64,000 nt of DNA from Salegentibacter salinarum (lineage in GTDB: Bacteria; Bacteroidota; Bacteroidia; Flavobacteriales; Flavobacteriaceae). Both the position numbers and the translations under genes were made by a program. The stretch is from contig NZ_FUZC01000009.1 of the NCBI RefSeq assembly GCF_900168115.1, forward strand, positions 1 through 64,000. The letters run 5' to 3'. Positions within the stretch are counted from its first letter, which is position 1. Each line of letters opens with the position of its first letter. Below, one piece after another: positions 1 through 64,000 of the stretch. The notes beneath the pieces were generated by a model, which saw only the letters and a list, made by a program, of their open reading frames with translations, made no database searches and had not been told where the DNA came from.

Positions 1-37
1 AACCCTTCATCATTCATTTGATGAAGGGTTTTTTTAA
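1..37 (+). terminator. Rho-independent terminator of an upstream gene
   Basis: A perfect 12-bp inverted repeat (AACCCTTCATCA pairing with TGATGAAGGGTT, six-base loop) is followed by a run of seven T on the plus strand. The T run shows that it ends a plus-strand gene lying left of the window; it may also stop the minus-strand usp transcript. Confidence 0.8.
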
Positions 38-71
38 TGGATGAATTGAAATATTTTTAATAGAATAATTA

Positions 72-902
72 CTAAATTTCTCTATTAATACTCAGTACAG
101 GGATATCGTAGTTATTAATTATCTCTTCCGTGATACTGGGGCTAAAAATAGTATCCAGACCAGAGCGTTGATGGGTTATACTTATAAAAAGATCTGGTTT
201 TAATTTGTTTAAAGCCATTCCTATCCCCCGGGCTTCATTGTTCGCACTTAGAGATTGTGTTTTTATATCATTAATACCACAACTCTTTAAAAAGTTACTC
301 ATCGAATTTTCTATCTCTTCATATTCTTTGAAATTATACGGTGTATTTACATAAACAAGATTTTTTTCGGTATTTAATTTCCCGAGGATTTTAAAAACTT
401 TCTGAAAAGCAGGTTGAGAGTGCTCTTTTAAATCCGAGGCGATCAGTATTTTCTTAAGGTTTGCTACTTTAAATGGATATTTAATCGCCAAAACGGGAAC
501 CTTAGATTGCCTAATAAGTTTTTGAGTATTTGAACCTATTATTTTTTCAAAACCTTTAGTACCGTGAGTACCCATAACTACTAATTCGTATTTTTTAGGA
601 TTTACGTAATTATTTAGTTCTTCCATACCGGTATTGAAGAGTAAAGTATGTTCTGCATCAACGTCTTTTTCCTCTGCTTTTTTCTCCCAAATTTTTAATT
701 GTTCTTTGGCACTATTAATTCTCGACTTGGATTCCGGATATTTATCTTCAACCTGTCTATTTAATGTAGACCAGTCTACCGGAGTTTGAATGCTGTGAAG
801 AAATTTTACAGGAAGTGCAAGCACCTTAGCCATTTCAATGCCAAATTCTGACGCATTTTTTGAAGATTCAGAAAAGTCGGTGGGTATGAGTATGTATTTC
901 AT
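72..902 (-). CDS. Universal stress protein, tandem UspA domains
   Basis: A 276-residue cytoplasmic protein made of two UspA domains (about residues 1-142 and 148-276). The first half keeps the ATP-binding loop pattern G-x2-G-x9-G-S near residues 111-124 (GTHG then GSN), followed by the strand VPVLAI. The second half ends in the equivalent strand IPVLSI but lacks the glycine loop, so only one nucleotide site is expected. Tandem Usp proteins support survival under energy or oxygen limitation; the ligand here is unknown. The gene stands alone and diverges from the RNA methyltransferase gene. Upstream lies a TGAT-N4-ATCA palindrome exactly 41.5 nt from the start site predicted from a TAACTTTA box (minus strand, 928 to 921), which suggests Crp/Fnr-type activation and a 5' leader of about 14 nt. 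Confidence 0.93.
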   Translation of the reverse strand: MKYILIPTDFSESSKNASEFGIEMAKVLALPVKFLHSIQTPVDWSTLNRQVEDKYPESKSRINSAKEQLKIWEKKAEEKDVDAEHTLLFNTGMEELNNYVNPKKYELVVMGTHGTKGFEKIIGSNTQKLIRQSKVPVLAIKYPFKVANLKKILIASDLKEHSQPAFQKVFKILGKLNTEKNLVYVNTPYNFKEYEEIENSMSNFLKSCGINDIKTQSLSANNEARGIGMALNKLKPDLFISITHQRSGLDTIFSPSITEEIINNYDIPVLSINREI

Positions 903-920
903 GATGCTAATATTTTCCTA

Positions 921-963
921 TAAAGTTAAAAAGCATCAGCACTATATAAAATGATAAAGATCA
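921..963 (-). promoter_or_regulatory. usp promoter with Crp/Fnr-type operator
   Basis: The palindrome TGAT-AAAG-ATCA occupies 952-963. On the minus strand a -7 box TAACTTTA lies at 928-921 and predicts a start site at 916, which puts the palindrome centre at -41.5. The same spacing recurs at three promoters between 47.8 and 51.6 kb. The operator is also about 60 nt upstream of the predicted start of the divergent methyltransferase gene. Confidence 0.55.
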
Positions 964-1004
964 GGTTTATTGCAGAGCAAGTTAGGTAGAAAAAATTATT
1001 CTAT

Positions 1005-1012
1005 TATTTTTG
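1005..1012 (+). promoter_or_regulatory. -7 promoter box of the SPOUT methyltransferase gene
   Basis: TATTTTTG matches the Bacteroidota -7 consensus TAnnTTTG and ends seven bases before the ATG at 1020, so the transcript would have almost no leader. No TTG lies at the right distance for a -33 box. Confidence 0.4.
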
Positions 1013-1019
1013 AGCCCTT

Positions 1020-1475
1020 ATGAAAGTAGATAATTTAGAGCAGGGTTTTTTCGGCATAGGTATTCAAAATGGAAAAACTCCTGAAAATCTTGGAGTTCTT
1101 TGGCGCTCGGCCCAGAATATGGGAGCCAGTTATATTTTTACTATTGGAAATCGTTATGCGAAACAGGCTTGTGATACGCATAAAGCTGTAGGTGCAATGC
1201 CGTATTTTCATTATAAAACTTTTGAAGATTTTTATTCAAATTTACCCAAAGGCGCTATGCTGGTAGGTGTTGAACTTACAGAAGATGCTGAACCCCTTGA
1301 GACTTTTAACCATCCCAGACGCTGTGTGTATTTATTGGGAGCCGAAGATCACGGTCTTTCTAACCAAGCTATTGAAAAATCTCATTTTTTGGTGAAATTT
1401 CAATCCAGTTTAAGCCTCAATGTTTCTGTAGCAGGAAGTATTATTATGTACGATCGTAACAGTAAACTTCTTTAA
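1020..1475 (+). CDS. SpoU/TrmH-family (SPOUT) RNA 2'-O-methyltransferase
   Basis: A 151-residue single-domain SPOUT protein, probably using S-adenosylmethionine to methylate a ribose in tRNA or rRNA. The three family motifs are visible: the early Asn/Arg motif around residues 21-30 (PENLGVLWRS), the cofactor loop LLGAEDHGLS near 109-118, and the C-terminal SLNVSVAGSIIMYDR near 132-146 that forms the trefoil knot. Its length fits the minimal TrmL-like group without an N-terminal RNA-binding extension. The substrate nucleotide cannot be read from the sequence. The gene is monocistronic, with no ribosome binding site and a -7 box directly upstream of the ATG. Confidence 0.88.
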   Translation: MKVDNLEQGFFGIGIQNGKTPENLGVLWRSAQNMGASYIFTIGNRYAKQACDTHKAVGAMPYFHYKTFEDFYSNLPKGAMLVGVELTEDAEPLETFNHPRRCVYLLGAEDHGLSNQAIEKSHFLVKFQSSLSLNVSVAGSIIMYDRNSKLL

Positions 1476-1651
1476 TTCTATTTTATAAACCTGCAGAAAG
1501 GAATAAGTTATTTCCGTTTAAGACTTATGATTCTTCAGTTTTCAAATTCCTTGATTTTTATTTCTTATTTCAGGCTTTTATGATGCGGAATCTTCAGGAT
1601 TTTTTAAACAGTTTGGTTAAATTAGCGCCAATTACAATAAAACATAAAATA

Positions 1652-3598
1652 ATGAGATACTTATCCAGAGCTTTGCTTTGTCTCGCGGTAGCAGGAATGT
1701 TTTCTACGGGAGCTAAAGCACAGGAGGTTGTAGGAAACAACCAAGGTGATTTTAATGAGTTTATGGACCGTAGTGGTAATATGTACCGTGCGGCTTCAGG
1801 AAGACCGGGCCCGGAATACTGGCAGAACGAAACCGATTACGACATTGATGTCACCTTAAATGATAAAGACCATATCATTAAAGGGAAAATCACACTAACC
1901 TACACCAATAACAGTCCTCAGGAGTTAGACTTTATTTGGATGCATTTAGAGCAGAACCGTTTTACTGAAGATTCTCGCGGTACACTAACTACTCCAATCC
2001 AGGGAAATCGCTATAACGGAGATATTGACGGTGGCTATACTATCTCAAATTTAGAAGCTAAGGTGAAAAGAAGTTCATCTTCAGATTATTTAATAAACGA
2101 TACCAGGATGCAGGTTTTCTTTGAAGATCCTATCCCAGCTGAAGGAGGGAAGGCTACGGTTTCAATGGATTTTGAGTATAAAATACCGGTTGAAGGAATG
2201 GACCGTATGGGAAGGCTTGACGTTGAAGATGGGACGATTTACGCGCTAGCACAATGGTTTCCAAAAGCAGCGGTTTATGATGATGTAGAAGGATGGAATA
2301 TAGAACCATACCTTGGTGCAGGTGAATTCTACTTAGATTACGGCGATTATGATTATAAAATCACAGCACCGGCCAGCCATATAGTGGTAGCTTCGGGTGA
2401 ATTACAGAATCCGAGACAGGTATTGTCTTCTACTGTAAGAGATAGAATGGAAAGAGCCAAAGAAAGCGATTCTACGGTTTATTTAATTAAGCCTGAAGAA
2501 GTAAATGATATGTCTCTACGCGCAAAGCAAGAAGGAACGCTAACCTGGCATTTTAAAATGGAAAACACCCGTGATGTAGCTTTTGGATCTTCAAAAGCGT
2601 TTATCTGGGATGCTGCCAAAATAGATTTACCTAGCGGAAAAAAAGCTATGGCGCAATCGGCTTACCCAAAAGAGAGCGATGGGCAGCATGCCTGGAGCCG
2701 TTCTACTGAATACTCTAAAGCTTCTGTAGAACATTATTCTGAAAAATGGTTTGAATATCCTTATCCGGTGGCTGTGAATGTAGCTGCTGATATAGGTGGA
2801 ATGGAATATCCCGGACTAAATTTTTGCGGATGGAAGAGTGAAGGTGCTTCGCTTTGGGGCGTTACAGACCACGAATTTGGCCATAACTGGTTCCCAATGA
2901 TCGTTGGTTCTAACGAAAGAAGATACGCCTGGATGGACGAAGGTTTTAATACTTTTATTAACTATTATAGTACTTTAGACTTTAACGATGGTGAATATCC
3001 TGCGAGATTGAATAAAACCAGGAATATGACGGGTTGGTTCACCAGTGAGCAACGCGAAGGAATAGATACTTATCCAGATGTTTCTAACTTAAGAAATCTT
3101 GGAATGATTGCTTATTACAAACCAGCAATTGGCCTATTATTAATGCGAGAATATATTCTTGGAGAAGAGCGTTTTGACAATGCCTTTAAATCTTATATTG
3201 AGACCTGGGCATACAAACACCCACAGCCGGCCGATTTCTTTAATCATATGGAAAATGTTTCAGGAGAAAACCTTTCCTGGTTCTTTAAAAAATGGTTCTA
3301 CGGCACGGGTAATATAGACTTAGGTTTAGATGGAGTACAACAATATGAAGGAAATTACGTGATTTCTTTAACTAATAAAGGGGAAATCCCAATGCCGGTT
3401 AAAATGAAAATTACCTACGAAGATGGTTCTTCAGAGAATGTAACCCTTCCGGTAGAAATCTGGCAACGTGGTGATTCCTGGAATTACTTGCACCGTACCG
3501 ATAAAACTATTGAAAATGTAGAATTAGACCCTGATAAAATTTTACCCGATGTTAGTTCTGGTAACGATGCCTGGCCTAATTCATTTTATGAGGATTAA
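1652..3598 (+). CDS. M1-family metallopeptidase (aminopeptidase N-like), exported
   Basis: The chosen start gives 648 residues with a clear signal peptide (MRYLSRALLCLAVAGMF, ending near AKAQ). The reading frame stays open upstream to an ATG at 1580, but that would place 24 polar residues before the signal sequence. The gluzincin zinc site is present: HEFGH at residues 407-411 and the third ligand Glu430 in DEGFNTF, exactly the HExxH-x18-E spacing. The M1 substrate-anchoring motif reads GGMEYPG instead of GxMEN, as in many Bacteroidota members. It probably trims peptides in the periplasm or at the cell surface. Monocistronic, ending in a strong terminator at 3648. Confidence 0.92.
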   Translation: MRYLSRALLCLAVAGMFSTGAKAQEVVGNNQGDFNEFMDRSGNMYRAASGRPGPEYWQNETDYDIDVTLNDKDHIIKGKITLTYTNNSPQELDFIWMHLEQNRFTEDSRGTLTTPIQGNRYNGDIDGGYTISNLEAKVKRSSSSDYLINDTRMQVFFEDPIPAEGGKATVSMDFEYKIPVEGMDRMGRLDVEDGTIYALAQWFPKAAVYDDVEGWNIEPYLGAGEFYLDYGDYDYKITAPASHIVVASGELQNPRQVLSSTVRDRMERAKESDSTVYLIKPEEVNDMSLRAKQEGTLTWHFKMENTRDVAFGSSKAFIWDAAKIDLPSGKKAMAQSAYPKESDGQHAWSRSTEYSKASVEHYSEKWFEYPYPVAVNVAADIGGMEYPGLNFCGWKSEGASLWGVTDHEFGHNWFPMIVGSNERRYAWMDEGFNTFINYYSTLDFNDGEYPARLNKTRNMTGWFTSEQREGIDTYPDVSNLRNLGMIAYYKPAIGLLLMREYILGEERFDNAFKSYIETWAYKHPQPADFFNHMENVSGENLSWFFKKWFYGTGNIDLGLDGVQQYEGNYVISLTNKGEIPMPVKMKITYEDGSSENVTLPVEIWQRGDSWNYLHRTDKTIENVELDPDKILPDVSSGNDAWPNSFYED

Positions 3599-3647
3599 TT
3601 AAAGAATTTTTAGTTGAAGTAGTTATACTTTAGCTTGAATTATACAG

Positions 3648-3684
3648 AAAAGCTATTCAATTTATTTTGAATAGCTTTTTGTAT
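3648..3684 (+). terminator. Terminator of the M1 peptidase gene
   Basis: A perfect 13-bp stem (3648-3660 with 3667-3679) closes a six-base loop and runs into a T-rich tail. It lies 50 nt after the peptidase stop codon. Confidence 0.88.
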
Positions 3685-3747
3685 TTTAAGATATTCTGAA
3701 TTAGGGAAAAAAGGATTTCTTTGGAATAAATTAAAGAAATGGAATAA

Positions 3748-4058
3748 ATGGACAACCAGGAAATAATAGATAAAATTAAGACTGAAATGAAGGAACTGAA
3801 GCTCAAATAATTCATTACCGGGAACGCACCAAACCAATCTCGCCTGAGAATGCAATTGGACGGGTTTCCAGTAATAATAAAAGTGTAAATGAATCGGCTT
3901 TAAGATAGGCAGAGCAGAAATTAAAAGATCTTTATAAAGTGCTCGATAAAGCCGGAAGCAAAAATTTTGGAATTTGTGCACGCTGTAAACAACCAATTCC
4001 AGTAGGCAGGTTAATGATACGCCCGGAACGTCTATTGTGTGTAAACTGCGGCCGGTAA
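3748..4058 (+). pseudogene. Decayed DksA/TraR-family zinc-finger protein gene
   Basis: Read across frames, this stretch gives a typical short Bacteroidota DksA/TraR protein. It opens with MDNQEIIDKIKTEMKELK, has a middle segment containing TKPISPENAIGR, and ends with the zinc finger CARC-x17-CVNC (stop at 4056-4058). The frame is broken: the 5' part (ATG at 3748) and the rest are in different frames, with the shift near 3800-3810. A TAG at 3906-3908 interrupts the second part where family members usually have Gln, and several residues seem to be missing after the ENAIGR segment. DksA/TraR proteins bind RNA polymerase in the secondary channel. The zinc finger is intact, so decay looks recent. 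Sequencing error could explain one lesion but hardly all three. Confidence 0.82.
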
Positions 4059-4078
4059 AATATCAGAAAATTTTTTTC

Positions 4079-5509
4079 CTATTTTCCTCTAAACAGCTCT
4101 TTTTCTTTGATCATTTTGGTGGTACTTTCCGGAAGCATTTCTTCCCACTCCGTTTTTCCTTCCCTAATCATTTGATGCACCTGCCTGGAATGAATATCTA
4201 AGGTTTTAGGATCATAATCTTTGATATCTACAACCCGGCCATTATCTTTAAAATATTGATAAAGTTCCTGCATTCTTGGATGCACCTTTAAATTTTCACT
4301 GGTAATAATTTCCCCGGTTTCCTGATCTTTAAGCGGATAAAGATAAATTTTTAAGCTTTTGAAGAATAATTTTCCAAAAGCTTCCAGAATACCACCGCTT
4401 AAATGGCGGTAATACCTCTCGTCAAAAATATCCTGAAGGGTGCTCACACCCATAGTAAGCCCCATTCTTTCTTTAGTATGTTGGCCAAAATATTCTACCA
4501 CTTTGTAATATTCCTGGAAGTTGGAGATCATTACTGTTTGTCCTAAAGAGCCCAGTAAATCTGCACGATCAAGAAAATCCTGTTCGTCTATTTCTCCTTC
4601 TCCTTTTAAATTAGAAAGCGTGATTTCAAAAATTACAACGGTATTGTCTTTTTCTACTTTTCTTTCATTTATAAAAAGTTCAAGCGATTTCTCGTACATC
4701 GCCATATTTACTTTTGTAACCGGTCTAAAACTTCCGCGTAGCGTAAGAATATTCTTTTTATAAAGTAAACTGGCCGGTAAAATATTATTGCCATCGGGAG
4801 CGAACATAATGGCTTCCGTAATGCCTTTTTTCACCAATTCAAGGCTCATTAATCTATTGTCTACGCCTTTAAAAACCGGCCCCGTGAAATTAATAGCGTC
4901 AATTTCAATTTTATCGGTATTCAGGTGATCAAATAAATGATTAAGTAGTTTTTTAGGATTATCGTAGTGATAAAAAGCGCCATGAATAAGATTCACACCC
5001 ATTACTCCAAGGCTAATTTGCTGGTGGGATGCATTGTTTTCATGAAACTGAACATGCAAAACAATTTCACTATAATCTTCACCCGGTTTTGTTTGAAATC
5101 TAATTCCCAGCCAACCGTGGCCTTTATATTTTTTTGCCCAGTCTATGGTTGCTACGGTGTTGGCATAACTGAAAAATAATTTATTGGGATGTTTCAGTCG
5201 GGAAATACGTTCTTCAATAAGTCCCGTTTCGTAGCGCATCATACTGGTTAACCGATCTTCTGTAACATAGCGGCCATCATCTTCAATCCCGTAAATAGCG
5301 TCACTAAAATCTTTATCGTATGCGCTTAGGGTTTTTGCAACAGTTCCCGAAGCATTTCCGGCTCTAAAGAAATGACGCACAGTTTCCTGTCCGGCGCCAA
5401 TTTCAGCAAAAGTTCCGTAGATATTTTCATTTAGATTAAGGCGCATTGCCTTGTTCTGCACAGAAGTTATTTCTTCAAACTTCTTTTCTCCTTCAGCAAT
5501 TATAGACAT
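4079..5509 (-). CDS. Conserved cytoplasmic protein of unknown function
   Basis: A 476-residue soluble protein with no signal peptide or membrane segment and no motif that I can tie to a reaction. It starts with a charged segment and a notable stretch around residues 32-50 (FAEIGAGQETVRHFFRAG); Gly-rich turns there could suggest nucleotide or cofactor binding, but I do not recognise the family. Even composition and full codon coherence argue for a real, well-expressed gene. It lies 36 nt downstream of sulP on the same strand with no terminator between, so the two are probably cotranscribed. The role is unknown; a link to anion uptake is only positional. Confidence 0.7.
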   Translation of the reverse strand: MSIIAEGEKKFEEITSVQNKAMRLNLNENIYGTFAEIGAGQETVRHFFRAGNASGTVAKTLSAYDKDFSDAIYGIEDDGRYVTEDRLTSMMRYETGLIEERISRLKHPNKLFFSYANTVATIDWAKKYKGHGWLGIRFQTKPGEDYSEIVLHVQFHENNASHQQISLGVMGVNLIHGAFYHYDNPKKLLNHLFDHLNTDKIEIDAINFTGPVFKGVDNRLMSLELVKKGITEAIMFAPDGNNILPASLLYKKNILTLRGSFRPVTKVNMAMYEKSLELFINERKVEKDNTVVIFEITLSNLKGEGEIDEQDFLDRADLLGSLGQTVMISNFQEYYKVVEYFGQHTKERMGLTMGVSTLQDIFDERYYRHLSGGILEAFGKLFFKSLKIYLYPLKDQETGEIITSENLKVHPRMQELYQYFKDNGRVVDIKDYDPKTLDIHSRQVHQMIREGKTEWEEMLPESTTKMIKEKELFRGK

Positions 5510-5545
5510 CGTGTGTATTTTAGTTGAAGTATAAAGTTAAGAAAC

Positions 5546-7090
5546 TTAAGCCTTATCTACCGCAACTTTATAGGTTGGATCTTCTAAAATGTTTACATCT
5601 ATAATCGCATCGGCGTTACTAAGCAGTCTTCGGCAGTCCTGGCTTAAATGTCTTAAGTGAAGTTTTTTGCCTTGTTTATGGTATCTCTCGGTAAGCTTAT
5701 TTAAGGCTTCAATCCCCGACATATCTACCACGCGGCTTTCAGAAAAATCTATAATTACTTCTTCAGGATCGTTTAAAACATCAAATTTATCATTAAAAGC
5801 CTGTACAGATCCGAAGAAAAGAGGGCCATAGATTTCATAATGCTTTACTCCGTCTTGATCAATACGTTTTCTTGCACGAATACGTTTTGCATTGTCCCAG
5901 GCAAAAACAAGCGCTGAAATAATTACTCCGATTAATACCGCTAAAGCAAGGTTGTGAAGAATTACGGTTACAACCGTTACTAAAACCATTACCAAAATAT
6001 CAGATTTGGGCATTCTTCTAAATGTTCTTAAACTGGCCCACTCAAAGGTTCCAACCGCAACCATAATCATAAGTCCCGTTAATGCAGCCATTGGTAATAA
6101 TTCAATTACCGAAGAGCCAAACATTATAAAGATTAGCAAACTTACTGCAGCTACGATTCCTGAAAGTCTTGCTCTTGCCCCGGAAGACACGTTAATTAAA
6201 CTTTGCCCAAGCATAGCACAACCACCCATCCCGGAGAAAAATCCTGAAAGTACGTTGGCAGTTCCCTGGGCGACACATTCTTTATTTCCGCTTCCACGGG
6301 TCTCGGTAATTTCGTCTATAATATTTAAGGTTAACAAACTTTCAATTAAACCAACACCCGCCATTATCGCAGCATATGGGAAAATCAGCATTAAAGTATC
6401 CAGGTTAAACGGTACCATTGGGATGTGAAATGGAGGAAATCCACCTTTAATAGAAGCTATATCTCCAACAGTTTTTGTGTCTATACCAAATGCGGCCACA
6501 ATCCCAAAAACAACTAAAATCGCCACCAAAGTTGCAGGAACAATTTTAGTTAGTTTAGGTAATAACCAGATAATTAAAATGGCAATAATTACAAGCCCCA
6601 GAAAGGTAAACATTGGTGCACCGGTCATCCATTCTAATTCACCGGTAACAGGATTAAGTGCTTTAAATTGGTCTAATTGGGACATAAAAATAATAATCGC
6701 CAAACCGTTTACGAAACCAAAAATTACCGAATGAGGCACTAATCTAATCAATTTTCCTAGTTTTAAAACTCCCGCTAAAACCTGTATTAAACCGGCTAGT
6801 ACAACGGTGGCAAAAACATATTCGGGGCCATGGGAAATTGCTAATGCTACAATTACTACGGCAACTGCTCCTGTAGCACCGGATATCATCCCGGGACGTC
6901 CTCCCAAAATGGCAGTGACCAGTCCCATAACAAACGCGGCATACAAACCGGTTAATGGAGAAAGTCCCGCAATTAATGCAAAAGCCACGGCTTCAGGAAT
7001 TAACGCCAGAGCAACGGTAAGTCCGGCTAAAATTTCGTTTTTGTAATCTACTTTTTGTGAAAAATCAAACAGGTTGAAGATTTTTTTCAT
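5546..7090 (-). CDS. SulP-family inorganic anion transporter with STAS domain
   Basis: A 514-residue inner-membrane protein with about 10-14 hydrophobic segments up to roughly residue 405, then a cytoplasmic STAS domain (about 425-510) containing VIIDFSESRVVDMSGIEAL. The SulP signature near the N-terminus (GLTVALALIPEAVAFALIAGLSP, split here by position about 23-45) is clear. SulP proteins import sulfate, bicarbonate or other anions by proton or sodium coupling; the anion cannot be told from sequence, and marine flavobacterial members are often bicarbonate-type. It is transcribed from a well-matched promoter about 145 nt upstream, leaving a long leader, and probably carries the unknown gene at 4079-5509 downstream. 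Confidence 0.93.
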   Translation of the reverse strand: MKKIFNLFDFSQKVDYKNEILAGLTVALALIPEAVAFALIAGLSPLTGLYAAFVMGLVTAILGGRPGMISGATGAVAVVIVALAISHGPEYVFATVVLAGLIQVLAGVLKLGKLIRLVPHSVIFGFVNGLAIIIFMSQLDQFKALNPVTGELEWMTGAPMFTFLGLVIIAILIIWLLPKLTKIVPATLVAILVVFGIVAAFGIDTKTVGDIASIKGGFPPFHIPMVPFNLDTLMLIFPYAAIMAGVGLIESLLTLNIIDEITETRGSGNKECVAQGTANVLSGFFSGMGGCAMLGQSLINVSSGARARLSGIVAAVSLLIFIMFGSSVIELLPMAALTGLMIMVAVGTFEWASLRTFRRMPKSDILVMVLVTVVTVILHNLALAVLIGVIISALVFAWDNAKRIRARKRIDQDGVKHYEIYGPLFFGSVQAFNDKFDVLNDPEEVIIDFSESRVVDMSGIEALNKLTERYHKQGKKLHLRHLSQDCRRLLSNADAIIDVNILEDPTYKVAVDKA

Positions 7091-7269
7091 CAGAATATAG
7101 TTTTAATAAAATATAATGGGAAGCGGATTTTTTTCCGCAAAAAATGAATTTCGGAATCTAATAGAAATGAAGACTTAACTACCTAGGGCGGCGTAAGTGG
7201 AGACGACTGTATGCTTCTTCTGTGCTTCATAAGAGCCGGCAAAATTAGCACATTTTTTTTGATAGCCAA
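7091..7269 (-). promoter_or_regulatory. sulP promoter and long 5' leader
   Basis: On the minus strand TTG (7269-7267), a 19-nt spacer and TAATTTTG (7247-7240) form one of the best Bacteroidota promoters in the window; the predicted start is near 7235. This leaves a leader of about 145 nt that is more GC-rich in its first half than nearby spacers. It contains a small hairpin (GCGGA/TCCGC, 7123-7138) close to the start codon. I recognise no known riboswitch. The remaining 7270-7422 spacer is AT-rich and shows nothing else. Confidence 0.6.
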
Positions 7270-7422
7270 GTTTATGAGAACTTAAGTGTGAATTTTTAAT
7301 ACTTTAATAATATGAAGCCTTCTGATTATCAAATTACTAATATTTTTTGTTAGAAAATTAATAGAAAACCTAATTCAGAAATAAATTAAATCAAAAGCAG
7401 ATAAACTGTAAGTGAATCGTCT

Positions 7423-7430
7423 TACCTTTG
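7423..7430 (+). promoter_or_regulatory. -7 promoter box of era
   Basis: TACCTTTG fits TAnnTTTG and lies 19 nt upstream of the era ATG, which would give a leader of about 15 nt. No clear -33 TTG is visible. Confidence 0.4.
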
Positions 7431-7449
7431 CAGTATAAAAATTAGTAAG

Positions 7450-8331
7450 ATGGCACATAAGGCAGGATTTGTAAATATTATTGGGAACCCTAACGTGGGA
7501 AAATCTACTCTAATGAATGCTTTTGTAGGCGAAAAATTGTCTATTATAACTTCTAAAGCCCAAACCACCCGCCACCGTATTTTGGGAATTGTGAATGGTG
7601 AAGATTTTCAGGTGTTGCTTAGCGATACCCCGGGAATTATTAAACCGGCTTACGAGTTGCAGGAATCTATGATGGGTTTTGTAAAATCTGCTTTTGAAGA
7701 TGCCGATGTCTTAGTGTATATGGTTGAAATTGGTGAAAAGGAGCTTAAAGATGAAGCTTTTTTTAACAAGATAATCTCTACCGATATTCCGGTTATTTTA
7801 TTGCTAAATAAAATTGATAAATCCAACCAGGAAGAATTGGAAAGCCAGGTGCAAATGTGGACAGAAAAAGTGCCAAATGCTGAAATTTTCCCGGTTTCGG
7901 CATTAGAAGGTTTTAATGTTGCTGAAGTATTTAACCGAATAATCGAATTACTACCTGAATCCCCCGCTTTTTATCCAAAAGACACACTTACAGATAAACC
8001 TGAGCGTTTTTTTGTAAATGAAATTATTCGCGAAAAGATTTTAATGCATTACAAAAAGGAAATTCCTTACGCGGTAGAAATTGATACGCAGGAATTCTTT
8101 GAAGAAGAGAAAATTATCAGGATGCGCAGCGTAATTATGGTAGAGCGTGAAACCCAAAAGGGAATTATTATTGGCCATAAAGGAGCGGCTTTAAAAAGGG
8201 TAGGAGTAGAGGCCAGAAAAGATCTTGAAAAATTCTTCGGAAAACAGGTTCACCTTGAGCTCTATGTAAAAGTGAATAAAAACTGGAGAAGCGACCAGCG
8301 CCAGTTAAAGCGTTTTGGTTATAATGAATAA
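7450..8331 (+). CDS. era: GTPase Era
   Basis: A 293-residue Ras-like GTPase with a C-terminal KH domain, which binds the 3' end of 16S rRNA during 30S subunit maturation. The G1 loop GNPNVGKST is at residues 12-20, the DTPG switch II motif near 57-60, and NKID near 120. The KH domain occupies about 200-290 and includes the GxxG-type loop IIIGHKGAALKRVG. The length is standard. The next gene encodes the related double GTPase Der, also a ribosome-assembly factor, but the 355-nt spacer between them holds a repeat and probably a separate promoter. Confidence 0.98.
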   Translation: MAHKAGFVNIIGNPNVGKSTLMNAFVGEKLSIITSKAQTTRHRILGIVNGEDFQVLLSDTPGIIKPAYELQESMMGFVKSAFEDADVLVYMVEIGEKELKDEAFFNKIISTDIPVILLLNKIDKSNQEELESQVQMWTEKVPNAEIFPVSALEGFNVAEVFNRIIELLPESPAFYPKDTLTDKPERFFVNEIIREKILMHYKKEIPYAVEIDTQEFFEEEKIIRMRSVIMVERETQKGIIIGHKGAALKRVGVEARKDLEKFFGKQVHLELYVKVNKNWRSDQRQLKRFGYNE

Positions 8332-8433
8332 TTCTTCTAAAAGTTTTACCTAAGAGAATCAATTTAAAATACTTCAATTTTTTGATTGAAAACTTCCGTT
8401 TTCTAAGTTTCGGGTAAACCCGAATTTTTACAC

Positions 8434-8441
8434 TAATTTTG
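8434..8441 (+). promoter_or_regulatory. Possible -7 promoter box downstream of era
   Basis: TAATTTTG matches the -7 consensus. It lies 253 nt upstream of der and before the repeat element at 8480, so it might drive der with a long leader or be fortuitous. No convincing -33 element is present. Confidence 0.25.
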
Positions 8442-8479
8442 CAAAATAATAAAGAGACCATTAGAAAAGTCTTGTTTTC

Positions 8480-8580
8480 GTCAAGCTGAACTTGTTTCAG
8501 ACTTTATTCCTAATTAATTTCGGGATTCTAATATGTTCGAACCATTCAAAAATTAGATTCTGAAATAAATTCAGGATGAT
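8480..8580. repeat. Dispersed intergenic repeat, copy A (about 100 bp)
   Basis: This copy starts GTCAAGCTGAACTTG, continues with TTTCAGACTTTATTCC, TTCGGGATTCTAATATGTT and TTAGATTCTGAAATAAA, and ends TTCAGGATGAT. The outer parts are inverted (CTGAA...TTTCAG at the left, CTGAAATAAATTCAG at the right). Copy C (63105-63207) shares the same ordered blocks and copy B (55396-55510) the same end design. It lies between era and der; the rest of that spacer (8332-8479 and 8581-8686) shows no other structure I can name. Confidence 0.7.
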
Positions 8581-8686
8581 GTATTGAAAACTTTTTTATC
8601 AGTCTCATGTTTAAGAATCAATTACGTTTATCGGAAATAAAATTCCGGTAAATATTCTCTCCGTGAGGATTAAAGAATAAAATGTT

Positions 8687-9994
8687 ATGGGCAATATTGT
8701 AGCCATTGTAGGAAGACCAAATGTTGGAAAATCTACTTTTTTCAACCGATTAATTCAACGTCGTGAGGCGATTGTAGATTCGGTTAGTGGGGTAACCCGC
8801 GATCGCCATTATGGAAAATCAGACTGGAATGGGCGTAATTTTTCGCTTATAGATACCGGTGGTTATGTTGTTGGAAGTGACGATATATTTGAGGCCGAAA
8901 TAGATAAGCAGGTAGAACTTGCCATAGATGAGGCTGATGCCATAATTTTTATGGTAGATGTAGAAAGTGGTGTAACGCCAATGGATGAAGATGTTGCACA
9001 ATTACTTAGAAAAGTAGATAAGCCCGTCCTTTTAGCAGTAAATAAGGTGGATAATAATAAAAGACTGGAAAATGCAGTAGAATTCTATTCGCTGGGTCTT
9101 GGAGAATATTTTCCTATTGCAAGTACAAACGGTAGTGGTACCGGAGATTTACTGGATGCTTTAATAGAAGCGCTTCCTGAAACTGAAGCCGAAGAAGAAA
9201 CCGAATTACCAAGATTTGCGGTAGTGGGACGTCCCAATGCAGGAAAATCTTCTTTTATCAATGCATTAATTGGTGAAGAACGTTATATAGTTACAGACAT
9301 TGCTGGGACTACCCGCGATTCGATGGATACTAAGTATAATAGGTTCGGTTTTGAATTTAACCTGGTAGACACCGCCGGAATAAGAAGGAAATCCAAGGTT
9401 AAGGAAGACCTTGAGTTTTACTCGGTAATGCGTTCTGTTCGGGCAATAGAAAACTGTGATGTGTGTTTGGTTATATTAGATGCCACCCGTGGATTCGACG
9501 GGCAGGTTCAGAATATCTTCTGGCTGGCACAAAGAAACCGAAAAGGAATTGTAATTCTTGTGAATAAATGGGATTTGGTGGAAGATAAAGAAACCAATAC
9601 CATGAAAGAATTTGAGGCAATGATTAGGCGCGAGATAGAGCCTTTTACCGATGTGCCAATTGTCTTTATGTCGGTTCTTACAAAGCAGCGTATCTTTAAA
9701 GCTATAGAAACGGCTGTAAAGGTTTATGAAAGCCGAAGTAAGAAAATTAAAACCCGCGAGCTTAACGATATTATGCTTCCTATAATTGAGCAGAATCCGC
9801 CGCCGGCTTATAAAGGTAAGTATGTAAAGATTAAATTTTGTACCCAATTACCTACACCACAACCACAATTTGCGTTTTTCTGTAATCTTCCGCAGTATGT
9901 GAGAGACCCTTATAAACGTTTTATAGAGAACAAGTTAAGAAAGGAATTTGATCTGACGGGAGTGCCAATTTCAGTCTATTTTAGAAAAAAATAA
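8687..9994 (+). CDS. der: Ribosome biogenesis GTPase Der (EngA)
   Basis: A 435-residue protein with two tandem GTPase domains and a C-terminal KH-like domain, the unique Der layout; it is required for 50S subunit maturation. The first G1 motif GRPNVGKST is at residues 8-16 with DTGG at about 57-60. The second, GRPNAGKSS, is near 180-188 with DTAG near 227-230. NKVD and NKWD provide the base-specificity motifs in the first and second domains. The C-terminal 90 residues, including the [14 protein letters not shown] segment, form the KH-like domain. The length is normal. Confidence 0.98.
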
Positions 9995-10027
9995 ATTATC
10001 CTGTTAAACTTTGTAACAAATCCAGAG

Positions 10028-10049
10028 TCTAACTACCAATATAGTTAGA
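10028..10049. repeat. Inverted repeat upstream of the TonB-linked receptor gene
   Basis: TCTAACTA and TAGTTAGA form a perfect 8-bp palindrome around six bases, 34 nt after der and 51 nt before the receptor ATG. With no T-run it is not an obvious terminator; it may be an operator or leader hairpin. Confidence 0.4.
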
Positions 10050-10099
10050 AAGGCATTGCTTTGTCTTGATTTTTTCAATTTTTAACACCTAAACTCTCC

Positions 10100-12862
10100 A
10101 TGAGAATTCTTCTTTCGCTTGCCTTGCTGTTTCTGGCAGGAAATCTAACAGCCCAGGACTTTGAAATTAATGGTAAAATAACAGGCCCGCAAGGGGAACC
10201 CCTGGAATCGGCAACGGTATACCTGGAGAAACCTGCAGATAGTAGTTTGGTTACTTATACCATTTCAGATAATTCAGGAGAATTTCAACTTTCGGGAAGT
10301 ACAGAAATTCAGGAATTAAATTTACTTATTTCCTATGCCGGTTTTAAGACTTACAGCCAGCAGGTGAATATTAATGGTGAGCTAAATCTGGATGTTATAG
10401 AAATGCAGGTGGCTGATAATGCTTTAGATGAAATAACTATTACATCTTCCCGCGCCCCGGTTAGTATTAAGAAAGATACGCTGGAATTTAACGCAGCTTC
10501 TTTTAAAACCCGTAAAGACGCTAATTTAGAAGAATTGCTGAAGGAATTACCCGGAGTAGAAGTGGCTACCGATGGAAGTATTACCGTTAATGGAACTCCT
10601 GTTTCCCAAATTAAAGTAAACGGAAAGGAATTCTTTGGAGATGATCCAAAAATCGCTACTAAAAACCTTCCGAAGGAATTAATTAATAAACTCCAGGTGG
10701 TAGACAGTAAAACCAAATCTGAAGAATTTACCGGGAAAGAAGGTGATGCCGAAAACAAAACGATAAATATTACCATAGACGAAGATAAAAACCGCGGATT
10801 TTTCTCCAGGCTTACCGCTGGTGGCGGAACTGACGAGCGCTATGAATTAAGCGGAATTGGGAATTACTTTAAGAATGATATGCGTGTGAGCCTTTTAGCT
10901 AGCTCAAACAACATAAATTCTTCCGGATTTTCTTTCGATGAAATTTATGATGCCATGGGCCGTAATGCTTATTCAATTACGAGAAGTAGAGGTGGAAATT
11001 TCAGCATTAATGGCAGTAATTTTGGATCGGGGAACGGGATTACAAAATCTGATAACGCCGGGTTTAGTTTTGTAAACGAATGGCCGCAGGAAACTGAACT
11101 TTCTTCCAATTATTTCTATAGCCGCGCCGATAATAGAACCGAAAGTAGGACTCAAAGAGAAAATATTTTACCGGATAGAAGGTTCTTTAATAATTCAGAA
11201 TCCAGTGGAAATCGTGTGAATAATAATCACCGTTTTAATTTAGGATTCGAAATTCAGCCCGATACCTTAACAAGGATTTCGGTTAGACCAAATATTAATA
11301 CTAACAATGGCCGTTCTTCTAACCAATCGTTCACCGAATCTGTTGCGGAAGATGGCACACCAATAAACACCGCTTTAACCGATAATTATTCTGAAGTTCA
11401 CAGTGTAAATTTCTCTAACCGATTGAATTTCACTCGAAAGTTTGGTGATAACGGAGGTTATTATAGCCTAGGTTTTAACAATCAAAATAATAATCGTTCG
11501 CAGGATAATAATTTCTTTTCAGAAAGAGAGATTTACAATCAGGAAGGAGAGTTGGTAAATACCGATATTCAGGACCAGTTAATTTCAGAGGAGAATAAAG
11601 ACAATAATTACGGAGTTGATCTAAGCAGCCGTTTTCCTATTACTGAAGAATTAATGCTGGATGTAAGCTACAATTTTGATAAAGCAGACGGCAGTAATGA
11701 GCGATTGGTTTATGATGCGAATGAGACGGGCGATTATAATTTACTTGATGATGAACTGAGCAACGATTTTAAATCTGAATCTTTCACACACCGTCCGAGC
11801 TTAGGTCTTGCTTATAACGGAGAGAAATTGAGAGCAAGTGTTTCGGGAGGTTTCCAAAGTATTAGGCTGAAAAATGAAGATCTTTTTACTGAAACTTCAA
11901 TAGATAATACTTACGAAAATCTTTTTGCAGATGCGTATTTCAGGTATAATTTGGCGCAGGGGAAAGCGATTTATTTTAATTACAATAATTCGTGGGATGC
12001 ACCTTCTTTAACCCAATTACAGCCGGTAACCAATACTATAAATCCGTTGAATATCACCACGGGTAACCCAGATCTTAGACCAGCCTTAAGACATAGATTT
12101 TACTTCAACTTTAATAATTTCGATTTTAAAACCCGATCTGGTTTTTATGCTTATATAGGAGGAAATTTCACCGATGACCAGGTGGTTACCAGAAGCACGG
12201 TAGGCGAAGATTTGGTAAGAACCACAACATATACTAACGTAGACGGTGTTTACAGCTATTTTGGTGGTGGAAATATTGATAAAACTTTTGAACTGGAAAA
12301 AGAAAGTTCTATTAAGATTCGTGGAGGAGTTTATGGGAATTATAATAGAAATGTTGGCTTCACCAATGAGCAACGTTTTACCTCTAAAACCTTAAACCTG
12401 ACTCCCAATTTAGGAGTGGAATATAATTTCAGGGATTTGGTGACTATTGAGCCTTTTTATAGCGTTGAATTTGTAGATGCTGAATACAGTTTTAATAACA
12501 GGGAAGAGAATTATAAGAATCAAAATATCTCTTTGGCGCTAACCTCTTTCTGGCCAGAGAAATTTGTGGTAGGAAGTGATATTGCATACCAATCTATTGG
12601 TAACGCTTCCCCCGGATTTCAAAATTCCTTTTACCTATGGAATGCCAGTTTGGGATATGAAGTTTTTGGAGATAATGGAACGCTAAAAATTAAAGTTTTC
12701 GACCTGCTGGATCAAAACATTGCCACCCGAAGATTTACTGGAGACGATTTTATCCAGGATACCCAGGAGCTTGTTTTAGAACAATATTTTATGTTGAGTT
12801 TTACATATAAAATAAGCAAGTTCGGAGGAAAAGACCCGAATAATAACAGGAGAGGGAGATAG
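10100..12862 (+). CDS. TonB-linked outer membrane beta-barrel protein with carboxypeptidase-like N-terminal domain
   Basis: A 920-residue outer-membrane protein. A signal peptide (residues 1 to about 19, ending NLTAQ) is followed by a carboxypeptidase-regulatory-like beta-sandwich (about 22-105), then a plug-like region (about 110-230; LEELLKELPGVEVATDGSITV-type signature). The rest is a beta-barrel rich in alternating aromatic and polar residues and in Asn, ending in a terminal strand with a Phe two residues into FTYKISKFGG. This matches the OMP_b-brl_3 group of TonB-dependent receptor relatives. The ligand is unknown and no SusD partner is adjacent, so a SusCD-type glycan role is unlikely. 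The ExbB-ExbD-TonB operon at 39.9 kb could energise it. Confidence 0.88.
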   Translation: MRILLSLALLFLAGNLTAQDFEINGKITGPQGEPLESATVYLEKPADSSLVTYTISDNSGEFQLSGSTEIQELNLLISYAGFKTYSQQVNINGELNLDVIEMQVADNALDEITITSSRAPVSIKKDTLEFNAASFKTRKDANLEELLKELPGVEVATDGSITVNGTPVSQIKVNGKEFFGDDPKIATKNLPKELINKLQVVDSKTKSEEFTGKEGDAENKTINITIDEDKNRGFFSRLTAGGGTDERYELSGIGNYFKNDMRVSLLASSNNINSSGFSFDEIYDAMGRNAYSITRSRGGNFSINGSNFGSGNGITKSDNAGFSFVNEWPQETELSSNYFYSRADNRTESRTQRENILPDRRFFNNSESSGNRVNNNHRFNLGFEIQPDTLTRISVRPNINTNNGRSSNQSFTESVAEDGTPINTALTDNYSEVHSVNFSNRLNFTRKFGDNGGYYSLGFNNQNNNRSQDNNFFSEREIYNQEGELVNTDIQDQLISEENKDNNYGVDLSSRFPITEELMLDVSYNFDKADGSNERLVYDANETGDYNLLDDELSNDFKSESFTHRPSLGLAYNGEKLRASVSGGFQSIRLKNEDLFTETSIDNTYENLFADAYFRYNLAQGKAIYFNYNNSWDAPSLTQLQPVTNTINPLNITTGNPDLRPALRHRFYFNFNNFDFKTRSGFYAYIGGNFTDDQVVTRSTVGEDLVRTTTYTNVDGVYSYFGGGNIDKTFELEKESSIKIRGGVYGNYNRNVGFTNEQRFTSKTLNLTPNLGVEYNFRDLVTIEPFYSVEFVDAEYSFNNREENYKNQNISLALTSFWPEKFVVGSDIAYQSIGNASPGFQNSFYLWNASLGYEVFGDNGTLKIKVFDLLDQNIATRRFTGDDFIQDTQELVLEQYFMLSFTYKISKFGGKDPNNNRRGR

Positions 12863-12869
12863 GATATGC

Positions 12870-13025
12870 TCCCCTCCTTTAAAAGGAGGGGAATGAATTC
12901 CGATTTATCGGAAGAAAGGGGTGGTTGCCTGAGTCATAATTTTAAAAATAAATAGAATTCTTCAGGGAAAAGACCCCTCTGACCTGCGGCCAAATCTCCT
13001 TGAAAAAAGAGGAGGAGGAGCTAGT
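12870..13025. repeat. Intergenic GC-rich hairpin repeats after the receptor gene
   Basis: A perfect stem CCCCTCCTTT/AAAGGAGGGG (12871-12891) is followed by TTCCGAT/ATCGGAA (about 12898-12914), then AAAGGGGTGGTT. A related but decayed segment (CCCCTCTGACC ... AGGAGGAGGAGC) lies near 12970-13022. This resembles a family of mobile intergenic hairpins widespread in Bacteroidota. The first stem may also end transcription of the receptor gene although the T-run is weak. Confidence 0.5.
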
Positions 13026-13125
13026 ATGAGTTTTTAAATGAAATTTTGGGAAAATTACTTTCCGGTTATAACATCACTGAATTGGAGAACTGCAAATTGA
13101 TTTCACTGAAAACTGCTAAGTAAAA

Positions 13126-13920
13126 CTACCAGCTTCCACCGGCTCCCCCGCCACCAAAGCCACCGCCGCCGAAGCCACCACCAAAGCCGCCTCCGCCGCC
13201 AAAACCTCCACCGGAACTGCCGCCGCCAAATGTACCGCGACCTAATGAACTCAGGATTATGGCATCCAGGAAGGTGCCACCGGCACTTCTTCTTCCGCCA
13301 TTTCTTCCGCCTTTGTTTTTGTTGGCCAGGGAAACAATAATTACAAGTAAGATAATTCCCATTACAAGAAGCTGTACGGGTATTCCCTCAGATTGACCAC
13401 GTCTTTGTGGGGTTCCTTCAAAAGTACCGTCTAAGACCTGGAAAATTGCTGTAGTACCGGCATCCAAACCATTGTAATAACTTTCGCTTCGAAATTCAGG
13501 AAGAATAACTTGTTCTATTATTTGCTTACTTCTGGCATCGGTCATGTATTCCTCCAGTCCGTAGCCTGTAGTTATCCAAATTTTTCGATCATTTTCTGCA
13601 ACTAGTATTAAAAGTCCGTTATCTTCTTCACTTTGACCAATTCCCCATTCCTGGGCCCATTCTGCAGCGTAAACACCTTCATATTCACCCTGTAAAGATT
13701 CTATTGTGGCGATCACAATTTGGGTGGAAGTTGTATCTGCGTAATTTATTAGCTTTTGCTCAAGCTGACTTTCTTCCGAAGAAGATAAAATATCAGCCTC
13801 ATCATAAACACTGGTTTCTTCTTCCGGTTTCGGCGGAACATCGCGTTGCGCATATATAAACCCCGAAAAAAAGAGGAATAACAAAAATAACAGGTTGAAT
13901 CTTTTAGTAAAGTGTGGCAT
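13126..13920 (-). CDS. TPM-domain (YgcG-type) protein with glycine-rich C-terminus
   Basis: A 264-residue exported membrane protein. A signal sequence (about 1-24) is followed by a TPM domain (about 38-165) beginning with DEADILSSSEESQLEQ, which is known as a phosphatase-like or chaperone-like fold in plant and bacterial homologues. A single membrane helix lies near 182-201, and a low-complexity tail of Gly, Phe and Ser closes the protein (from about 229 to the end). It is the last gene of the M23-merR-lemA-TPM-TPM operon and directly abuts the second TPM gene. LemA and TPM pairs are widely linked; their shared biochemical role is unsettled. Confidence 0.87.
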   Translation of the reverse strand: MPHFTKRFNLLFLLFLFFSGFIYAQRDVPPKPEEETSVYDEADILSSSEESQLEQKLINYADTTSTQIVIATIESLQGEYEGVYAAEWAQEWGIGQSEEDNGLLILVAENDRKIWITTGYGLEEYMTDARSKQIIEQVILPEFRSESYYNGLDAGTTAIFQVLDGTFEGTPQRRGQSEGIPVQLLVMGIILLVIIVSLANKNKGGRNGGRRSAGGTFLDAIILSSLGRGTFGGGSSGGGFGGGGGFGGGFGGGGFGGGGAGGSW

Positions 13921-14361
13921 TTATCCTTTTGAAATTTCGTTAGAGAGTTCGTCCCGGGTTTCATCGCTATACGGGAAGTGTTTTTTAAGCTGTTGGCCGG
14001 CGGTTAAAATTCCGTTTACCAAACCTTGCTTAAATTCTCCTTTCTTAAATTTTTCTACAATGGCATCTTTAGTGCTTTCCCAAAAATTATCTGGAACAAC
14101 ATCATTAATTCCTTTGTCGCCATAGATCACAAAATTATGATCTTCTACGGCAACATAAATCAGCACGCCATTGTCGTGCTTGGTATTATCCATTTTTAGC
14201 ATATGAAAAACTTCCATGGCACGGTCAAAAATATCCATTTCGCCGGTGGTTTTTTCAAGATGAACCCTTACTTCTCCAGAAGTATGGCTCTCTGCCGTTC
14301 TAATGGCTTCAATGATTTCCTCTTCGTCTTTCTTGCTTAAAAATTCCTCTACTTTACTCAT
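13921..14361 (-). CDS. TPM-domain protein, short form
   Basis: A 146-residue soluble TPM-domain protein without signal peptide or membrane helix. The core runs from about residue 10 to 130 with AIRTAESHTSGEVRVHLE and NGVLIYVAVEDHNFVIYGDKGI, which align with the exported TPM protein next door. Being cytoplasmic, it probably acts on the inner face of the membrane together with the membrane-bound partner. It lies between lemA (5-nt gap) and the longer TPM gene (no gap), so all three are cotranscribed and probably translationally coupled. Confidence 0.87.
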   Translation of the reverse strand: MSKVEEFLSKKDEEEIIEAIRTAESHTSGEVRVHLEKTTGEMDIFDRAMEVFHMLKMDNTKHDNGVLIYVAVEDHNFVIYGDKGINDVVPDNFWESTKDAIVEKFKKGEFKQGLVNGILTAGQQLKKHFPYSDETRDELSNEISKG

Positions 14362-14366
14362 TTCGC

Positions 14367-14963
14367 TTAAAAATCAAATTCAACATCTGGAGCATTTTCT
14401 GCACCTTCTTCTGCTTCAAAGGTTGGTTTTCTTTCAAAACCGAACATTCCGGCAAATATATTATTCGGGAATTTTCTAATATAGGTGTTATATTGTCTAA
14501 CTGCCTCGTTGTAACGATTTCTCGCAACACTAATTCGGTTTTCGGTTCCTTCTAATTGCGATTGCAATTGAAGGAAGTTTTGATTCGATTTAATATCGGG
14601 ATATCTTTCAACAGAAACTAAAAGCCTGGATAAAGCATTAGATAATCCGCCTTGTGCCTGTTGGAACTGCTGTATTTGCTGCGGATCTAAATTTCCGGCA
14701 TCAACATTTACAGAAGTAGCTTGTGCCCGGGCTTCAATAACATCCGTTAAAGTTCCACGCTCAAAATCGGCTGAACCTTCAACAGTATTTACTAAATTCG
14801 GGATAAGATCACTTCTTCGCTGATAGGCGTTTTCAACATCGGCCCAATTCTTCATAACTCCTTCTTCATATTCCACTGCGGTGTTATTTACTCCTGCGGT
14901 GAGGCTGTAAACAATAATACCAAGAACTACGATTACTATTACAGGGATTAACCATTTTTTCAT
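14367..14963 (-). CDS. lemA: LemA family protein
   Basis: A 198-residue protein with one N-terminal membrane helix (about residues 4-24, [18 protein letters not shown]) and a four-helix LemA domain. Hallmarks include [17 protein letters not shown] near 46-62, the Gln-rich stretch near 93-105 and [21 protein letters not shown] near 152-172. LemA proteins are oriented with a short periplasmic N-terminus and a helical domain in the cytosol; function is not settled. Position between the MerR gene (1-nt gap) and two TPM genes matches the common LemA-TPM pairing. Confidence 0.95.
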
Positions 14964-14964
14964 T

Positions 14965-15294
14965 CTACAACTGATTTTTAAGATTGATTAGTTTTGCTTT
15001 TACTCCTTCCAACTTACGAATAATTTCGAAGTTGCTAAGGGTTTTGTGTTTTTCTTCTTTTAAATGTGTTTTTGCACCTTCAAGGGTGAATCCTCGTTCT
15101 TTTACCAGGTGATAAATAAGCTCTAAATTCTTAATATCCTCGGGTGTGAATTTGCGGTTTCCCTTCGCATTTTTTTTCGGCTGAATTACATCGAATTCCT
15201 TTTCCCAAAACCTAATTAGAGAAGTGTTCACCTTAAAGGCTTCTGCGACTTCGCCAATGCCGTAATATCTTTTATCTGGTAAATTAAGATGCAT
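14965..15294 (-). CDS. MerR-family transcriptional regulator, short form
   Basis: A 109-residue protein with an N-terminal winged-helix MerR domain (about 8-77). [27 protein letters not shown] and the wing segment [16 protein letters not shown] are typical. The remaining 30 residues form a coiled-coil dimerisation helix and there is no effector-binding domain, so signal input, if any, is not through a bound ligand. It overlaps the M23 peptidase gene by one base (stop-start TAATG), implying translational coupling. Targets are unknown; autoregulation of this envelope operon is a reasonable guess. Confidence 0.92.
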
Positions 15295-16271
15295 TAATCC
15301 AGGGATTGGTTTTCTTGTTGTGCTTTTTCCAGAACCTTATCAAATTCTTCCGGTGAAAGATTTCCGTAGTAAAAATTAATCGGATTGATTCGCTGGTCGT
15401 CTTTAAAGATCTCATAATGTAAATGTGGCCCCTGGGATCTTCCCGTGCTGCCTACGTAACCAATTATATCGCCACGCTGCACTCGCTGACCAATTCGCAC
15501 ATTATATTTATATAAGTGGGCGTAAAGGCTGGTGTAACCATACCCGTGATCTACTCTTATATGATTTCCGTACCCGGTAGCGCGGTTATCTGCTCTTTCA
15601 ACTCTGCCATTACCCGTAGCATATACCGGTGTCCCACGAGGAGCGCTAAAATCCATACCGTGATGAAATTTTCTCACTTTGGTAAAGGGATCGGTTCTCC
15701 AGCCGTAACCAGAAGCAATCCTGCTTAAGTCCTCATTTTTCACCGGCTGTATAGCGGGAACCGAAGCTAGGAGGCTCTCTTTTTCCTTTGCCAATTCGGC
15801 AATTTCATCCAGGGATTTAGATTGTACCACCAACTGCTTGGTAAGAATATCCATTCGTTTACTGGTTTCAATAATCAGTTTAGAATTATCAAAACCTTCC
15901 AGGTCTTTGTAGCGGTTAATTCCGCCAAAACCTGCACGCCTTTGCTCTTCAGGAATTGGATTGGCTTCAAAATAAACCCGGTAAATATTATTGTCGCGAT
16001 CTTCAATATTTGCCAGTACATTCTGGATCTGGTTCATTTTTTTATTCAGCAAACCATATTGTAATTCCATATTCTGAAGTTCGCGTTTTAAGGCTTTTTC
16101 TTTGGGCGTTACTATCTGTGGAATGTTTAAATAAATTACCAGTAAAAGAAAACCGGCAAGGAAAGATCCTAAAATACTAAGCATTACAATCCCTATGCGT
16201 CGACCTTTTCGGCGCTCTATTTTTCTATAGGATTGCGTGTCGCTATCGTAATAATATTTAACCTTCGACAT
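15294..16271 (-). CDS. M23 family peptidoglycan endopeptidase, membrane-anchored
   Basis: A 325-residue protein with a short basic cytoplasmic N-terminus, one membrane helix (about 26-49), a coiled-coil stalk (about 55-150) and a C-terminal LytM/M23 domain (about 190-300). The zinc-site motifs are present: HHGMDFSAPRGTPVYA (the H-x3-D motif) and the downstream HLHYEIF (HxH). It should cut peptide crossbridges in peptidoglycan from the outer face of the inner membrane, in the manner of MepM-type enzymes. It is the first gene of the operon. A -7 box ends four bases before its ATG, so the message may be leaderless. Confidence 0.93.
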   Translation of the reverse strand: MSKVKYYYDSDTQSYRKIERRKGRRIGIVMLSILGSFLAGFLLLVIYLNIPQIVTPKEKALKRELQNMELQYGLLNKKMNQIQNVLANIEDRDNNIYRVYFEANPIPEEQRRAGFGGINRYKDLEGFDNSKLIIETSKRMDILTKQLVVQSKSLDEIAELAKEKESLLASVPAIQPVKNEDLSRIASGYGWRTDPFTKVRKFHHGMDFSAPRGTPVYATGNGRVERADNRATGYGNHIRVDHGYGYTSLYAHLYKYNVRIGQRVQRGDIIGYVGSTGRSQGPHLHYEIFKDDQRINPINFYYGNLSPEEFDKVLEKAQQENQSLD

Positions 16272-16275
16272 GAGT

Positions 16276-16283
16276 CAAATTTA
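16276..16283 (-). promoter_or_regulatory. -7 promoter box immediately upstream of the M23 operon
   Basis: On the minus strand TAAATTTG (16283-16276) is followed by four bases and then the ATG at 16271. By the usual -7 box geometry, transcription would start at the A of the ATG. A TTG lies upstream but at 15 nt, shorter than usual. Confidence 0.4.
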
Positions 16284-16286
16284 TGC

Positions 16287-16294
16287 TATTTTTG
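16287..16294 (+). promoter_or_regulatory. Possible -7 promoter box of alaS
   Basis: TATTTTTG matches the consensus and sits 108 nt upstream of the alaS ATG. It overlaps the divergent M23 promoter region. No TTG lies at the standard -33 distance. Confidence 0.3.
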
Positions 16295-16402
16295 CCAACA
16301 ATACTTAGCAATTACCGTGCTAAGTTTAGTCTGGTAAACGAACAAATATAGGAAATTGTTTCAGCACCAACACAAATTAATAATTTAGATTAGATCAGTT
16401 AG

Positions 16403-19012
16403 ATGAAATCTCAGGAAATAAGAAGCCAGTTTTTAGAATTTTTTAAATCCAAATCTCATAAAATCGTTCCCTCGGCACCCATGGTGTTAAAAGACGATCC
16501 CACCTTAATGTTTACCAATGCCGGGATGGTTCAGTTCAAGGAATATTTTTTAGGAAATAGTGAGCCTTCCAGTTCCCGAATTACCGATAGTCAAAAATGC
16601 CTTCGCGTAAGCGGAAAGCACAATGATTTGGAAGAAGTGGGGATGGATACCTATCATCACACCATGTTCGAGATGTTGGGTAACTGGAGTTTTGGCGATT
16701 ATTTTAAGGAGGAAGCCATAAGCTGGGCCTGGGAATTACTTACTGAAGTTTATAAAATTACTCCTGAAAACCTTTATGTTTCTGTTTTTGAAGGAAGCAA
16801 AGAAGATAAATTAGGTTTAGATACGGAAGCCCTGGAGCTTTGGAAAAAAATAGTTCCTGAAGAACGAATTGTCTACGGCGATAAAAAAGATAATTTCTGG
16901 GAAATGGGCGACCAGGGACCTTGCGGACCTTGTTCTGAAATTCATATAGATATACGTTCTGAAGCTGAAAAAGCCAAAATACCTGGAAGAGAATTGGTAA
17001 ATGCCGATCACCCTCAGGTGGTTGAGATCTGGAACCTGGTTTTTATGCAGTATAACCGAAAAGCCGATGGTTCTTTGGTAGAATTGCCTGCAAAACACAT
17101 AGATACCGGGATGGGCTTTGAACGTCTTTGTATGGCGTTACAAGGAAGGGATTCCAATTATGACACCGATGTTTTTAGACCGCTAATTTCAGAACTCGAA
17201 AAAATCACAAATTCCACCTACGGGAAATCTGAGAAAATCGATATTGCAATCCGTGTGATTGCAGATCACGTTAGAGCGGTAGCTTTCTCTATTGCCGATG
17301 GCCAGCTGCCTTCAAATACCGGTGCCGGTTATGTGATTAGAAGAATTTTAAGACGTGCTATTCGCTACGGATTTACATTTTTAGACACCAAAGAGCCGTT
17401 TATTTATAAGCTTGTAGATGTGTTAAGCAATCAAATGGGCGAAGCATTTCCAGAACTTAAATTACAAAAAACTTTATGCGAAAATGTGATTAGGGAAGAG
17501 GAGCAATCTTTCTTAAGAACATTAGATCAGGGCTTAATTTTACTGGAAAATATAATTTCTGAAACCAAGGGAAAAACCGTTTCAGGAAAAAAGGCTTTTG
17601 AACTTTACGACACATTTGGATTTCCAATAGATTTAACCGCTTTAATTCTTCGAGAACGCGGATTTGATCTTGATCAAAAAGAATTTGAAGTTCAGTTAAA
17701 AGAACAAAAAGACCGATCTCGTGCGGCAACCCAGGTTACTGCGGGAGATTGGGAAGAAATAAATCCGGTAAACGCTGAAGCTTTTGTAGGTTATGATCAT
17801 TTAGAAACAGCTACCAGAATTGCGCGTTACCGAAAAGTAGAAAGTAAAAAAGGAGCGTTGTACCAAATTGTGCTAACCCAAACTCCGTTTTATCCGGAAG
17901 GTGGAGGGCAGGTTGGAGACAAAGGTTTTCTTAAGGATGCTGATGGCAATAAGGTTGAAATCACCGATACTAAAAAGGAAAACAATTTAATTGTTCATTT
18001 TGCTAAATCCCTGCCAAAAGATCCTACAGCTGAAGTTAAGGCGGTTGTAAATCCAAAAACCAGGGCTGCTACAGCGGCAAACCATACGGCTACGCATTTG
18101 CTGCACCAGGCGCTTCGGGAAGTTTTAGGTACTCACGTAGAACAAAAAGGCTCCTTGGTAAAAGGAGATTATTTGCGTTTTGATTTTTCGCATTTCAGCA
18201 AGGTAACTAAAGAGGAACTAGAGCAAATTGAAAAACTGATAAACCAACGAATTAACAAGCGATTGCCGTTAGAAGAACAACGAAGCATTTCGTATAAAGA
18301 AGCGGTGAACCAGGGTGCTTTGGCACTATTTGGTGAAAAGTACGGGGATTCGGTTCGCGCCATTCGCTTTGGGAAATCTATGGAGCTTTGCGGGGGGATC
18401 CACGTACAGAATACATCAGAAATCTGGCATTTTAAAATCACTGCGGAAGCTGCGGTTGCTTCAGGAATTAGAAGAATTGAAGCGATTACCGGGGAAGCGG
18501 TTAAAGAATATTTTGCCAACCAGGATGAGGTTTTACAACAAATTAAAGCAGAACTGAAGAATGCAAAAGATCCTGTAAAAGCGGTGAATACTCTGCAGGA
18601 AGAAAATGCTATTTTAAAAAAGAAGGTAGAAGCTTTACTAAGAGACAAAGCTAAAAATTTAAAGAGCGAATTAAAATCTGAAATTTCAGAAATAAACGGG
18701 GTGAATTTCCTTGCTAAAAGAGTAGACCTGGATGCTGGGGGAATAAAAGATCTTGCTTTCCAACTGGGCGATGAATTTGAGAATTTGTTTTTATTATTCG
18801 GAACCGAGCATAACGGAAAAGCACTTTTAAGTTGCTATATTTCTAAAAATCTCGCACGAGAAAAAGATTTGCACGCAGGAAAAATTGTAAAAGAACTTGG
18901 TAAATTTATCCAGGGCGGTGGCGGTGGACAGCCGTTTTTCGCAACTGCCGGTGGTAAAAAACCGGAAGGAATTAACGAAGCTTTGCAGGAAGCAGCATCT
19001 TATTTAAGTTAG
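16403..19012 (+). CDS. alaS: Alanine--tRNA ligase
   Basis: An 869-residue class II aminoacyl-tRNA synthetase that charges tRNA-Ala. The N-terminal catalytic core (about 1-260) shows [18 protein letters not shown] and [17 protein letters not shown]. The editing domain (about 560-710) has [16 protein letters not shown] and the zinc site CGGIHV that clears mischarged Ser and Gly. The C-Ala domain ends with a Gly-rich stretch ([14 protein letters not shown]) near 832-846. All domains are intact and the length is normal. The GSCFA gene follows after 48 nt in the same direction. Confidence 0.98.
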
Positions 19013-19060
19013 AAGAAACGCTCTGGTCTGTTTTTATAAGCTGTTTGAATCGATGAAAAT

Positions 19061-20008
19061 ATGGAATTCAGGACCAAAATACCTATAAGACCGGCTGAGT
19101 CTAAGATAGATTATGAATCTAAGCTTTTTCTCATCGGATCCTGTTTTGTAGAGAATATTTGTAAGAAACTGACTTTCTATAAACTGGAGCATTTGCAGAA
19201 TCCCTTCGGAATTCTTTTTCATCCTTTGGCCATTGCAAAGTTTTTTCAGAAAATAACTGAAAACTACACTTATACAGAAAAAGATATTTTTCAGTATCAA
19301 GAGCGCTGGCATTGTTTTGATGCGCATTCTTTTTTAAGTAATCCCAATGCTGAGGTTTTGTTGAACAATCTTAATTCAGCTTTGCAGGATGCCCGCGAAT
19401 GTCTTCAGCAAAGTTCACATGTAGTTATTACTTTAGGTACGGCGTGGAGTTATTTTCATTTGGAAACCGAACAAAGCGTAGCCAATTGTCATAAAATTCC
19501 GCAGAAATTTTTCAGGAAGGAGTTGAAGTCTGTAGAAGAAATTCAGTGCGCTTTGCTTTTGGTTTTGAAAGATTTGAAATTATTAAATCCGGAACTTGAA
19601 GTTATTTTTACCCTTTCACCGGTTCGGCATATTAAAGACGGATTTATTGAAAATCAACGCAGCAAGGCACATATAATTACTGCGGTTCAGCAAATTTGTG
19701 AAGAAAACAGGAACACACATTACTTTCCTTCTTATGAACTGATGATGGACGAGCTTCGGGATTATCGCTTTTATGCTGAAGATATGTTGCATCCTTCCCA
19801 ACCGGCCATAGATTATATTTGGCAAAGATTTACCGAAACCTGGTTTTCAGAGGCTTCATTTTCTACTTTAAAAGAGGTGGAGAACATTCAAAAAGGTTTG
19901 GAACATCGTCCTTTTAATCCAGATTCTGAGGCACATCGTCGGTTTCTGAAAAATCTGGATGCTAAGGCTTCGAGCCTCAAAAAACACTATCCGCACATTC
20001 AGTTCTAG
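19061..20008 (+). CDS. GSCFA domain-containing protein
   Basis: A 315-residue protein carrying the motif that names the family as GSCFVENI near residues 28-35, in an SGNH/GDSL-hydrolase-like fold. ITLGTAWSYFH (about 125-135) and the catalytic-like D-x-x-H segment DMLHPS (about 242-247) support a hydrolase fold. No signal peptide is visible, and the substrate is unknown. Genes of this family are frequently found next to alaS in Flavobacteriaceae, as here, but the reason is not known. It ends 18 nt before a long palindrome that probably terminates the alaS-GSCFA transcript. Confidence 0.85.
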   Translation: MEFRTKIPIRPAESKIDYESKLFLIGSCFVENICKKLTFYKLEHLQNPFGILFHPLAIAKFFQKITENYTYTEKDIFQYQERWHCFDAHSFLSNPNAEVLLNNLNSALQDARECLQQSSHVVITLGTAWSYFHLETEQSVANCHKIPQKFFRKELKSVEEIQCALLLVLKDLKLLNPELEVIFTLSPVRHIKDGFIENQRSKAHIITAVQQICEENRNTHYFPSYELMMDELRDYRFYAEDMLHPSQPAIDYIWQRFTETWFSEASFSTLKEVENIQKGLEHRPFNPDSEAHRRFLKNLDAKASSLKKHYPHIQF

Positions 20009-20026
20009 ATTAAATTATTGTCAAAT

Positions 20027-20071
20027 AATCCTTAAATTAATTTAAGGATTGTCTGCATATTATTTTTTTTT
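20027..20071 (+). terminator. Terminator after the GSCFA gene
   Basis: A perfect 12+12-base palindrome (AATCCTTAAATT with its complement, 20027-20050) is followed ten bases later by a run of nine T. The stem is AT-rich and the T-run is displaced, so it may be a weak terminator. Confidence 0.5.
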
Positions 20072-20080
20072 GTATTTTTA
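20049..20080 (+). promoter_or_regulatory. Possible promoter of the candidate structured RNA
   Basis: TTG at 20049-20051, a 21-nt spacer and TATTTTTA at 20073-20080 approximate the Bacteroidota consensus. The predicted start is near 20085, just before the structured region. Confidence 0.35.
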
Positions 20081-20084
20081 TATT

Positions 20085-20230
20085 AGAATTTCTGATATAA
20101 GTCATTGAAAACGAATGGCTGAGAAGTCGGTTGTATGACTAATATCTTAATTCGTTTTCTAAAATTTGTTGGGGTAGATTTTAGAAATTTAAAAACTTAT
20201 GGACGGGTGGGGCCGTCCATAAGTGTTTTA
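20085..20230 (+). ncRNA. Candidate structured small RNA with intrinsic terminator
   Basis: This spacer has no reading frame but is dense in paired elements. Stem 1 is a perfect 10-bp helix (GAAAACGAAT 20107-20116 with ATTCGTTTTC 20150-20159) enclosing a small AGTC/GACT hairpin. Stem 2 is a perfect 10-bp helix (TTTCTAAAAT with ATTTTAGAAA, about 20156-20186) that shares four bases with stem 1, so the two compete. Stem 3 is an 11-bp GC-rich hairpin (20196-20206 with 20213-20223, loop GTGGGG) followed by TGTTTT, an intrinsic terminator. I do not recognise a known RNA family; it could instead be the leader of the DUF4230 gene at 20298. Confidence 0.5.
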
Positions 20231-20275
20231 AAAAAGTAAAGTTTTCTTCAAAAACTCCTAAATTCACATTCTTTG

Positions 20276-20283
20276 TACCTTTA
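20276..20283 (+). promoter_or_regulatory. -7 promoter box of the DUF4230 gene
   Basis: TACCTTTA is close to TAnnTTTG and would give a start near 20288, ten bases before the ATG. If used, the upstream structured RNA is not the leader of this gene. Confidence 0.35.
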
Positions 20284-20297
20284 GAAAAAATTGATAA

Positions 20298-20912
20298 ATG
20301 AGAAATTTCCTTATTGGGGCTATTTTGGTTTTGCTTGTAGTTTTCGGCATTCGCTATTGTGAGAACAAAAATAATGAAAGAGATCAGTTAGAAGAAAGTA
20401 CAGCGCTGCTTCAGCAACAAATTAAAAATGTGGGAAAATTGGTGGTGACTGAAGGTACTTTCTCGCAGGTTTACTCTTACAATGATTCTAAGAAGTTCTA
20501 TCTTGATATATTTTCCGCCAGAAAGAAAGCTTTAATTGTAGTTAATGCAACGGCAACGGTGGCCTACGATTTAAGTAAACTTCAAACCGAAATTGATGAG
20601 GAAAATAAAATTGTTCGCATCACTTATATCCCCGAAGAAGAGATTTCTATTAATCCCGAGATAAAATATTACGATGTCACCCAGGATTATTTAAACCAGT
20701 TTGACGCTGCAGACCATAATAAAATAAGAAGCCGAATAGAAAAATCTATTAGAAAAAAAGTAGAAGCATCGTCGCTGAAATCAAATGCACAAAACCGACT
20801 GATTAGTGAATTGCAAAAAATCTACATTCTTACCAGCTCTATGGGTTGGACACTTCAATACAATGATCAAAATTTTAATGATTCTGAAGAATTGCAGCAG
20901 ATAAAACTCTAA
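20298..20912 (+). CDS. DUF4230 domain-containing protein
   Basis: A 204-residue protein with one N-terminal membrane helix (about residues 4-21) and a periplasmic DUF4230 domain (about 45-195). Family features include LVVTEGTFSQVYSY and the turn around IVVNATATVAYDLSKL. The function is unknown; the lack of a lipobox suggests an anchor helix rather than a lipoprotein. It stands between the candidate RNA and the convergent hydroxylase gene, with 17 nt separating the two stop codons. Confidence 0.85.
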   Translation: MRNFLIGAILVLLVVFGIRYCENKNNERDQLEESTALLQQQIKNVGKLVVTEGTFSQVYSYNDSKKFYLDIFSARKKALIVVNATATVAYDLSKLQTEIDEENKIVRITYIPEEEISINPEIKYYDVTQDYLNQFDAADHNKIRSRIEKSIRKKVEASSLKSNAQNRLISELQKIYILTSSMGWTLQYNDQNFNDSEELQQIKL

Positions 20913-20929
20913 TCTTATTTTTTGACCTG

Positions 20930-22684
20930 TTATTTGACTAATTGCGCGTCTATAAGATTTATTCCACCTTCGATTAAATGAGAAATATCAGGTCTTCTGG
21001 ATTTCACATCTTCCAAATGGCTTAAAACCTCTTTGATGAGTTTTTCATCTTTTCCCACCACCAATTCGTAGATTTCAACTGAAAGTAACCAGTCTTTTGG
21101 GTGGTGTTTTTGTACAAGCTCTAAGGCAGCATCCAGGGAAAAACTTGCATCTTTTCCCTGTCTTATATTTCTAACCGAAGCATAAAGAGAATTCAGTTCT
21201 TCACGTTCCGGGGTGTTTTTGCTTTTTATAGTAGTACTTGAAGTTTTATGGGTTATTAGATCGAACGAAAGATTATCGGCGGGGCCGGCAAATGCTGAAA
21301 TAATTTCTTTACCAATTGCCATATCATATTTGCCCCATTCAGGTTTGAATAAAATTTCATCACCATAGGTAACGATGCAATCTTTAAGACTTATCAGGAT
21401 AATTTTTCCCTGCAGATTCCTGGTACCGGTAATTATTTCTCCTTTAACTTTGATTCCGCCTTCAAATTCAAATTCAATTTTTTCGCCTTCATAAATATCA
21501 TAAGCCCTAAGATCGCGCGGACTCATATCTTCTATGGCGAGATTTATTCCTTTTAAAGAGCCAATTGGAGAACCAAAGCCGTCCGGATGTTTTTTTATGC
21601 TATGCCCAACCAATTCCTTTTCCCGATGCGAAAGTGCTGTTTTACCTGAAGTTTGTATATAAATCGGATTTCCTTCGTGTTCAATAACTTTTGAAAAATC
21701 TCCCGAAATTTGTAAACCTGTACTTAATTCTATAGTACCAAGATTTTTAGAATCAATCAGTTTTTGAATTCCCTCCAGACCGCCTTTTCGCAAAGCCATT
21801 TTATTGGCAAATTCTTCTAAAACCAAACTTAAATGGGCGAAATCTGGTGTTACATAAAGTTGAGGTTGAGGTTTGGTAATATCAAATTCCTGCTTACAGG
21901 CTTCAATAGAATAAGGGATTTTCTTCACCTTATCGGTCATACACCAGGCGCTTTCCCCAATAGAAGAGAGTAAACCTGCGCCGTAAATTTTAGGATTTTT
22001 AAGCGTCCCAATTAATCCATATTCAACCGTCCACCAGTGCAGGTTTCGTATTTGCGCCATTTCACTAAGCTCGGCGGTTTCATTTTGAAGTTCATCAACT
22101 TTCTTCTCAGCCGCTTCAATTTCTTCTTGCGGCGTGTCTTCAGCTTCTTTAATGATTGAAAGGTGCCTAATGGCTTCATATATTTCATAATCCCGGGCGC
22201 TGGAAATAGCTTTGCAACCAATCTCCCCAAAACGCCTTAGATATTCTGCGTATTCAGGATTGGCAATAATAGGGGCGTGACCTGCGCCCTCGTGAATAAT
22301 ATCTGGTGCCGGGGTGTATTCTATATGCTCAAGTTGCCTAATATCGCTGGCAATTACCAGAACATTAAAAGCCTGGAATTCCATAAAAGCAGCGGGCGGG
22401 ATAAACCCGTCAACAGCCACAGCCGCCCAGCCAATTTCCTTTAAAATACGGTTCATCCCGTACATATTTGGAATGTGGTCTATAGAAATCCCGGTTTGTT
22501 TTAAGCCATCTAAATAAGATTCGTGCGCAACTTTGCTTAGGTAATCTACATTTTTACGCATTACATACCGCCAAACCGCGTGATTTACCGGAGTGTAATC
22601 ATCGTAATTCTGTGGTTTTATATACTGCTGAAGATGTGCCGGTAACCGGTCTAAAATCGCATTAGATTCAATTTTATCGAGCAT
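20930..22684 (-). CDS. Aromatic amino acid hydroxylase (phenylalanine 4-monooxygenase type), long form
   Basis: A 584-residue protein whose first 290 residues form the pterin-dependent, iron(II) hydroxylase fold. The iron ligands are His131 and His136 in PDIIHEGAGHAP and Glu221 in WWTVEYG. A charged, probably helical insertion (about 180-207) interrupts the usual catalytic domain. The C-terminal 290 residues have no family I recognise; they look soluble and mixed alpha/beta, and comparable long forms occur in other flavobacteria. The likely reaction is Phe to Tyr using tetrahydropterin and O2, in Phe catabolism; Trp or Tyr as substrate cannot be excluded. It is monocistronic, separated from the DUF4136 gene by a terminator. 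Confidence 0.88.
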   Translation of the reverse strand: MLDKIESNAILDRLPAHLQQYIKPQNYDDYTPVNHAVWRYVMRKNVDYLSKVAHESYLDGLKQTGISIDHIPNMYGMNRILKEIGWAAVAVDGFIPPAAFMEFQAFNVLVIASDIRQLEHIEYTPAPDIIHEGAGHAPIIANPEYAEYLRRFGEIGCKAISSARDYEIYEAIRHLSIIKEAEDTPQEEIEAAEKKVDELQNETAELSEMAQIRNLHWWTVEYGLIGTLKNPKIYGAGLLSSIGESAWCMTDKVKKIPYSIEACKQEFDITKPQPQLYVTPDFAHLSLVLEEFANKMALRKGGLEGIQKLIDSKNLGTIELSTGLQISGDFSKVIEHEGNPIYIQTSGKTALSHREKELVGHSIKKHPDGFGSPIGSLKGINLAIEDMSPRDLRAYDIYEGEKIEFEFEGGIKVKGEIITGTRNLQGKIILISLKDCIVTYGDEILFKPEWGKYDMAIGKEIISAFAGPADNLSFDLITHKTSSTTIKSKNTPEREELNSLYASVRNIRQGKDASFSLDAALELVQKHHPKDWLLSVEIYELVVGKDEKLIKEVLSHLEDVKSRRPDISHLIEGGINLIDAQLVK

Positions 22685-22766
22685 AAGTTTGGTTAACTAA
22701 AATTCATTATAAAGATAAGAAATTAAGCTGAAATTCATAAATTGATAATCAAATGCCTTATAAAAT

Positions 22767-22795
22767 AAAAATGCTCCTGTTGAAGGAGCATTTTT
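22767..22795 (-). terminator. Terminator of the hutU-DUF4136 operon
   Basis: An 11-bp stem (AAAAATGCTCC with GGAGCATTTTT) closes a seven-base loop. The A-rich left side gives the T-run on the minus strand, directly after the DUF4136 gene. Confidence 0.85.
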
Positions 22796-22814
22796 GCTAA
22801 AAAAATTTGTTGGG

Positions 22815-23357
22815 TTAATCTTCTATTTTCGGCGGATACTTTTCAAGTATTTCCTGAACAATTTCGTTAATTCTGGCCTGTTTTTTATTCACATCACTGG
22901 CCAGGGCCGCAGTTCCCATTCCCTGCCAAACCAATTCTTTACCTTCTGCATCTATTAGATCTATATAAAGCGTGCCGTCACTGGTTCTATTTACGGTATT
23001 ATAGCCGGAGCCCCAATACCACGGGTGCCATCCCCAGCCGTATCCCCAGCCCATCATATTGTTCTGGTAGATATTAATATTTTCATTGGTTTTGGTAAAA
23101 ATGCTAACTAAAAGATCTGGATCTTCCGACTTTGTGAAGCCTTTGCGTTGCATTTCATCTTCTATAGCTCTAAGAATTCGTTTTTTATCTAAATCGGAAA
23201 TCTCTGCTTTATCTATTCCCGGTTTAAAAAATGCGTAACTCTGGTACTGATTAAAATTTACTTCCCTATCGTAATCTGAAGCAACTCTCACACTGCTGCA
23301 GGAAGTAACCAAAACAGCCAGCAGAAGTAAAACCGGTGTAATTTTTAAGACTTTCAT
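22815..23357 (-). CDS. DUF4136 domain lipoprotein
   Basis: A 180-residue lipoprotein with signal sequence and lipobox VTSC (Cys about residue 20), followed by the DUF4136 domain: an early Y-x(3)-F-x2-Y-x-SYAFFKPG segment and ALASDVNKKQARINEIVQEILEKYP near the end. A Trp/Tyr/Gly-rich patch (about 99-118) sits in the middle. The family is common in Bacteroidota outer or periplasmic membranes and has no known activity. It lies 19 nt downstream of hutU in the same direction and shares its terminator, so it is probably cotranscribed. Confidence 0.88.
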   Translation of the reverse strand: MKVLKITPVLLLLAVLVTSCSSVRVASDYDREVNFNQYQSYAFFKPGIDKAEISDLDKKRILRAIEDEMQRKGFTKSEDPDLLVSIFTKTNENINIYQNNMMGWGYGWGWHPWYWGSGYNTVNRTSDGTLYIDLIDAEGKELVWQGMGTAALASDVNKKQARINEIVQEILEKYPPKIED

Positions 23358-23376
23358 AAAATAATAGTTTTAGATG

Positions 23377-25368
23377 TTAGTGTCGAAAAAGAGCCGGGTC
23401 TACCAGGTTCGGGATCGTTACTTTTAGCTTTGGTTCCATTTGCATAGCCCTTTTTGCAGCGAAGACTGCTTCTTTATTCCGGGCCCAGCTTCGGCGGGCA
23501 ATTCCATTGTTAACATCCCAGAAAAGCATAGATTTTAAGCGCTCCTCCGATGCTTTATTTCCTTCAAGAATCATACCAAATCCTCCATTTATAACCTCGC
23601 CCCAGCCAACGCCGCCGCCATTATGGATGCTTACCCAGGTTGCACCTCTAAAACTATCACCAATTACATTTTGTATAGCCATATCGGCTGTGAACTGTGA
23701 GCCATCATAAATATTTGAAGTTTCACGATAGGGGGAATCGGTACCAGAAACATCGTGATGATCGCGGCCAAGAACCACCGGGCCAATATCTCCTTTCCCA
23801 ATAGCATCATTAAATGCTTTGGCTATTTTCACCCGTCCTTGAGCATCGGCATAGAGAATCCTGGCTTTGGAGCCTACCACCAGTTTGTTTTCGCGAGCGC
23901 CTTTTATCCACTGAATATTATCGGCCATTTGCTGCTGAATTTCTTCCGGGGAATTTCTTTTCAGTTCTTCCAAAACTTCGGTCGCTATTTTATCGGTTTT
24001 ATCAAGGTCATTTTCTTTTCCCGAAGCGCAAACCCATCTAAATGGCCCAAAACCATAATCAAAACACATAGGTCCCATAATATCCTGAACGTAACTTGGA
24101 TATTTAAAATCTATTCCGTTTTCAGCAAGAATATCGGCGCCGGCGCGGGAAGCTTCCAGTAAAAATGCATTTCCATAATCAAAGAAGTAGGTGCCTTTTG
24201 CGGTGTGGTTATTAATTGCAGCGGTTTGCCTTTTTAAGCTTTCCTGAACTTTTTCTTTGAATTTTTCCGGTTCTTCGGCCATCATTTTATTGGCTTCTTC
24301 CAAACTGAATCCCACAGGGTAATATCCGCCGGCCCAGGGATTATGTAAGGAAGTCTGGTCGCTGCCCAAATCGATATAAATATTTTCCTTGTCAAAATAT
24401 TCCCAAACCTCTACAATATTTCCCTGAAAAGCGATTGATACAACTTCCTTATTGTTTTTGGCTTTTTGAACTCTTTTTGCAAGTGCTTCAAGGTCGTCAC
24501 TAACTTCATCTACCCAGCCCTGGCTGTGGCGGGTTTGGGTTGCTTTAGGGTTGACTTCGGCGCATACTGTAATACAACCGGCTATATTTCCGGCTTTTGG
24601 CTGGGCGCCGCTCATTCCGCCAAGGCCGGAGGTGACGAATAATTTTCCTGCAAGCCCTTCCCCTGATCTAGATATTTTTCTACCCGCGTTTAAAACAGTA
24701 ATTGTAGTGCCGTGAACAATTCCCTGCGGGCCGATGTACATATAACTTCCTGCAGTCATCTGCCCGTATTGGGATACACCGAGTGCATTAAATTTCTCCC
24801 AGTCGTCGGGTTTGGAATAATTCGGGATCATCATTCCATTGGTTACAACTACTCGCGGTGCATTTTCGTGAGAAGGAAATAATCCCATAGGATGCCCCGA
24901 ATACATCACTAAAGTCTGGTCGTTTTCCATTTCAGCTAAATACTGCATAGTAAGAAGATATTGAGCCCAATTTTGAAAAACCGCTCCATTCCCGCCATAA
25001 GTGATTAATTCATCTGGATGCTGTGCTACTTTTGGATCCAGGTTGTTTTGAATCATCAGCATAATTCCTTTCGCCTGAACGCTTTTTCCGGGGTATTCTT
25101 CAATATTACGGGCATATAGATCATACTCGGGTTTAAAGCGGTACATATAAATCCTCCCGAATTTCTCCAATTCTTCTTTGAATTCAGGTAAAAGTTCTTT
25201 GTGGTGTTTTTCTTCAAAATACCGCAAAGCATTTTGAAGTGCTAGTTGTTTTTCTTCAGTATTTAAAATATCCTTGCGCTTAGGCGCGTGGTTTACCGAA
25301 GTGTCGTATTCTTTTTTAGAGGGAAGTTCGCTGGGAATTCCCTGTAGTATTCTAGCTCTAAAGTCCAT
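23377..25368 (-). CDS. hutU: Urocanate hydratase
   Basis: A 663-residue cytoplasmic enzyme that adds water to urocanate, the second step of histidine breakdown, using a tightly bound NAD+ as electrophile. The sequence is clearly urocanase over its whole length, including the Gly-rich NAD loop GLGGMSGAQPKAGN and the GRDHHDVSGTDSPYRETS segment near the active site. It is about 100 residues longer than the classic enterobacterial enzyme and matches the long form typical of Bacteroidota and eukaryotes. The other hut genes (hutH, hutI, hutG) are not in the window, and the only linked gene is a DUF4136 lipoprotein. Confidence 0.96.
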   Translation of the reverse strand: MDFRARILQGIPSELPSKKEYDTSVNHAPKRKDILNTEEKQLALQNALRYFEEKHHKELLPEFKEELEKFGRIYMYRFKPEYDLYARNIEEYPGKSVQAKGIMLMIQNNLDPKVAQHPDELITYGGNGAVFQNWAQYLLTMQYLAEMENDQTLVMYSGHPMGLFPSHENAPRVVVTNGMMIPNYSKPDDWEKFNALGVSQYGQMTAGSYMYIGPQGIVHGTTITVLNAGRKISRSGEGLAGKLFVTSGLGGMSGAQPKAGNIAGCITVCAEVNPKATQTRHSQGWVDEVSDDLEALAKRVQKAKNNKEVVSIAFQGNIVEVWEYFDKENIYIDLGSDQTSLHNPWAGGYYPVGFSLEEANKMMAEEPEKFKEKVQESLKRQTAAINNHTAKGTYFFDYGNAFLLEASRAGADILAENGIDFKYPSYVQDIMGPMCFDYGFGPFRWVCASGKENDLDKTDKIATEVLEELKRNSPEEIQQQMADNIQWIKGARENKLVVGSKARILYADAQGRVKIAKAFNDAIGKGDIGPVVLGRDHHDVSGTDSPYRETSNIYDGSQFTADMAIQNVIGDSFRGATWVSIHNGGGVGWGEVINGGFGMILEGNKASEERLKSMLFWDVNNGIARRSWARNKEAVFAAKRAMQMEPKLKVTIPNLVDPALFRH

Positions 25369-25562
25369 TTAATATCTGTTTGCAATAGGTTTCAATAATA
25401 GGAAGAAATGTTAAATTAAGGAGTTTTAAATTTCATTTTCTATAAATTTAGCGCTCTTTTAAAGATTTAAATTATAAAACCTATAGTAGGTGTTTGTATA
25501 AAATGGCTATTGTCAACCGTCATAGAAAAAGAGAATAATTATTTTTTTAAATTATAATTTAG

Positions 25563-26027
25563 ATGAAACTTTTTATAATTCTTCTCGCTGTTTTTTGCCT
25601 TTTTTCCTGTAAGGATGAAACCAAAAATCCTGAATTAGAAACTACTGAAATTTTCAAGGAAAAAGAAACAACAACTCCAGAAGAGACCTTTAGTGCTAAA
25701 GATTCACTGGATTGGGCCGGAGTGTATGAAGGATTTTTGCCTTGTGAGGATTGCGAGGGAATTGAAACCAAAATTCAAATAAAGGAAAATCGCGATTATG
25801 CACTTTCCCAACAATTTTTAGGCAGGGCAGCGAATGAAGATAATGATCTAAATGAAACAGGAAAGTTTGAGTGGGATAAGCAAGGGAATACCATTAGTTT
25901 GGGAGAGCGAGAAAAACTCTATTTTAAGGTAAGCCAAAATTACCTGCTGCAGGTGTTTAAAGACGAATCTAAAGTAATAGGAGATTCTGCGATGAAATAT
26001 CGTTTGACAAAAATTAATGAGTTATGA
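25563..26027 (+). CDS. NlpE N-terminal-domain copper resistance-like lipoprotein
   Basis: A 154-residue lipoprotein with signal sequence and lipobox LFSC (Cys16). The mature part opens with an acidic linker (to about 47), then an NlpE-N barrel: DWAGVYEGFLPCEDCEGIETKIQI contains the CxxC pair of the family. In enterobacteria NlpE is an outer-membrane lipoprotein that reports copper and surface stress to CpxA; no Cpx genes are seen here and the family in Bacteroidota is simply a stress-linked barrel. Its last six bases overlap the convergent DUF5522 gene. Confidence 0.87.
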   Translation: MKLFIILLAVFCLFSCKDETKNPELETTEIFKEKETTTPEETFSAKDSLDWAGVYEGFLPCEDCEGIETKIQIKENRDYALSQQFLGRAANEDNDLNETGKFEWDKQGNTISLGEREKLYFKVSQNYLLQVFKDESKVIGDSAMKYRLTKINEL

Positions 26028-26192
26028 TTGTTTGCCAGTTTTTTTATCAAATCCGTAGGGGCAATGCCGGCAACCACTTTCACAACAATAGCCGCGTTTA
26101 AGGTGATATTGTTCGGTAAAACAGCGATAGCCTTCGGGCGTGATGTAGTAATCGCCTTCTTCCAGCGGAATTCTTTTTTTGAAAAAACTCAT
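26022..26192 (-). CDS. DUF5522 domain small cysteine-rich protein
   Basis: A 56-residue protein from the ATG at 26192. The frame opens further upstream to 26222, but the shorter start agrees with the usual size and with a -7 box ending four bases before this ATG. The hallmark is YHLKRGYCCESGCRHCPYGF, with four Cys and one His arranged like a small metal-binding knuckle. The function is unknown; the conserved cysteines suggest zinc or iron-sulfur binding. The gene ends inside the last codons of the NlpE-like gene (six-base tail overlap). Confidence 0.85.
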   Translation of the reverse strand: MSFFKKRIPLEEGDYYITPEGYRCFTEQYHLKRGYCCESGCRHCPYGFDKKTGKQS

Positions 26193-26196
26193 ATCG

Positions 26197-26204
26197 CAAA
26201 AATA
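26197..26204 (-). promoter_or_regulatory. -7 promoter box immediately upstream of the DUF5522 gene
   Basis: On the minus strand TATTTTTG (26204-26197) is followed by CGAT and then ATG. The spacing of four bases predicts a transcript starting at the initiator A. A -33 TTG is not evident. Confidence 0.4.
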
Positions 26205-26224
26205 CAATTTCTTAACTTCCACAC

Positions 26225-26551
26225 GTGATTCTAATCGTTAACAAATATCTTTTGGGAAAATCGTTTAAAGGCGTAAGTTTATGGCCTTTTGTGATTCTTA
26301 AAAATAGGGAGCTAAAAGATGATTTTAATTTTATTAACCACGAAAAAATTCATTTAAGACAGCAGTTAGAATTACTTATCTTACCTTTTTATATCTGGTA
26401 TTTAACCGAATATTTATTGCGTTTATTTTATTATAAAGACCGCTTTCTTGCATATAAAAATATAAGTTTTGAGCGCGAAGCTTATAGCCAGGAAATGAAA
26501 GAGAATTATTTGCAGGATCGCAAATTTTGGGCATTTTTACAGTTTGTTTAG
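26225..26551 (+). CDS. Small membrane-associated protein with HEKIH zinc-peptidase-like motif
   Basis: A 108-residue protein starting with GTG; no ATG is available near the start. It contains HEKIHLRQQLELL (about residues 39-51), a match to the HExxH zinc-protease motif, followed by a hydrophobic helix (about 51-68) and a further Glu in FEREAY (about 83-88) that could be a third ligand. This resembles the catalytic segment of M48/M56 proteases reduced to a minimum. I do not recognise the family, and activity is not implied. The gene is 31 nt upstream of the deaminase gene and may be its first operon partner. Confidence 0.7.
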   Translation: MILIVNKYLLGKSFKGVSLWPFVILKNRELKDDFNFINHEKIHLRQQLELLILPFYIWYLTEYLLRLFYYKDRFLAYKNISFEREAYSQEMKENYLQDRKFWAFLQFV

Positions 26552-26582
26552 GTAGCCAATCTTAGAATTCGGATATTTGCTT

Positions 26583-27521
26583 ATGCCAAAATCTTCAAAT
26601 ATTTTTACTGAAATATCTTCTAAAAATCAGTTTGTTGCTGAATTTTATAATGAAATTTCGCTCTATCTGAAACGTGAAGATTTAATACATCCTGAAGTTT
26701 CAGGCAATAAATTCAGAAAATTAAAATATAATATTGCCAGGGCGCTTGAAGAAAAGCAAAAAACACTCCTTACTTTCGGCGGAGCCTATTCCAACCATAT
26801 CGCAGCAACGGCCGCTGCCGGGGAACTTTTCGGTTTAGAAACAATAGGAGTCATAAGGGGAGAAGAGTTAGGCAAAGATTTGGAAACTACTTTAGCGCAA
26901 AATCCCACCCTTAAGTTTGCTAATTCCTGCGGAATGCAATTTAAATTTATTTCCAGGGGCGATTATAGAAAAAAGGAAAACAGAGAGTTGCAAGAGGAAT
27001 TAAAAAAGGAATTTGGTGAATTTTATCTTGTGCCTGAAGGTGGAACCAATGAATTAGCGGTTAAAGGTTGCCAGGAAATTTTAACCGAAAAGGACAGGGA
27101 GTTTCAATTTGTTGCAGTTTCGGTAGGTACCGGCGGTACTCTTGCAGGCCTGGTAAACGCTTCAGATATCAATCAGAAAATTTTAGGCTTTCCGGCTTTG
27201 AAAGGCGATTTTCTTTCCGAAGAAATAGATAAATACAGTTTTAATAGTAATTGGGAATTAAAAACCGATTACCATTTTGGAGGTTATGCTAAGGTAGATT
27301 CGGAATTGATAAATTTCATTAATAATTTCAAAAAAAAATATAAAATTCAATTAGATCCGGTATACACGGGAAAGTTAGTTTTTGGTATTTTTGACCTTAT
27401 AAAGGCCGGATATTTCCCTTCCGGAAGTAAAATTATGGCCATTCACACCGGAGGTTTACAGGGAATCCAGGGAATGAATACATTTTTAAAAAAGAAAAAA
27501 TTGCCTCTAATCACTTTTTAA
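26583..27521 (+). CDS. 1-aminocyclopropane-1-carboxylate deaminase / D-cysteine desulfhydrase family enzyme
   Basis: A 312-residue PLP-dependent enzyme of fold type II. A TTG lies two codons upstream, but the ATG at 26583 is the more likely start. The PLP lysine sits in HPEVSGNKFRKLKYN (about residue 43), the phosphate-binding loop is VGTGGTLAG (about 180-188), and the segment FGGAYSNHIAA near 63-73 is typical of the family. Substrates could be ACC, D-cysteine or another small D-amino acid; sequence alone cannot decide. It ends one base before the glucosaminidase gene, consistent with an operon. Confidence 0.88.
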   Translation: MPKSSNIFTEISSKNQFVAEFYNEISLYLKREDLIHPEVSGNKFRKLKYNIARALEEKQKTLLTFGGAYSNHIAATAAAGELFGLETIGVIRGEELGKDLETTLAQNPTLKFANSCGMQFKFISRGDYRKKENRELQEELKKEFGEFYLVPEGGTNELAVKGCQEILTEKDREFQFVAVSVGTGGTLAGLVNASDINQKILGFPALKGDFLSEEIDKYSFNSNWELKTDYHFGGYAKVDSELINFINNFKKKYKIQLDPVYTGKLVFGIFDLIKAGYFPSGSKIMAIHTGGLQGIQGMNTFLKKKKLPLITF

Positions 27522-27522
27522 T

Positions 27523-28353
27523 ATGAGAATTAACCGGTTTTTTGTTTTGATTTTGCTCGCCGCTTTTGCGGTTTCCTGCGGAAGCAAGAAAAAAGTTGTC
27601 ACCACTAAAAAAGATTCTAATAGGGAAAATGTTTTTACTGAATCTTCTGGTACTCAAATAGAAAGAGTGAAACCTTTAGACGGAAAACCAATTTTGCCAC
27701 CGGTGAATCCGCGCTTGTACACGGTAGAGGATTATATTCGGGATTTTGCCGCGGTAGCTATGGAAGAAATGCGGCTTTACGATGTCCCCGCGAGTATTAC
27801 CCTGGCCCAGGGAATTTTAGAATCAGGTGGAGGTAAAGGAGATCTTACTATGCGCGCCAATAATCATTTTGGAATTAAATGTCACGACTGGAAAGGCGCC
27901 AGAGCCTACCACGACGATGATGCCCGCGGTGAGTGTTTTAGAAAATATAAAGATGCGCGTTATTCTTACAGGGATCATTCCCTTTTCCTAACAGAGAGAA
28001 AGCGCTATGCAGAACTTTTTGATTTAGATAAAGACGATTACAAAGGTTGGGCAAAAGGTTTGAGAAAAGCAGGGTATGCTACCGATAGACGTTATCCAGA
28101 TAAATTAATTAGTTTAATAGAGCGCTACAGGCTCTATCAATTCGACGCGACAGTTTTAAAACGGCCTTCGCCAAGTTATACCCATACGCCAGAATCACCG
28201 GAATCAGTTACTTACAGGGTTAAAAAGGGCGACACGCTATATGGGATTGCAAAAAAACATAATACAACTGTAGAAGAATTACAGCGATTTAATAATTTAA
28301 GAGATACTAATATTTCCGTTGGACAAATGTTGGTAATCATCTCTTCAGAATAA
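27523..28353 (+). CDS. LysM glucosaminidase lipoprotein (peptidoglycan hydrolase)
   Basis: A 276-residue lipoprotein with signal sequence and lipobox AVSC (Cys19). A glucosaminidase domain (about 70-205) is marked by SITLAQGILESGGGKGDL, containing the catalytic-type Glu, and NHFGIKCHDW. A single C-terminal LysM domain (about 228-274) binds peptidoglycan: YRVKKGDTLYGIAKKHN. It should cleave glycan strands of the cell wall from the periplasm. It sits between the deaminase gene (1-nt gap) and hemL (6-nt gap). Confidence 0.93.
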   Translation: MRINRFFVLILLAAFAVSCGSKKKVVTTKKDSNRENVFTESSGTQIERVKPLDGKPILPPVNPRLYTVEDYIRDFAAVAMEEMRLYDVPASITLAQGILESGGGKGDLTMRANNHFGIKCHDWKGARAYHDDDARGECFRKYKDARYSYRDHSLFLTERKRYAELFDLDKDDYKGWAKGLRKAGYATDRRYPDKLISLIERYRLYQFDATVLKRPSPSYTHTPESPESVTYRVKKGDTLYGIAKKHNTTVEELQRFNNLRDTNISVGQMLVIISSE

Positions 28354-28359
28354 AAATTT

Positions 28360-29649
28360 ATGATTTATAAAAGAAGTAGCGAATTGTTCGCTTCGGCACA
28401 AAAAGTAATTCCCGGCGGAGTGAACTCACCGGTAAGAGCATTTAAAGCAGTGGGAGGAGATCCCATTTTTATTAAAAGAGCCGAAGGAGCTTATTTATAT
28501 GATGAAGACGGAAATAAATTAATAGACTATATAAATTCGTGGGGGCCGCTGATTTTAGGTCACGCTCACAAACCAGTAATAGATGCGGTAATTGATATTG
28601 CCAAAAAAGGAACTTCGTTTGGAACACCTACTGAAATTGAAACCAAAATCGCGGAATTAGCGGTGAAAATGGTACCCAATATCGATAAAATTAGAATGGT
28701 GAATTCGGGTACAGAGGCTACAATGAGTGCCGTTAGACTTGCACGTGGCTTTACCGGAAAAGAAAAGATCATCAAATTTGCCGGTTGTTATCATGGGCAT
28801 AGCGATTCTTTCCTAATCCAGGCCGGTAGTGGTGCGATCACTTTCGGTACGCCAAACAGCCCGGGAGTTACCCAGGGAACAGCAAAAGACACCCTCCTTG
28901 CAAAATATAATGACCTCGAAAATGTAAAATCTTTAATTGAAGTCAATAAAGATGAAATAGCCTGTATAATTATTGAGCCGGTTCCCGGAAATATGGGTTG
29001 TATTCCTCCAGATAATGGTTTTCTGGAAGGTTTACGTGAACTTTGCGATGATCACAGTATTTTATTGATTTTTGATGAGGTGATGAGCGGTTTTAGACTT
29101 GCTCCCGGCGGCGTACAGGAACGAATGGGAGTGAATGCTGATATTGCCTGCTTCGGAAAAGTGATTGGTGGAGGTTTGCCGGTTGGTGCCTTTGCTGCCC
29201 GAAATGAAATTATGGATTATCTGGCCCCTGTTGGGCCGGTTTACCAGGCCGGGACTTTAAGCGGAAATCCATTAGCAATGGCCGCCGGGCTTGCAATGTT
29301 AACCGAATTGGATAATAACCGAAGTGTTTTTAAAAGTATAGACAAGAAAACCGCATATCTTCACGAAGGAATAGAAAAAGTACTTTTAGAAAATAATGTT
29401 GCGCATACCATAAACCGTGTAGGTTCTATGATTTCCATCCATTTTGGGGAAGAACCGGTCGTAGATTTTGAATCTGCGGCAAAATCGGCAGGAAATGGAA
29501 TTTTCAATAAATTTTTCCACGGAATGTTAGAAAACGGAATATACATTGCACCAAGTGCTTTTGAAACCTGGTTTATAAGTGATGCTCTTTCGTATGAAGA
29601 TTTAGACGCTACAATTGAAACGGTAAATAAAGTTGCGAAAACACTTTAA
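28360..29649 (+). CDS. hemL: Glutamate-1-semialdehyde 2,1-aminomutase
   Basis: A 429-residue PLP enzyme of the class III aminotransferase family that converts glutamate-1-semialdehyde to 5-aminolevulinate, the entry to haem in the C5 pathway. The start matches the family ([23 protein letters not shown], residues 5-27). [10 protein letters not shown] (about 236-245) holds the PLP-contacting Asp and [15 protein letters not shown] (about 265-279) the Schiff-base lysine. The length is standard. It is the last gene of the 26.2-29.6 kb group and is followed by a strong hairpin. Another haem-linked gene, hemW, lies at 61.9 kb. Confidence 0.97.
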
Positions 29650-29654
29650 TTTAT

Positions 29655-29697
29655 CAAACCTCACAGGTTTTCAAAACCTGTGAGGTTTGTCTTTTTT
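29655..29697 (+). terminator. Terminator of hemL
   Basis: A nearly continuous 17-bp inverted repeat (29655-29671 with 29673-29689; contains CCTCACAGG) is followed by a T-run (29692-29697). A related imperfect hairpin is found at 43450-43487. Confidence 0.87.
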
Positions 29698-29784
29698 AAC
29701 ATCACCTTGGATCTGCTCGCCCCTTCAGGCGGGTCTATTTCGGGATCTACATTTTTTTTAAATTTTGACCTCATTTTAAAAATT

Positions 29785-29812
29785 AAAAGCGCCCGGAAAC
29801 CCGGACGCTTTT
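29785..29812 (-). terminator. Terminator of gltBD
   Basis: A 12-bp stem with one mismatch (AAAAGCGCCCGG with CCGGACGCTTTT) lies 27 nt beyond the gltD stop codon. A-rich sequence on its left gives a T-rich tail on the minus strand. Confidence 0.8.
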
Positions 29813-29838
29813 AACCTACAATTTATTCAAAATTCAAA

Positions 29839-31299
29839 TTAAGCGGCGGGAAGATCACCTTCTCCTTTTCTGGGTAATAATGATTTTCCCATTAAATATT
29901 TATCTACGTGGTAAGCAGCTTCACGACCTTCAGAAATTGCCCATACAATTAAAGATTGTCCGCGGCGCATATCTCCGGCGGTAAAAATATTAGGAATGTT
30001 AGTTTGGTAACCTTCATCTCCTTTAATATTGGTTCTGCTATCAAGTTCCAATCCTAATTGTTCACTTAAGGTTTTTTCCGGTCCTGTAAATCCTAAGGCT
30101 AAAAGTACCAGTTCACAAGGCCATTCTTTTTCAGATCCTTCAACTTCCTGAAGCTGGGGTCTTCCGTTTTTACCTTTTACCCATTCTATATTTACCGTCT
30201 TTAAAGCTTCTAAGTTGCCTTCTTTATCACGAATAAATTCTTTGGTGTTAATGCTCCAGTTCCGTTCTACACCTTCTTCGTGGGAAGAAGTGGTTTTTAG
30301 CGTAAACGGCCAGTAAGGCCAAGGGTTTTCTCTATCTCTGTGTTCAGCCGGCATCGGCATAATTTCAAAATTAATAACTGATTTTGCTCCGTGACGGTTA
30401 GAAGTTCCCACACAATCAGAACCGGTGTCACCACCACCAATAACAATTACGTTTTTGCCTTCAGCTGAGAATTTTTCGGTTTGTTCTTTCAATCCATCAA
30501 CAACTTCATTGTTGTTTTTCAGGAAATCCATTGCCTGCATCACACCTTCGCCTTCAGCACCATCAATTGGAAGGTTTCGGCGTTTTGTGGCGCCACCACA
30601 AAGTACCACGGCATCAAATTCTTTAAGTTTTTCGACTTCATAATTTTCACCTACATGAACTCCAGTTTCAAATTTGATTCCTTCTTCTTTCATAATATTA
30701 ACCCGGCGATCTATCACGTGTTTTTCCATCTTAAAATCAGGAATCCCATAGCGTAAAAGTCCGCCTATTTTCTTGTCACGCTCAAAAACAGTAACCTCGT
30801 GACCGGCACGGTTTAGTTGTTGTGCTGCTGCAAGCCCGGCAGGACCTGAGCCTACAACTGCAGCCGTTTTACCCGTTCTGGATGTTGGAGGTTGTGGAGT
30901 TACCCAACCTTCTTTAAATCCTCTTTCTACGATATATTTCTCAATAAGTTCAATTGCCACCGGCGGATCTGTGATCCCCAAAACACAAGCCGATTCGCAA
31001 GGTGCGGGGCATAATCTCCCGGTAAATTCAGGGAAATTGTTGGTGCCGTGTAGAATGCTGAGCGCCTTTTTCCAGTCGTTTTTATAAACTGCGTGGTTAA
31101 AATCTGGAATTAAGTTTCCAAGCGGGCAACCGCTATGGCAAAACGGGATTCCACAATCCATACATCTTGCCCCTTGAACGCCAAGTTCTTCGGGAGACAA
31201 TTCTTTTGTAAATTCTTTATAATCTTTAACTCGATTTTCAACAGCTTCTGTCTCTTCCACCTTGCGGTCGTATTCCATAAAACCTCTTATCTTACCCAT
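29839..31299 (-). CDS. gltD: Glutamate synthase small (beta) subunit
   Basis: A 486-residue flavoprotein that passes electrons from NAD(P)H through FAD and iron-sulfur clusters to the large subunit. The N-terminal ferredoxin-like domain has two cysteine sets, CMDCGIPFCHSGCPLG (about 42-57) and CPAPCESAC (about 97-105). FAD binding follows at VVGSGPAGLAAAQ (about 149-161) and the NAD(P)H site at VIGGGDTGSDC (about 286-296). GDMRRGQS near the C-terminus closes the FAD site. It starts two bases after gltB ends, so the subunits are cotranscribed. Confidence 0.97.
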   Translation of the reverse strand: MGKIRGFMEYDRKVEETEAVENRVKDYKEFTKELSPEELGVQGARCMDCGIPFCHSGCPLGNLIPDFNHAVYKNDWKKALSILHGTNNFPEFTGRLCPAPCESACVLGITDPPVAIELIEKYIVERGFKEGWVTPQPPTSRTGKTAAVVGSGPAGLAAAQQLNRAGHEVTVFERDKKIGGLLRYGIPDFKMEKHVIDRRVNIMKEEGIKFETGVHVGENYEVEKLKEFDAVVLCGGATKRRNLPIDGAEGEGVMQAMDFLKNNNEVVDGLKEQTEKFSAEGKNVIVIGGGDTGSDCVGTSNRHGAKSVINFEIMPMPAEHRDRENPWPYWPFTLKTTSSHEEGVERNWSINTKEFIRDKEGNLEALKTVNIEWVKGKNGRPQLQEVEGSEKEWPCELVLLALGFTGPEKTLSEQLGLELDSRTNIKGDEGYQTNIPNIFTAGDMRRGQSLIVWAISEGREAAYHVDKYLMGKSLLPRKGEGDLPAA

Positions 31300-31301
31300 A
31301 A

Positions 31302-34300
31302 TTATGCTGTTTTGAGTTCTACTTGTTCTTTTAACATTTTCTCTTCTTCCATTTTTTGTAAAGCCTTTTTATATTCCGCGGGCATTACTTTTATGAACTT
31401 ACCTACATTTTCCTCCCAGTTTTCCAGGATTTCTCTGGCTACATCACTCTCGGTGTAGCGGTAGTGATTTTCAATAAGTTCTTTTAATTCGTTTTTATTT
31501 TCTTCTGAAGGATCTTCTAAACCAATCATTTCCATATTGAAATTATGATTGTCTAAAGTATTATCGGCATTGTAGATGTAAGCAATTCCCCCGCTCATTC
31601 CGGCGGCGAAATTTCTGCCTATTTTTCCTAGAATAACGGCAATACCTCCGGTCATATATTCACAACCGTGATCTCCAATTCCTTCTATCACTGCTTTAGC
31701 ACCTGAGTTTCTTACACAGAAACGTTCACCGCCCATTCCGTTGATATAGGCTTCCCCATCTGTAGCACCATAAAGTGCAACATTACCAATAATGACATTT
31801 TCATTAGATTTAAAGGATGCTTCCTTAGGTTTTCTTACACTTAAAGTTGCTCCCGAAAGTCCTTTTCCTAAATAATCGTTAGAATTTCCATTGATATTCA
31901 TCGTTAAACCTTTGGTAGCAAAGGCACCAAAACTCTGTCCGCCAGAACCGGTAAAATTCAATGTAAGGGTGCCATCGGGTAATCCTTTTGCACCGTGAAT
32001 TTTGGAAATTTCATTACTTAAAATTGCACCCGTGGTTCGGTTTATATTGCTAATTGGGAAATCAAGACTCATTTTTTCCTTTCTGTAAATAGCCGGATGC
32101 GCCTGATTTAAAATTTCAAAATCCAATACATTTTCCAGGTTGTGATCCTGGGTTTCTGTATTGTAAAGCGGCATATCTTCATCTATTTTTGGCTTATATA
32201 GAATATTAGAGAGATCTAATCCCTGTGCTTTATAATGTTCAATAGCCCGGTTCATATCCAGTTTTTGGCTTTGTCCCACCATTTCGTTGATGGTTCTAAA
32301 ACCAAGATCGGCCATTATTTGTCTTAGTTCCTGCGCGATGAAATACATAAAATTAATCACATCTTCAGGCGTTCCTTTAAACTTCTTTCTAAGTTCAGGA
32401 TCTTGCGTTGCGATACCTACCGGGCAGGTGTTTAAATGGCAGGCACGCATCATAATACAACCTGAGGCCACAAGTGGCGCGGTAGAAAAACCGAATTCTT
32501 CTGCACCCAGTAAAGCGGCAATAGCAACATCACGTCCTGTTTTTAACTGGCCGTCACATTCTACTACAATCCTGTTTCTAAGATTATTGATAAGCAAGGT
32601 TTGCTGGGCTTCAGCGATTCCGAGTTCCCATGGCAAACCTGCGTGTCTAAGCGACGTGAGAGGAGAAGCTCCTGTACCACCATCAAAACCGGAAATTAAA
32701 ACTACATCGGCCTTGGCTTTCGCAACCCCGGCTGCAATAGTTCCTACGCCAACTTTAGAAACCAGTTTTACATTAATCCTGGCTTCGCGATTCGCATTTT
32801 TAAGGTCGAAAATTAATTGCGCCAAATCCTCTATGGAATAAATATCGTGGTGAGGTGGAGGTGAAATCAATCCTACATACGGCGTGGAATTCCGGGTTTT
32901 TGCAATATCCGGGTTTACTTTTGGTCCCGGTAATTGCCCGCCTTCCCCGGGTTTTGCACCCTGGGCCATTTTAATTTGAATTTCCTTTGCGTTACTCAAA
33001 TAATTAATGGAAACTCCAAATCTTCCTGAAGCAACCTGTTTTATAGCTGAATTTCTCCAGTTTCCATCAAGATCTTTATGAAAGCGCTGTGGATCTTCGC
33101 CACCTTCACCCGAGTTGCTTTTTCCCTGCATACGGTTCATGGCAACGGCCAGGTTCTCGTGCGCTTCTTTACTAATAGAGCCAAAAGACATGGCCCCGGT
33201 TTTAAATCGTTTTACAATCTCTGTCCAGGGTTCTACTTCTTCAATAGGAACCGGATTAAGATCACGGAATTTAAACATTCCGCGAAGCGTCATTAGACGT
33301 TCACTCTGGTCGTTTATTAATTTTGAATATTCTTCGTAAGCTTTAGTGCTGTTTTGTTTTACGGCCTGTTGCAGTTTAGCTACACTTGCCGGATTAAACA
33401 TATGTCTTTCTCCGGTTCTTCTCCAGCGATAATCGCCGCCAATTTCCAGATCCAGATCGGTGTCTGTTTTCTTTGGAGCAAAAGCATTTTCGAAACGCTT
33501 CTGAATTTCCTTTTCTACTTCATACAATCCAATTCCTTCAATTCGGGTTGGGGTGTTTGTGAAATATTTATCTACAAATTTTTGGTTTAATCCAAGAATC
33601 TCGAAAATTTGTGCACCGCGGTAGGAGTGAAGGGTAGATATACCAATCTTATTCATTATCTTCACAATTCCTTTTCCAATAGCCACATTAAAGTTCTCTA
33701 CGGCAACTTCAGGATCTTCAACATCAATTTCTTTTTCTTCAACCAGGCTGTAGATAATTTCATTTACCATATAAGGATTAATCGCGCTGGCGCCATAACC
33801 AAATAATAAAGCGAAATGATGTGGTTCACGGGGTTCAGCCGATTCTATCACAATTCCGAATGAAGATCTTCGGTTATGTTTTTTTACACCGTGGTGTACA
33901 AAAGAACAGGCTAAAAGTGAAGGAATAGGTGCCAGGTTTGGATCGGCATTTCTATCGGTAAGGATAATTACATTGCAACCTTTATCTACTGCATCATTTA
34001 TTTCGTAAATAATTTCATCCAGTCTTGTTTCCAGTCCGTTAAGACCTTTGTTGGCTTCATATAAAATTGAAATTGAAGCAGTTTTGAAATCTGGATGTTC
34101 TATGTATTTTATTTTATCTAAATCCTCGTTGGAAATAACCGGATTTTGAATTCTGAGTTTCTTGGACTGTTCGGGAACGATATCGAATAAATTTCTATCC
34201 TCTCCAATAGATAAGCTGATATCTGTTACAATTTCTTCCCTGATTCCGTCTAAAGGTGGGTTGGTTACCTGGGCGAATAATTGCTTGAAATAATTGAATA

Positions 34301-35825
34301 AAAGCTGTGATTTATCTGAAAGAACCGCCAGAGGAATATCGGCACCCATAGAACCAATTGCTTCTTTTCCCTGGAGCGCCATTGGGCTAATTATGGTTTT
34401 AATATCTTCCTGAGTATAACCAAATAATTTTTGACGGGTATTAATGTCAATTTTTTCTACCGGGGTTTTGTTGCCGGTATAAGGCACTTCAGAAAGATTA
34501 AGTAAATTTTCGTCTAACCATTTTCTATAAGGTCTTTCAGAAATAATTTTTTGTTTTACTTCTTCATCGCCAACAATTCGGCCTTCTTGCATGTCTACCA
34601 GGAACATTCTCCCCGGTTCTAGCCTCCCATGTAATTCAACATTTTCGGGTTTAATCTCTAAAACGCCAGTTTCTGAAGACATAATTACGTAACCGTCTTT
34701 GGTTAGGGTGTACCTGGAAGGGCGCAACCCGTTTCTGTCTAGTAAGGCTCCAATATATTTTCCATCGGTAAAAGGAATGGAAGCCGGACCGTCCCAGGGC
34801 TCCATAATACAGGCATTATATTCGTAAAATGCTTTTTTCTCATCAATCATGGATGGGTTTTTCTCCCAGGCTTCAGGTACCATCATCATAATGGCTTCGG
34901 GTAAGGAACGTCCGGTTTGTAAAAGCAATTCCAAAACCATATCCATAGAAGCTGAATCAGATTTTCCTTCAGGAACAATTGGAATAACCTCTTTTAGATC
35001 TTCGCCAAATTTTTCACTTTCAAAAAGCTCTTCCCGGGCTTTCATTCGGCTTAAATTTCCTCGAAGCGTATTTATTTCCCCATTGTGGCACATATATCGG
35101 AAAGGTTGTGCCAAATCCCAGGTTGGGAAAGTATTTGTTGAGAAACGCTGGTGAACCAAAGCGAGTTTAGTAACCACATCTGGCTCATTAAGGTCGCGAT
35201 AATATGTGTTGATATCCTGCGGCATCAACAAACCTTTGTAAATAATAGTATTGGTTGATAAACTAGGCAGATAAAAATATTCTGCTTCAGAAAGTTCAGA
35301 TTTTTCAATGCGGTGCTCAGCGATTTTTCTTGCAGCAAAAAGTTTTGCATTAAAACTTTCATCAGAAACATCGTCTCCTTTTCCTATAAAAACCTGTTGT
35401 ACATTTGGTTCAGAAAGAGAAGCGATACTTCCCAGGCAGGCCCTGTTTACGGGTACTTCCCGCCAACCTATAAGATTAAGGCCCTGGCCAATAATCTCTT
35501 CTTCAAAAATCTCTCTGCAAATTTTACGTTGATTTTCAGACTGCGGAAGAAAAACCATCCCTACCGCATATTCTTTAAAATCGGGGAGTTTGAATTCACA
35601 GGTTTTCTTGAAAAAATCGTGAGGAATTTCTATTAAAATCCCGGCACCATCACCTGTTTTACCATCGGCACTTACCGCACCTCTGTGTTCCAGGCGAATA
35701 AGAATATCTAAGGCTTTATGAATAATATCATTAGTTCGTTTGCCTTTTAGATTACATATAAACCCTGCGCCACAATTATCGTGCTCAAATTCGGGTGAAT
35801 AGAGCCCCTGTTTTTTTAATTTCAT
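31302..35825 (-). CDS. gltB: Glutamate synthase large (alpha) subunit
   Basis: A 1507-residue enzyme that makes two glutamates from glutamine and 2-oxoglutarate. The N-terminal glutamine amidotransferase domain begins after a predicted 17-residue propeptide, exposing the nucleophile Cys18 in HDNCGAGFI. The central and FMN-binding synthase domains follow (about 430-1200), including GEGGEDPQRF and the 3Fe-4S cysteines in CIMMRACHLNTCPVGIATQ (about 1127-1145). The C-terminal GXGXG beta-helix domain (about 1210-1460) has repeated NVIIGNVALYGATDGEAYI and GGIAVILGKIGRNFAAGMSG turns. Length and order are standard. Confidence 0.98.
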   Translation of the reverse strand: MKLKKQGLYSPEFEHDNCGAGFICNLKGKRTNDIIHKALDILIRLEHRGAVSADGKTGDGAGILIEIPHDFFKKTCEFKLPDFKEYAVGMVFLPQSENQRKICREIFEEEIIGQGLNLIGWREVPVNRACLGSIASLSEPNVQQVFIGKGDDVSDESFNAKLFAARKIAEHRIEKSELSEAEYFYLPSLSTNTIIYKGLLMPQDINTYYRDLNEPDVVTKLALVHQRFSTNTFPTWDLAQPFRYMCHNGEINTLRGNLSRMKAREELFESEKFGEDLKEVIPIVPEGKSDSASMDMVLELLLQTGRSLPEAIMMMVPEAWEKNPSMIDEKKAFYEYNACIMEPWDGPASIPFTDGKYIGALLDRNGLRPSRYTLTKDGYVIMSSETGVLEIKPENVELHGRLEPGRMFLVDMQEGRIVGDEEVKQKIISERPYRKWLDENLLNLSEVPYTGNKTPVEKIDINTRQKLFGYTQEDIKTIISPMALQGKEAIGSMGADIPLAVLSDKSQLLFNYFKQLFAQVTNPPLDGIREEIVTDISLSIGEDRNLFDIVPEQSKKLRIQNPVISNEDLDKIKYIEHPDFKTASISILYEANKGLNGLETRLDEIIYEINDAVDKGCNVIILTDRNADPNLAPIPSLLACSFVHHGVKKHNRRSSFGIVIESAEPREPHHFALLFGYGASAINPYMVNEIIYSLVEEKEIDVEDPEVAVENFNVAIGKGIVKIMNKIGISTLHSYRGAQIFEILGLNQKFVDKYFTNTPTRIEGIGLYEVEKEIQKRFENAFAPKKTDTDLDLEIGGDYRWRRTGERHMFNPASVAKLQQAVKQNSTKAYEEYSKLINDQSERLMTLRGMFKFRDLNPVPIEEVEPWTEIVKRFKTGAMSFGSISKEAHENLAVAMNRMQGKSNSGEGGEDPQRFHKDLDGNWRNSAIKQVASGRFGVSINYLSNAKEIQIKMAQGAKPGEGGQLPGPKVNPDIAKTRNSTPYVGLISPPPHHDIYSIEDLAQLIFDLKNANREARINVKLVSKVGVGTIAAGVAKAKADVVLISGFDGGTGASPLTSLRHAGLPWELGIAEAQQTLLINNLRNRIVVECDGQLKTGRDVAIAALLGAEEFGFSTAPLVASGCIMMRACHLNTCPVGIATQDPELRKKFKGTPEDVINFMYFIAQELRQIMADLGFRTINEMVGQSQKLDMNRAIEHYKAQGLDLSNILYKPKIDEDMPLYNTETQDHNLENVLDFEILNQAHPAIYRKEKMSLDFPISNINRTTGAILSNEISKIHGAKGLPDGTLTLNFTGSGGQSFGAFATKGLTMNINGNSNDYLGKGLSGATLSVRKPKEASFKSNENVIIGNVALYGATDGEAYINGMGGERFCVRNSGAKAVIEGIGDHGCEYMTGGIAVILGKIGRNFAAGMSGGIAYIYNADNTLDNHNFNMEMIGLEDPSEENKNELKELIENHYRYTESDVAREILENWEENVGKFIKVMPAEYKKALQKMEEEKMLKEQVELKTA

Positions 35826-35852
35826 GTCCTTTTCGTCCTTAAGTTATCGTCT

Positions 35853-35860
35853 CAAAATTA
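35853..35860 (-). promoter_or_regulatory. -7 promoter box of gltBD
   Basis: TAATTTTG on the minus strand lies 27 nt upstream of the gltB ATG, giving a leader of about 22 nt. No clear -33 TTG is visible. Confidence 0.4.
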
Positions 35861-36010
35861 CCTAATTAGATAAATATTATGAAGCGTTTCTAACTTAAAG
35901 TAAGAAGAAATTCAGTAAAAACAATTAAATTTATTATAAATGATAATTATGTAATCTGATCCCTTTTCTATTATTGATTCTATAAATATAGGATCTGATT
36001 TTGGGCCATG

Positions 36011-36041
36011 AAAAAAGTCCGATTTTAGGAAAACCGGACTT
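36011..36041 (-). terminator. Terminator of the acyl-CoA dehydrogenase gene
   Basis: A 12-bp stem with one mismatch (AAGTCCGATTTT with AAAACCGGACTT) is preceded on the plus strand by six A, which read as a T-run on the minus strand. It is 24 nt past the stop codon. Confidence 0.87.
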
Positions 36042-36064
36042 AATTACAATAATTAACAAGAAAA

Positions 36065-37207
36065 TTAACCTTTCAGAATAGCCCTTGAAATTACAATTTT
36101 TTGAATTTCTGAAGTTCCTTCATATATCTGGGTAATTTTTGCATCACGCATTAAACGCTCTACGTGATATTCTTTTACATAACCATTCCCACCGTGCACT
36201 TGCACAGCTTCGGTAGTAACATCCATCGCAGTTTTTGAGGCGTAAACTTTAGCCATTGCACCGGTAAGGTCATAATTACCGCCCTGGTCCTTATCCCAGG
36301 CAGCTTTCATTACCAAATGCCTTGAAGCTTCAATTGAAGTGTACATGTCGGCCAGTTTAAAAGCGATGGCCTGGTGATTGCAAATTTCGGTACCAAAGGC
36401 TTTTCGTTGTTTTGAATAATCTAAAGCCAGCTCGTAAGCGCCTGAAGCAATCCCCAAAGCCTGGGCTGCAATTCCTATTCTTCCGCCAGAAAGCGTTTTC
36501 ATAGCGAATTTAAATCCGAAACCATCTTCACCAATTCTATTTTCTTTAGGAACTTTTACATCATTAAAATTTAAAGAATGTGTATCGCTTCCGCGAATTC
36601 CCATTTTTTGTTCTTTGGGTCCAATTTCAAAACCTTCAACACCTTTTTCAACTATAAAAGCGTTAATCCCTTTGTGTTTTTTCTCACGATCGGTTTGTGC
36701 AATAACAATATAATAGTCGGCTGAATTTCCATTGGTAATCCAGTTTTTTGTTCCGTTTAATAAATAATGGTCTCCTTTGTCTATAGCCGTGGTGCGTTGT
36801 GAAGTGGCATCACTTCCGGCCTCAGGTTCAGATAAACAAAAGGCTCCAAGTTTTTCGCCGGTGGTAAGTTTGGAAAGAAATTTTTCTTTTTGTTCCTGGT
36901 TTCCATAGGTATCGAGACCCCAACAAACAAGCGAATTATTAACGGACATTACCACAGAAGCAGAAGCATCTATTTTTGAAATTTCTTCCATTGCCAGAAT
37001 ATATGAAATGGTATCCATACCGCCACCGCCAAATTCCGGTGACGCCATCATGCCAAGAAAACCAAGCTCTCCCATCTTCTTCACCTGCTCTGCGGGAAAC
37101 TCCTGTTTCTCGTCTCTCTCAATCACACCGGGTAATAATTCGTTTTTGGCAAAATCACGCGCTGCATCGCGAATCATTATATGTTCTTCTGTAAGTTTGA
37201 AATCCAT
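36065..37207 (-). CDS. Acyl-CoA dehydrogenase
   Basis: A 380-residue FAD enzyme that introduces a 2,3-double bond into acyl-CoA in fatty acid or branched-chain amino acid breakdown. The FAD/substrate signature GAFCLSEPEAGSDAT is near 121-135 and the C-terminal signature QVHGGNGYVKEYHVERLMRDAKITQIYEGTSEIQ (in parts, about 336-370) includes the catalytic base Glu in IYEGTSE. The pattern fits short-chain or butyryl-CoA-type dehydrogenases; chain length cannot be fixed from sequence. Monocistronic, with its own terminator. Confidence 0.94.
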   Translation of the reverse strand: MDFKLTEEHIMIRDAARDFAKNELLPGVIERDEKQEFPAEQVKKMGELGFLGMMASPEFGGGGMDTISYILAMEEISKIDASASVVMSVNNSLVCWGLDTYGNQEQKEKFLSKLTTGEKLGAFCLSEPEAGSDATSQRTTAIDKGDHYLLNGTKNWITNGNSADYYIVIAQTDREKKHKGINAFIVEKGVEGFEIGPKEQKMGIRGSDTHSLNFNDVKVPKENRIGEDGFGFKFAMKTLSGGRIGIAAQALGIASGAYELALDYSKQRKAFGTEICNHQAIAFKLADMYTSIEASRHLVMKAAWDKDQGGNYDLTGAMAKVYASKTAMDVTTEAVQVHGGNGYVKEYHVERLMRDAKITQIYEGTSEIQKIVISRAILKG

Positions 37208-37300
37208 ATTATTATTTTAATTTAGGAAAATCTAATTTTGGTAGCCAAAGATAAAGTTTTGGTATGTAATTTTCAATTTAGTTTAATTAATTTTACGAAT

Positions 37301-38365
37301 ATGAAAAAAGCGAATTACAAAGTTATTGGTGTGATGTCGGGGACATCCTTAGATGGCATCGATTTGGTCTATGTTAATTTTGATTATAAAAACTCGTGGA
37401 GTTATAAGATATTGAAGGCTGAAACCGTTCCTTACCCTTTAAATTGGCAGGAAACTTTAGCTGCATCTATTAATTATTCTGAAGAACGCTTAGAAGAGCT
37501 AAATAAAAAATACACCAATTTTCTCTCCGGAATTATTTCCCGGTTTATTGAAACCCACCAAATTAAAGATATTGATGCGGTTTGTAGTCATGGGCATACT
37601 ATTAAACATGAGCCCGAAAACAATTATACTTTACAAATTGGGAATTTACCTGAAATTGCTTACCTGTCAGGTCAAACAGTAATTTGCGATTTTAGAGTTC
37701 AAGATGTTGCACTGGGCGGGCAAGGCGCACCACTGGTTCCAATTGGGGATCAGTTGCTTTTTTCAGATTATAAATATTGTCTTAATTTAGGTGGATTCGC
37801 AAATATTTCTACCGAAAAGAAAAGTGAACGCCTGGCTTATGATATTTGTGCCGTAAATACCGTTTTAAATTATTATGCCCAAAAATTAGGAAAAGAGTTT
37901 GACGAAGGCGGAAAACTGGCAGCTTCAGGTAAAGTGAATGAAGAATTACTCAAAAAACTGAATAAGCTGGCTTTTTATAATCAAAAGCCACCAAAATCCT
38001 TAGGCATAGAATGGGTTAAGTCTGAAGTTTTCCCCATTTTGGAAGAATATGAAGAAAACCTTCAGGATATTCTTCACACTTACACCGTTCATGTGGCTCA
38101 GCAGATCTCAAAAACGCTGGATGACGATTCCGATTCTAAGGTTTTTATGACCGGCGGCGGAACATTTAATAATTTTTTAATCAGGCTTTTGAAAAAAGAG
38201 TCTAATTGCCATTTCACGATTCCTTCAGATGAAATTATTAATTATAAAGAGGCTTTGATTTTCGGATTATTAGGTATTTTAAAACTTCGCGATGAGGTAA
38301 ATGTATTAAAATCTGTCACCGGCGCTAAAAAAGATCATTCTTCAGGAGTAATTTATGAGATCTAA
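37301..38365 (+). CDS. anmK: Anhydro-N-acetylmuramic acid kinase
   Basis: A 354-residue sugar kinase that opens the 1,6-anhydro ring and phosphorylates anhydro-MurNAc for cell-wall recycling. The ATG at 37301 gives the family's normal N-terminus (YKVIGVMSGTSLDGIDLVYV); the frame is open to 37238, but only with a TTG start and an untypical extension. The ATP-binding elements are GVMSGTSLDG, the VCSHGHTIKHEP segment and FMTGGGTFNNFLI near the C-terminus. The acidic catalytic region is VICDFRVQDVALGGQGAPLVP. Next gene: a Glu/Leu-type dehydrogenase, 65 nt away with its own -7 box. Confidence 0.95.
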   Translation: MKKANYKVIGVMSGTSLDGIDLVYVNFDYKNSWSYKILKAETVPYPLNWQETLAASINYSEERLEELNKKYTNFLSGIISRFIETHQIKDIDAVCSHGHTIKHEPENNYTLQIGNLPEIAYLSGQTVICDFRVQDVALGGQGAPLVPIGDQLLFSDYKYCLNLGGFANISTEKKSERLAYDICAVNTVLNYYAQKLGKEFDEGGKLAASGKVNEELLKKLNKLAFYNQKPPKSLGIEWVKSEVFPILEEYEENLQDILHTYTVHVAQQISKTLDDDSDSKVFMTGGGTFNNFLIRLLKKESNCHFTIPSDEIINYKEALIFGLLGILKLRDEVNVLKSVTGAKKDHSSGVIYEI

Positions 38366-38404
38366 ACTTTTTGCTGAAAAACTAAAAATATACCGCTTAG
38401 TTTA

Positions 38405-38412
38405 TATATTTG
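38405..38412 (+). promoter_or_regulatory. -7 promoter box of the amino acid dehydrogenase gene
   Basis: TATATTTG matches TAnnTTTG, 18 nt before the ATG at 38431. A -33 TTG at the expected distance is missing. Confidence 0.4.
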
Positions 38413-38430
38413 CGAAAAATTAGAGTATAA

Positions 38431-39657
38431 ATGAAGGAATTATTAAAGTTATACGAAAATAAAGAACCCGAAATAGTTTTTAACTGGAAAGATTCTGAAA
38501 CCGAAGCCGAAGGTTGGACCGTAATCAATTCTTTACGTGGCGGTGCTGCAGGTGGAGGAACCAGGATGCGCGTTGGTTTAGACCAGAATGAAGTGCTTTC
38601 TCTTGCTAAAACCATGGAAGTTAAATTCACAGTTTCAGGTCCTCCAATTGGGGGTGCAAAATCTGGCATAAATTTCGACCCGAACGATCCTCGAAAAAAA
38701 GGCGTGTTAGAGCGTTGGTATAAAGCAGTTTCTCCTTTGTTAAAAAGTTATTACGGCACCGGGGGTGATTTAAATGTAGATGAAATAAACGAGGTAATTC
38801 CAATAACTGAAGATTGCGGGGTTTGGCATCCGCAGGAAGGCGTTTTTAACGGACATTTTAAGCCTAGTGAAGCTGATAAAATAAATAGAATAGGGCAATT
38901 ACGCCAGGGAGTGATTAAAGTTTTGGAAAACACTCGTTTCTCACCAGATGTTACCCGAAAATATACTGTAGCCGATATGATTACCGGTTATGGCGTAGCC
39001 GAATCAGTGAAGCATTACTACGATATTTACGGTGGCGATGTTACAGAGAAAAAGGCAATTGTTCAGGGCTTTGGTAATGTAGGTTCAGCAGCAGCTTATT
39101 ACCTTTCACAAATGGGCGTAAAGATTGTTGGAATAATAGATCGTGCCGGTGGATTAATAAATGAAGACGGATTCACTTTTGACGAAATCACGGAGCTTTT
39201 CCTGAATAAAGAAGGAAATACCCTTAAACACGATAACCTGATTTCTTTTGAAGAAATCAATGAGAAAATATGGGAAATTGATGCAGAGATTTTTGCCCCT
39301 TGTGCTGCGTCCAGATTAATTACCCAGGATCAAATTAATAGTCTTATAAAAAGAAAACTAGAGGTAATTACCAGCGGCGCTAATGTTCCTTTTGCCGATA
39401 AAGAAATTTTCTTTGGTTCGATTATGGAATCTACTGATGAAAAAGTTAGCCTTATTCCAGATTTTATAGCAAACTGCGGAATGGCGAGAGTTTTTGCATA
39501 TTTTATGGAGAGAAGAGTACAAATGACTGATGAATCGATCTTTAATGATACTTCGATGACTATTAAAAATGCAATTCAGAATACTTACGATCATAATAGT
39601 AGTAAAACCAATATAAGTAAGACCGCTTTTGAAGTTGCGCTGAAGCAATTGGTATAA
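38431..39657 (+). CDS. Glu/Leu/Phe/Val-family amino acid dehydrogenase
   Basis: A 408-residue NAD(P)-dependent oxidative deaminase. The glycine-rich substrate segment PPIGGAKSGINFDP (about 70-83) contains the conserved Lys. The catalytic Asp region is YGTGGDLNVDEINEV (about 108-122) and the Rossmann nucleotide site is VQGFGNVGSAAAYYL (about 211-225). The sequence diverges from typical GdhA and resembles the group annotated only as Glu/Leu/Phe/Val dehydrogenase in flavobacteria, so glutamate versus branched-chain substrates stays open. It ends at a separate terminator. Confidence 0.92.
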   Translation: MKELLKLYENKEPEIVFNWKDSETEAEGWTVINSLRGGAAGGGTRMRVGLDQNEVLSLAKTMEVKFTVSGPPIGGAKSGINFDPNDPRKKGVLERWYKAVSPLLKSYYGTGGDLNVDEINEVIPITEDCGVWHPQEGVFNGHFKPSEADKINRIGQLRQGVIKVLENTRFSPDVTRKYTVADMITGYGVAESVKHYYDIYGGDVTEKKAIVQGFGNVGSAAAYYLSQMGVKIVGIIDRAGGLINEDGFTFDEITELFLNKEGNTLKHDNLISFEEINEKIWEIDAEIFAPCAASRLITQDQINSLIKRKLEVITSGANVPFADKEIFFGSIMESTDEKVSLIPDFIANCGMARVFAYFMERRVQMTDESIFNDTSMTIKNAIQNTYDHNSSKTNISKTAFEVALKQLV

Positions 39658-39705
39658 GTTTTTGATTAATCTTTTAATTTTAGTTGATTGAGATTATTCC
39701 TGAAG

Positions 39706-39731
39706 ATCCCGCTTTCGAGTGGGATTTTTTT
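39706..39731 (+). terminator. Terminator of the amino acid dehydrogenase gene
   Basis: An 8-bp stem (ATCCCGCT with AGTGGGAT, one G-T pair) with a short loop is followed by seven T. It lies 49 nt after the stop codon. Confidence 0.85.
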
Positions 39732-39878
39732 ATGAATAAAAATTATTGAAAATCAGCTTCAAAAAATAAAAAACTCCCAATTGGGATAAAGCAGTTTGCA
39801 CTGCTGATTATTTTACTAAATTTGGATTACAATTAAATCTGGTTTATCACGTTACATTAAAAACCCTAATTAAAACCT

Positions 39879-40580
39879 ATGCTATACTTTTTTCAGCAGG
39901 ACGGCGTTGCCGAAGCCGCCCAGGAGGCAGAATCGGTAGTGGAAGAAAAAACCCTGTCTTTATTCGATTTAATGCTAAGTGGTGGCCTTGGAGGCCAAAT
40001 TATTATTCTCATTTTATTTATCCTGTTGTTCGCTGCAGTTTACATTTACTTTGAAAGGCTATTTGCAATAAAATCGGCTAGCCAGGTAGATAAAAATTTT
40101 ATGCTTCAAATTAAGGATAACGTTTTAAACGGAAATATAGAATCGGCTAAAATGCGTTGTGCACAAAGTGATTCTCCCGTTGCCAGGTTAACTGAAAAAG
40201 GAATCTCCCGAATTGGAAGCCCTTTAGAAGATATTAATACGGCTATAGAAAACGCAGGACGCCTGGAAGTTTACAAACTCGAGAAGAATGTAAGTATACT
40301 GGCAACTATTGCCGGTGCCGCCCCAATGATCGGGTTCCTGGGTACCGTAATCGGTATGGTAATTGCTTTTCATGAGTTAGCAACAAGTAGTGGCCAGGCG
40401 CAAATGGGAGCACTGGCAGAGGGTATTTATACCGCGATGACCACAACCGTTGCCGGACTGATTGTAGGTATTATCGCTTATATTGGTTATAACCATTTAG
40501 TGGTGAAGACCGATAAAGTGGTCCACCAAATGGAAGCTACTGCAGTAGATTTCCTTGACCTGTTAAACGAGCCCGCTTAA
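39879..40580 (+). CDS. exbB: MotA/TolQ/ExbB proton channel family protein
   Basis: A 233-residue inner-membrane protein with three membrane helices (about 35-57, 145-170 and 185-207). The conserved signature is in the second and third helices: TIAGAAPMIGFLGTVIGMVIAF (in parts) and GIYTAMTTTVAGLIVGIIAY. It forms the pentameric proton channel of the TonB system. An N-terminal stretch (1-30) with many Glu and Ala is periplasmic. It is the first gene of an ExbB-ExbD-TonB operon with 1-nt and 8-nt gaps. Confidence 0.94.
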   Translation: MLYFFQQDGVAEAAQEAESVVEEKTLSLFDLMLSGGLGGQIIILILFILLFAAVYIYFERLFAIKSASQVDKNFMLQIKDNVLNGNIESAKMRCAQSDSPVARLTEKGISRIGSPLEDINTAIENAGRLEVYKLEKNVSILATIAGAAPMIGFLGTVIGMVIAFHELATSSGQAQMGALAEGIYTAMTTTVAGLIVGIIAYIGYNHLVVKTDKVVHQMEATAVDFLDLLNEPA

Positions 40581-40581
40581 T

Positions 40582-40974
40582 ATGAATTTAAGAGGAAGAA
40601 ATAAAATTAGCCCCGAGTTCAGCATGAGCTCAATGACAGATATTGTATTCCTGCTGTTGATCTTTTTCATGCTTACCTCGCCGGTTATCACTCCGGAAGC
40701 TTTAGACCTAATACTTCCAAAAGCTAAAGGAAAAACGACCAGTGTTCAAAATGTAGCGGTAAGTATTACTAAAGATCTTCAATTCTATGTAGACGATGAG
40801 CGTATTTCACAGTCCGCATTAGAAAGCACTTTAAGAACCAAGCTCTCAGGTGAAGAAACGCCCACAATAATTTTGAGGGCGGAAGAAGGTGTTCCTATAG
40901 AAAAAGCGGTAAATGTTATGGATATCGCAAACCGAAATAGTTATAAAATCGTACTCGCGGTTAAACCCGAATAA
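40582..40974 (+). CDS. exbD: Biopolymer transporter ExbD/TolR
   Basis: A 130-residue protein with one membrane helix (about residues 20-40). This carries the essential Asp in SMTDIVFLLLIFFML, the proton-carrying residue of the ExbB-ExbD motor. The periplasmic domain (about 55-130) begins NVAVSITKDLQFYVDDE and ends with YKIVLAVKPE. It pairs with the adjacent ExbB. The exported protein at 58654-59052 resembles this periplasmic domain without the motor helix. Confidence 0.94.
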   Translation: MNLRGRNKISPEFSMSSMTDIVFLLLIFFMLTSPVITPEALDLILPKAKGKTTSVQNVAVSITKDLQFYVDDERISQSALESTLRTKLSGEETPTIILRAEEGVPIEKAVNVMDIANRNSYKIVLAVKPE

Positions 40975-40982
40975 ATCTAATT

Positions 40983-41801
40983 ATGTTAGAAACCAAACAC
41001 GAAAAAAAATCTTTTACCATCACGGTTATCTTACACGTGCTGTTAATTGCATTGCTATTTCTGTTGGGCTTTAAATACTTAGATCCGCCACCAGAGAGTG
41101 GTATTGCTATAAATTTTGGAACTTCTGAAGTTGGTTCAGGAGAAGAACAACCTACAGAGCCGGTAAAATCTGCCCCGCAGCAAACCACCGTGCCGGAAAC
41201 CCAAACCCAGCCGGAACCGGTTGTGGAAGAAGAAGTGGTGACACAGGAAATTGAAGAAGCTCCGGTAATTGAGGAAAAGAAAGAACCAACGCCTGTAAAA
41301 GAACAGGAACCTGAAAAACCTGTAGAGGAACCGCCGGCAGAAAAACCTGAACCTAAACCCGACCAGTCTACTACCGATGCTATGAGTAGTATTTTGAACG
41401 GCCCGGAACGTTCCGGCACTGAAAGTGGTGGAGAAGGTAACGATAATCAGGCTGGCGATAAAGGAGATCCTGATGGTGATCCTAACGCGAGTTCCTATTA
41501 CGGGACCGGTTCTGGCCTGGATGGGGATGGTAATTATCGCTTAGGCGGAAGACGAGCATTAAATAAAGAAAAATTTGTACAGGATTGTAATGAATCCGGG
41601 ATTGTAGTGGTTCGTATAGAAGTAAACCAAAACGGCCAGGTTATTAATGCCACGCCGGGTGTAAAAGGAACTACCAACAGTGCTTCCTGCTTAACAGATC
41701 CTGCTAAGCGTGCTGCAATGGCAACTCGTTTTAATAGTGATAGTAATGCTCCGTCACGCCAGGTGGGCACAATTATTTATAACTTCAAACTTTCTGAATA
41801 A
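40983..41801 (+). CDS. tonB: Energy transducer TonB-like protein
   Basis: A 272-residue protein with an N-terminal membrane helix (about 12-33), a long Pro/Glu/Thr/Val-rich spacer (about 45-125) that would span the periplasm, a Gly/Asp-rich segment and a C-terminal TonB-type domain (about 190-272; IVVVRIEVNQNGQVINATPGV). It should connect ExbB-ExbD to outer-membrane receptors such as the one at 10.1 kb. Its spacer is Pro-Glu rather than Pro-Lys rich, as in many Bacteroidota. It is directly followed by folC with no gap. Confidence 0.9.
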   Translation: MLETKHEKKSFTITVILHVLLIALLFLLGFKYLDPPPESGIAINFGTSEVGSGEEQPTEPVKSAPQQTTVPETQTQPEPVVEEEVVTQEIEEAPVIEEKKEPTPVKEQEPEKPVEEPPAEKPEPKPDQSTTDAMSSILNGPERSGTESGGEGNDNQAGDKGDPDGDPNASSYYGTGSGLDGDGNYRLGGRRALNKEKFVQDCNESGIVVVRIEVNQNGQVINATPGVKGTTNSASCLTDPAKRAAMATRFNSDSNAPSRQVGTIIYNFKLSE

Positions 41802-43022
41802 GTGGAGGCCTATACAAAAACTGTTGAATGGATGTTTCAGCAGTTGCCTATGTTCCAAAGAGTAGGAGCACAGGCATTCAAAAAAGATCTTTCCCGCACA
41901 ATTAAACTTGCCGAGCATTTAGCTAATCCTCAAAGGGAATTTAAGTCGGTTCATATTGCCGGTACCAATGGAAAAGGTTCTACCAGTCATATGCTAGCTG
42001 CAGTATTACAGGAAGCCGGTTATAAAGTTGGGTTATATACTTCTCCTCATTTAAAAGATTTTCGAGAGCGAATTAAAGTCAATGGCAAATTTATTCCGAA
42101 GAAAAATGTTGTTGGTTTTATTAAGGAGCATAAAGATTTTCTAACAGAAAATGAACTTTCCTTTTTTGAAATGACCGTAGGTATGGCTTTCGATCATTTT
42201 GCCCGGGAAAAAGTAGATATTGCTGTAATTGAAGTAGGATTAGGCGGTCGCCTTGACTCAACTAATATCATTACTCCTGAAGTTTCAGTTATCACCAATA
42301 TAGGCTTGGATCACACTGCATTTTTAGGAGAAACACTGCCTGAAATTGCTTCTGAAAAAGCCGGGATAATAAAAGATAATATTCCTGTAATAATAGGCGA
42401 AAAACAAAAAGAAACCACCGCCATTTTTACAAAAAAAGCTCAGCAACATAATTCAGAAATCTATTTTGCTGAAAAGTTAAAATTCGATAAATATCATACC
42501 GATCTTAAAGGTGATTACCAGAACAAGAATATTAAAAGTGTCCTTGGAGCGGTAAAAGTGTTACGCCAAAAAGGCTGGGAAATTCCAGAAGAATGTCTCA
42601 AAAACGGACTTAATAGTGTGAAACTACACACTTCGCTGCAGGGGCGTTGGGATATTTTAAAGGAAAAACCGAAAGTGATTTGCGATACTGCACATAATAC
42701 TGAAGGTTTAACTTTAGTTTTTAAACAGCTTAAAAAAGAAAAATTTCAACATTTACATATTGTAATGGGTGTGGTGAACGATAAAGATTTGGGAAAAATA
42801 TTGCCTTTATTTCCAGAATCAGCGATTTATTATTTTTCAAAACCCGATGTTCCCCGCGGATTGGAAGCTGAAATTTTACAACAAAAAGCTGCTGCATATG
42901 GGATGGAAGGCAGGGTATTTAATTCGGTTTCAGAAGCCTACGATGCTGCTGTAGAAGCGGCTTTGGATGAAGATTTGATTTTCGTTGGCGGGAGTACTTT
43001 TACAGTCGCTGAAATAATTTAA
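41802..43022 (+). CDS. folC: Bifunctional folylpolyglutamate synthase / dihydrofolate synthase
   Basis: A 406-residue Mur-ligase-type enzyme that adds glutamate to folates. The ATP-binding loop HIAGTNGKGSTSHMLAAVL is near 51-69, with the family's folate-site segment DFRERIKVNGKFIP and the GLGGRLDSTN motif near 146-155. The C-terminal domain includes ICDTAHNTEGL and DKDLGKILPLFP. GTG at 41802 is used as start because the residues it adds (YTKTVEWMFQQLPMFQR) match the family's N-terminus; the next ATG would cut this. It begins on the base after the tonB stop codon. Confidence 0.95.
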   Translation: MEAYTKTVEWMFQQLPMFQRVGAQAFKKDLSRTIKLAEHLANPQREFKSVHIAGTNGKGSTSHMLAAVLQEAGYKVGLYTSPHLKDFRERIKVNGKFIPKKNVVGFIKEHKDFLTENELSFFEMTVGMAFDHFAREKVDIAVIEVGLGGRLDSTNIITPEVSVITNIGLDHTAFLGETLPEIASEKAGIIKDNIPVIIGEKQKETTAIFTKKAQQHNSEIYFAEKLKFDKYHTDLKGDYQNKNIKSVLGAVKVLRQKGWEIPEECLKNGLNSVKLHTSLQGRWDILKEKPKVICDTAHNTEGLTLVFKQLKKEKFQHLHIVMGVVNDKDLGKILPLFPESAIYYFSKPDVPRGLEAEILQQKAAAYGMEGRVFNSVSEAYDAAVEAALDEDLIFVGGSTFTVAEII

Positions 43023-43039
43023 TTTTTTTGAAATTTTTC

Positions 43040-43070
43040 TTGGTGTAGATTAAAAACTAATCTATATTTG
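43040..43070 (+). promoter_or_regulatory. Promoter of the tRNA-Val genes
   Basis: TTG (43040-43042), a 20-nt spacer and TATATTTG (43063-43070) match both Bacteroidota promoter elements. The predicted start is about 14 nt before the first tRNA. Confidence 0.7.
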
Positions 43071-43088
43071 CATCCGCATTCAGGAATA

Positions 43089-43163
43089 GGGCGCGTAGCT
43101 CAGTTGGTTCAGAGCACTTGGTTTACACCCAAGGGGTCAGGGGTTCGAATCCCTTCGCGCCCA
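43089..43163 (+). tRNA. tRNA-Val (anticodon TAC), copy 1
   Basis: 75 nt with the full cloverleaf: acceptor GGGCGCG/CGCGCCC, D arm TAGCTCAGTTGG, anticodon stem CTTGG/CCAAG around loop TTTACAC (anticodon TAC) and T arm GGGGTTCGAATCCC. CCA is not encoded. It is identical to copy 2. Confidence 0.97.
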
Positions 43164-43172
43164 CAGAAATTG

Positions 43173-43203
43173 AAAAGGCTTCTATAAAAGGAAGCCTTTT
43201 TTT
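43173..43203 (+). terminator. Terminator between the two tRNA-Val genes
   Basis: A 10-bp stem (AAAAGGCTTC with GAAGCCTTTT) is followed by further T. It suggests that each tRNA gene has its own end, although both may be read from the single upstream promoter. Confidence 0.85.
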
Positions 43204-43241
43204 AGCTTTCAAGTATTAAAGTCAAATTTATTGAAATTAAG

Positions 43242-43316
43242 GGGCGCGTAGCTCAGTTGGTTCAGAGCACTTGGTTTACACCCAAGGGGTCAGGGGTTCG
43301 AATCCCTTCGCGCCCA
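43242..43316 (+). tRNA. tRNA-Val (anticodon TAC), copy 2
   Basis: An exact 75-nt duplicate of the first tRNA-Val, 78 nt downstream. All arms are paired and the anticodon loop is TTTACAC. No promoter of its own is evident. Confidence 0.97.
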
Positions 43317-43326
43317 CAGAAGATTG

Positions 43327-43354
43327 AAGGTTTCCAATTCGGGAACCTTTTTTT
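43327..43354 (+). terminator. Terminator after tRNA-Val copy 2
   Basis: A 9-bp stem (AAGGTTTCC with GGGAACCTT, one G-T pair) is followed by seven T. Confidence 0.85.
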
Positions 43355-43365
43355 ATTTTGTAATT

Positions 43366-43424
43366 TGTAGCTCAGTCGATTCAGAGCATCCCGATTTCAC
43401 ATCGGTAGGGTCAGGGAATGAATC
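43366..43424 (+). pseudogene. tRNA remnant
   Basis: TGTAGCTCAGTCGATTCAGAGCA matches the D-arm region of the tRNA-Val copies (given here in two parts: TGTAGCTCAG and TCGATTCAGAGCA). It continues with an anticodon-arm-like CCGA/TCGG hairpin around TTTCACA and then GGTCAGGGAATGAATC, in which the T loop is destroyed. No acceptor pairing exists on either side. It looks like a decayed third tRNA, not a functional gene. Confidence 0.6.
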
Positions 43425-43449
43425 AAAAATGGCAGGCAATCTATATAAG

Positions 43450-43487
43450 AAGAACCCTCAAAGGTTTTCAAATCTGTGAGGGTTCTT
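43450..43487 (-). terminator. Hairpin at the end of the flavoprotein gene
   Basis: AAGAACCCTCA and TGAGGGTTCTT form an 11-bp outer stem around an imperfect inner helix. It touches the stop codon of the minus-strand gene. It resembles the hemL terminator in its core, and the minus-strand tail is T-rich. Confidence 0.55.
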
Positions 43488-44538
43488 AGGCAAGCGTTTT
43501 CTCTTCCGTTTTAATATAATTCGCCAGATATTCTGCATCTTTTTTAATTCCACCTAAAGTTGCAGAGCCCCGTGTATGCAACCAGGGAAGGCCTATAAAA
43601 TATAGTCCTTTAATATTACTGATACCACGATTGTGTTTTGGGTAGCCGTCTTTAGAAAACTCGAGACCTTCTATCCAGCTAAAATTAGGTCGGTAGCCGG
43701 TGGCCCAGACGATATTTTTTAAGTCTTCAATTTCGCGTTTTTCGGTAATTATAATTTCACCTTTAGCGTCCTGGGTTTTTCCGACTGGAATTACATTTTT
43801 TCGTTTTAGGATGTTTTTTACATCCGTTCCGATAATGGGTTGTTTTGACTGACTTAACTTTCTCCCGAGCCAGGATTTTCGGCTAAAACTTAGGAAACCA
43901 ATTTTTGTGAACCACCACCATAATGTTTTTCCTAAAATTTCCTGTGGAAGCACCCTTACCTTGGTGGTCCCGGAAAAATAAGTGGTTCTATTGGTTTTGG
44001 AAATTTCGTCGAGAATTTGAAAACCCGAATCTCCCGCACCTGCAACCATTGCCGCACCTTCCTGTAATTGTCCCGGATTTTTATAATAGTTACTGTGAAT
44101 CTGGAAAACTTCTTCTGAAATTTTCTTCGAAAAAGAAGGCGTATAAGGAATATGAAACGGCCCGGTGGCAATCACTACATTTTGTGACTTTATTTCTCCG
44201 TTTTGATGCTTCAAAATAAAACAATCATCTTTCTTCCTGATCTGTTCTATCAGCGTATTTAATTTAATTTTAATATCAAATTCTGCTACATAATTTTTAA
44301 AATAGTGGGCAACATCTTCTTTGGTAGGATAATAGCCTTTTTCTGCAGGAAATTCCATTCCCGGAAGATTATTGAATTCTGAAGGTGTAAAAAGTTTAAG
44401 GGAATCCCAACGGTTTAACCACGAAGCACCAACTTCCATTTCCTTATCTACCACCACATAATCTTTACCCATTTTACTGAGGTAGTAAGCCATTGAAAGT
44501 CCGGCCTGTGCACCACCAACAATTACAAAATCCAACAT
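43486..44538 (-). CDS. FAD-dependent NAD(P)-binding oxidoreductase (flavin monooxygenase-like)
   Basis: A 350-residue flavoprotein with an N-terminal FAD fold (FVIVGGAQAGLSMAYYLSK, about 4-22) and a second nucleotide site (VAGAGDSGFQILDEI, about 160-174) for NAD(P)H. The layout matches the CzcO/YwqM-like group of putative flavoprotein monooxygenases, including WLNRWDSLKLFTP. The segment IVWATGYRPNFSWI (about 275-288) is the usual ATG-type motif near the end. The substrate is not known. It stands alone between the tRNA cluster and the divergent creatininase gene; a -7 box TATCTTTG on the minus strand (44562-44555) could drive it. Confidence 0.87.
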   Translation of the reverse strand: MLDFVIVGGAQAGLSMAYYLSKMGKDYVVVDKEMEVGASWLNRWDSLKLFTPSEFNNLPGMEFPAEKGYYPTKEDVAHYFKNYVAEFDIKIKLNTLIEQIRKKDDCFILKHQNGEIKSQNVVIATGPFHIPYTPSFSKKISEEVFQIHSNYYKNPGQLQEGAAMVAGAGDSGFQILDEISKTNRTTYFSGTTKVRVLPQEILGKTLWWWFTKIGFLSFSRKSWLGRKLSQSKQPIIGTDVKNILKRKNVIPVGKTQDAKGEIIITEKREIEDLKNIVWATGYRPNFSWIEGLEFSKDGYPKHNRGISNIKGLYFIGLPWLHTRGSATLGGIKKDAEYLANYIKTEEKTLA

Positions 44539-44632
44539 TGATTTTAATTTTAATCAAAGATAGGTTTTAATTTCTGCCCTATAAATCCGAGTGAATTGCA
44601 CAGAATTATTAATTTTAAATGAAATTAAGTTT

Positions 44633-45406
44633 ATGGAAAGAAAGATAAGGCCGTACGTTATGGCCGAAACCAATTGGAAGCACGTTAAAGCAGAAGATTT
44701 TAGGATAGCTGTTTTGCCCTGGGGAGCTACCGAAGCGCATAATTATCACCTGCCTTATGCTACGGATAATATTCTTGCCGAAGAAGCTGCTATAAGCGCA
44801 GCCCGCAAAGCCTGGCTAAAGAATGCGAAAGCAGTGGTTTTGCCTACAATTCCGTTTGGAGTAAATACCGGGCAAATGGATGTTAAACTATGCATGAATC
44901 TTAATCCCAGTACTCAATATGCTATTTTAAAAGATGTGGCGCAGGTTTTAGAGAAACATAAAATCAATAAACTGGTAATTCTCAACGCCCATGGCGGAAA
45001 CAATTTTAAGCAAATGATCAGGGAATTAAGCCTTGAATTTCCGGAGATTTTTGCTTGTTCCGTAAACTGGTGGCAGGTTACAGATGCAAAACCTTATTTT
45101 GAAGAGCCTGGCGACCATGCAGGTGAACTAGAAACCGCGGCTGTAATGCATTTACGACCGGAGTTAGTTTTGCCCCTGGAAGAAGCGGGAGACGGCAGCG
45201 CCAAAACTTTTAAAATTAAAGCTTTAAAGGAAGGTTGGGCGAGTGCGCAACGGGAATGGACTCAGGTTACCGAAGATACCGGGGTAGGAAACCCTAAAGC
45301 TGCAACTGCAGAAAAGGGAAAAATTTTCTTTGAAAAAGCAACCGATATGATTGCTGATTTCTTCCAAGACTTACACGAGGCCGATCTCCAAGACATGTAC
45401 CAATAA
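44633..45406 (+). CDS. Creatininase-family amidohydrolase
   Basis: A 257-residue cytoplasmic metalloenzyme. ATG at 44633 is chosen; the frame extends to 44591, but with residues not seen in the family. Metal-binding motifs are LPWGATEAHNYHLPYATDN (about 30-48, Glu, His and Asp ligands), NAHGGNNF (about 118-125) and DHAGELETA (about 156-164). The family includes creatininase and enzymes acting on cyclic amides or formamides in nucleotide and cofactor pathways; the substrate here is unknown. LrgA and LrgB genes follow 15 nt later in the same direction. Confidence 0.87.
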   Translation: MERKIRPYVMAETNWKHVKAEDFRIAVLPWGATEAHNYHLPYATDNILAEEAAISAARKAWLKNAKAVVLPTIPFGVNTGQMDVKLCMNLNPSTQYAILKDVAQVLEKHKINKLVILNAHGGNNFKQMIRELSLEFPEIFACSVNWWQVTDAKPYFEEPGDHAGELETAAVMHLRPELVLPLEEAGDGSAKTFKIKALKEGWASAQREWTQVTEDTGVGNPKAATAEKGKIFFEKATDMIADFFQDLHEADLQDMYQ

Positions 45407-45421
45407 CTTCTAAAAATCGCT

Positions 45422-45754
45422 ATGCTTAAAGCCTTAGCTTATATTTTTGGATTTTTACTTTTAGGTGAGTTAATCACCTATTTTTTTGAACTCCCAATCG
45501 CCGGCAATATCCTGGGGATGTTCCTTATTTTCTTAGCTTTAAGATTAAAAATAATAAAACTTCAGGATGTAAAACCAGCCTCAGATAAGCTTATAAAATA
45601 CCTGGTTCTGTTCTTTATTCCCTATGGTGTAGGATTAATGGTTTATTTTGAGATCATTGCGAATTACTGGTTGCCAATTTCGGTAGCGGTAATTGCCAGC
45701 ACAGTAATCACACTTTATATTTCAGCAATAATTATTGAAAAATTCGGGAAGTAA
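45422..45754 (+). CDS. CidA/LrgA family membrane protein
   Basis: A 110-residue protein of four membrane helices. The LrgA signature is PIAGNILGMFLIFLALRL (about 26-43), with KLIKYLVLFFIPYGVGLMVYF (in parts) in the third helix region. LrgA/CidA proteins are holin-like and form membrane channels that affect lysis, membrane potential or small-molecule export. It overlaps lrgB by one base (TAATG). Confidence 0.92.
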   Translation: MLKALAYIFGFLLLGELITYFFELPIAGNILGMFLIFLALRLKIIKLQDVKPASDKLIKYLVLFFIPYGVGLMVYFEIIANYWLPISVAVIASTVITLYISAIIIEKFGK

Positions 45755-46458
45755 TGCAAGAATTTATTCAATTACCAATATTTGGAGTTTTTATTAGCAT
45801 TATCGCTTTTGCAGGAGCACGTGAGCTTCGGAAGAAATTTAATTACGCGCTGCTTACTCCGGTTCTGGTAGCTATTGTTTTTATTATTTTATTTTTATTC
45901 ATTTTCAATATTGATTTTGATACTTATAATCGCGGGGGAAAATATATCAGTTTTTTCCTGGGGCCATCGGTAGTGGCGCTTGGCGTCTTCTTTTATGAAA
46001 AATATGAAGAAGTAAAACAGAATTTAAAAGTGTTCTTACTTTCGGTAGCCATTGGTGGAATAACCGGAGTGTTAACTGTGATTATTTTTCTCCTCCTTTT
46101 AAAAGTTCCAGACTTTATAATTGAATCGCTTGCGGCAAAATCGGTTACTACGCCAATTGCTATTGAAATCACCAAACTTACCGGTGGAATTCCTGAAATT
46201 ACCGCCGGAATTGTAATCGCCGTTGGAATTTTTGGAAATGCTTTTGGTCCTTTTATTCTGAAGAAATTAGGAATAAAAAGCAAAATAGCCATCGGTACCG
46301 CTTTGGGAACGGCCGCTCACGGGATTGGTACCGCCCGAGCCTTTGAAGAAAGCAAACTCGCCGGAGTTTACAGTGGCCTGGCAATGTGTGTAAATGGAAT
46401 TATCACCGCACTTATTACTCCTTATCTGATTCAGTTATCCTTTTGGGGTGTCTCCTGA
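45754..46458 (+). CDS. LrgB family membrane protein
   Basis: A 234-residue polytopic inner-membrane protein with roughly seven helices. It carries LrgB signatures: KSVTTPIAIEITKLTGGIP (about 129-147), GIVIAVGIFGNAFGPF and GTALGTAAHGIGTARAFEES. With LrgA it forms a pair thought to transport or modulate small metabolites and murein hydrolase activity; LrgB relatives in plants carry glycolate and pyruvate-type compounds. Its 3' end overlaps the convergent antiporter gene by 24 nt. Confidence 0.93.
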   Translation: MQEFIQLPIFGVFISIIAFAGARELRKKFNYALLTPVLVAIVFIILFLFIFNIDFDTYNRGGKYISFFLGPSVVALGVFFYEKYEEVKQNLKVFLLSVAIGGITGVLTVIIFLLLLKVPDFIIESLAAKSVTTPIAIEITKLTGGIPEITAGIVIAVGIFGNAFGPFILKKLGIKSKIAIGTALGTAAHGIGTARAFEESKLAGVYSGLAMCVNGIITALITPYLIQLSFWGVS

Positions 46459-47706
46459 TTCGTTTTCGTTTTGTTCCGTTTTCCGCTTAAAATATTCAAT
46501 AATTGAAGGAGCAGTAAAACCGTGAACCACTATGGAAATTAAAATAATATACGCGGTTATGGAATAGAGTTCATTTTTATATTCAAAATCTTCAAATTCA
46601 ACAAAAGCCCAGGCAAGATAAAATACAGAACCAATTCCTTTAATCCCCAGGAAACTAATAGCGAGCTTATTTTTAAAACTGTCTCTAATCCCCGTCATAC
46701 TTATAATTCCTGCAAGGGGTCTAATAATTAAAACAAAGGCAAAAGCGAATACAATTCCGCGCCAATCGGTAAGGCTTAGCATACCATTCATAATAGAACC
46801 ACCAAAGAGAATAATCCAGACCACCAATAAAATGCGTTCTATTTCATGAATAAAATCGTGCATTTTGGTTTTATAATCTCCGCTAACTTTTTCGTAATGC
46901 CTAAGGCTTAATCCCGTAAAGAATACCGCGAGAAATCCGTAACCGTGTAATAGTTCTGTGGCCCCGTAACTAAACAAGGTAAGTGAAAGTGCGAGAAAAC
47001 CATCAAAAGTTTTTATGCCCGCATATTTGTGAACTTTATCGAGGGTAAACCCTATAGCATTTCCAATGGCAAAACCCGCGATAGTACCGATTATAATTTT
47101 TAAAAAGAACTTATCAAGCATCCAATCAGTAAAATCAAAAGCAGCCCAACCACCGGCTTGCGCCACTAGAACAGCCATATAAGTAAAAGGGAATGCAAGG
47201 CCATCGTTTAAACCTGCCTCTGCTGTAAGAGAGAACCTTATTTTTCCTTTATATTCCTTTTCCCTTTCCGGATCGTCGAGTTGAGTTTCAGCAGCTAAAA
47301 CCGGATCGGTAGGGGCGAGTACTGCAGCGAGTAATAAGGAGGAAGGGACACTAAAAAACAGGAAATTCTGTCCCAGGAAATAAGCCGAAACCATACAAAG
47401 CGGCATAGTGAGAAACACTAATAAAAATGGTCTTTTCCAGGCTTTAAAACTGTAATTATTTCCAATTTTTAAACCTGCGCCCATCAGGGAAATAATAACA
47501 ATCATTTCAGAGAAATACATAAGTCCCTCATCTGCCCATAAAGGATCTGGCCATCCAATAGGTAAGCCTAATCCCAACAAAAGAAAACCGATAAGTAATA
47601 AAATTATGGGACCGCTAACCTTTATTTTTTTTGAAATTGAAGGCAGCCAGGCCATGATAAGAGTGGTGAAACCAATTCCCGCTAAGATCCAGTAGTGTTC
47701 TTTCAT
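46435..47706 (-). CDS. Na+/H+ (cation:proton) antiporter, CPA1-like
   Basis: A 423-residue inner-membrane protein with about 12 helices. It shows ASYFLGQ and VLAPTDPVLAAETQLDDPE (about 132-150), in which TDP marks the unwound helix of CPA antiporters, and AEAGLNDGLAFPFTYMAVL (about 163-181), where the ND motif supplies the ion-binding Asp. The C-terminal tail is short and charged. It should exchange Na+ or K+ for protons. The gene ends inside the last 24 bases of lrgB on the opposite strand and diverges from the small membrane protein gene at 47885. Confidence 0.93.
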   Translation of the reverse strand: MKEHYWILAGIGFTTLIMAWLPSISKKIKVSGPIILLLIGFLLLGLGLPIGWPDPLWADEGLMYFSEMIVIISLMGAGLKIGNNYSFKAWKRPFLLVFLTMPLCMVSAYFLGQNFLFFSVPSSLLLAAVLAPTDPVLAAETQLDDPEREKEYKGKIRFSLTAEAGLNDGLAFPFTYMAVLVAQAGGWAAFDFTDWMLDKFFLKIIIGTIAGFAIGNAIGFTLDKVHKYAGIKTFDGFLALSLTLFSYGATELLHGYGFLAVFFTGLSLRHYEKVSGDYKTKMHDFIHEIERILLVVWIILFGGSIMNGMLSLTDWRGIVFAFAFVLIIRPLAGIISMTGIRDSFKNKLAISFLGIKGIGSVFYLAWAFVEFEDFEYKNELYSITAYIILISIVVHGFTAPSIIEYFKRKTEQNENESGDTPKG

Positions 47707-47816
47707 ACAATTATAAAAATAGCTGATTTTAATTGATCTTGTTTAAAGCGCATTAAACTTTTGCAAAAGTCTAACATTAGAATTCGTCAGCTTTTCAGGT
47801 TTATTCGCTAATCAAC

Positions 47817-47859
47817 TGATATTTATCATATTAAAATATTTGATTTCAGGCTAAATTTG
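47817..47859 (+). promoter_or_regulatory. Promoter with Crp/Fnr-type operator at -41.5
   Basis: The palindrome TGAT-ATTT-ATCA (47817-47828) is followed by TAAATTTG (47852-47859). The -7 box predicts a start at 47864, so the palindrome centre falls exactly at -41.5. This start excludes the GTG at 47861 as initiation codon and supports ATG 47885. Confidence 0.65.
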
Positions 47860-47884
47860 GGTGAATAATCAACACAAATATAAG

Positions 47885-48271
47885 ATGGACACTTCCTTAT
47901 TTCTCGCTAAATTTTGGGGTTGGTACCTCTTGATTTTCTTTTTTGTACTGAGTTTTAATCCTAAAAGGATAAAACAAATCTTTGAAGACCTAAAAGATCA
48001 TAAGTTTTTAATATTAGCTGCTTTTGCTGCTATAATTATAGGTTTACTCAATATTTTATTTCATAATATCTGGGAATTAAGCTGGAAATTTATAATAACC
48101 GCCCTGGGTTGGATTTCGCTTTTTATAGGCCTTGGACTTTTTATTTTTCCTGAACCTACCACCCGAAAGCTTACTGTAATTAACCTAAAGTTCGTGCAGG
48201 TTGTTTATGTGCTTTTATTCCTTTTGGGAATTTTCTTACTCAATATGGGGTACGGACTCGTTTTATACTAG
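47885..48271 (+). CDS. Small four-helix membrane protein of unknown function
   Basis: A 128-residue protein, almost entirely hydrophobic, with four predicted membrane helices (about 5-22, 36-53, 63-83 and 100-126). A short basic loop NPKRIKQIFEDLKDHK follows the first helix. I recognise no domain. The gene is 24 nt upstream of the P-type ATPase gene with no terminator between, so it is likely its cotranscribed partner, perhaps an accessory subunit. The promoter carries a Crp/Fnr-type operator. The start is set by the promoter: the earlier GTG would lie before the predicted transcript start. Confidence 0.8.
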   Translation: MDTSLFLAKFWGWYLLIFFFVLSFNPKRIKQIFEDLKDHKFLILAAFAAIIIGLLNILFHNIWELSWKFIITALGWISLFIGLGLFIFPEPTTRKLTVINLKFVQVVYVLLFLLGIFLLNMGYGLVLY

Positions 48272-48295
48272 TAAAATAATTTCGAAATATTTAAA

Positions 48296-50980
48296 ATGAA
48301 AAATGTCTTCCCCAAGACGCTTCCCGGTAATAGTTGCTTTACTCTAAAAGTTATGTTGAAAGATCCACACGCTCTGTCTTCTAAAGAAATCCTTTCAGAA
48401 TTAAAGGTAGATCCCGGTAAAGGCTTAACTGCTGCTGAGGTTTCTGCCCGGTTTAAAAAACACGGAGCTAACCGATTAAAAGAGTCTAAATCTAAAAATA
48501 TCGGACTTATATTTTTAGAACAATTTCTTGATCCTATAATTTATATTCTGGCTGCTGCAATGGCCCTGGCTTATTTCTTTGGCGAGTGGCTGGAAGGCAC
48601 GGCCGTTTTGATTGTGATCCTTATTACCGCGCTTATCGGGTTTTTTATGGAATGGCAAGCAATTCGGTCGGTAGAGGCTTTGCAGAAAATGGTAGAAACC
48701 CTCGCCAATGTTTTACGCGACGGAAAAGAAGAACAAATTAAGGCTACAGGTTTGGTGCCGGGAGACATTGTCATCCTGGAAAGCGGTGATGTAATCCCTG
48801 CCGATTGCCGAATGTTGGAAACCGAAAGCTTTGCGGTAAAAGAAGCCATTCTCACCGGAGAGAGTAATCAGATTGAAAAAAATGCTGAAGCGCTTCCCGA
48901 TAAAGTTCCCCTGGCCAACCGAAAAAATATGCTTTATAAAGGCACCATTGCCGTTAGGGGTAAAGCAAAAGCAATTGTAATATCCACAGGAATTAAAACT
49001 GAAATTGGCCGTATTGGCGAGCTCACCAGTAGTGCTAAAAAGGAAAGTACGCCATTAGAAAAGAAGTTGAAGCGATTAAGTAGGTGGCTTATCTGGCTCA
49101 CTTTAGTCCTCGCTATTCTAATTGTAGTCACCGGCTATTTTCAGGGCAAAGATTTAATGTTAATGATAAAAACCGGAATTGCCTTGGCGGTAGCTGCAAT
49201 TCCTGAAGGTTTGCCCATAGTTGCTACTATTGCTCTTGCCCGGGGAATGCTTCGACTTTCTAAGAAGAATGTAGTGATCAAGAAATTGGAGGCGGTTCAA
49301 ACCTTGGGAGAAACCGGGATAATTTGCACCGATAAGACCGGTACGCTTACCGAGAATAAAATGAGCGTTCATCATTTAATGTTGGGCACTTTAGATTTTC
49401 CTGCCACTGAAGCCTCAAATTTCAAAAGTGATCCTGCTTTTGAAAAACTGGTACTAATTGGTAGTCTCTGTAATAATTCAAAATTAAAAGATGATAAATT
49501 CACAGGAGATGCGGTGGAGATCGCTTTGGTTGAATTCGTGGCTGAAATGGGATCTGATTATAAAGAACTTCAGCAAAAATATCCGAAAATACAGGAAGTT
49601 CCATTTGATGCTGAAATTAAGAAAATGGCCACTCTACATACTTTAGAAAATCAACATTTAACTTGCGTAAAAGGGGCTTTGGAGGCTTTACTCGGTTCCT
49701 GTGATTTAATTTTAACCAAAGATGGTCCCAAAGATTTTGTGGATAAAGATGAATGGCAAAAACAGGCAAAATTAATCGCTGCCGAAGGAATGCGGGTCCT
49801 GGCTTTTGCATTTAAACAGACCGGCACAAAGCCTGCTTATGAAGATTTAATGAAAAACCTCACTTTCGTGGGGATTTTAGGATTTTTAGATCCGCCACGA
49901 AAGGATATTAAACAAGCTATTGAAACTTATAAAAATGCGGGAATAAGAGTGGTAATGGTCACTGGCGATCACCCAGATACAGCAAGAAAAATAGGAGAGG
50001 AGATTGGGTTAATTGCTGAAGACGCACCCGACGAAATGGTGGTACACGGTGCCGATCTTGAAGAAATTGGAAGTTTAACCGAAGATAAACAAAGAACCTT
50101 AATGCAGGCAGGCATTTTTGCCAGGATGGTTCCCGGCCAGAAGCTGGATTTAGTAAAATTTTATCAGAAGAATAAAGCAATCGTCGGGATGTTGGGCGAT
50201 GGTGTAAATGATGCCCCGGCCCTTAAAAAAGCAGATATCGGCATTGCTATGGGAATTAGGGGAACCGAGGCTGCAAAAGAAGTCGCAGATGTAATTTTAA
50301 TGGACGATAAATTCACTTCTACCGAACTTGCCATAAGACAGGGGCGTACCATTTTTGAAAATATCAGGCAGTTTGTGATCTTTCTGCTTTCCTGTAACCT
50401 GGCAGAGATAATTTCAGTGGCTCTGGCCTCATTAAGCAATTTGCCAATGCCATTGCTTCCGCTGCAAATACTTTTCCTAAATCTTGTTACCGATGTTTTC
50501 CCGGCGTTAGCGTTGGGAGTTGGCAAAGGAGATCCGAATATCATGAAAGATCCACCAAGGGATCCGCAGGAGCCAATTCTTACTAAAAAGCATTGGACCG
50601 CAACAGTTTTGTATGGATTAAGTATTACCGCAGCGGTGATTGGGGCAGTGGCTTACACTCATTTTAAAATGGGGCTAAGTGCTATTGTGGTAAACAATAT
50701 TGCTTTCTACACCCTTATTTTAGGACAGTTGCTAAATGTCTTTAATCTTCCGGGAAGAAAAATATCTTTTTTAAAGAATGAAGTTACCAGCAACCCATGG
50801 GTTTGGGGAGCATTAATATTTTCAGTTTTAACTATGGTACTGGTTTATCATATTCCGTTAATGGCAGAAGCTTTATCGCTGGTGCCACTTTCAACGAATC
50901 ACTTTGTGGTTATCATCGTTTTTGGGTTTGCTTCATTAGCATTATCACAAATATTAAAGCATTTGAAATTGGCTAATTAA
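48296..50980 (+). CDS. Cation-translocating P-type ATPase, SERCA-like (ATPase 1)
   Basis: An 894-residue P2-type pump; ATG at 48353 (19 residues later) is an alternative start. An N-terminal cation ATPase domain (about 25-90) precedes the A domain with LTGES (about 184-188). The phosphorylation motif DKTGTLT is near 346-352, MVTGDHPDTA follows near 553-562, and the hinge GDGVNDAPALKKADIG lies near 637-652. Cation-site residues of animal SERCA are retained: PEGLP in helix 4 (Glu309), CNLAE in helix 5 (Asn768, Glu771) and NLVTD in helix 6 (Asn796, Thr799, Asp800). Ca2+ export is therefore plausible. It is cotranscribed with the small membrane protein upstream. Confidence 0.94.
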   Translation: MKNVFPKTLPGNSCFTLKVMLKDPHALSSKEILSELKVDPGKGLTAAEVSARFKKHGANRLKESKSKNIGLIFLEQFLDPIIYILAAAMALAYFFGEWLEGTAVLIVILITALIGFFMEWQAIRSVEALQKMVETLANVLRDGKEEQIKATGLVPGDIVILESGDVIPADCRMLETESFAVKEAILTGESNQIEKNAEALPDKVPLANRKNMLYKGTIAVRGKAKAIVISTGIKTEIGRIGELTSSAKKESTPLEKKLKRLSRWLIWLTLVLAILIVVTGYFQGKDLMLMIKTGIALAVAAIPEGLPIVATIALARGMLRLSKKNVVIKKLEAVQTLGETGIICTDKTGTLTENKMSVHHLMLGTLDFPATEASNFKSDPAFEKLVLIGSLCNNSKLKDDKFTGDAVEIALVEFVAEMGSDYKELQQKYPKIQEVPFDAEIKKMATLHTLENQHLTCVKGALEALLGSCDLILTKDGPKDFVDKDEWQKQAKLIAAEGMRVLAFAFKQTGTKPAYEDLMKNLTFVGILGFLDPPRKDIKQAIETYKNAGIRVVMVTGDHPDTARKIGEEIGLIAEDAPDEMVVHGADLEEIGSLTEDKQRTLMQAGIFARMVPGQKLDLVKFYQKNKAIVGMLGDGVNDAPALKKADIGIAMGIRGTEAAKEVADVILMDDKFTSTELAIRQGRTIFENIRQFVIFLLSCNLAEIISVALASLSNLPMPLLPLQILFLNLVTDVFPALALGVGKGDPNIMKDPPRDPQEPILTKKHWTATVLYGLSITAAVIGAVAYTHFKMGLSAIVVNNIAFYTLILGQLLNVFNLPGRKISFLKNEVTSNPWVWGALIFSVLTMVLVYHIPLMAEALSLVPLSTNHFVVIIVFGFASLALSQILKHLKLAN

Positions 50981-50993
50981 ACTTTGTCGTGAC

Positions 50994-51036
50994 TGACGAA
51001 AATCATACTTTTTCAGTCAGCTATGTATTAATTTCA
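50994..51036 (+). promoter_or_regulatory. Promoter with Crp/Fnr-type operator at -41.5
   Basis: TGAC-GAAA-ATCA (50994-51005) precedes a weak -7 box TAATTTCA (51029-51036). The geometry predicts a start at 51041, again with the palindrome centre at -41.5. The operator overlaps the 3' untranslated end of the ATPase gene by position only. Confidence 0.5.
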
Positions 51037-51058
51037 TTTCATATTAAAACTATTAATT

Positions 51059-51499
51059 ATGGAAAGTATTAGGAAAAGACCAAAAGGTGATTTTATTGCC
51101 GAAGCCAATATGGAACAGCTCTATACGCTTACCAAACACTGGAATTCAGATTTACATTTTTTCAGGGACGATCTCATTTTTCTTCATAAACTTTTAGATA
51201 GCTATTTTATATGGATAGATAAAGATGAAAATTATAAAGTAGCGTCAAAAATGAAGAATGAACTCCTCAAGCTAAAAGAACGCTGCCAGGATCTTTTGGA
51301 TAAAACCGATAAACATAGACAGCAAATTGGCAAAATGATTCTTGAAAAAATGGAAGATTCCAGGCTTTTTAGAATGGAACACGAACATTTGGAAGATGAA
51401 ATTGCAAGTTTTGTAAAAGCCTTCAGGTTAAACAGGTTAGAACTTTTTAAGATTACCGAGTATATAAAAGACAACGATAAGCTTCCTGAACTCTCCTGA
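51059..51499 (+). CDS. Helical protein of unknown function
   Basis: A 146-residue, charged, almost wholly helical protein with no signal peptide or membrane segment. Heptad-like patterns run from about residue 30 to 135, so a coiled-coil or four-helix bundle is likely. I recognise no family. His and Glu residues are plentiful (for example HEHLEDEIASF near 102-112), and an iron- or oxygen-binding bundle is imaginable but unproven. It lies between the SERCA-like ATPase and the hibernation factor, with a Crp/Fnr-type operator at its own promoter. Confidence 0.75.
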   Translation: MESIRKRPKGDFIAEANMEQLYTLTKHWNSDLHFFRDDLIFLHKLLDSYFIWIDKDENYKVASKMKNELLKLKERCQDLLDKTDKHRQQIGKMILEKMEDSRLFRMEHEHLEDEIASFVKAFRLNRLELFKITEYIKDNDKLPELS

Positions 51500-51537
51500 C
51501 ATATAACTACCAAAAGATGGCTTAATTGAAACCAAAG

Positions 51538-51580
51538 TGACCTTCATCATATTTTATGATAAGCCTTAAACCTAATTTTG
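51538..51580 (+). promoter_or_regulatory. Promoter with Crp/Fnr-type operator at -41.5
   Basis: TGAC-CTTC-ATCA (51538-51549) precedes a perfect -7 box TAATTTTG (51573-51580). Predicted start 51585 puts the palindrome centre at -41.5. It also shows that ATG 51604, not the earlier ATG at 51556, begins the protein. Confidence 0.65.
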
Positions 51581-51603
51581 ATCTAACATTAAAACCTACT
51601 ACT

Positions 51604-51903
51604 ATGCTCATCAATATCCAATTTATAAAAACAAAAGGAAGCGAATTTTTAACCCAAAATGTATCAAAAAACCTAAATAAACTATCAGATAAATATGACT
51701 GGCTTATTAAAGCCGAAGTCTATTTTAAAGAAGAAAATGACCCCACAGGAAGATCAAAGATTTGCGAGATCGAGTTAAGTGCGCCCGGCCCAAGGATCTT
51801 TGCTTCCTCTACAGAAGAAAGTTTTGAATTAGCCATCAAAAAAACCATCTTCGAACTTGACCAGCAGCTCAAGAAAAGAAAGGCTGTTTTTGTAGCACAT
51901 TAA
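51604..51903 (+). CDS. Ribosome hibernation promoting factor / RaiA family protein
   Basis: A 99-residue short-form HPF/RaiA (sigma-54 modulation) protein that binds the 30S decoding centre and shuts down translation in resting cells. The family fold is visible in MLINIQFIKTKGSEFLTQNVSKNL (in parts), the basic and acidic strands around KAEVYFKEE, and the C-terminal helix ESFELAIKKTIFELDQQLKKRK. The C-terminal dimer domain of long HPF is absent. The start is fixed by the upstream promoter. Its Crp/Fnr-type operator matches those of usp and the ATPase operon. Confidence 0.92.
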   Translation: MLINIQFIKTKGSEFLTQNVSKNLNKLSDKYDWLIKAEVYFKEENDPTGRSKICEIELSAPGPRIFASSTEESFELAIKKTIFELDQQLKKRKAVFVAH

Positions 51904-51912
51904 GATGCTTGT

Positions 51913-51999
51913 AGAGGCTGTTTGAAAATTAAAGGTTTACATTCTCATTCAGGTTAGCTCAATTTACCAGACTTTGTCACCCATTTTTGAGCAGTCTCT
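51913..51999. repeat. MITE-like element with imperfect terminal inverted repeats
   Basis: The left end AGAGGCTGTTTGAAAATT and the right end (read from the other strand) AGAGACTGCTCAAAAATG match at about 13 of 18 positions and enclose 87 bp without coding capacity. AGAGRCTG...AAAA ends resemble those of common Bacteroidota insertion sequences, so this may be a miniature derivative. It sits between two convergent genes and might also stop transcription. Confidence 0.45.
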
Positions 52000-52005
52000 T
52001 CTTTT

Positions 52006-52503
52006 TTAAAATATCAAATCCCTAAGTTCCCAGGCTTTATAGCTGAAGAAAATTAGAAATCCTACCGCCACTACCAATTCCATAAAGGTAGAAGCAAGAA
52101 GGCCAATAAACGAGCCGTAAGCTGCACGCAAAGCCGATTTAGAATCAGATTTATTGATTATTTCGCCAATAAAAGCCCCAGCAAATGCTCCAATTATAAT
52201 TCCCAAAGGAACAGGTACAAAAATTCCAATTACCAGGCCAATAGTTGCACCCCACATTCCGGCTTTACTTCCGCCGTATTTTTTTGTCCCCATTGCAGGT
52301 ATAATAAGTTGCAGCGCATAAATTATGGCAGCGAGAACAAAAGCAATTCCCAGTACCCAATAATTTATAGGAACAGAAGGAGCTAAATATAGAAGCAATA
52401 ATCCCACCCAGCTAAGTGGTACACCGGGTAAAACCGGTAAAAAACTACCAAGGATTCCTAATACCATACAAATGGCTGCTAGCGTAAATAAAAGTATATC
52501 CAT
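52006..52503 (-). CDS. DUF456 domain membrane protein
   Basis: A 165-residue protein of four to five hydrophobic segments. The DUF456 pattern is GxxGSFLPVLPGVPLSWVG near the start (residues about 16-36) and glycine-zipper helices such as GIIIGAFAGAFIGEIINK (about 109-126). The function is unknown. It starts 15 nt after the second P-type ATPase stops, on the same strand, so the pair is probably cotranscribed. Confidence 0.88.
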   Translation of the reverse strand: MDILLFTLAAICMVLGILGSFLPVLPGVPLSWVGLLLLYLAPSVPINYWVLGIAFVLAAIIYALQLIIPAMGTKKYGGSKAGMWGATIGLVIGIFVPVPLGIIIGAFAGAFIGEIINKSDSKSALRAAYGSFIGLLASTFMELVVAVGFLIFFSYKAWELRDLIF

Positions 52504-52518
52504 AAAGTAATAATGGGT

Positions 52519-55197
52519 TTAAAAATCTTTTTTGATTTCTTTTATAAGCTGGATAATTATTAGAGGCACAATACTACTAATACCTATAAGAATCCAACTC
52601 TGTAAACTGAGTTTTTCAAAAGATAAAACATCAGCAAATACCGGCACAAAATAGGCAATTAAAACTAAGGTAATACATAGCAGTAGTGCCATCCAGATAA
52701 ATTTATTCCTGGTAACCTGGTTGTTAAACATATTCTCATCTCCATCACGTAAATTAAAAACATGAAGGAATTGAGCGAAAGCAAGACTAAAAAATGCGAT
52801 GTTATTATTGATACTTTCAGATTGCTGTAATATAAAATGAGAGTAGAGGTAGGCGCCACTTATACTTGCAGTTATTATTAAACCATAAGAAATAATTTGT
52901 CGCCAGTTCTTCTTTTTAAGCACCGGTTCTTTAGGATCTTTTGGCGGATAATCAAGAACTTTTTTGTCTCCTTCCCCAACTCCAAGCGCGAGTGCGGGAA
53001 AAACATCAGATAAAAGATTTAGAAAAAGCAGCTGAAGAGGTAAAATAGGCAGCGTAAATAAACTGAAACTCATAATTGCAATAATAAGAATCTCACTAAG
53101 GTGATAAGAAAGTTGATAGACTACAAAACGTCTAATATTGCCAAAAATAATTCGTCCTTGTGCTACGGCATTTATAATAGAATCAAAAGAATCATCTTTT
53201 AATACCACATCGGCAACTTCCTGGGCCACCTGGGTTCCTCTTTTTCCCATGGCAATACCAATATCAGCTTTCTTCAATGCAGGAGCGTCATTCACCCCAT
53301 CTCCCGTCATAGCTACTATTTCGCCATTCTCTTTATAAATTTCAATAAGCTGCAATTTTTGGCCTGGCGCAACACGGGAGAAAACGTAAGAATCCTTTAT
53401 TTCTTCATATTGAATATCTTTATCGTTTAAATTTTTACCGTGCACAGTTACATCGTTATTTTCTTCATCTTCAGAAAAAAGATGAACCGTTTTTCCTACA
53501 TTTTTTGCGGTGCCCGGATGGTCTCCCGTAACCATTAATATTTTAATGCCTGCCTTTTTACAGGTTTCTATAGAGGAAGCAATTTCTTCCCGCGGCGGAT
53601 CTATAAATCCTATTAATCCCACAAAACATAGTTTCTCTATAAAATTGTCTTCATCTTCAGGTTTATTTTCTGTTTTTCTGAAACCGAAAGCTAAAACCCG
53701 TAACCCATCTTCAGAAAGCTCATCATTTTTCTGCTGCCATTTTTCTTTTTGTTCTTTACTAAAATCTTTTTCTTCATCATTTTCCAGAATATGCGTGCTT
53801 TTATCTAAAATTGCATTGCTAGAGCCTTTGGCAGCAACATATATCTGACCATTTTCTGATTTAAAAGCCACACCCATAGTCATGGTGTCAGAATCAAAGG
53901 GTTTATGAAGAATACGTTCCTTTTTCTTGTTTTCGGTATACAATTCTTCGTCTAAATGCTTTGTAAACTTTAAAAGGGCAATTTCTAAGGGGTCTCCATT
54001 TCCTTTCCCTTCATCTTCTAAATTGGCATCGTTGGCAAGCACTGATATTTTAAATATTTCCTGAAAATTAGAGTTTTCCTGATCCTGAACTTCAGGTTTT
54101 TCATTTTTCCAATTTACTTTTAAGTCATCTTTCTGCGGAAAGGAGAAATTCTTAACGGTAAGTTTATTTTTGGTTAGCGTTCCGGTTTTATCGGTAAAAA
54201 TCACGGTAGTTTCCCCCAGGGTTTCTACTGCGCTTAATTTTTTTACGAGCACATTTTGCTTAGACAATCTATACATCCCGCGGGCAAGTGCAATACTGGC
54301 AACGATGGGTAGACCTTCCGGGATTGCGGCAATTGTCCAGGCAATTGAGGTCTGAACCAGCTGATAAAGATCTTTATCGGTTAACCAACCAAATAAAAAG
54401 AAAGCCGCGGCCATAGCAAGGATTACCCAAATTAGATTTTTGGTAAGTTGGTTGAGTTTCGTGGTTAACGGAGTTTCCTCCTTATCCTGTTCCTGGACCA
54501 TAGCCGAGATATTTCCTACCTCGGTGTGCATAGCCGTAGCGAAAACCACTGCTTTTCCAGTTCCTGCAGTAACGGCAGTTCCTTTGTAAATAGTATTATT
54601 ACGGTCGGCCACCTGTTTTTCGGTATCAATTGCTTCAGTAGATTTGTTCACCGGTACAGATTCGCCCGTTAATGCGGCTTCGTCAATTTGAAGTTCGTTA
54701 GCTTCAAGTAGGCGAGCATCTGCCGGAATTAAATCACCAGCATCTATTTTTAGAATATCTCCGGGCACAATTTCTTCGGCATCAAGTTCAGTTTCTTTCC
54801 CGTATCTAATCACCGTAATTTCAGTTTTATCCATTTTCTTAATGGCTTCCATAGACTTCTGTGCCTGGTATTCCATCCAAAAACCAATAATGGTATTTAC
54901 AATAAGGACAACAAGAATGACTATGGCTTCGGGAATATCGCCGAAAAGAAATGCGATTAACGCAGCGGCTGTGAGGAGATATATTACGGGATTGTTTAAC
55001 TGACTAAGAATAATACTCAGAATACTTTTACCCGATTTTTCTTGTAGCTGGTTTTTCCCAAATTTCTCCTGTCGATCTTTAATTTTATCCTTATCCAGGC
55101 CATTATCGGCGTCGGATTTTAGTTTTTCAACAACTTCTTTTGAAGAAAGTCTATAGGCTTCCGAGCGTAAATCTGAAAGTTCTTTTTCTGAAATCAT
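52519..55197 (-). CDS. Cation-translocating P-type ATPase, SERCA-like (ATPase 2)
   Basis: An 892-residue P2-type pump paralogous to ATPase 1. Motifs: LTGES (about 175-179), DKTGTLT (about 338-344), MVTGDHPGTA (about 562-571) and GDGVNDAPALKKADIG (about 642-657). Compared with animal SERCA, helix 4 keeps Glu in IPEGLP and helix 6 keeps Asn and Asp in NLLSD. Helix 5 reads YHLSE, where His replaces Asn768, and Ser replaces Thr799. Cation site I is thus altered while site II looks intact, so the ion or stoichiometry may differ from ATPase 1. Its promoter region borders the BlaI operator-like repeats. Confidence 0.93.
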   Translation of the reverse strand: MISEKELSDLRSEAYRLSSKEVVEKLKSDADNGLDKDKIKDRQEKFGKNQLQEKSGKSILSIILSQLNNPVIYLLTAAALIAFLFGDIPEAIVILVVLIVNTIIGFWMEYQAQKSMEAIKKMDKTEITVIRYGKETELDAEEIVPGDILKIDAGDLIPADARLLEANELQIDEAALTGESVPVNKSTEAIDTEKQVADRNNTIYKGTAVTAGTGKAVVFATAMHTEVGNISAMVQEQDKEETPLTTKLNQLTKNLIWVILAMAAAFFLFGWLTDKDLYQLVQTSIAWTIAAIPEGLPIVASIALARGMYRLSKQNVLVKKLSAVETLGETTVIFTDKTGTLTKNKLTVKNFSFPQKDDLKVNWKNEKPEVQDQENSNFQEIFKISVLANDANLEDEGKGNGDPLEIALLKFTKHLDEELYTENKKKERILHKPFDSDTMTMGVAFKSENGQIYVAAKGSSNAILDKSTHILENDEEKDFSKEQKEKWQQKNDELSEDGLRVLAFGFRKTENKPEDEDNFIEKLCFVGLIGFIDPPREEIASSIETCKKAGIKILMVTGDHPGTAKNVGKTVHLFSEDEENNDVTVHGKNLNDKDIQYEEIKDSYVFSRVAPGQKLQLIEIYKENGEIVAMTGDGVNDAPALKKADIGIAMGKRGTQVAQEVADVVLKDDSFDSIINAVAQGRIIFGNIRRFVVYQLSYHLSEILIIAIMSFSLFTLPILPLQLLFLNLLSDVFPALALGVGEGDKKVLDYPPKDPKEPVLKKKNWRQIISYGLIITASISGAYLYSHFILQQSESINNNIAFFSLAFAQFLHVFNLRDGDENMFNNQVTRNKFIWMALLLCITLVLIAYFVPVFADVLSFEKLSLQSWILIGISSIVPLIIIQLIKEIKKDF

Positions 55198-55274
55198 AAC
55201 CTAAAAGTTAAGGATTTTTATAGGCTTGAAGCAGACCTGGTAGAACTTTTAGGGAACATTTAATAATAATTTTT

Positions 55275-55316
55275 AACTAAGACATTAGGTTAAACTAAAA
55301 TGTTAGTTTATATTAG
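55275..55316 (+). promoter_or_regulatory. Tandem BlaI-type operator repeats and promoter
   Basis: Two palindromes share AACTAA-N4-TTAG: AACTAA-GACA-TTAGGTT (55275-55291, imperfect) and AAACTAA-AATG-TTAGTTT (55292-55309, perfect). Their centres are 18 bp apart. A -7-like box TATATTAG (55309-55316, one mismatch) directly follows, so the second site would block RNA polymerase. Tandem sites fit dimeric BlaI/MecI repressors, whose gene starts at 55522. The divergent ATPase 2 gene (start 55197) is close enough to be affected too. Confidence 0.6.
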
Positions 55317-55356
55317 CAGTATGGAATTAAGATTAAACCTTATTATAAACTCTTCA

Positions 55357-55376
55357 ATTCGAGCGGAGTCGAGAAT
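55357..55376. repeat. Short dispersed repeat with TCGAGCGGAGTCGA core
   Basis: ATTCGAGCGGAGTCGAGAAT is a near-palindrome of a type scattered in flavobacterial spacers. A relative (CCTCGAGCGTAGTCGA) lies at 58615-58637. Confidence 0.5.
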
Positions 55377-55395
55377 ATGTTCTGGTTTAAATAAA

Positions 55396-55510
55396 CGTCA
55401 TCCTGAATTTATTTCAGAGCCTGCCCTGATACTTTATCGGGGATCTAGTACTAATTAAACTTAGAAGCCGCCTTTACTGAAAAAAATTCAGCACAGGCTG
55501 CGGAAATGAC
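55396..55510. repeat. Dispersed intergenic repeat, copy B
   Basis: The left part CGTCATCCTGAATTTATTTC and the right part CTGAA...ATTCAG...ATGAC match the end design of copies A (8480) and C (63105). A central hairpin CCCTGATA/TATCGGGG is present. It lies in the leader between the BlaI operators and the blaI start codon and ends 11 nt before it. Confidence 0.6.
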
Positions 55511-55521
55511 AAAGAAATATT

Positions 55522-55884
55522 ATGAAACAACTAACCAAAGCTGAGGAAGAGATTATGCAAATTCTCTGGAAACTGGAGAAAGCAAATGTCGCTTCAATAA
55601 TAGAGGAAATGCCGGAGCCAAAACCGGCTTATAACACGGTTTCTACTATTGTGAGAATCCTTGAAGATAAAGGTTTTGTAGATCACGAAAAAAAGGGGAA
55701 AGGCTATTTGTATTATCCGCTTTTGGCGCGTGAAACCTACAGTAACCAAAGTATCAATAAATTGATGAACAATTATTTTAATGGCTCCTTTAAAAGTATG
55801 GTTTCTTTTTTTATGAAAAAGAACGATATGGACACTAAAGACCTGGAAGCCATTTTAAAAGAAATCAATAAAAAAGAGAAATAA
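55522..55884 (+). CDS. BlaI/MecI/CopY family transcriptional repressor
   Basis: A 120-residue winged-helix repressor. The DNA-binding domain (about 1-75) begins LTKAEEEIMQILWKLEKANV and includes PAYNTVSTIVRILEDKGFVDHEKKGKGYLYYP. The C-terminal helices (about 80-120) form the dimer interface. In BlaI/MecI, repression is relieved by cleavage linked to a membrane M56 sensor, and such a gene overlaps this one by a single base (TAATG). Operator-like tandem repeats lie about 200 nt upstream, separated from the gene by a repeat element. Confidence 0.95.
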   Translation: MKQLTKAEEEIMQILWKLEKANVASIIEEMPEPKPAYNTVSTIVRILEDKGFVDHEKKGKGYLYYPLLARETYSNQSINKLMNNYFNGSFKSMVSFFMKKNDMDTKDLEAILKEINKKEK

Positions 55885-57464
55885 TGTTAGAGTATATACT
55901 TCAGGTAGTAATATTCCAGCTCGGCTTTTTGCTGATGTACGAACTCCTGTTAAAAAAAGAAACATTTTTCACGATAAACCGGTGGTATTTATTGGTAACT
56001 CCGCTTGTTTCGCTCTTACTGCCATTACTGAAATTTGAAAGTTTATCGGCTTTGGTGCCGGCAGAATCTATTTCTACTCTTTCACAAGTTTGGCTTCCCG
56101 AAGTTTATATTGGCGGTCAACCTAAAAATATTCAGCAATTACCCGCTGTAAATGTTGCGCAGGAGAAGGGATTGCAAATAAACTGGTGGTTGGTTACTTA
56201 TATTTCAGGAGTGGTGCTTAGTTTAATTTTATTGCTAAAAAAATACCAAAACCTGAACCATTTATTTCGTTTCCGAAGAATCTCAGAAGATAAAGAGCTG
56301 CGGATAATTGAAGTTCCTAACTCCAATATTGCCTGTACATTTTTCAAAACTATATTTTTAGGTGATAAATTGTCTGAAGCTGAAAAGCAACAAATTCTCT
56401 CTCACGAACTGGTTCACGTAAAGCAAAAACACAGCCTGGATTTAGTGTTTTTTGAAGCTTTAAAGATTTTATTTTGGTTTAATCCGCTAGTGTATATCTA
56501 CCAGAGCAGGATTGCGACTTTGCACGAGTTCATCGCCGATGCAAATGTGGTAAAAACCACTACCAAACGCAGCTATTACGAACAGTTGCTAAACACCGCG
56601 TTTAACACGCAGAATATTTCATTCATCAATCAATTTTTTAATCATTCATTAATCAAAAAACGAATTATTATGTTACAAAAATCAAGATCAAAAACAATAG
56701 CGAAATTCAAGTACCTATTCGTACTGCCTTTACTTTTTATGATGCTAACTTATGTTTCCTGTTCAGACGATAATTCATCTGTGGCATCTGCTGAAGAAGA
56801 TCCTCTTTCTCAATATAGTTACACCATTGATGTTAGTGAAGGGATGACTGAAGAAAATAGAAAAGTACATCAAAAATATGAAGAATTTCTAATGAACAAT
56901 CCTAATTATGTAAGTTGGGCTACGATTGATTCTAATGAAAAATCAATAAGCTATGCGATTCATAGTAGGGACGAAGAAGTGCCAGAGGGTTATATTAAAC
57001 TATATGTTAGTGATAAATATGATATGTATATTAATTTGCCAAATGAAGGGAAAGAAAAAGATTCTGATAAATACGCTGAAGAAATAGAATATGATAGCGA
57101 AAGCGGAGTTCCTTTTGCCTTAATCGAAGATGTTCCGGTATTTGAAGGTTGTGAAGGTTTAAATTCTAATGAAGAACGGAAAGATTGTATGAGTCGCCAG
57201 ATTACCCGATTTGTAAATATGAATTTTAATACCAATTTAGGAAAGGAATTGAATCTTAGGGGAACAAACAGGGTGATTACCCAATTTAGAATAGATGAAA
57301 GCGGAAATGTGGTTAATGTAAAGGCAAGAGCTCCACACCCCGATTTAGAAGAAGAAGCTATTCGTGTCATTTCGGAACTTCCTAAAATGCAGCCCGGGAA
57401 ACAGGACGGAAAGGAAATTAGCGTGATGTATTCACTTCCAATAGTTTTTCAAGTAGGTGAATAA
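55884..57464 (+). CDS. M56-family (BlaR1-type) membrane peptidase with C-terminal TonB-like domain
   Basis: A 526-residue inner-membrane protein. Four helices (about 4-23, 32-50, 100-117 and 282-299) surround the cytoplasm-facing M56 zinc protease domain with HELVH at residues 174-178 and LHEFIADANV near 212-221. The periplasmic part lacks a penicillin-binding domain and instead has an acidic linker and a TonB-C-type domain (about 415-526): VPVFEGC, then a Cys in ERKDC, and ITQFRIDESGNVVNVKARA. M56-TonB fusions are known in Bacteroidota. By analogy it senses an outside signal and inactivates the partner BlaI repressor. A paralogous C-terminal domain lies at 59121-59690. Confidence 0.9.
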   Translation: MLEYILQVVIFQLGFLLMYELLLKKETFFTINRWYLLVTPLVSLLLPLLKFESLSALVPAESISTLSQVWLPEVYIGGQPKNIQQLPAVNVAQEKGLQINWWLVTYISGVVLSLILLLKKYQNLNHLFRFRRISEDKELRIIEVPNSNIACTFFKTIFLGDKLSEAEKQQILSHELVHVKQKHSLDLVFFEALKILFWFNPLVYIYQSRIATLHEFIADANVVKTTTKRSYYEQLLNTAFNTQNISFINQFFNHSLIKKRIIMLQKSRSKTIAKFKYLFVLPLLFMMLTYVSCSDDNSSVASAEEDPLSQYSYTIDVSEGMTEENRKVHQKYEEFLMNNPNYVSWATIDSNEKSISYAIHSRDEEVPEGYIKLYVSDKYDMYINLPNEGKEKDSDKYAEEIEYDSESGVPFALIEDVPVFEGCEGLNSNEERKDCMSRQITRFVNMNFNTNLGKELNLRGTNRVITQFRIDESGNVVNVKARAPHPDLEEEAIRVISELPKMQPGKQDGKEISVMYSLPIVFQVGE

Positions 57465-58602
57465 GTTTAGTTTTATTATTATATTAATGTTAGCCTTCAA
57501 AGCCGAAGCTCAAACTTCGGCTTTGGCTATTTCAGACAGTTTGTATGTCGTGGGGGAATATTCCGAAGCGATTGAGAAACTTCAGGAAATTAATCCTCAA
57601 ACAGAGAAAACCTATCTCAAGCTGGCTAAAAACTACGCTGCCAACCGCCAACCTGAAATTGCTCTGGAAAATTACAAAAAGGTTTTAGGCCAAAATCCAG
57701 ACCGCATTCTAACCACCATAGACTATGGCGAATTACTTGTGAAAACCGGGAAACTGGAAGCTGCCGACAGTCTTTTTAAGGTTTTAAATCAAAAATATCC
57801 GAAAAATGCCGGTTTTAAATATCAGCAAGGATTAATCAGGGAAAAACTAAAAGATAGTACAGCGATTCATTTTTTTACGTACACCATAATGCTGGACACC
57901 ACGCACCAGGCAGCGCTTTACAAAGTAGCTAAGGATAAATTAAGGAACCGGCAGTACACTATGGCAGAACATTATAGTAAACGCGGACTTCGTGCAAATT
58001 CCAATAATCCCTCTTTGCTTTCTATTCTGGCACAAACTTATTCTTCTTTGAAACTTTATAAAGAAGCGCTCCAACCTTATGAGAAGCTGATTGAACTCGG
58101 GCAGGATTCAGAATTTATTTATAATAAACTCGGTTTTGCTTATTACAGGCTTAAAGATTACGAAAAAGCGATTATAAATTATAACAAAGCACTGGAATTT
58201 GAAGACCGAAACTCAGCCACGCATTATACCTTGGGAAAATTATATGCACTAACCGGAGATTTAGATAAGTCTGAAACCCATTTATTAATGTCTATCCTCA
58301 TTAAAAAACAACCGGTAGATGCTGAGTATTTAAGTTTGGGACTTACCTATAAAATGCAGGAAAAGTATAAGGATGCGCTGGATTATTTTAATAAAGCCCT
58401 GGAAGAAAATCCCGATAATGAGAGAGCTTTATACGAACGTGCAGTGGCGGCGGATAATTATTTAGAAGATGATTCAACCGTCATAAAATATTACCTGGCC
58501 TATTTTAATAAATATGAAAGTATTGGAAACGACGGGATGTTATATCGCGCGAAAACGAGGGCGAGTGACTTGAAGAAAAAGATGCATTTAGCTGAAAATT
58601 AG
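57457..58602 (+). CDS. Exported tetratricopeptide repeat protein
   Basis: A 381-residue protein starting at GTG, eight bases before the stop of the M56 gene; this overlap couples their translation. A signal peptide (about 1-19, ending KAEA) is followed by about eight to nine TPR units from residue 27 to 355; clear units contain YEKAIINYNKALEFEDRN and YKDALDYFNKALEENPDN. It is a periplasmic scaffold with no catalytic motif. Its place between the M56-TonB protease and two small exported proteins suggests that it assembles them. Confidence 0.88.
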   Translation: MNKFSFIIILMLAFKAEAQTSALAISDSLYVVGEYSEAIEKLQEINPQTEKTYLKLAKNYAANRQPEIALENYKKVLGQNPDRILTTIDYGELLVKTGKLEAADSLFKVLNQKYPKNAGFKYQQGLIREKLKDSTAIHFFTYTIMLDTTHQAALYKVAKDKLRNRQYTMAEHYSKRGLRANSNNPSLLSILAQTYSSLKLYKEALQPYEKLIELGQDSEFIYNKLGFAYYRLKDYEKAIINYNKALEFEDRNSATHYTLGKLYALTGDLDKSETHLLMSILIKKQPVDAEYLSLGLTYKMQEKYKDALDYFNKALEENPDNERALYERAVAADNYLEDDSTVIKYYLAYFNKYESIGNDGMLYRAKTRASDLKKKMHLAEN

Positions 58603-58614
58603 TTTAAGTTTTCT

Positions 58615-58637
58615 CCCTCGAGCGTAGTCGATATCTC
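58615..58637. repeat. Short dispersed repeat with TCGAGCGTAGTCGA core
   Basis: CCCTCGAGCGTAGTCGATATC occurs between the TPR gene and the next gene and shares its core with the element at 55357. Such GAGCGnAGTCGA spacers are recurrent in flavobacterial genomes. Confidence 0.45.
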
Positions 58638-58653
58638 TTTTAAATTAACACCT

Positions 58654-59052
58654 ATGAATTTTAAGATTATTATAATTTTTATCAGCCTTTTTCTTATTAC
58701 TCTTTCAGGTTTTGCGCAGGAGGCTTTTCGAGTAAATATATTTGTTGATGCTGATAAAAACATCTATTTGGAAGATCGAAATGTGACGATTGGCGAACTT
58801 TCTAAAGAAACTAAAGATTTAATCTACAAACAACCTGCGACCAAGTATAACCGACTTGTTTTTAATATTTACGGAGATAAAAATCTGAAACACGGTTTTA
58901 TTATGGATATAAATCATAAGCTTTTATCCCTAGGAAAAGGTCTGAAGTCAAAAACCAATAAATATCTTTTAGAATATAAGAACATCAACCTGGACGACTC
59001 CGCTTGGCAGGAAGAAATAAAGTCGCTGCAGCTGGATGCTGTAAAAGATTAG
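58654..59052 (+). CDS. Exported protein resembling the periplasmic domain of ExbD
   Basis: A 132-residue protein with a cleavable signal peptide (about 1-21, ending GFAQ) and a small alpha/beta domain. Residues 26-50 (VNIFVDADKNIYLEDRNVTIG, in part) parallel the ExbD periplasmic segment of the window's own ExbD (VAVSITKDLQFYVDDERIS), with matching hydrophobic and acidic positions; a strand-helix pattern continues after it. The proton-channel helix of ExbD is missing, so it cannot act as a motor subunit. I infer a role in binding, beside the TonB-type domain of the M56 protein. Confidence in the ExbD link is moderate. Confidence 0.7.
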   Translation: MNFKIIIIFISLFLITLSGFAQEAFRVNIFVDADKNIYLEDRNVTIGELSKETKDLIYKQPATKYNRLVFNIYGDKNLKHGFIMDINHKLLSLGKGLKSKTNKYLLEYKNINLDDSAWQEEIKSLQLDAVKD

Positions 59053-59120
59053 CAGTTGATTTTCATGAAGCTTTCTTTTAAATTTCATTACTTTTGCTCA
59101 AAGTCCAAGTGCGTTTGCCA

Positions 59121-59690
59121 ATGAAAAAAGCTTTACTCGATATTCGAGATTTAAATGCTCTGAAACCTGTCTGGAGATTTAAATGTTGTTATTTCTATAA
59201 TTACTTCCTGATTTTGTTTCGGCGAAGTTTACTTGCACTTGCTGGTTTCGTAGTTTTTTCCTGTAATTTTGAGACCAAGAAAATTTCTTCAGAAGAGGTG
59301 CTTGAGCTGGAATCCCAAACGCTTAACTGGAAAGAAGTAGACGAATATCCTGCTTTTGAAGATTGCCAAAATGAAACCGAACTCATCGCAGCACGCGATT
59401 GTTTTGAGCGGGAAGTCGCTGAGAATGTTTACGCCTACCTTTCTAAACAACAACCAATAGTGACTGAGTCTATAGACGATACGCTTTATCTTTATCTTGA
59501 GATTAATAGTGCCGGCCGTCCCGAGATAGATTCGGTTAAAATAGATTCTACTTTAAACAATCAACTCCCTGAACTAAGGCTTTGGTTAGACCAATCTATA
59601 GATTCCCTTCCAAAAATATATCCGGCCAGCAAGCGTGGGGTACCTGTTTCTACCGTTTTTAAAATGCCCATTGTAATTAAAGCTGAATAA
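59121..59690 (+). CDS. Lipoprotein-like protein with TonB C-terminal-type domain
   Basis: A 189-residue protein; ATG 59121 is chosen over the upstream TTG 59094. An unusual positively charged N-terminal stretch (to about 35) precedes a hydrophobic segment with a lipobox-like FSC (about 47-49). The mature domain (about 65-189) aligns with the C-terminus of the M56 protein at 55884: YPAFEDC, a second Cys in ARDC, and the end SLPKIYPASKRGVPV...FKMPIVI opposite ELPKMQPGKQDGKEI...YSLPIVF. It appears to be a free copy of the M56 sensor domain. A -7 box TACTTTTG at 59089-59096 suggests its own promoter. Confidence 0.72.
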   Translation: MKKALLDIRDLNALKPVWRFKCCYFYNYFLILFRRSLLALAGFVVFSCNFETKKISSEEVLELESQTLNWKEVDEYPAFEDCQNETELIAARDCFEREVAENVYAYLSKQQPIVTESIDDTLYLYLEINSAGRPEIDSVKIDSTLNNQLPELRLWLDQSIDSLPKIYPASKRGVPVSTVFKMPIVIKAE

Positions 59691-59734
59691 GCTAGAGGTT
59701 AAAAGTACGAGGTTGGAGGTAAGTAATCAAATGT

Positions 59735-60010
59735 CTAATTCCCAATCACCACATTCCATTTTTTAACCATCCAGGATTTTATAAGTCCGTTTTTAACGTA
59801 GGGATCGTTTTCTGCGAAAGCTTTGACAATTTTATCAGACTCTGCTTTAAAAACCAGTACAGCTTCATTGGCCGAATCTATGGCTCCACCAAGAGTGAGG
59901 TAGCCTTCATTGAAATATTCGGTGGCGTGGTTTAAATGTTCTTGTCGGTATTTTACCCGCTCTTCCAGGTAGTTTTCCCCGGTAGTATAACTTAAAATAT
60001 AATAATTCAT
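59735..60010 (-). CDS. YciI family protein
   Basis: A 91-residue protein of the YciI/dimeric alpha-beta barrel group. The fold is shown by the N-terminal strand YYILSYTTGENYLEERVKYR and the C-terminal DPYVKNGLIKSWMVKKWNVV. The conserved His-Asp pair typical of the family (H of the second strand and D in NDPY) is partly present. Members are small, stress- or aromatic-compound-linked proteins without a fixed role. The gene begins two bases after the glycosyltransferase gene ends and is cotranscribed with it. Confidence 0.88.
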   Translation of the reverse strand: MNYYILSYTTGENYLEERVKYRQEHLNHATEYFNEGYLTLGGAIDSANEAVLVFKAESDKIVKAFAENDPYVKNGLIKSWMVKKWNVVIGN

Positions 60011-60012
60011 CT

Positions 60013-61152
60013 TTATCTTTTGAATTGTCTTCCTTTCCAGTAAAAGTCCGAAAATAAAGATTTCACTGCTACATAAGTGCTAAAAAAAGGATAAAACACA
60101 CTGCTCCAAAAATAACTTCGTAAAACGGTTTCCCGCTGGAAAAACTTAGCTGAACTATAAATCAAAATAAAATCCAAGTTAAACTTTACTAGAAAAATGA
60201 TCAAAATAGGCTGATAGGGCAAAACCTTAAAAAATACTAGGAAAGTAGCGATGACAAGGCTTAAATTCATTAATAGGACAGTGAGTCCTGTAAATTTTGC
60301 AAACAGGCTTTTATATGCCGGTGTTTTAGACGCCCATCTTATTCTCTGTGAAACCAGGTTAACTAAATTTTTCTGAGCACGTGTATTAACAATTGCTTCC
60401 TGACTTTTCAAAAAACCGATTTTATAATGTTTTTGATAAAATTTTTGGAGCAGAAAAACATCATCTCCACTGGCAATTTTATCATTTCCTGAAAATCCTG
60501 AAACATTCACAAAAGCTTCCTTTTTATAACATAAATTTGCGCCATTGCACATAAAAGCTTTTTCTATCCCAAAAGCTCCCGCAGTTGATGCCTGCAGACT
60601 TAAAACGTCCAATGTTTCAAAATTTTGAAATTTAGATTTTTGTTTGTTTTTCGAAACAAATGGAATTAAAGCTACCGGTCCGGCAATAAGTTTATTTCCT
60701 GTTTTCAGGATATAGTCGTTATAAGTCTTTAGCCATTTTTCTGGTACCCGGCAGTCGGCATCGGTGGTAAGGATATATTCAAAATTCGCCGAATTTATCG
60801 CTTTAGTAATAGCATCTTTTTTCGGCGAATCTGAAACTCGTTTGTTTTCTAAAAGTTTTACACTGAATTCTGAATGTTTTTCCTGAAATTCTTTGATGAT
60901 TTCTACCGAATTATCTTCGGATTCATCATTAACCAGTAAAATTTCAAATTTCGTTTTTGGGTAGTTTATTTCGTTGAGAGAACTTAGTAAAACCGCTAAG
61001 TTTTCGGCTTCATTTCTAAAAGGGATAATGATTGAAAACCTGATTTCCGCCGGTGAATTTTCCGAAGAAAATTCCGGTATCTTTTTCCAGCCGTAAAGCA
61101 GTATTAACATTAAAACCGAATAACAAAAACAAATAATTATAAAGAAAATCAT
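60013..61152 (-). CDS. Glycosyltransferase family 2 protein, membrane-bound
   Basis: A 379-residue enzyme. One N-terminal membrane helix (about 1-20) precedes the GT-A domain (about 38-280): SIIIPFRNEAENLAVLLSSL, ILLVNDESEDNSVEI and the DxD-type motif TTDADCRVPEKW (about 135-146). A QxxRW-like QRIRWASKTP (about 274-283) follows, as in processive family 2 enzymes. Two to three helices end the protein. It probably builds a polysaccharide or glycolipid at the inner membrane; the acceptor is unknown. Confidence 0.92.
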   Translation of the reverse strand: MIFFIIICFCYSVLMLILLYGWKKIPEFSSENSPAEIRFSIIIPFRNEAENLAVLLSSLNEINYPKTKFEILLVNDESEDNSVEIIKEFQEKHSEFSVKLLENKRVSDSPKKDAITKAINSANFEYILTTDADCRVPEKWLKTYNDYILKTGNKLIAGPVALIPFVSKNKQKSKFQNFETLDVLSLQASTAGAFGIEKAFMCNGANLCYKKEAFVNVSGFSGNDKIASGDDVFLLQKFYQKHYKIGFLKSQEAIVNTRAQKNLVNLVSQRIRWASKTPAYKSLFAKFTGLTVLLMNLSLVIATFLVFFKVLPYQPILIIFLVKFNLDFILIYSSAKFFQRETVLRSYFWSSVFYPFFSTYVAVKSLFSDFYWKGRQFKR

Positions 61153-61285
61153 ATTCGGTTTTTAGTTTCTTATTCCCCGTAAAGTAAACTAATTTAATGC
61201 AAAACCACAGACGCTAAAGCAGAAAAGTAGTTCCGGTAACTGCGTAATTAAAATCCAGCGTGGTGAGTAAGGAAATGAAATTGCT

Positions 61286-61293
61286 TAGCTTTG
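61286..61293 (+). promoter_or_regulatory. -7 promoter box of ruvC
   Basis: TAGCTTTG matches TAnnTTTG, 43 nt upstream of the TTG start codon of ruvC. The predicted leader is about 39 nt. Confidence 0.4.
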
Positions 61294-61336
61294 CAGAGCA
61301 GCTGAATTAAGCAAGCTTTAAACCGAAACAGCTATT

Positions 61337-61888
61337 TTGAAAAGTGAAAGAATTATTTTAGGAATTGACCCCGGGACAACGATTATGGGCTTCGGACTCA
61401 TAAAAGTGGAAAATAAAGAGATGAAATTTATACAGCTGAACGAATTGCAGCTGAGTAAATACAGCGATCCCTACGTGAAACTAAAATTGATTTTTGAGCG
61501 AACCATAGAATTAATAGATACTTATCATCCTGATGAAATTGCGATTGAAGCCCCGTTTTTTGGTAAAAATGTGCAGTCTATGCTGAAGCTTGGTAGGGCA
61601 CAGGGCGTGGCAATGGCTGCCGGACTTTCAAGACAAATACCAATTACCGAATATTTACCCAAGAAAATAAAAATGGCCATTACCGGTAACGGAAATGCCA
61701 GCAAGGAACAGGTAGCGAAAATGCTACAAAGTTTACTCGGCTTGAAATCCCTACCCAAAAATCTCGACTCAACAGATGGACTTGCGGCAGCGGTTTGTCA
61801 TTTTTACAATTCGGGTCGAACTGAAGTCGGTAAAAATTATACCGGCTGGGCTGCTTTTGTAAAGCAAAATCCGAAAAAAATCAAATAA
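61337..61888 (+). CDS. ruvC: Crossover junction endodeoxyribonuclease RuvC
   Basis: A 183-residue RNase H-fold resolvase that cuts Holliday junctions. The first catalytic Asp is in IILGIDPGTTIMGFG (residues 6-20), the second acidic residue in EIAIEAPFFG (about 67-76), and the C-terminal DSTDGLAAAVCHF (about 143-155) gives the final Asp. TTG at 61337 is the only possible start: a TAA at 61319 closes the frame upstream and no ATG or GTG follows before the conserved IILGIDPG. Confidence 0.95.
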   Translation: MKSERIILGIDPGTTIMGFGLIKVENKEMKFIQLNELQLSKYSDPYVKLKLIFERTIELIDTYHPDEIAIEAPFFGKNVQSMLKLGRAQGVAMAAGLSRQIPITEYLPKKIKMAITGNGNASKEQVAKMLQSLLGLKSLPKNLDSTDGLAAAVCHFYNSGRTEVGKNYTGWAAFVKQNPKKIK

Positions 61889-61923
61889 TTCAGATTATTC
61901 CACATAATCTTCAAATCACCACA

Positions 61924-63054
61924 ATGTCCGGTATCTACATCCATATTCCTTTTTGTAAGCAGGCCTGTCATTACTGTGATTTTCATTTTTCGACTTCCTT
62001 AAAAAAGAAAGGGCAGCTGGTGGAAATGCTTTGCAAAGAATTAATACTCCGTAAGGATGAGTTTAGCTCACCCGAAATTCAGACGATTTATTTTGGTGGT
62101 GGAACACCTAGTCTGCTCGAAGCCGAGGAACTTCAACTGATTTTTGAAACGATTTACTCGAATTATAAAATTTCTGAGAATCCCGAAATTACCCTCGAGG
62201 CAAATCCTGACGATTTAACCGAAGAAAAAATTAAAGTGCTGGCAGCATCTAAAATCAATCGCTTAAGTATTGGTATCCAGTCATTTTTTGAAGAGGATTT
62301 AAAGCTGATGAACCGGGCCCATAATGCGGAAGAAGCTCTAAAAAGTATAAAACTCGCCAAGCAATACTTCGATAATATCTCCATAGATCTTATTTACGGA
62401 ATTCCCGGAATGAGTGTAGAGCGATGGAAGCGAAACCTGGAAATTTCTTTGGAGCTGGGTGTGCCACATATATCCAGTTATGCACTTACGGTAGAGCCAA
62501 ATACAGCACTTCAGAAGTTTATTGAAAAGGGAAAAATCAAGCCCGTAGACGATGAAGCTGCCAAAAAACATTTTGAGATTTTAGTTGAAACCCTTATCAA
62601 AAGTTGCTTTGAGCATTATGAGTTTTCAAATTTCGGGAAACCGGGCTATTTTTCACAAAACAATACTGCTTACTGGCTGGGAAAATCTTATTTGGGAATA
62701 GGTCCTGCTGCGCATTCCTACGATGGAAATTCCAGAAAGTGGAACATTTCTAATAATCCATTATACATAAAGGCACTCGAAAATGGCGAAATTCCACAGG
62801 AAACGGAAGATTTATCACTATCAGATAAGTACAATGAATATGTGATGACGCGGCTACGTACTAAGTTTGGTGTTGATGTTGCTGAGGTTTCCGATAAATT
62901 CGGTGAAAATTATAAAATTCATTTTCTTAAACTGGCAGTGCCACTGCAGAATGAAAATTTACTGGAAGAAAATAATGGCATTTTCCATATTACTTCGAAA
63001 GGAAAATTTTTAAGCGATGGCATTGCTGCTGATTTGTTTTTTCTGGAAGAATAA
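61924..63054 (+). CDS. hemW: Radical SAM haem chaperone HemW
   Basis: A 376-residue radical SAM protein. The cluster motif CKQACHYCDFHF (Cys at about residues 10, 14 and 17) is the Cx3Cx2C of the superfamily, and GGGTPSLL (about 59-66) binds SAM. The HemN C-terminal-like region follows (about 270-370). HemW proteins lack the extra cysteine of HemN (the motif there is CxxxCxxCxC), as here (F replaces it). HemW delivers haem to respiratory proteins, so the CPO name used for this family is misleading. It lies 35 nt downstream of ruvC and may be cotranscribed. Confidence 0.92.
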   Translation: MSGIYIHIPFCKQACHYCDFHFSTSLKKKGQLVEMLCKELILRKDEFSSPEIQTIYFGGGTPSLLEAEELQLIFETIYSNYKISENPEITLEANPDDLTEEKIKVLAASKINRLSIGIQSFFEEDLKLMNRAHNAEEALKSIKLAKQYFDNISIDLIYGIPGMSVERWKRNLEISLELGVPHISSYALTVEPNTALQKFIEKGKIKPVDDEAAKKHFEILVETLIKSCFEHYEFSNFGKPGYFSQNNTAYWLGKSYLGIGPAAHSYDGNSRKWNISNNPLYIKALENGEIPQETEDLSLSDKYNEYVMTRLRTKFGVDVAEVSDKFGENYKIHFLKLAVPLQNENLLEENNGIFHITSKGKFLSDGIAADLFFLEE

Positions 63055-63104
63055 TAGCCTTGTTTTTAATTTAACTCCGGAAATTATTTCGACAGCCCAA
63101 ACCT

Positions 63105-63207
63105 CGTGAAGCTGAATTTATTTCAGACTTTATCCCGAATTCTCTTCGGGATTCTAAGATGTTTTAATTACCGGAAACTTAGATACTGAACCAGATTCAG
63201 AATGACG
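63105..63207. repeat. Dispersed intergenic repeat, copy C
   Basis: CGTGAAGCTGAATTTATTTC, AGACTTTATCCC, TTCGGGATTCTAAGATGTT and TTAGATACTGAA occur in the same order as in copy A (8480-8580), then ATTCAGAATGACG. Identity over the 100 bp appears about 70 percent by eye. It fills the spacer between hemW and the cyclase gene; its left neighbour shows no other feature. Confidence 0.7.
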
Positions 63208-63251
63208 ATCAGATAACATTTCACAAAAACTCATCTCTATTTCGTTCTTGC

Positions 63252-63280
63252 TTGGGAACAAAAAGTTTTTAATACATTTA
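63252..63280 (+). promoter_or_regulatory. Promoter of the cyclase-family gene
   Basis: TTG (63252-63254), an 18-nt spacer and TACATTTA (63273-63280) resemble the consensus. The predicted start coincides with the GTG initiation codon at 63285, so translation would be leaderless. Confidence 0.5.
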
Positions 63281-63284
63281 GCTT

Positions 63285-64000
63285 GTGAAAGCAAGTATAG
63301 AACTCAACAACAAAACTTACAAGGTGGATTTTTCCAAACCGCTGGATATTTCTATTGGGTTGCGGGGAGATTCGAAAAATCCGGTGGCTTGGTATCTGGA
63401 TGCGCCCAAAATAAAACCGGTGAAAGATGGTGATTTTATAGGGAAGGTTTCCGGAGGTGCTTCGGTGAATTTTAATAATATTCAATTTAATCCTCACGCC
63501 CACGGCACCCATACCGAATGTGTGGGGCATATTTCCAGGGAATTTTACAGCATCAATCAAACGCTTAAAACTTTCTTCTTTTTCTCTAAATTGATTTCTG
63601 TAGAATCGGAAAAAATAGGTGAAGACCAGGTGATTTCCAAAGCAATTTTAAAGGAGAAATTTCAGTCTAAAAATACAGAAGCTTTAATTATAAGAACACT
63701 GCCCAATTTAAGAGAAAAACAAACAAGAAAATATTCGCATACCAATTGGTCATATCTTAGCGAAGATGCGGCCATTTATCTACGAAATTGTGGAGTAAAA
63801 CATTTGCTAATCGATTTGCCATCGGTAGATAAAGAAAAGGATGAGGGAAAATTACTGGCACACAAAGCTTTTTGGAACTATCCGAAAAATACCCGATTTG
63901 AAGCTACGATTACCGAACTTATTTATGTTCCAAATTCTATTTTGGATGGCGAATATTTGCTAAACCTGCAGTTCGCTTCTTTTGAAAACGATGCCAGTCC
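63285..64000 (+). CDS. Cyclase-family protein (kynurenine formamidase-like), 3' end outside the window
   Basis: 239 codons are visible and the frame stays open to the window end. GTG at 63285 must be the start because TAG at 63279-63281 closes the frame two codons earlier and no other start lies before the conserved part. The family motif HxGTHxD appears as NPHAHGTHTECVGHI (about residues 66-80), so His, His and the acidic position (Glu here) would bind metal. RTLPN and the LLIDLPSVDKEKDEG segment (about 164-178) also fit the cyclase/kynurenine formamidase superfamily. The substrate is unknown. Confidence 0.85.
   Translation, partial: MKASIELNNKTYKVDFSKPLDISIGLRGDSKNPVAWYLDAPKIKPVKDGDFIGKVSGGASVNFNNIQFNPHAHGTHTECVGHISREFYSINQTLKTFFFFSKLISVESEKIGEDQVISKAILKEKFQSKNTEALIIRTLPNLREKQTRKYSHTNWSYLSEDAAIYLRNCGVKHLLIDLPSVDKEKDEGKLLAHKAFWNYPKNTRFEATITELIYVPNSILDGEYLLNLQFASFENDAS

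Follow-up and report, generated by a model that had tools for sequence, protein, structure and literature searches.

A probable Crp/Fnr class II regulon in Salegentibacter, with a receiver-Crp/Fnr fusion and a FixL-like kinase as its candidate controllers

Several regulatory systems of other bacteria bear on the promoters analysed here. Rhizobia possess the well-known FixL-FixJ-FixK2 cascade, while FNR recognizes the consensus TTGAT-N4-ATCAA. In mycobacteria, the DosR dormancy regulon comprises universal stress proteins (USPs), an alpha-crystallin Hsp20, nitroreductase, a calcium-type P-type ATPase and a ribosome-associated factor, and is governed by a LuxR-type regulator that uses another operator. 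Finally, in the NmpRSTU system of Myxococcus xanthus (PMC11841059), a heme kinase leads to USPs, hemN and a P-type ATPase together with a cbb3 oxidase, through a globin-type sensor and an NtrC-type regulator.

In this study we focus on a stretch of 64,000 nucleotides from Salegentibacter salinarum, referred to as the window, and on the rest of that genome. The system found there is probably a variant of the FixL-FixJ-FixK/FNR theme, related to known regulators yet built differently. Like the rhizobial cascade, it has a PAS kinase with FixL-like heme residues, a final regulator of the Crp/Fnr type and a cbb3 oxidase among its targets. However, the Salegentibacter candidate unites receiver and Crp/Fnr parts in one protein, therefore having neither a FixJ output domain nor a separate fixK step, and this Bacteroidota system belongs to another phylum with another promoter type. 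It shares with FNR of Escherichia coli and Aliivibrio the TGAT-N4-ATCA core, the class II position and targets of the ccoNO/hemN type, and the Salegentibacter candidates also have its recognition-helix E and R; unlike FNR, the candidate is devoid of Fe-S cysteines, and its operators are flanked by C and T, not by T and A. The targets recall those of NmpRSTU, whose DNA-binding part is unrelated. The survival genes of the regulon form a set similar to that of DosR, a likeness best read as convergence, not membership.

The original prediction placed a 12-bp palindrome in front of four transcription units of the window, and all four 12-mers were found in place. The universal stress protein gene usp (72..902, minus strand; 276 aa, PF00582 7e-31) is preceded by the operator TGATCTTTATCA (952..963, minus strand) and the -7 box TAACTTTA (921..928, minus strand), with a predicted start at 916. 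The second unit, on the plus strand like the two that follow, encodes a small membrane protein (47885..48271; 128 aa, counted from the ATG 3' of the predicted start) and a P-type cation ATPase (48296..50980), whose top solved match is the Listeria calcium pump lmo0841 (2e-158). Its operator TGATATTTATCA (47817..47828) shows no change across six other Salegentibacter genomes, and its -7 box TAAATTTG (47852..47859) predicts a start at 47864. The small membrane protein, scanned in a 136-aa form, gave no Pfam match and one NCBIfam match far under the cut-off. The third unit, an all-helical protein (51059..51499; 146 aa, predicted long helices with a mean pLDDT of 85), carries the operator TGACGAAAATCA (50994..51005), conserved in Salegentibacter, and a weak -7 box TAATTTCA (51029..51036; predicted start 51041) that is itself retained in 6 of 7 Salegentibacter sequences. 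Pfam and NCBIfam scans assigned the helical protein to no family, and its predicted fold had no structural match at E up to 0.001, and thus no informative relative. The fourth unit is a ribosome hibernation factor of the HPF/YfiA type (51604..51903; 99 aa, PF02482 7e-13, scoring under the NCBIfam yfiA cut-off), with the operator TGACCTTCATCA (51538..51549), again conserved in Salegentibacter, and the -7 box TAATTTTG (51573..51580; predicted start 51585). An in-frame ATG of this gene lies at 51556, upstream of the predicted start.

All four promoters share one composite form, TGAY-N4-RTCA followed by a TAnnTTTG-like -7 box, and the gap between palindrome and box is exactly 23 nt in each. In Flavobacterium psychrophilum, the -7 box extends from -12 to -5 relative to mapped starts (PMC9723704). 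With the gap of 23 this centres the four palindromes at -41.5, the position originally claimed for them. The Salegentibacter starts are thus predictions with a box position borrowed from the mapped starts of another flavobacterium; they lie 14-21 nt ahead of the ATG.

Such short degenerate palindromes might arise near AT-rich boxes by chance. Indeed, the palindrome alone is just mildly enriched in the window (6 against 2.75 expected, a count reached in 4 of 100 shuffles), and we set it aside as evidence since this enrichment is too weak. In a genome scan, as suggested in the original prediction, the palindrome alone exceeds its reversed control only weakly (208 against 141), whereas the composite with the box is strongly enriched and none of its 21 exact sites lies within an ATG-started ORF of at least 100 aa. 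In the window, four of the six palindromes have a box at the right distance; those at 17665 and 20093 were left out of the regulon because a box is lacking 23 nt downstream of them, with no more than 2 of its 6 fixed positions matched. The palindrome at 17665 falls within an ORF (16403-19012). Among the matches listed with gaps of 8-38, gap 23 accounts for 8 of 11 palindrome-box pairs when the box is TANNTTTG, and for 20 of 70 when it is TANNTTT (binomial p ~5e-14 against a uniform 1/31 for the 31 gaps allowed), the 20 being a slight undercount as a second gap of one palindrome may be missed (e.g. C13:20970). Searching the genome for the 43-nt pattern, with a T required behind the palindrome, gave 21 sites, as opposed to none for the reversed control and none at a gap of 28; with up to one mismatch allowed there are 38 sites against 6 reversed, so that about 6 of the 17 one-mismatch matches are expected by chance. 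The site at C15:241480 has gap 23 without this T and was kept out of the exact list. The left flank of the operator is C in 13 of 20 gap-23 sites and T in one, and the right flank is T in 19 of 20; the flanks of the full TTGAT-N4-ATCAA operator are thus not matched by the sites of this genome.

Conservation also stands against chance. The promoters of the ATPase operon, the helical protein and the hibernation factor were compared with six other Salegentibacter genomes and scored at the best-fitting position no more than 115 nt from the start; at gap 23, at least 13 of 14 specified positions are retained in 20 of 21 promoter sequences, window included, the one exception being a helical-protein promoter with 12 of 14 (L209). 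Furthermore, 295 genomes of the Bacteroidia contain 821 sites, against 22 in the reversed control and 56 with shifted spacing: the composite switch recurs in much of the class and is not due to chance. With the fixed spacing refuting it, and with conservation and the class-wide counts also against it, a chance origin has a negligible probability.

The exact and one-mismatch sites of the Salegentibacter genome precede ccoNO and nosZ, both identified by Pfam, as well as genes for USPs, Hsp20, nitroreductase and NadA. Two further genes with a site 5' of them read as ccoI, coding for a heavy-metal P-type ATPase, and as hemN, coding for a radical-SAM protein. The one-mismatch sites that could be named include those of the window's helical protein, of Hsp20 and of a second OsmC (C16:2658), plus five others with a gene 13-38 nt downstream. 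Rather than the four-promoter regulon first proposed, the genome holds at least 21 exact sites. The Crp/Fnr class II reading itself is borne out by the fixed centre, the FNR-like TGAY half-site, conservation, the absence of exact sites from ORFs of 100 aa or longer and the targets, and we regard it as very probable that the four sites and the genome-wide set form such a regulon. In two genomes from another family of the order (G021 and G294), none of 4 ORFs at the 6 sites read matched reference regulon genes, so that the palindrome-box architecture does not go with oxygen genes in all genomes.

A Crp/Fnr gene was expected elsewhere in the genome, and one was found, the likely candidate being a receiver-Crp/Fnr fusion and not an ordinary Fnr. 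This protein (genome contig C30, L072:3236-4270) combines receiver, cNMP_binding and HTH_Crp_2 domains according to Pfam; a kinase gene with a FixL-type PAS (L072:1963-3195) lies directly upstream, and a USP gene with its own site comes after the fusion gene. The kinase PAS has FixL as top solved match (1d06, 1e-17), with DosP among the next. The heme-ligand His is present in 19 of 19 PAS domains, its own and 18 from the loci of relatives, a set picked by similarity to the Salegentibacter PAS, which favours the His; the three other PAS matches of the genome showed no such His at the corresponding position, in alignments that are weak and in one case incomplete. A kinase of this type sits directly upstream of the fusion in 16 of 20 relatives examined.

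Two other Crp proteins of the genome compete for the role of main activator on the same operators, which would leave the FixL-like pair a side role. One is the Crp paralogue on contig C15 (L064:9169-10179), without recognisable receiver, whose gene is flanked by sites on both sides (C15:42914, 44208 and 44558) and followed by three USP genes; the other is the sensorless Crp protein on C35 (L004), encoded near nosZ at some 6-6.5 kb from the nos sites. The E-x-x-I-R recognition helix of these two proteins recurs in all 30 top fusion loci and all 6 FNRs of the family, and 17 of the 24 other Crp proteins that were read show it as well, the solved FNR having E-x-x-S-R. However, the C15 protein has no Pfam receiver match and its gene no directly adjoining kinase, a CheB/CheR/PAS kinase lying 4.6 kb off; moreover, the kinase accompanies the fusion in most relatives examined, and the presence of the fusion goes with that of the sites. 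Mean sites per genome are 3.0 with the fusion only (n=78), 2.98 with a Cys-FNR only (n=80), 6.93 with both (n=45) and 0.40 with neither (n=92), in classes drawn from best E-values at thresholds of our choosing and with statistics that ignore the kinship of genomes. These classes contain errors, because some above-threshold matches are short open frames (G057: 232 aa) and the fusions of G101 and G081 fell under the thresholds; an exact site is absent in 19 of 78 fusion-only genomes and at least one is present in 22 of 92 with neither regulator. Control by C15 or C35 seems unlikely, and the C30 kinase-fusion pair is probably the main controller in this genome. The fusion as the only regulator of such sites was ruled out, as relatives without it have sites.

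A further possibility is that an Fe-S FNR, sensing oxygen itself as in Escherichia coli, uses the operator. Six sampled family members have a stand-alone FNR with C-x2-C, one of them together with the fusion, and in the G247 protein the C-x2-C and the central Cys line up with those of a solved FNR; in these members a site of the same form precedes ccoNO in 5 of 6 and hemN in 3 of 6. Mutual exclusion of fusion and Cys-FNR in the family was discarded, as G101 has both. In the Salegentibacter genome (99.98% complete), though, the best match to the family FNR (7e-27) is at the level of Crp/Fnr cross-matches, and an N-terminal C-x2-C is missing from all 5 Crp proteins that were read. An Fe-S FNR is thus refuted here unless a Cys-bearing FNR sits in an unassembled gap, and we hold this reading to be very improbable.

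As to the signal sensed by the preferred kinase-fusion pair, low oxygen is our best guess because FNR/FixK targets are present (ccoNO, nosZ and the presumed ccoI and hemN genes). The regulator could instead sense NO or the general redox state: nosZ is among the targets, and most relatives lack the distal Arg of FixL, which is kept in 6 of 19 PAS domains, the Salegentibacter one included, with Met in 6 and Ile in 4, so that oxygen affinity and even the ligand may differ. Nevertheless, ccoNO serves a micro-oxic function, as do the presumed ccoI and hemN genes, and the Salegentibacter PAS has both FixL residues, heme-ligand His and distal Arg, which makes NO or redox sensing quite unlikely. In a flavobacterium under oxygen limitation, cbb3 oxidase and heme genes go up (PMC9723704).

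From the computed sites, spacing, conservation, target set, gene pairing and heme-ligand His, we infer a mechanism in which heme and oxygen binding by the kinase PAS would set the state of the fusion through phosphotransfer. Oxygen leaving the heme would result in phosphorylation of the receiver, and the phosphorylated fusion would bind the operators as a Crp/Fnr-type dimer on CTGAY-N4-RTCAT, centred at -41.5, and activate a sigma-A promoter whose -7 box starts 23 nt downstream. This would switch on micro-oxic respiration (ccoNO, ccoI, hemN and nosZ) and also survival functions, namely USPs, Hsp20, the hibernation factor, the calcium-type ATPase and nitroreductase. As a whole explanation, an oxygen-limitation regulon with class II operators and the C30 kinase-fusion as activator appears likely to us.

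In the open literature, covered through titles and the starts of abstracts, no Bacteroidota FixL/receiver-Crp system or -41.5 regulon was found. It may be, with about equal chances for and against, that a two-gene oxygen switch of Bacteroidota, made of a FixL-like heme kinase and the receiver-Crp/Fnr fusion, collapses FixL-FixJ-FixK to a single step and has in parts of the class displaced the Fe-S FNR from these -41.5 operators, adding to the respiratory core a dormancy-like branch of USPs, Hsp20, ribosome hibernation and a calcium-type pump. Two different sensors appear to serve the same operators in sister lineages, which would represent a natural swap of regulator with a conserved regulon. 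Low-oxygen control in aerobic Bacteroidota can now be tested on a defined operator, spacing and candidate regulator, and ribosome hibernation and stress proteins would be tied to oxygen limitation in the marine genus Salegentibacter.

At all four promoters studied, those of usp, the operon of a small membrane protein and a P-type ATPase, the helical protein gene and the hibernation factor gene (HPF/YfiA type), the TGAY-N4-RTCA palindrome is followed after 23 nt by a TAnnTTTG-like -7 box, and the coordinates of the four 12-mers, re-measured, were correct in the original prediction. In a Flavobacterium psychrophilum study (PMC9723704), this box occupies -12 to -5 relative to mapped starts; with the 23-nt gap, the palindromes then span -47 to -36, and their centre agrees with the -41.5 proposed earlier. 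The predicted starts lie 14-21 nt upstream of the ATG. For the hibernation factor, the predicted transcription start implies that translation begins at 51604 rather than at 51556.

On its own, the palindrome gives a weak signal (6 copies in the window versus 2.75 expected; 208 in the genome versus 141 in the reversed control); the palindrome-box pair does not. Over gaps of 8-38 nt, the gap was 23 in 8 of the 11 listed pairs with the box TANNTTTG and in 20 of the 70 listed with TANNTTT, every other gap accounting for at most 4 of the 70. The genome scan at fixed box spacing suggested with the original prediction was performed with a 43-nt pattern carrying a T after the palindrome, and returned 21 exact copies against none in the reversed control, whereas moving the gap to 28 gave no copy in the genome. 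With one mismatch permitted, 38 copies were found against 6 in the reversed control, the helical-protein promoter of the window being among them. None of the 21 exact sites, the window usp site included, lies inside an ATG-started ORF of at least 100 aa; the site lists consist of exact pattern matches, so that weak sites are missed.

A search with the helical protein yielded seven loci, six of them from Salegentibacter (identity up to 95%), which places the window in this genus or close beside it. In the Salegentibacter loci, three of the four promoters were compared. Invariant positions numbered 14/14 specified versus 15/29 other for the ATPase operon, 13/14 versus 13/29 for the hibernation factor, and 11/14 versus 11/29 for the helical protein. 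A palindrome, a 23-nt gap and TAATTTTA stand ahead of the helical gene even in L211, an uncultured and more remote relative at 49% identity.

The regulon is not restricted to the four promoters first described: three of the four window genes have an exact site ahead of them, and so do many genes outside the window. The latter include ccoNO (C13:197297), genes for universal stress proteins (USPs; C15:44208, C30:123782 and, with a weak Pfam match, C33:24549), a nitroreductase, an outer-membrane beta-barrel, a zinc alcohol dehydrogenase, a PEP-synthase-like enzyme, a short-chain dehydrogenase, an MlaE-type operon, formate-THF ligase, NadA and OsmC. In the nos cluster (L067:2053-5868, contig C35), an exact site precedes the cytochrome c gene and a one-mismatch site precedes nosZ. 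Two sites lie upstream of Hsp20, an exact one at 332 nt and a one-mismatch one at 39 nt from the ATG, both measured from predicted starts. Site-to-start distances, with starts called by script, are short in many cases and 60-379 nt in others, partly because true starts were missed. One-mismatch sites 13-38 nt before a gene start were found for a radical-SAM protein reading as hemN and a heavy-metal P-type ATPase reading as ccoI (names from sequence reading alongside a broad Pfam match), an nhaA-type antiporter, nosZ (the second site of the nos cluster given above) and the C15 USP (an additional site). A target set that includes the cbb3 oxidase and its copper pump, N2O reductase and heme synthesis independent of oxygen probably marks a low-oxygen response. 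Oxygen limitation raises cbb3 oxidase and heme genes in F. psychrophilum, according to PMC9723704, whose main text contains neither Fnr nor Crp. Beside the nos site, a small protein lacking a Pfam match (L067:1464-1880) is by eye reminiscent of the helical protein. A second P-type cation ATPase gene lies near the regulated one on the opposite strand (52519-55197), with no TGAY-N4-RTCA palindrome near its start.

A Crp/Fnr gene was expected elsewhere in the genome, and six Crp-type HTH matches were indeed found, the weakest in a protein reading as GntR-like; six is a minimum count, since the PF13545 search missed a Crp-like protein on C33. The best candidate regulator, judged from sequence, is a protein on C30 that fuses a receiver, a cNMP-type domain and HTH_Crp_2. 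The PAS domain of the kinase encoded directly upstream has FixL structures as best solved relatives (1d06, 1e-17), with DosP further down, and carries both the heme His and the distal Arg of FixL; none of the genome's other three PAS matches showed this His at the aligned place. The 20 fusion relatives examined with their flanks were chosen among the first entries of a longer list; in 16, a kinase with a FixL-like PAS is encoded directly upstream; two loci (L172 and L179) have a two-kinase arrangement, L178 has a divergent kinase without a FixL-like PAS match, and no kinase was found near the fusion of L182. The heme His is present in 19/19 PAS domains compared and the distal Arg in 6/19. USP matches occur in 11 of the 20 loci, and gap-23 sites, the T not being required, in 8. 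Two fusions lie within 10 kb of each other in L179 (4809-16241, genome G159), and four gap-23 sites, one lacking the T, are found between and around them. The C33 protein (L073:4147-4725, cNMP_binding match) has a different helix and lies between two regulon sites. On C15, a Crp gene with no N-terminal receiver match is followed by three USP genes (L064:9169-13172; sites C15:42914, 44208 and 44558); if its receiver has lost phosphorylation, this Crp could act as a competitor or constitutive partner.

Beyond gene arrangement and residues, the following steps are borrowed from FixL and FNR biology: low oxygen would leave the PAS heme without ligand, the kinase would then phosphorylate the receiver, and the Crp/Fnr part would bind CTGAY-N4-RTCAT and touch polymerase at the class II position. 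The recognition helix has Ile where FNR has Ser, a residue with a role in recognising the outer T of TTGAT, and this replacement fits the loss of that T. We rejected an Fe-S FNR system for this genome, as well as a strict FixL-FixJ-FixK system because receiver and Crp/Fnr are fused here. The survival genes resemble the survival gene set of the DosR regulon, although the regulator is not shared. NmpRSTU (PMC11841059) combines USPs with the cbb3 oxidase, under different regulators.

The promoter architecture is widespread and probably old: 295 Bacteroidia genomes hold 821 pattern copies, in 192 genomes, against 22 in the reversed control, and 56 in 50 genomes with the gap moved to 28 (counted from the list). 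Fusion-less relatives still have sites, and carry a stand-alone FNR with an N-terminal C-x2-C (Cys-FNR); one such protein, aligned to solved FNR, matches at this motif and at a central Cys. The helix E-x-x-I-R is common to 30/30 top fusion loci and 6/6 family FNRs. Two kinds of sensor appear to serve a single operator. Within the family, three sampled genomes (this one, G165 and G272) have a close fusion without a close Cys-FNR, six have Cys-FNR, and all nine have sites. In five of the six, matches at E up to 1e-15 revealed no Crp gene whose open frame was long; the sixth, G101, also has a more distant receiver-Crp fusion (L138:1066-2115) with the E-x-x-S-R helix of classical FNR, its Cys-FNR having E-x-x-I-R, so that the two groups are not cleanly separated. 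When the first three sites of each genome were read, ccoNO followed a site in five and hemN in three of the six Cys-FNR genomes; in G165 and G272, USPs followed a site in both and hemN in one. Of 63 sites listed, 30 were read in all, 3 of them having no called ORF. With classes set by similarity score alone and kinship ignored, mean sites per genome were 3.0 for fusion only (n=78), 2.98 for Cys-FNR only (n=80), 6.93 for both (n=45) and 0.40 for neither (n=92). The ordering both > either > neither persists with three other threshold pairs, while that of the two single classes changes. Two genomes of the same order but another family (G021 and G294) have nine exact sites each, and none of the four ORFs called at the six sites read matches the regulon genes taken as references; there, the operator may serve another response. 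In G068, a fusion and a Cys-bearing stand-alone FNR are adjacent, downstream of two kinases (L172:4548-6330), and this side-by-side pair is possibly an intermediate of a regulator swap.
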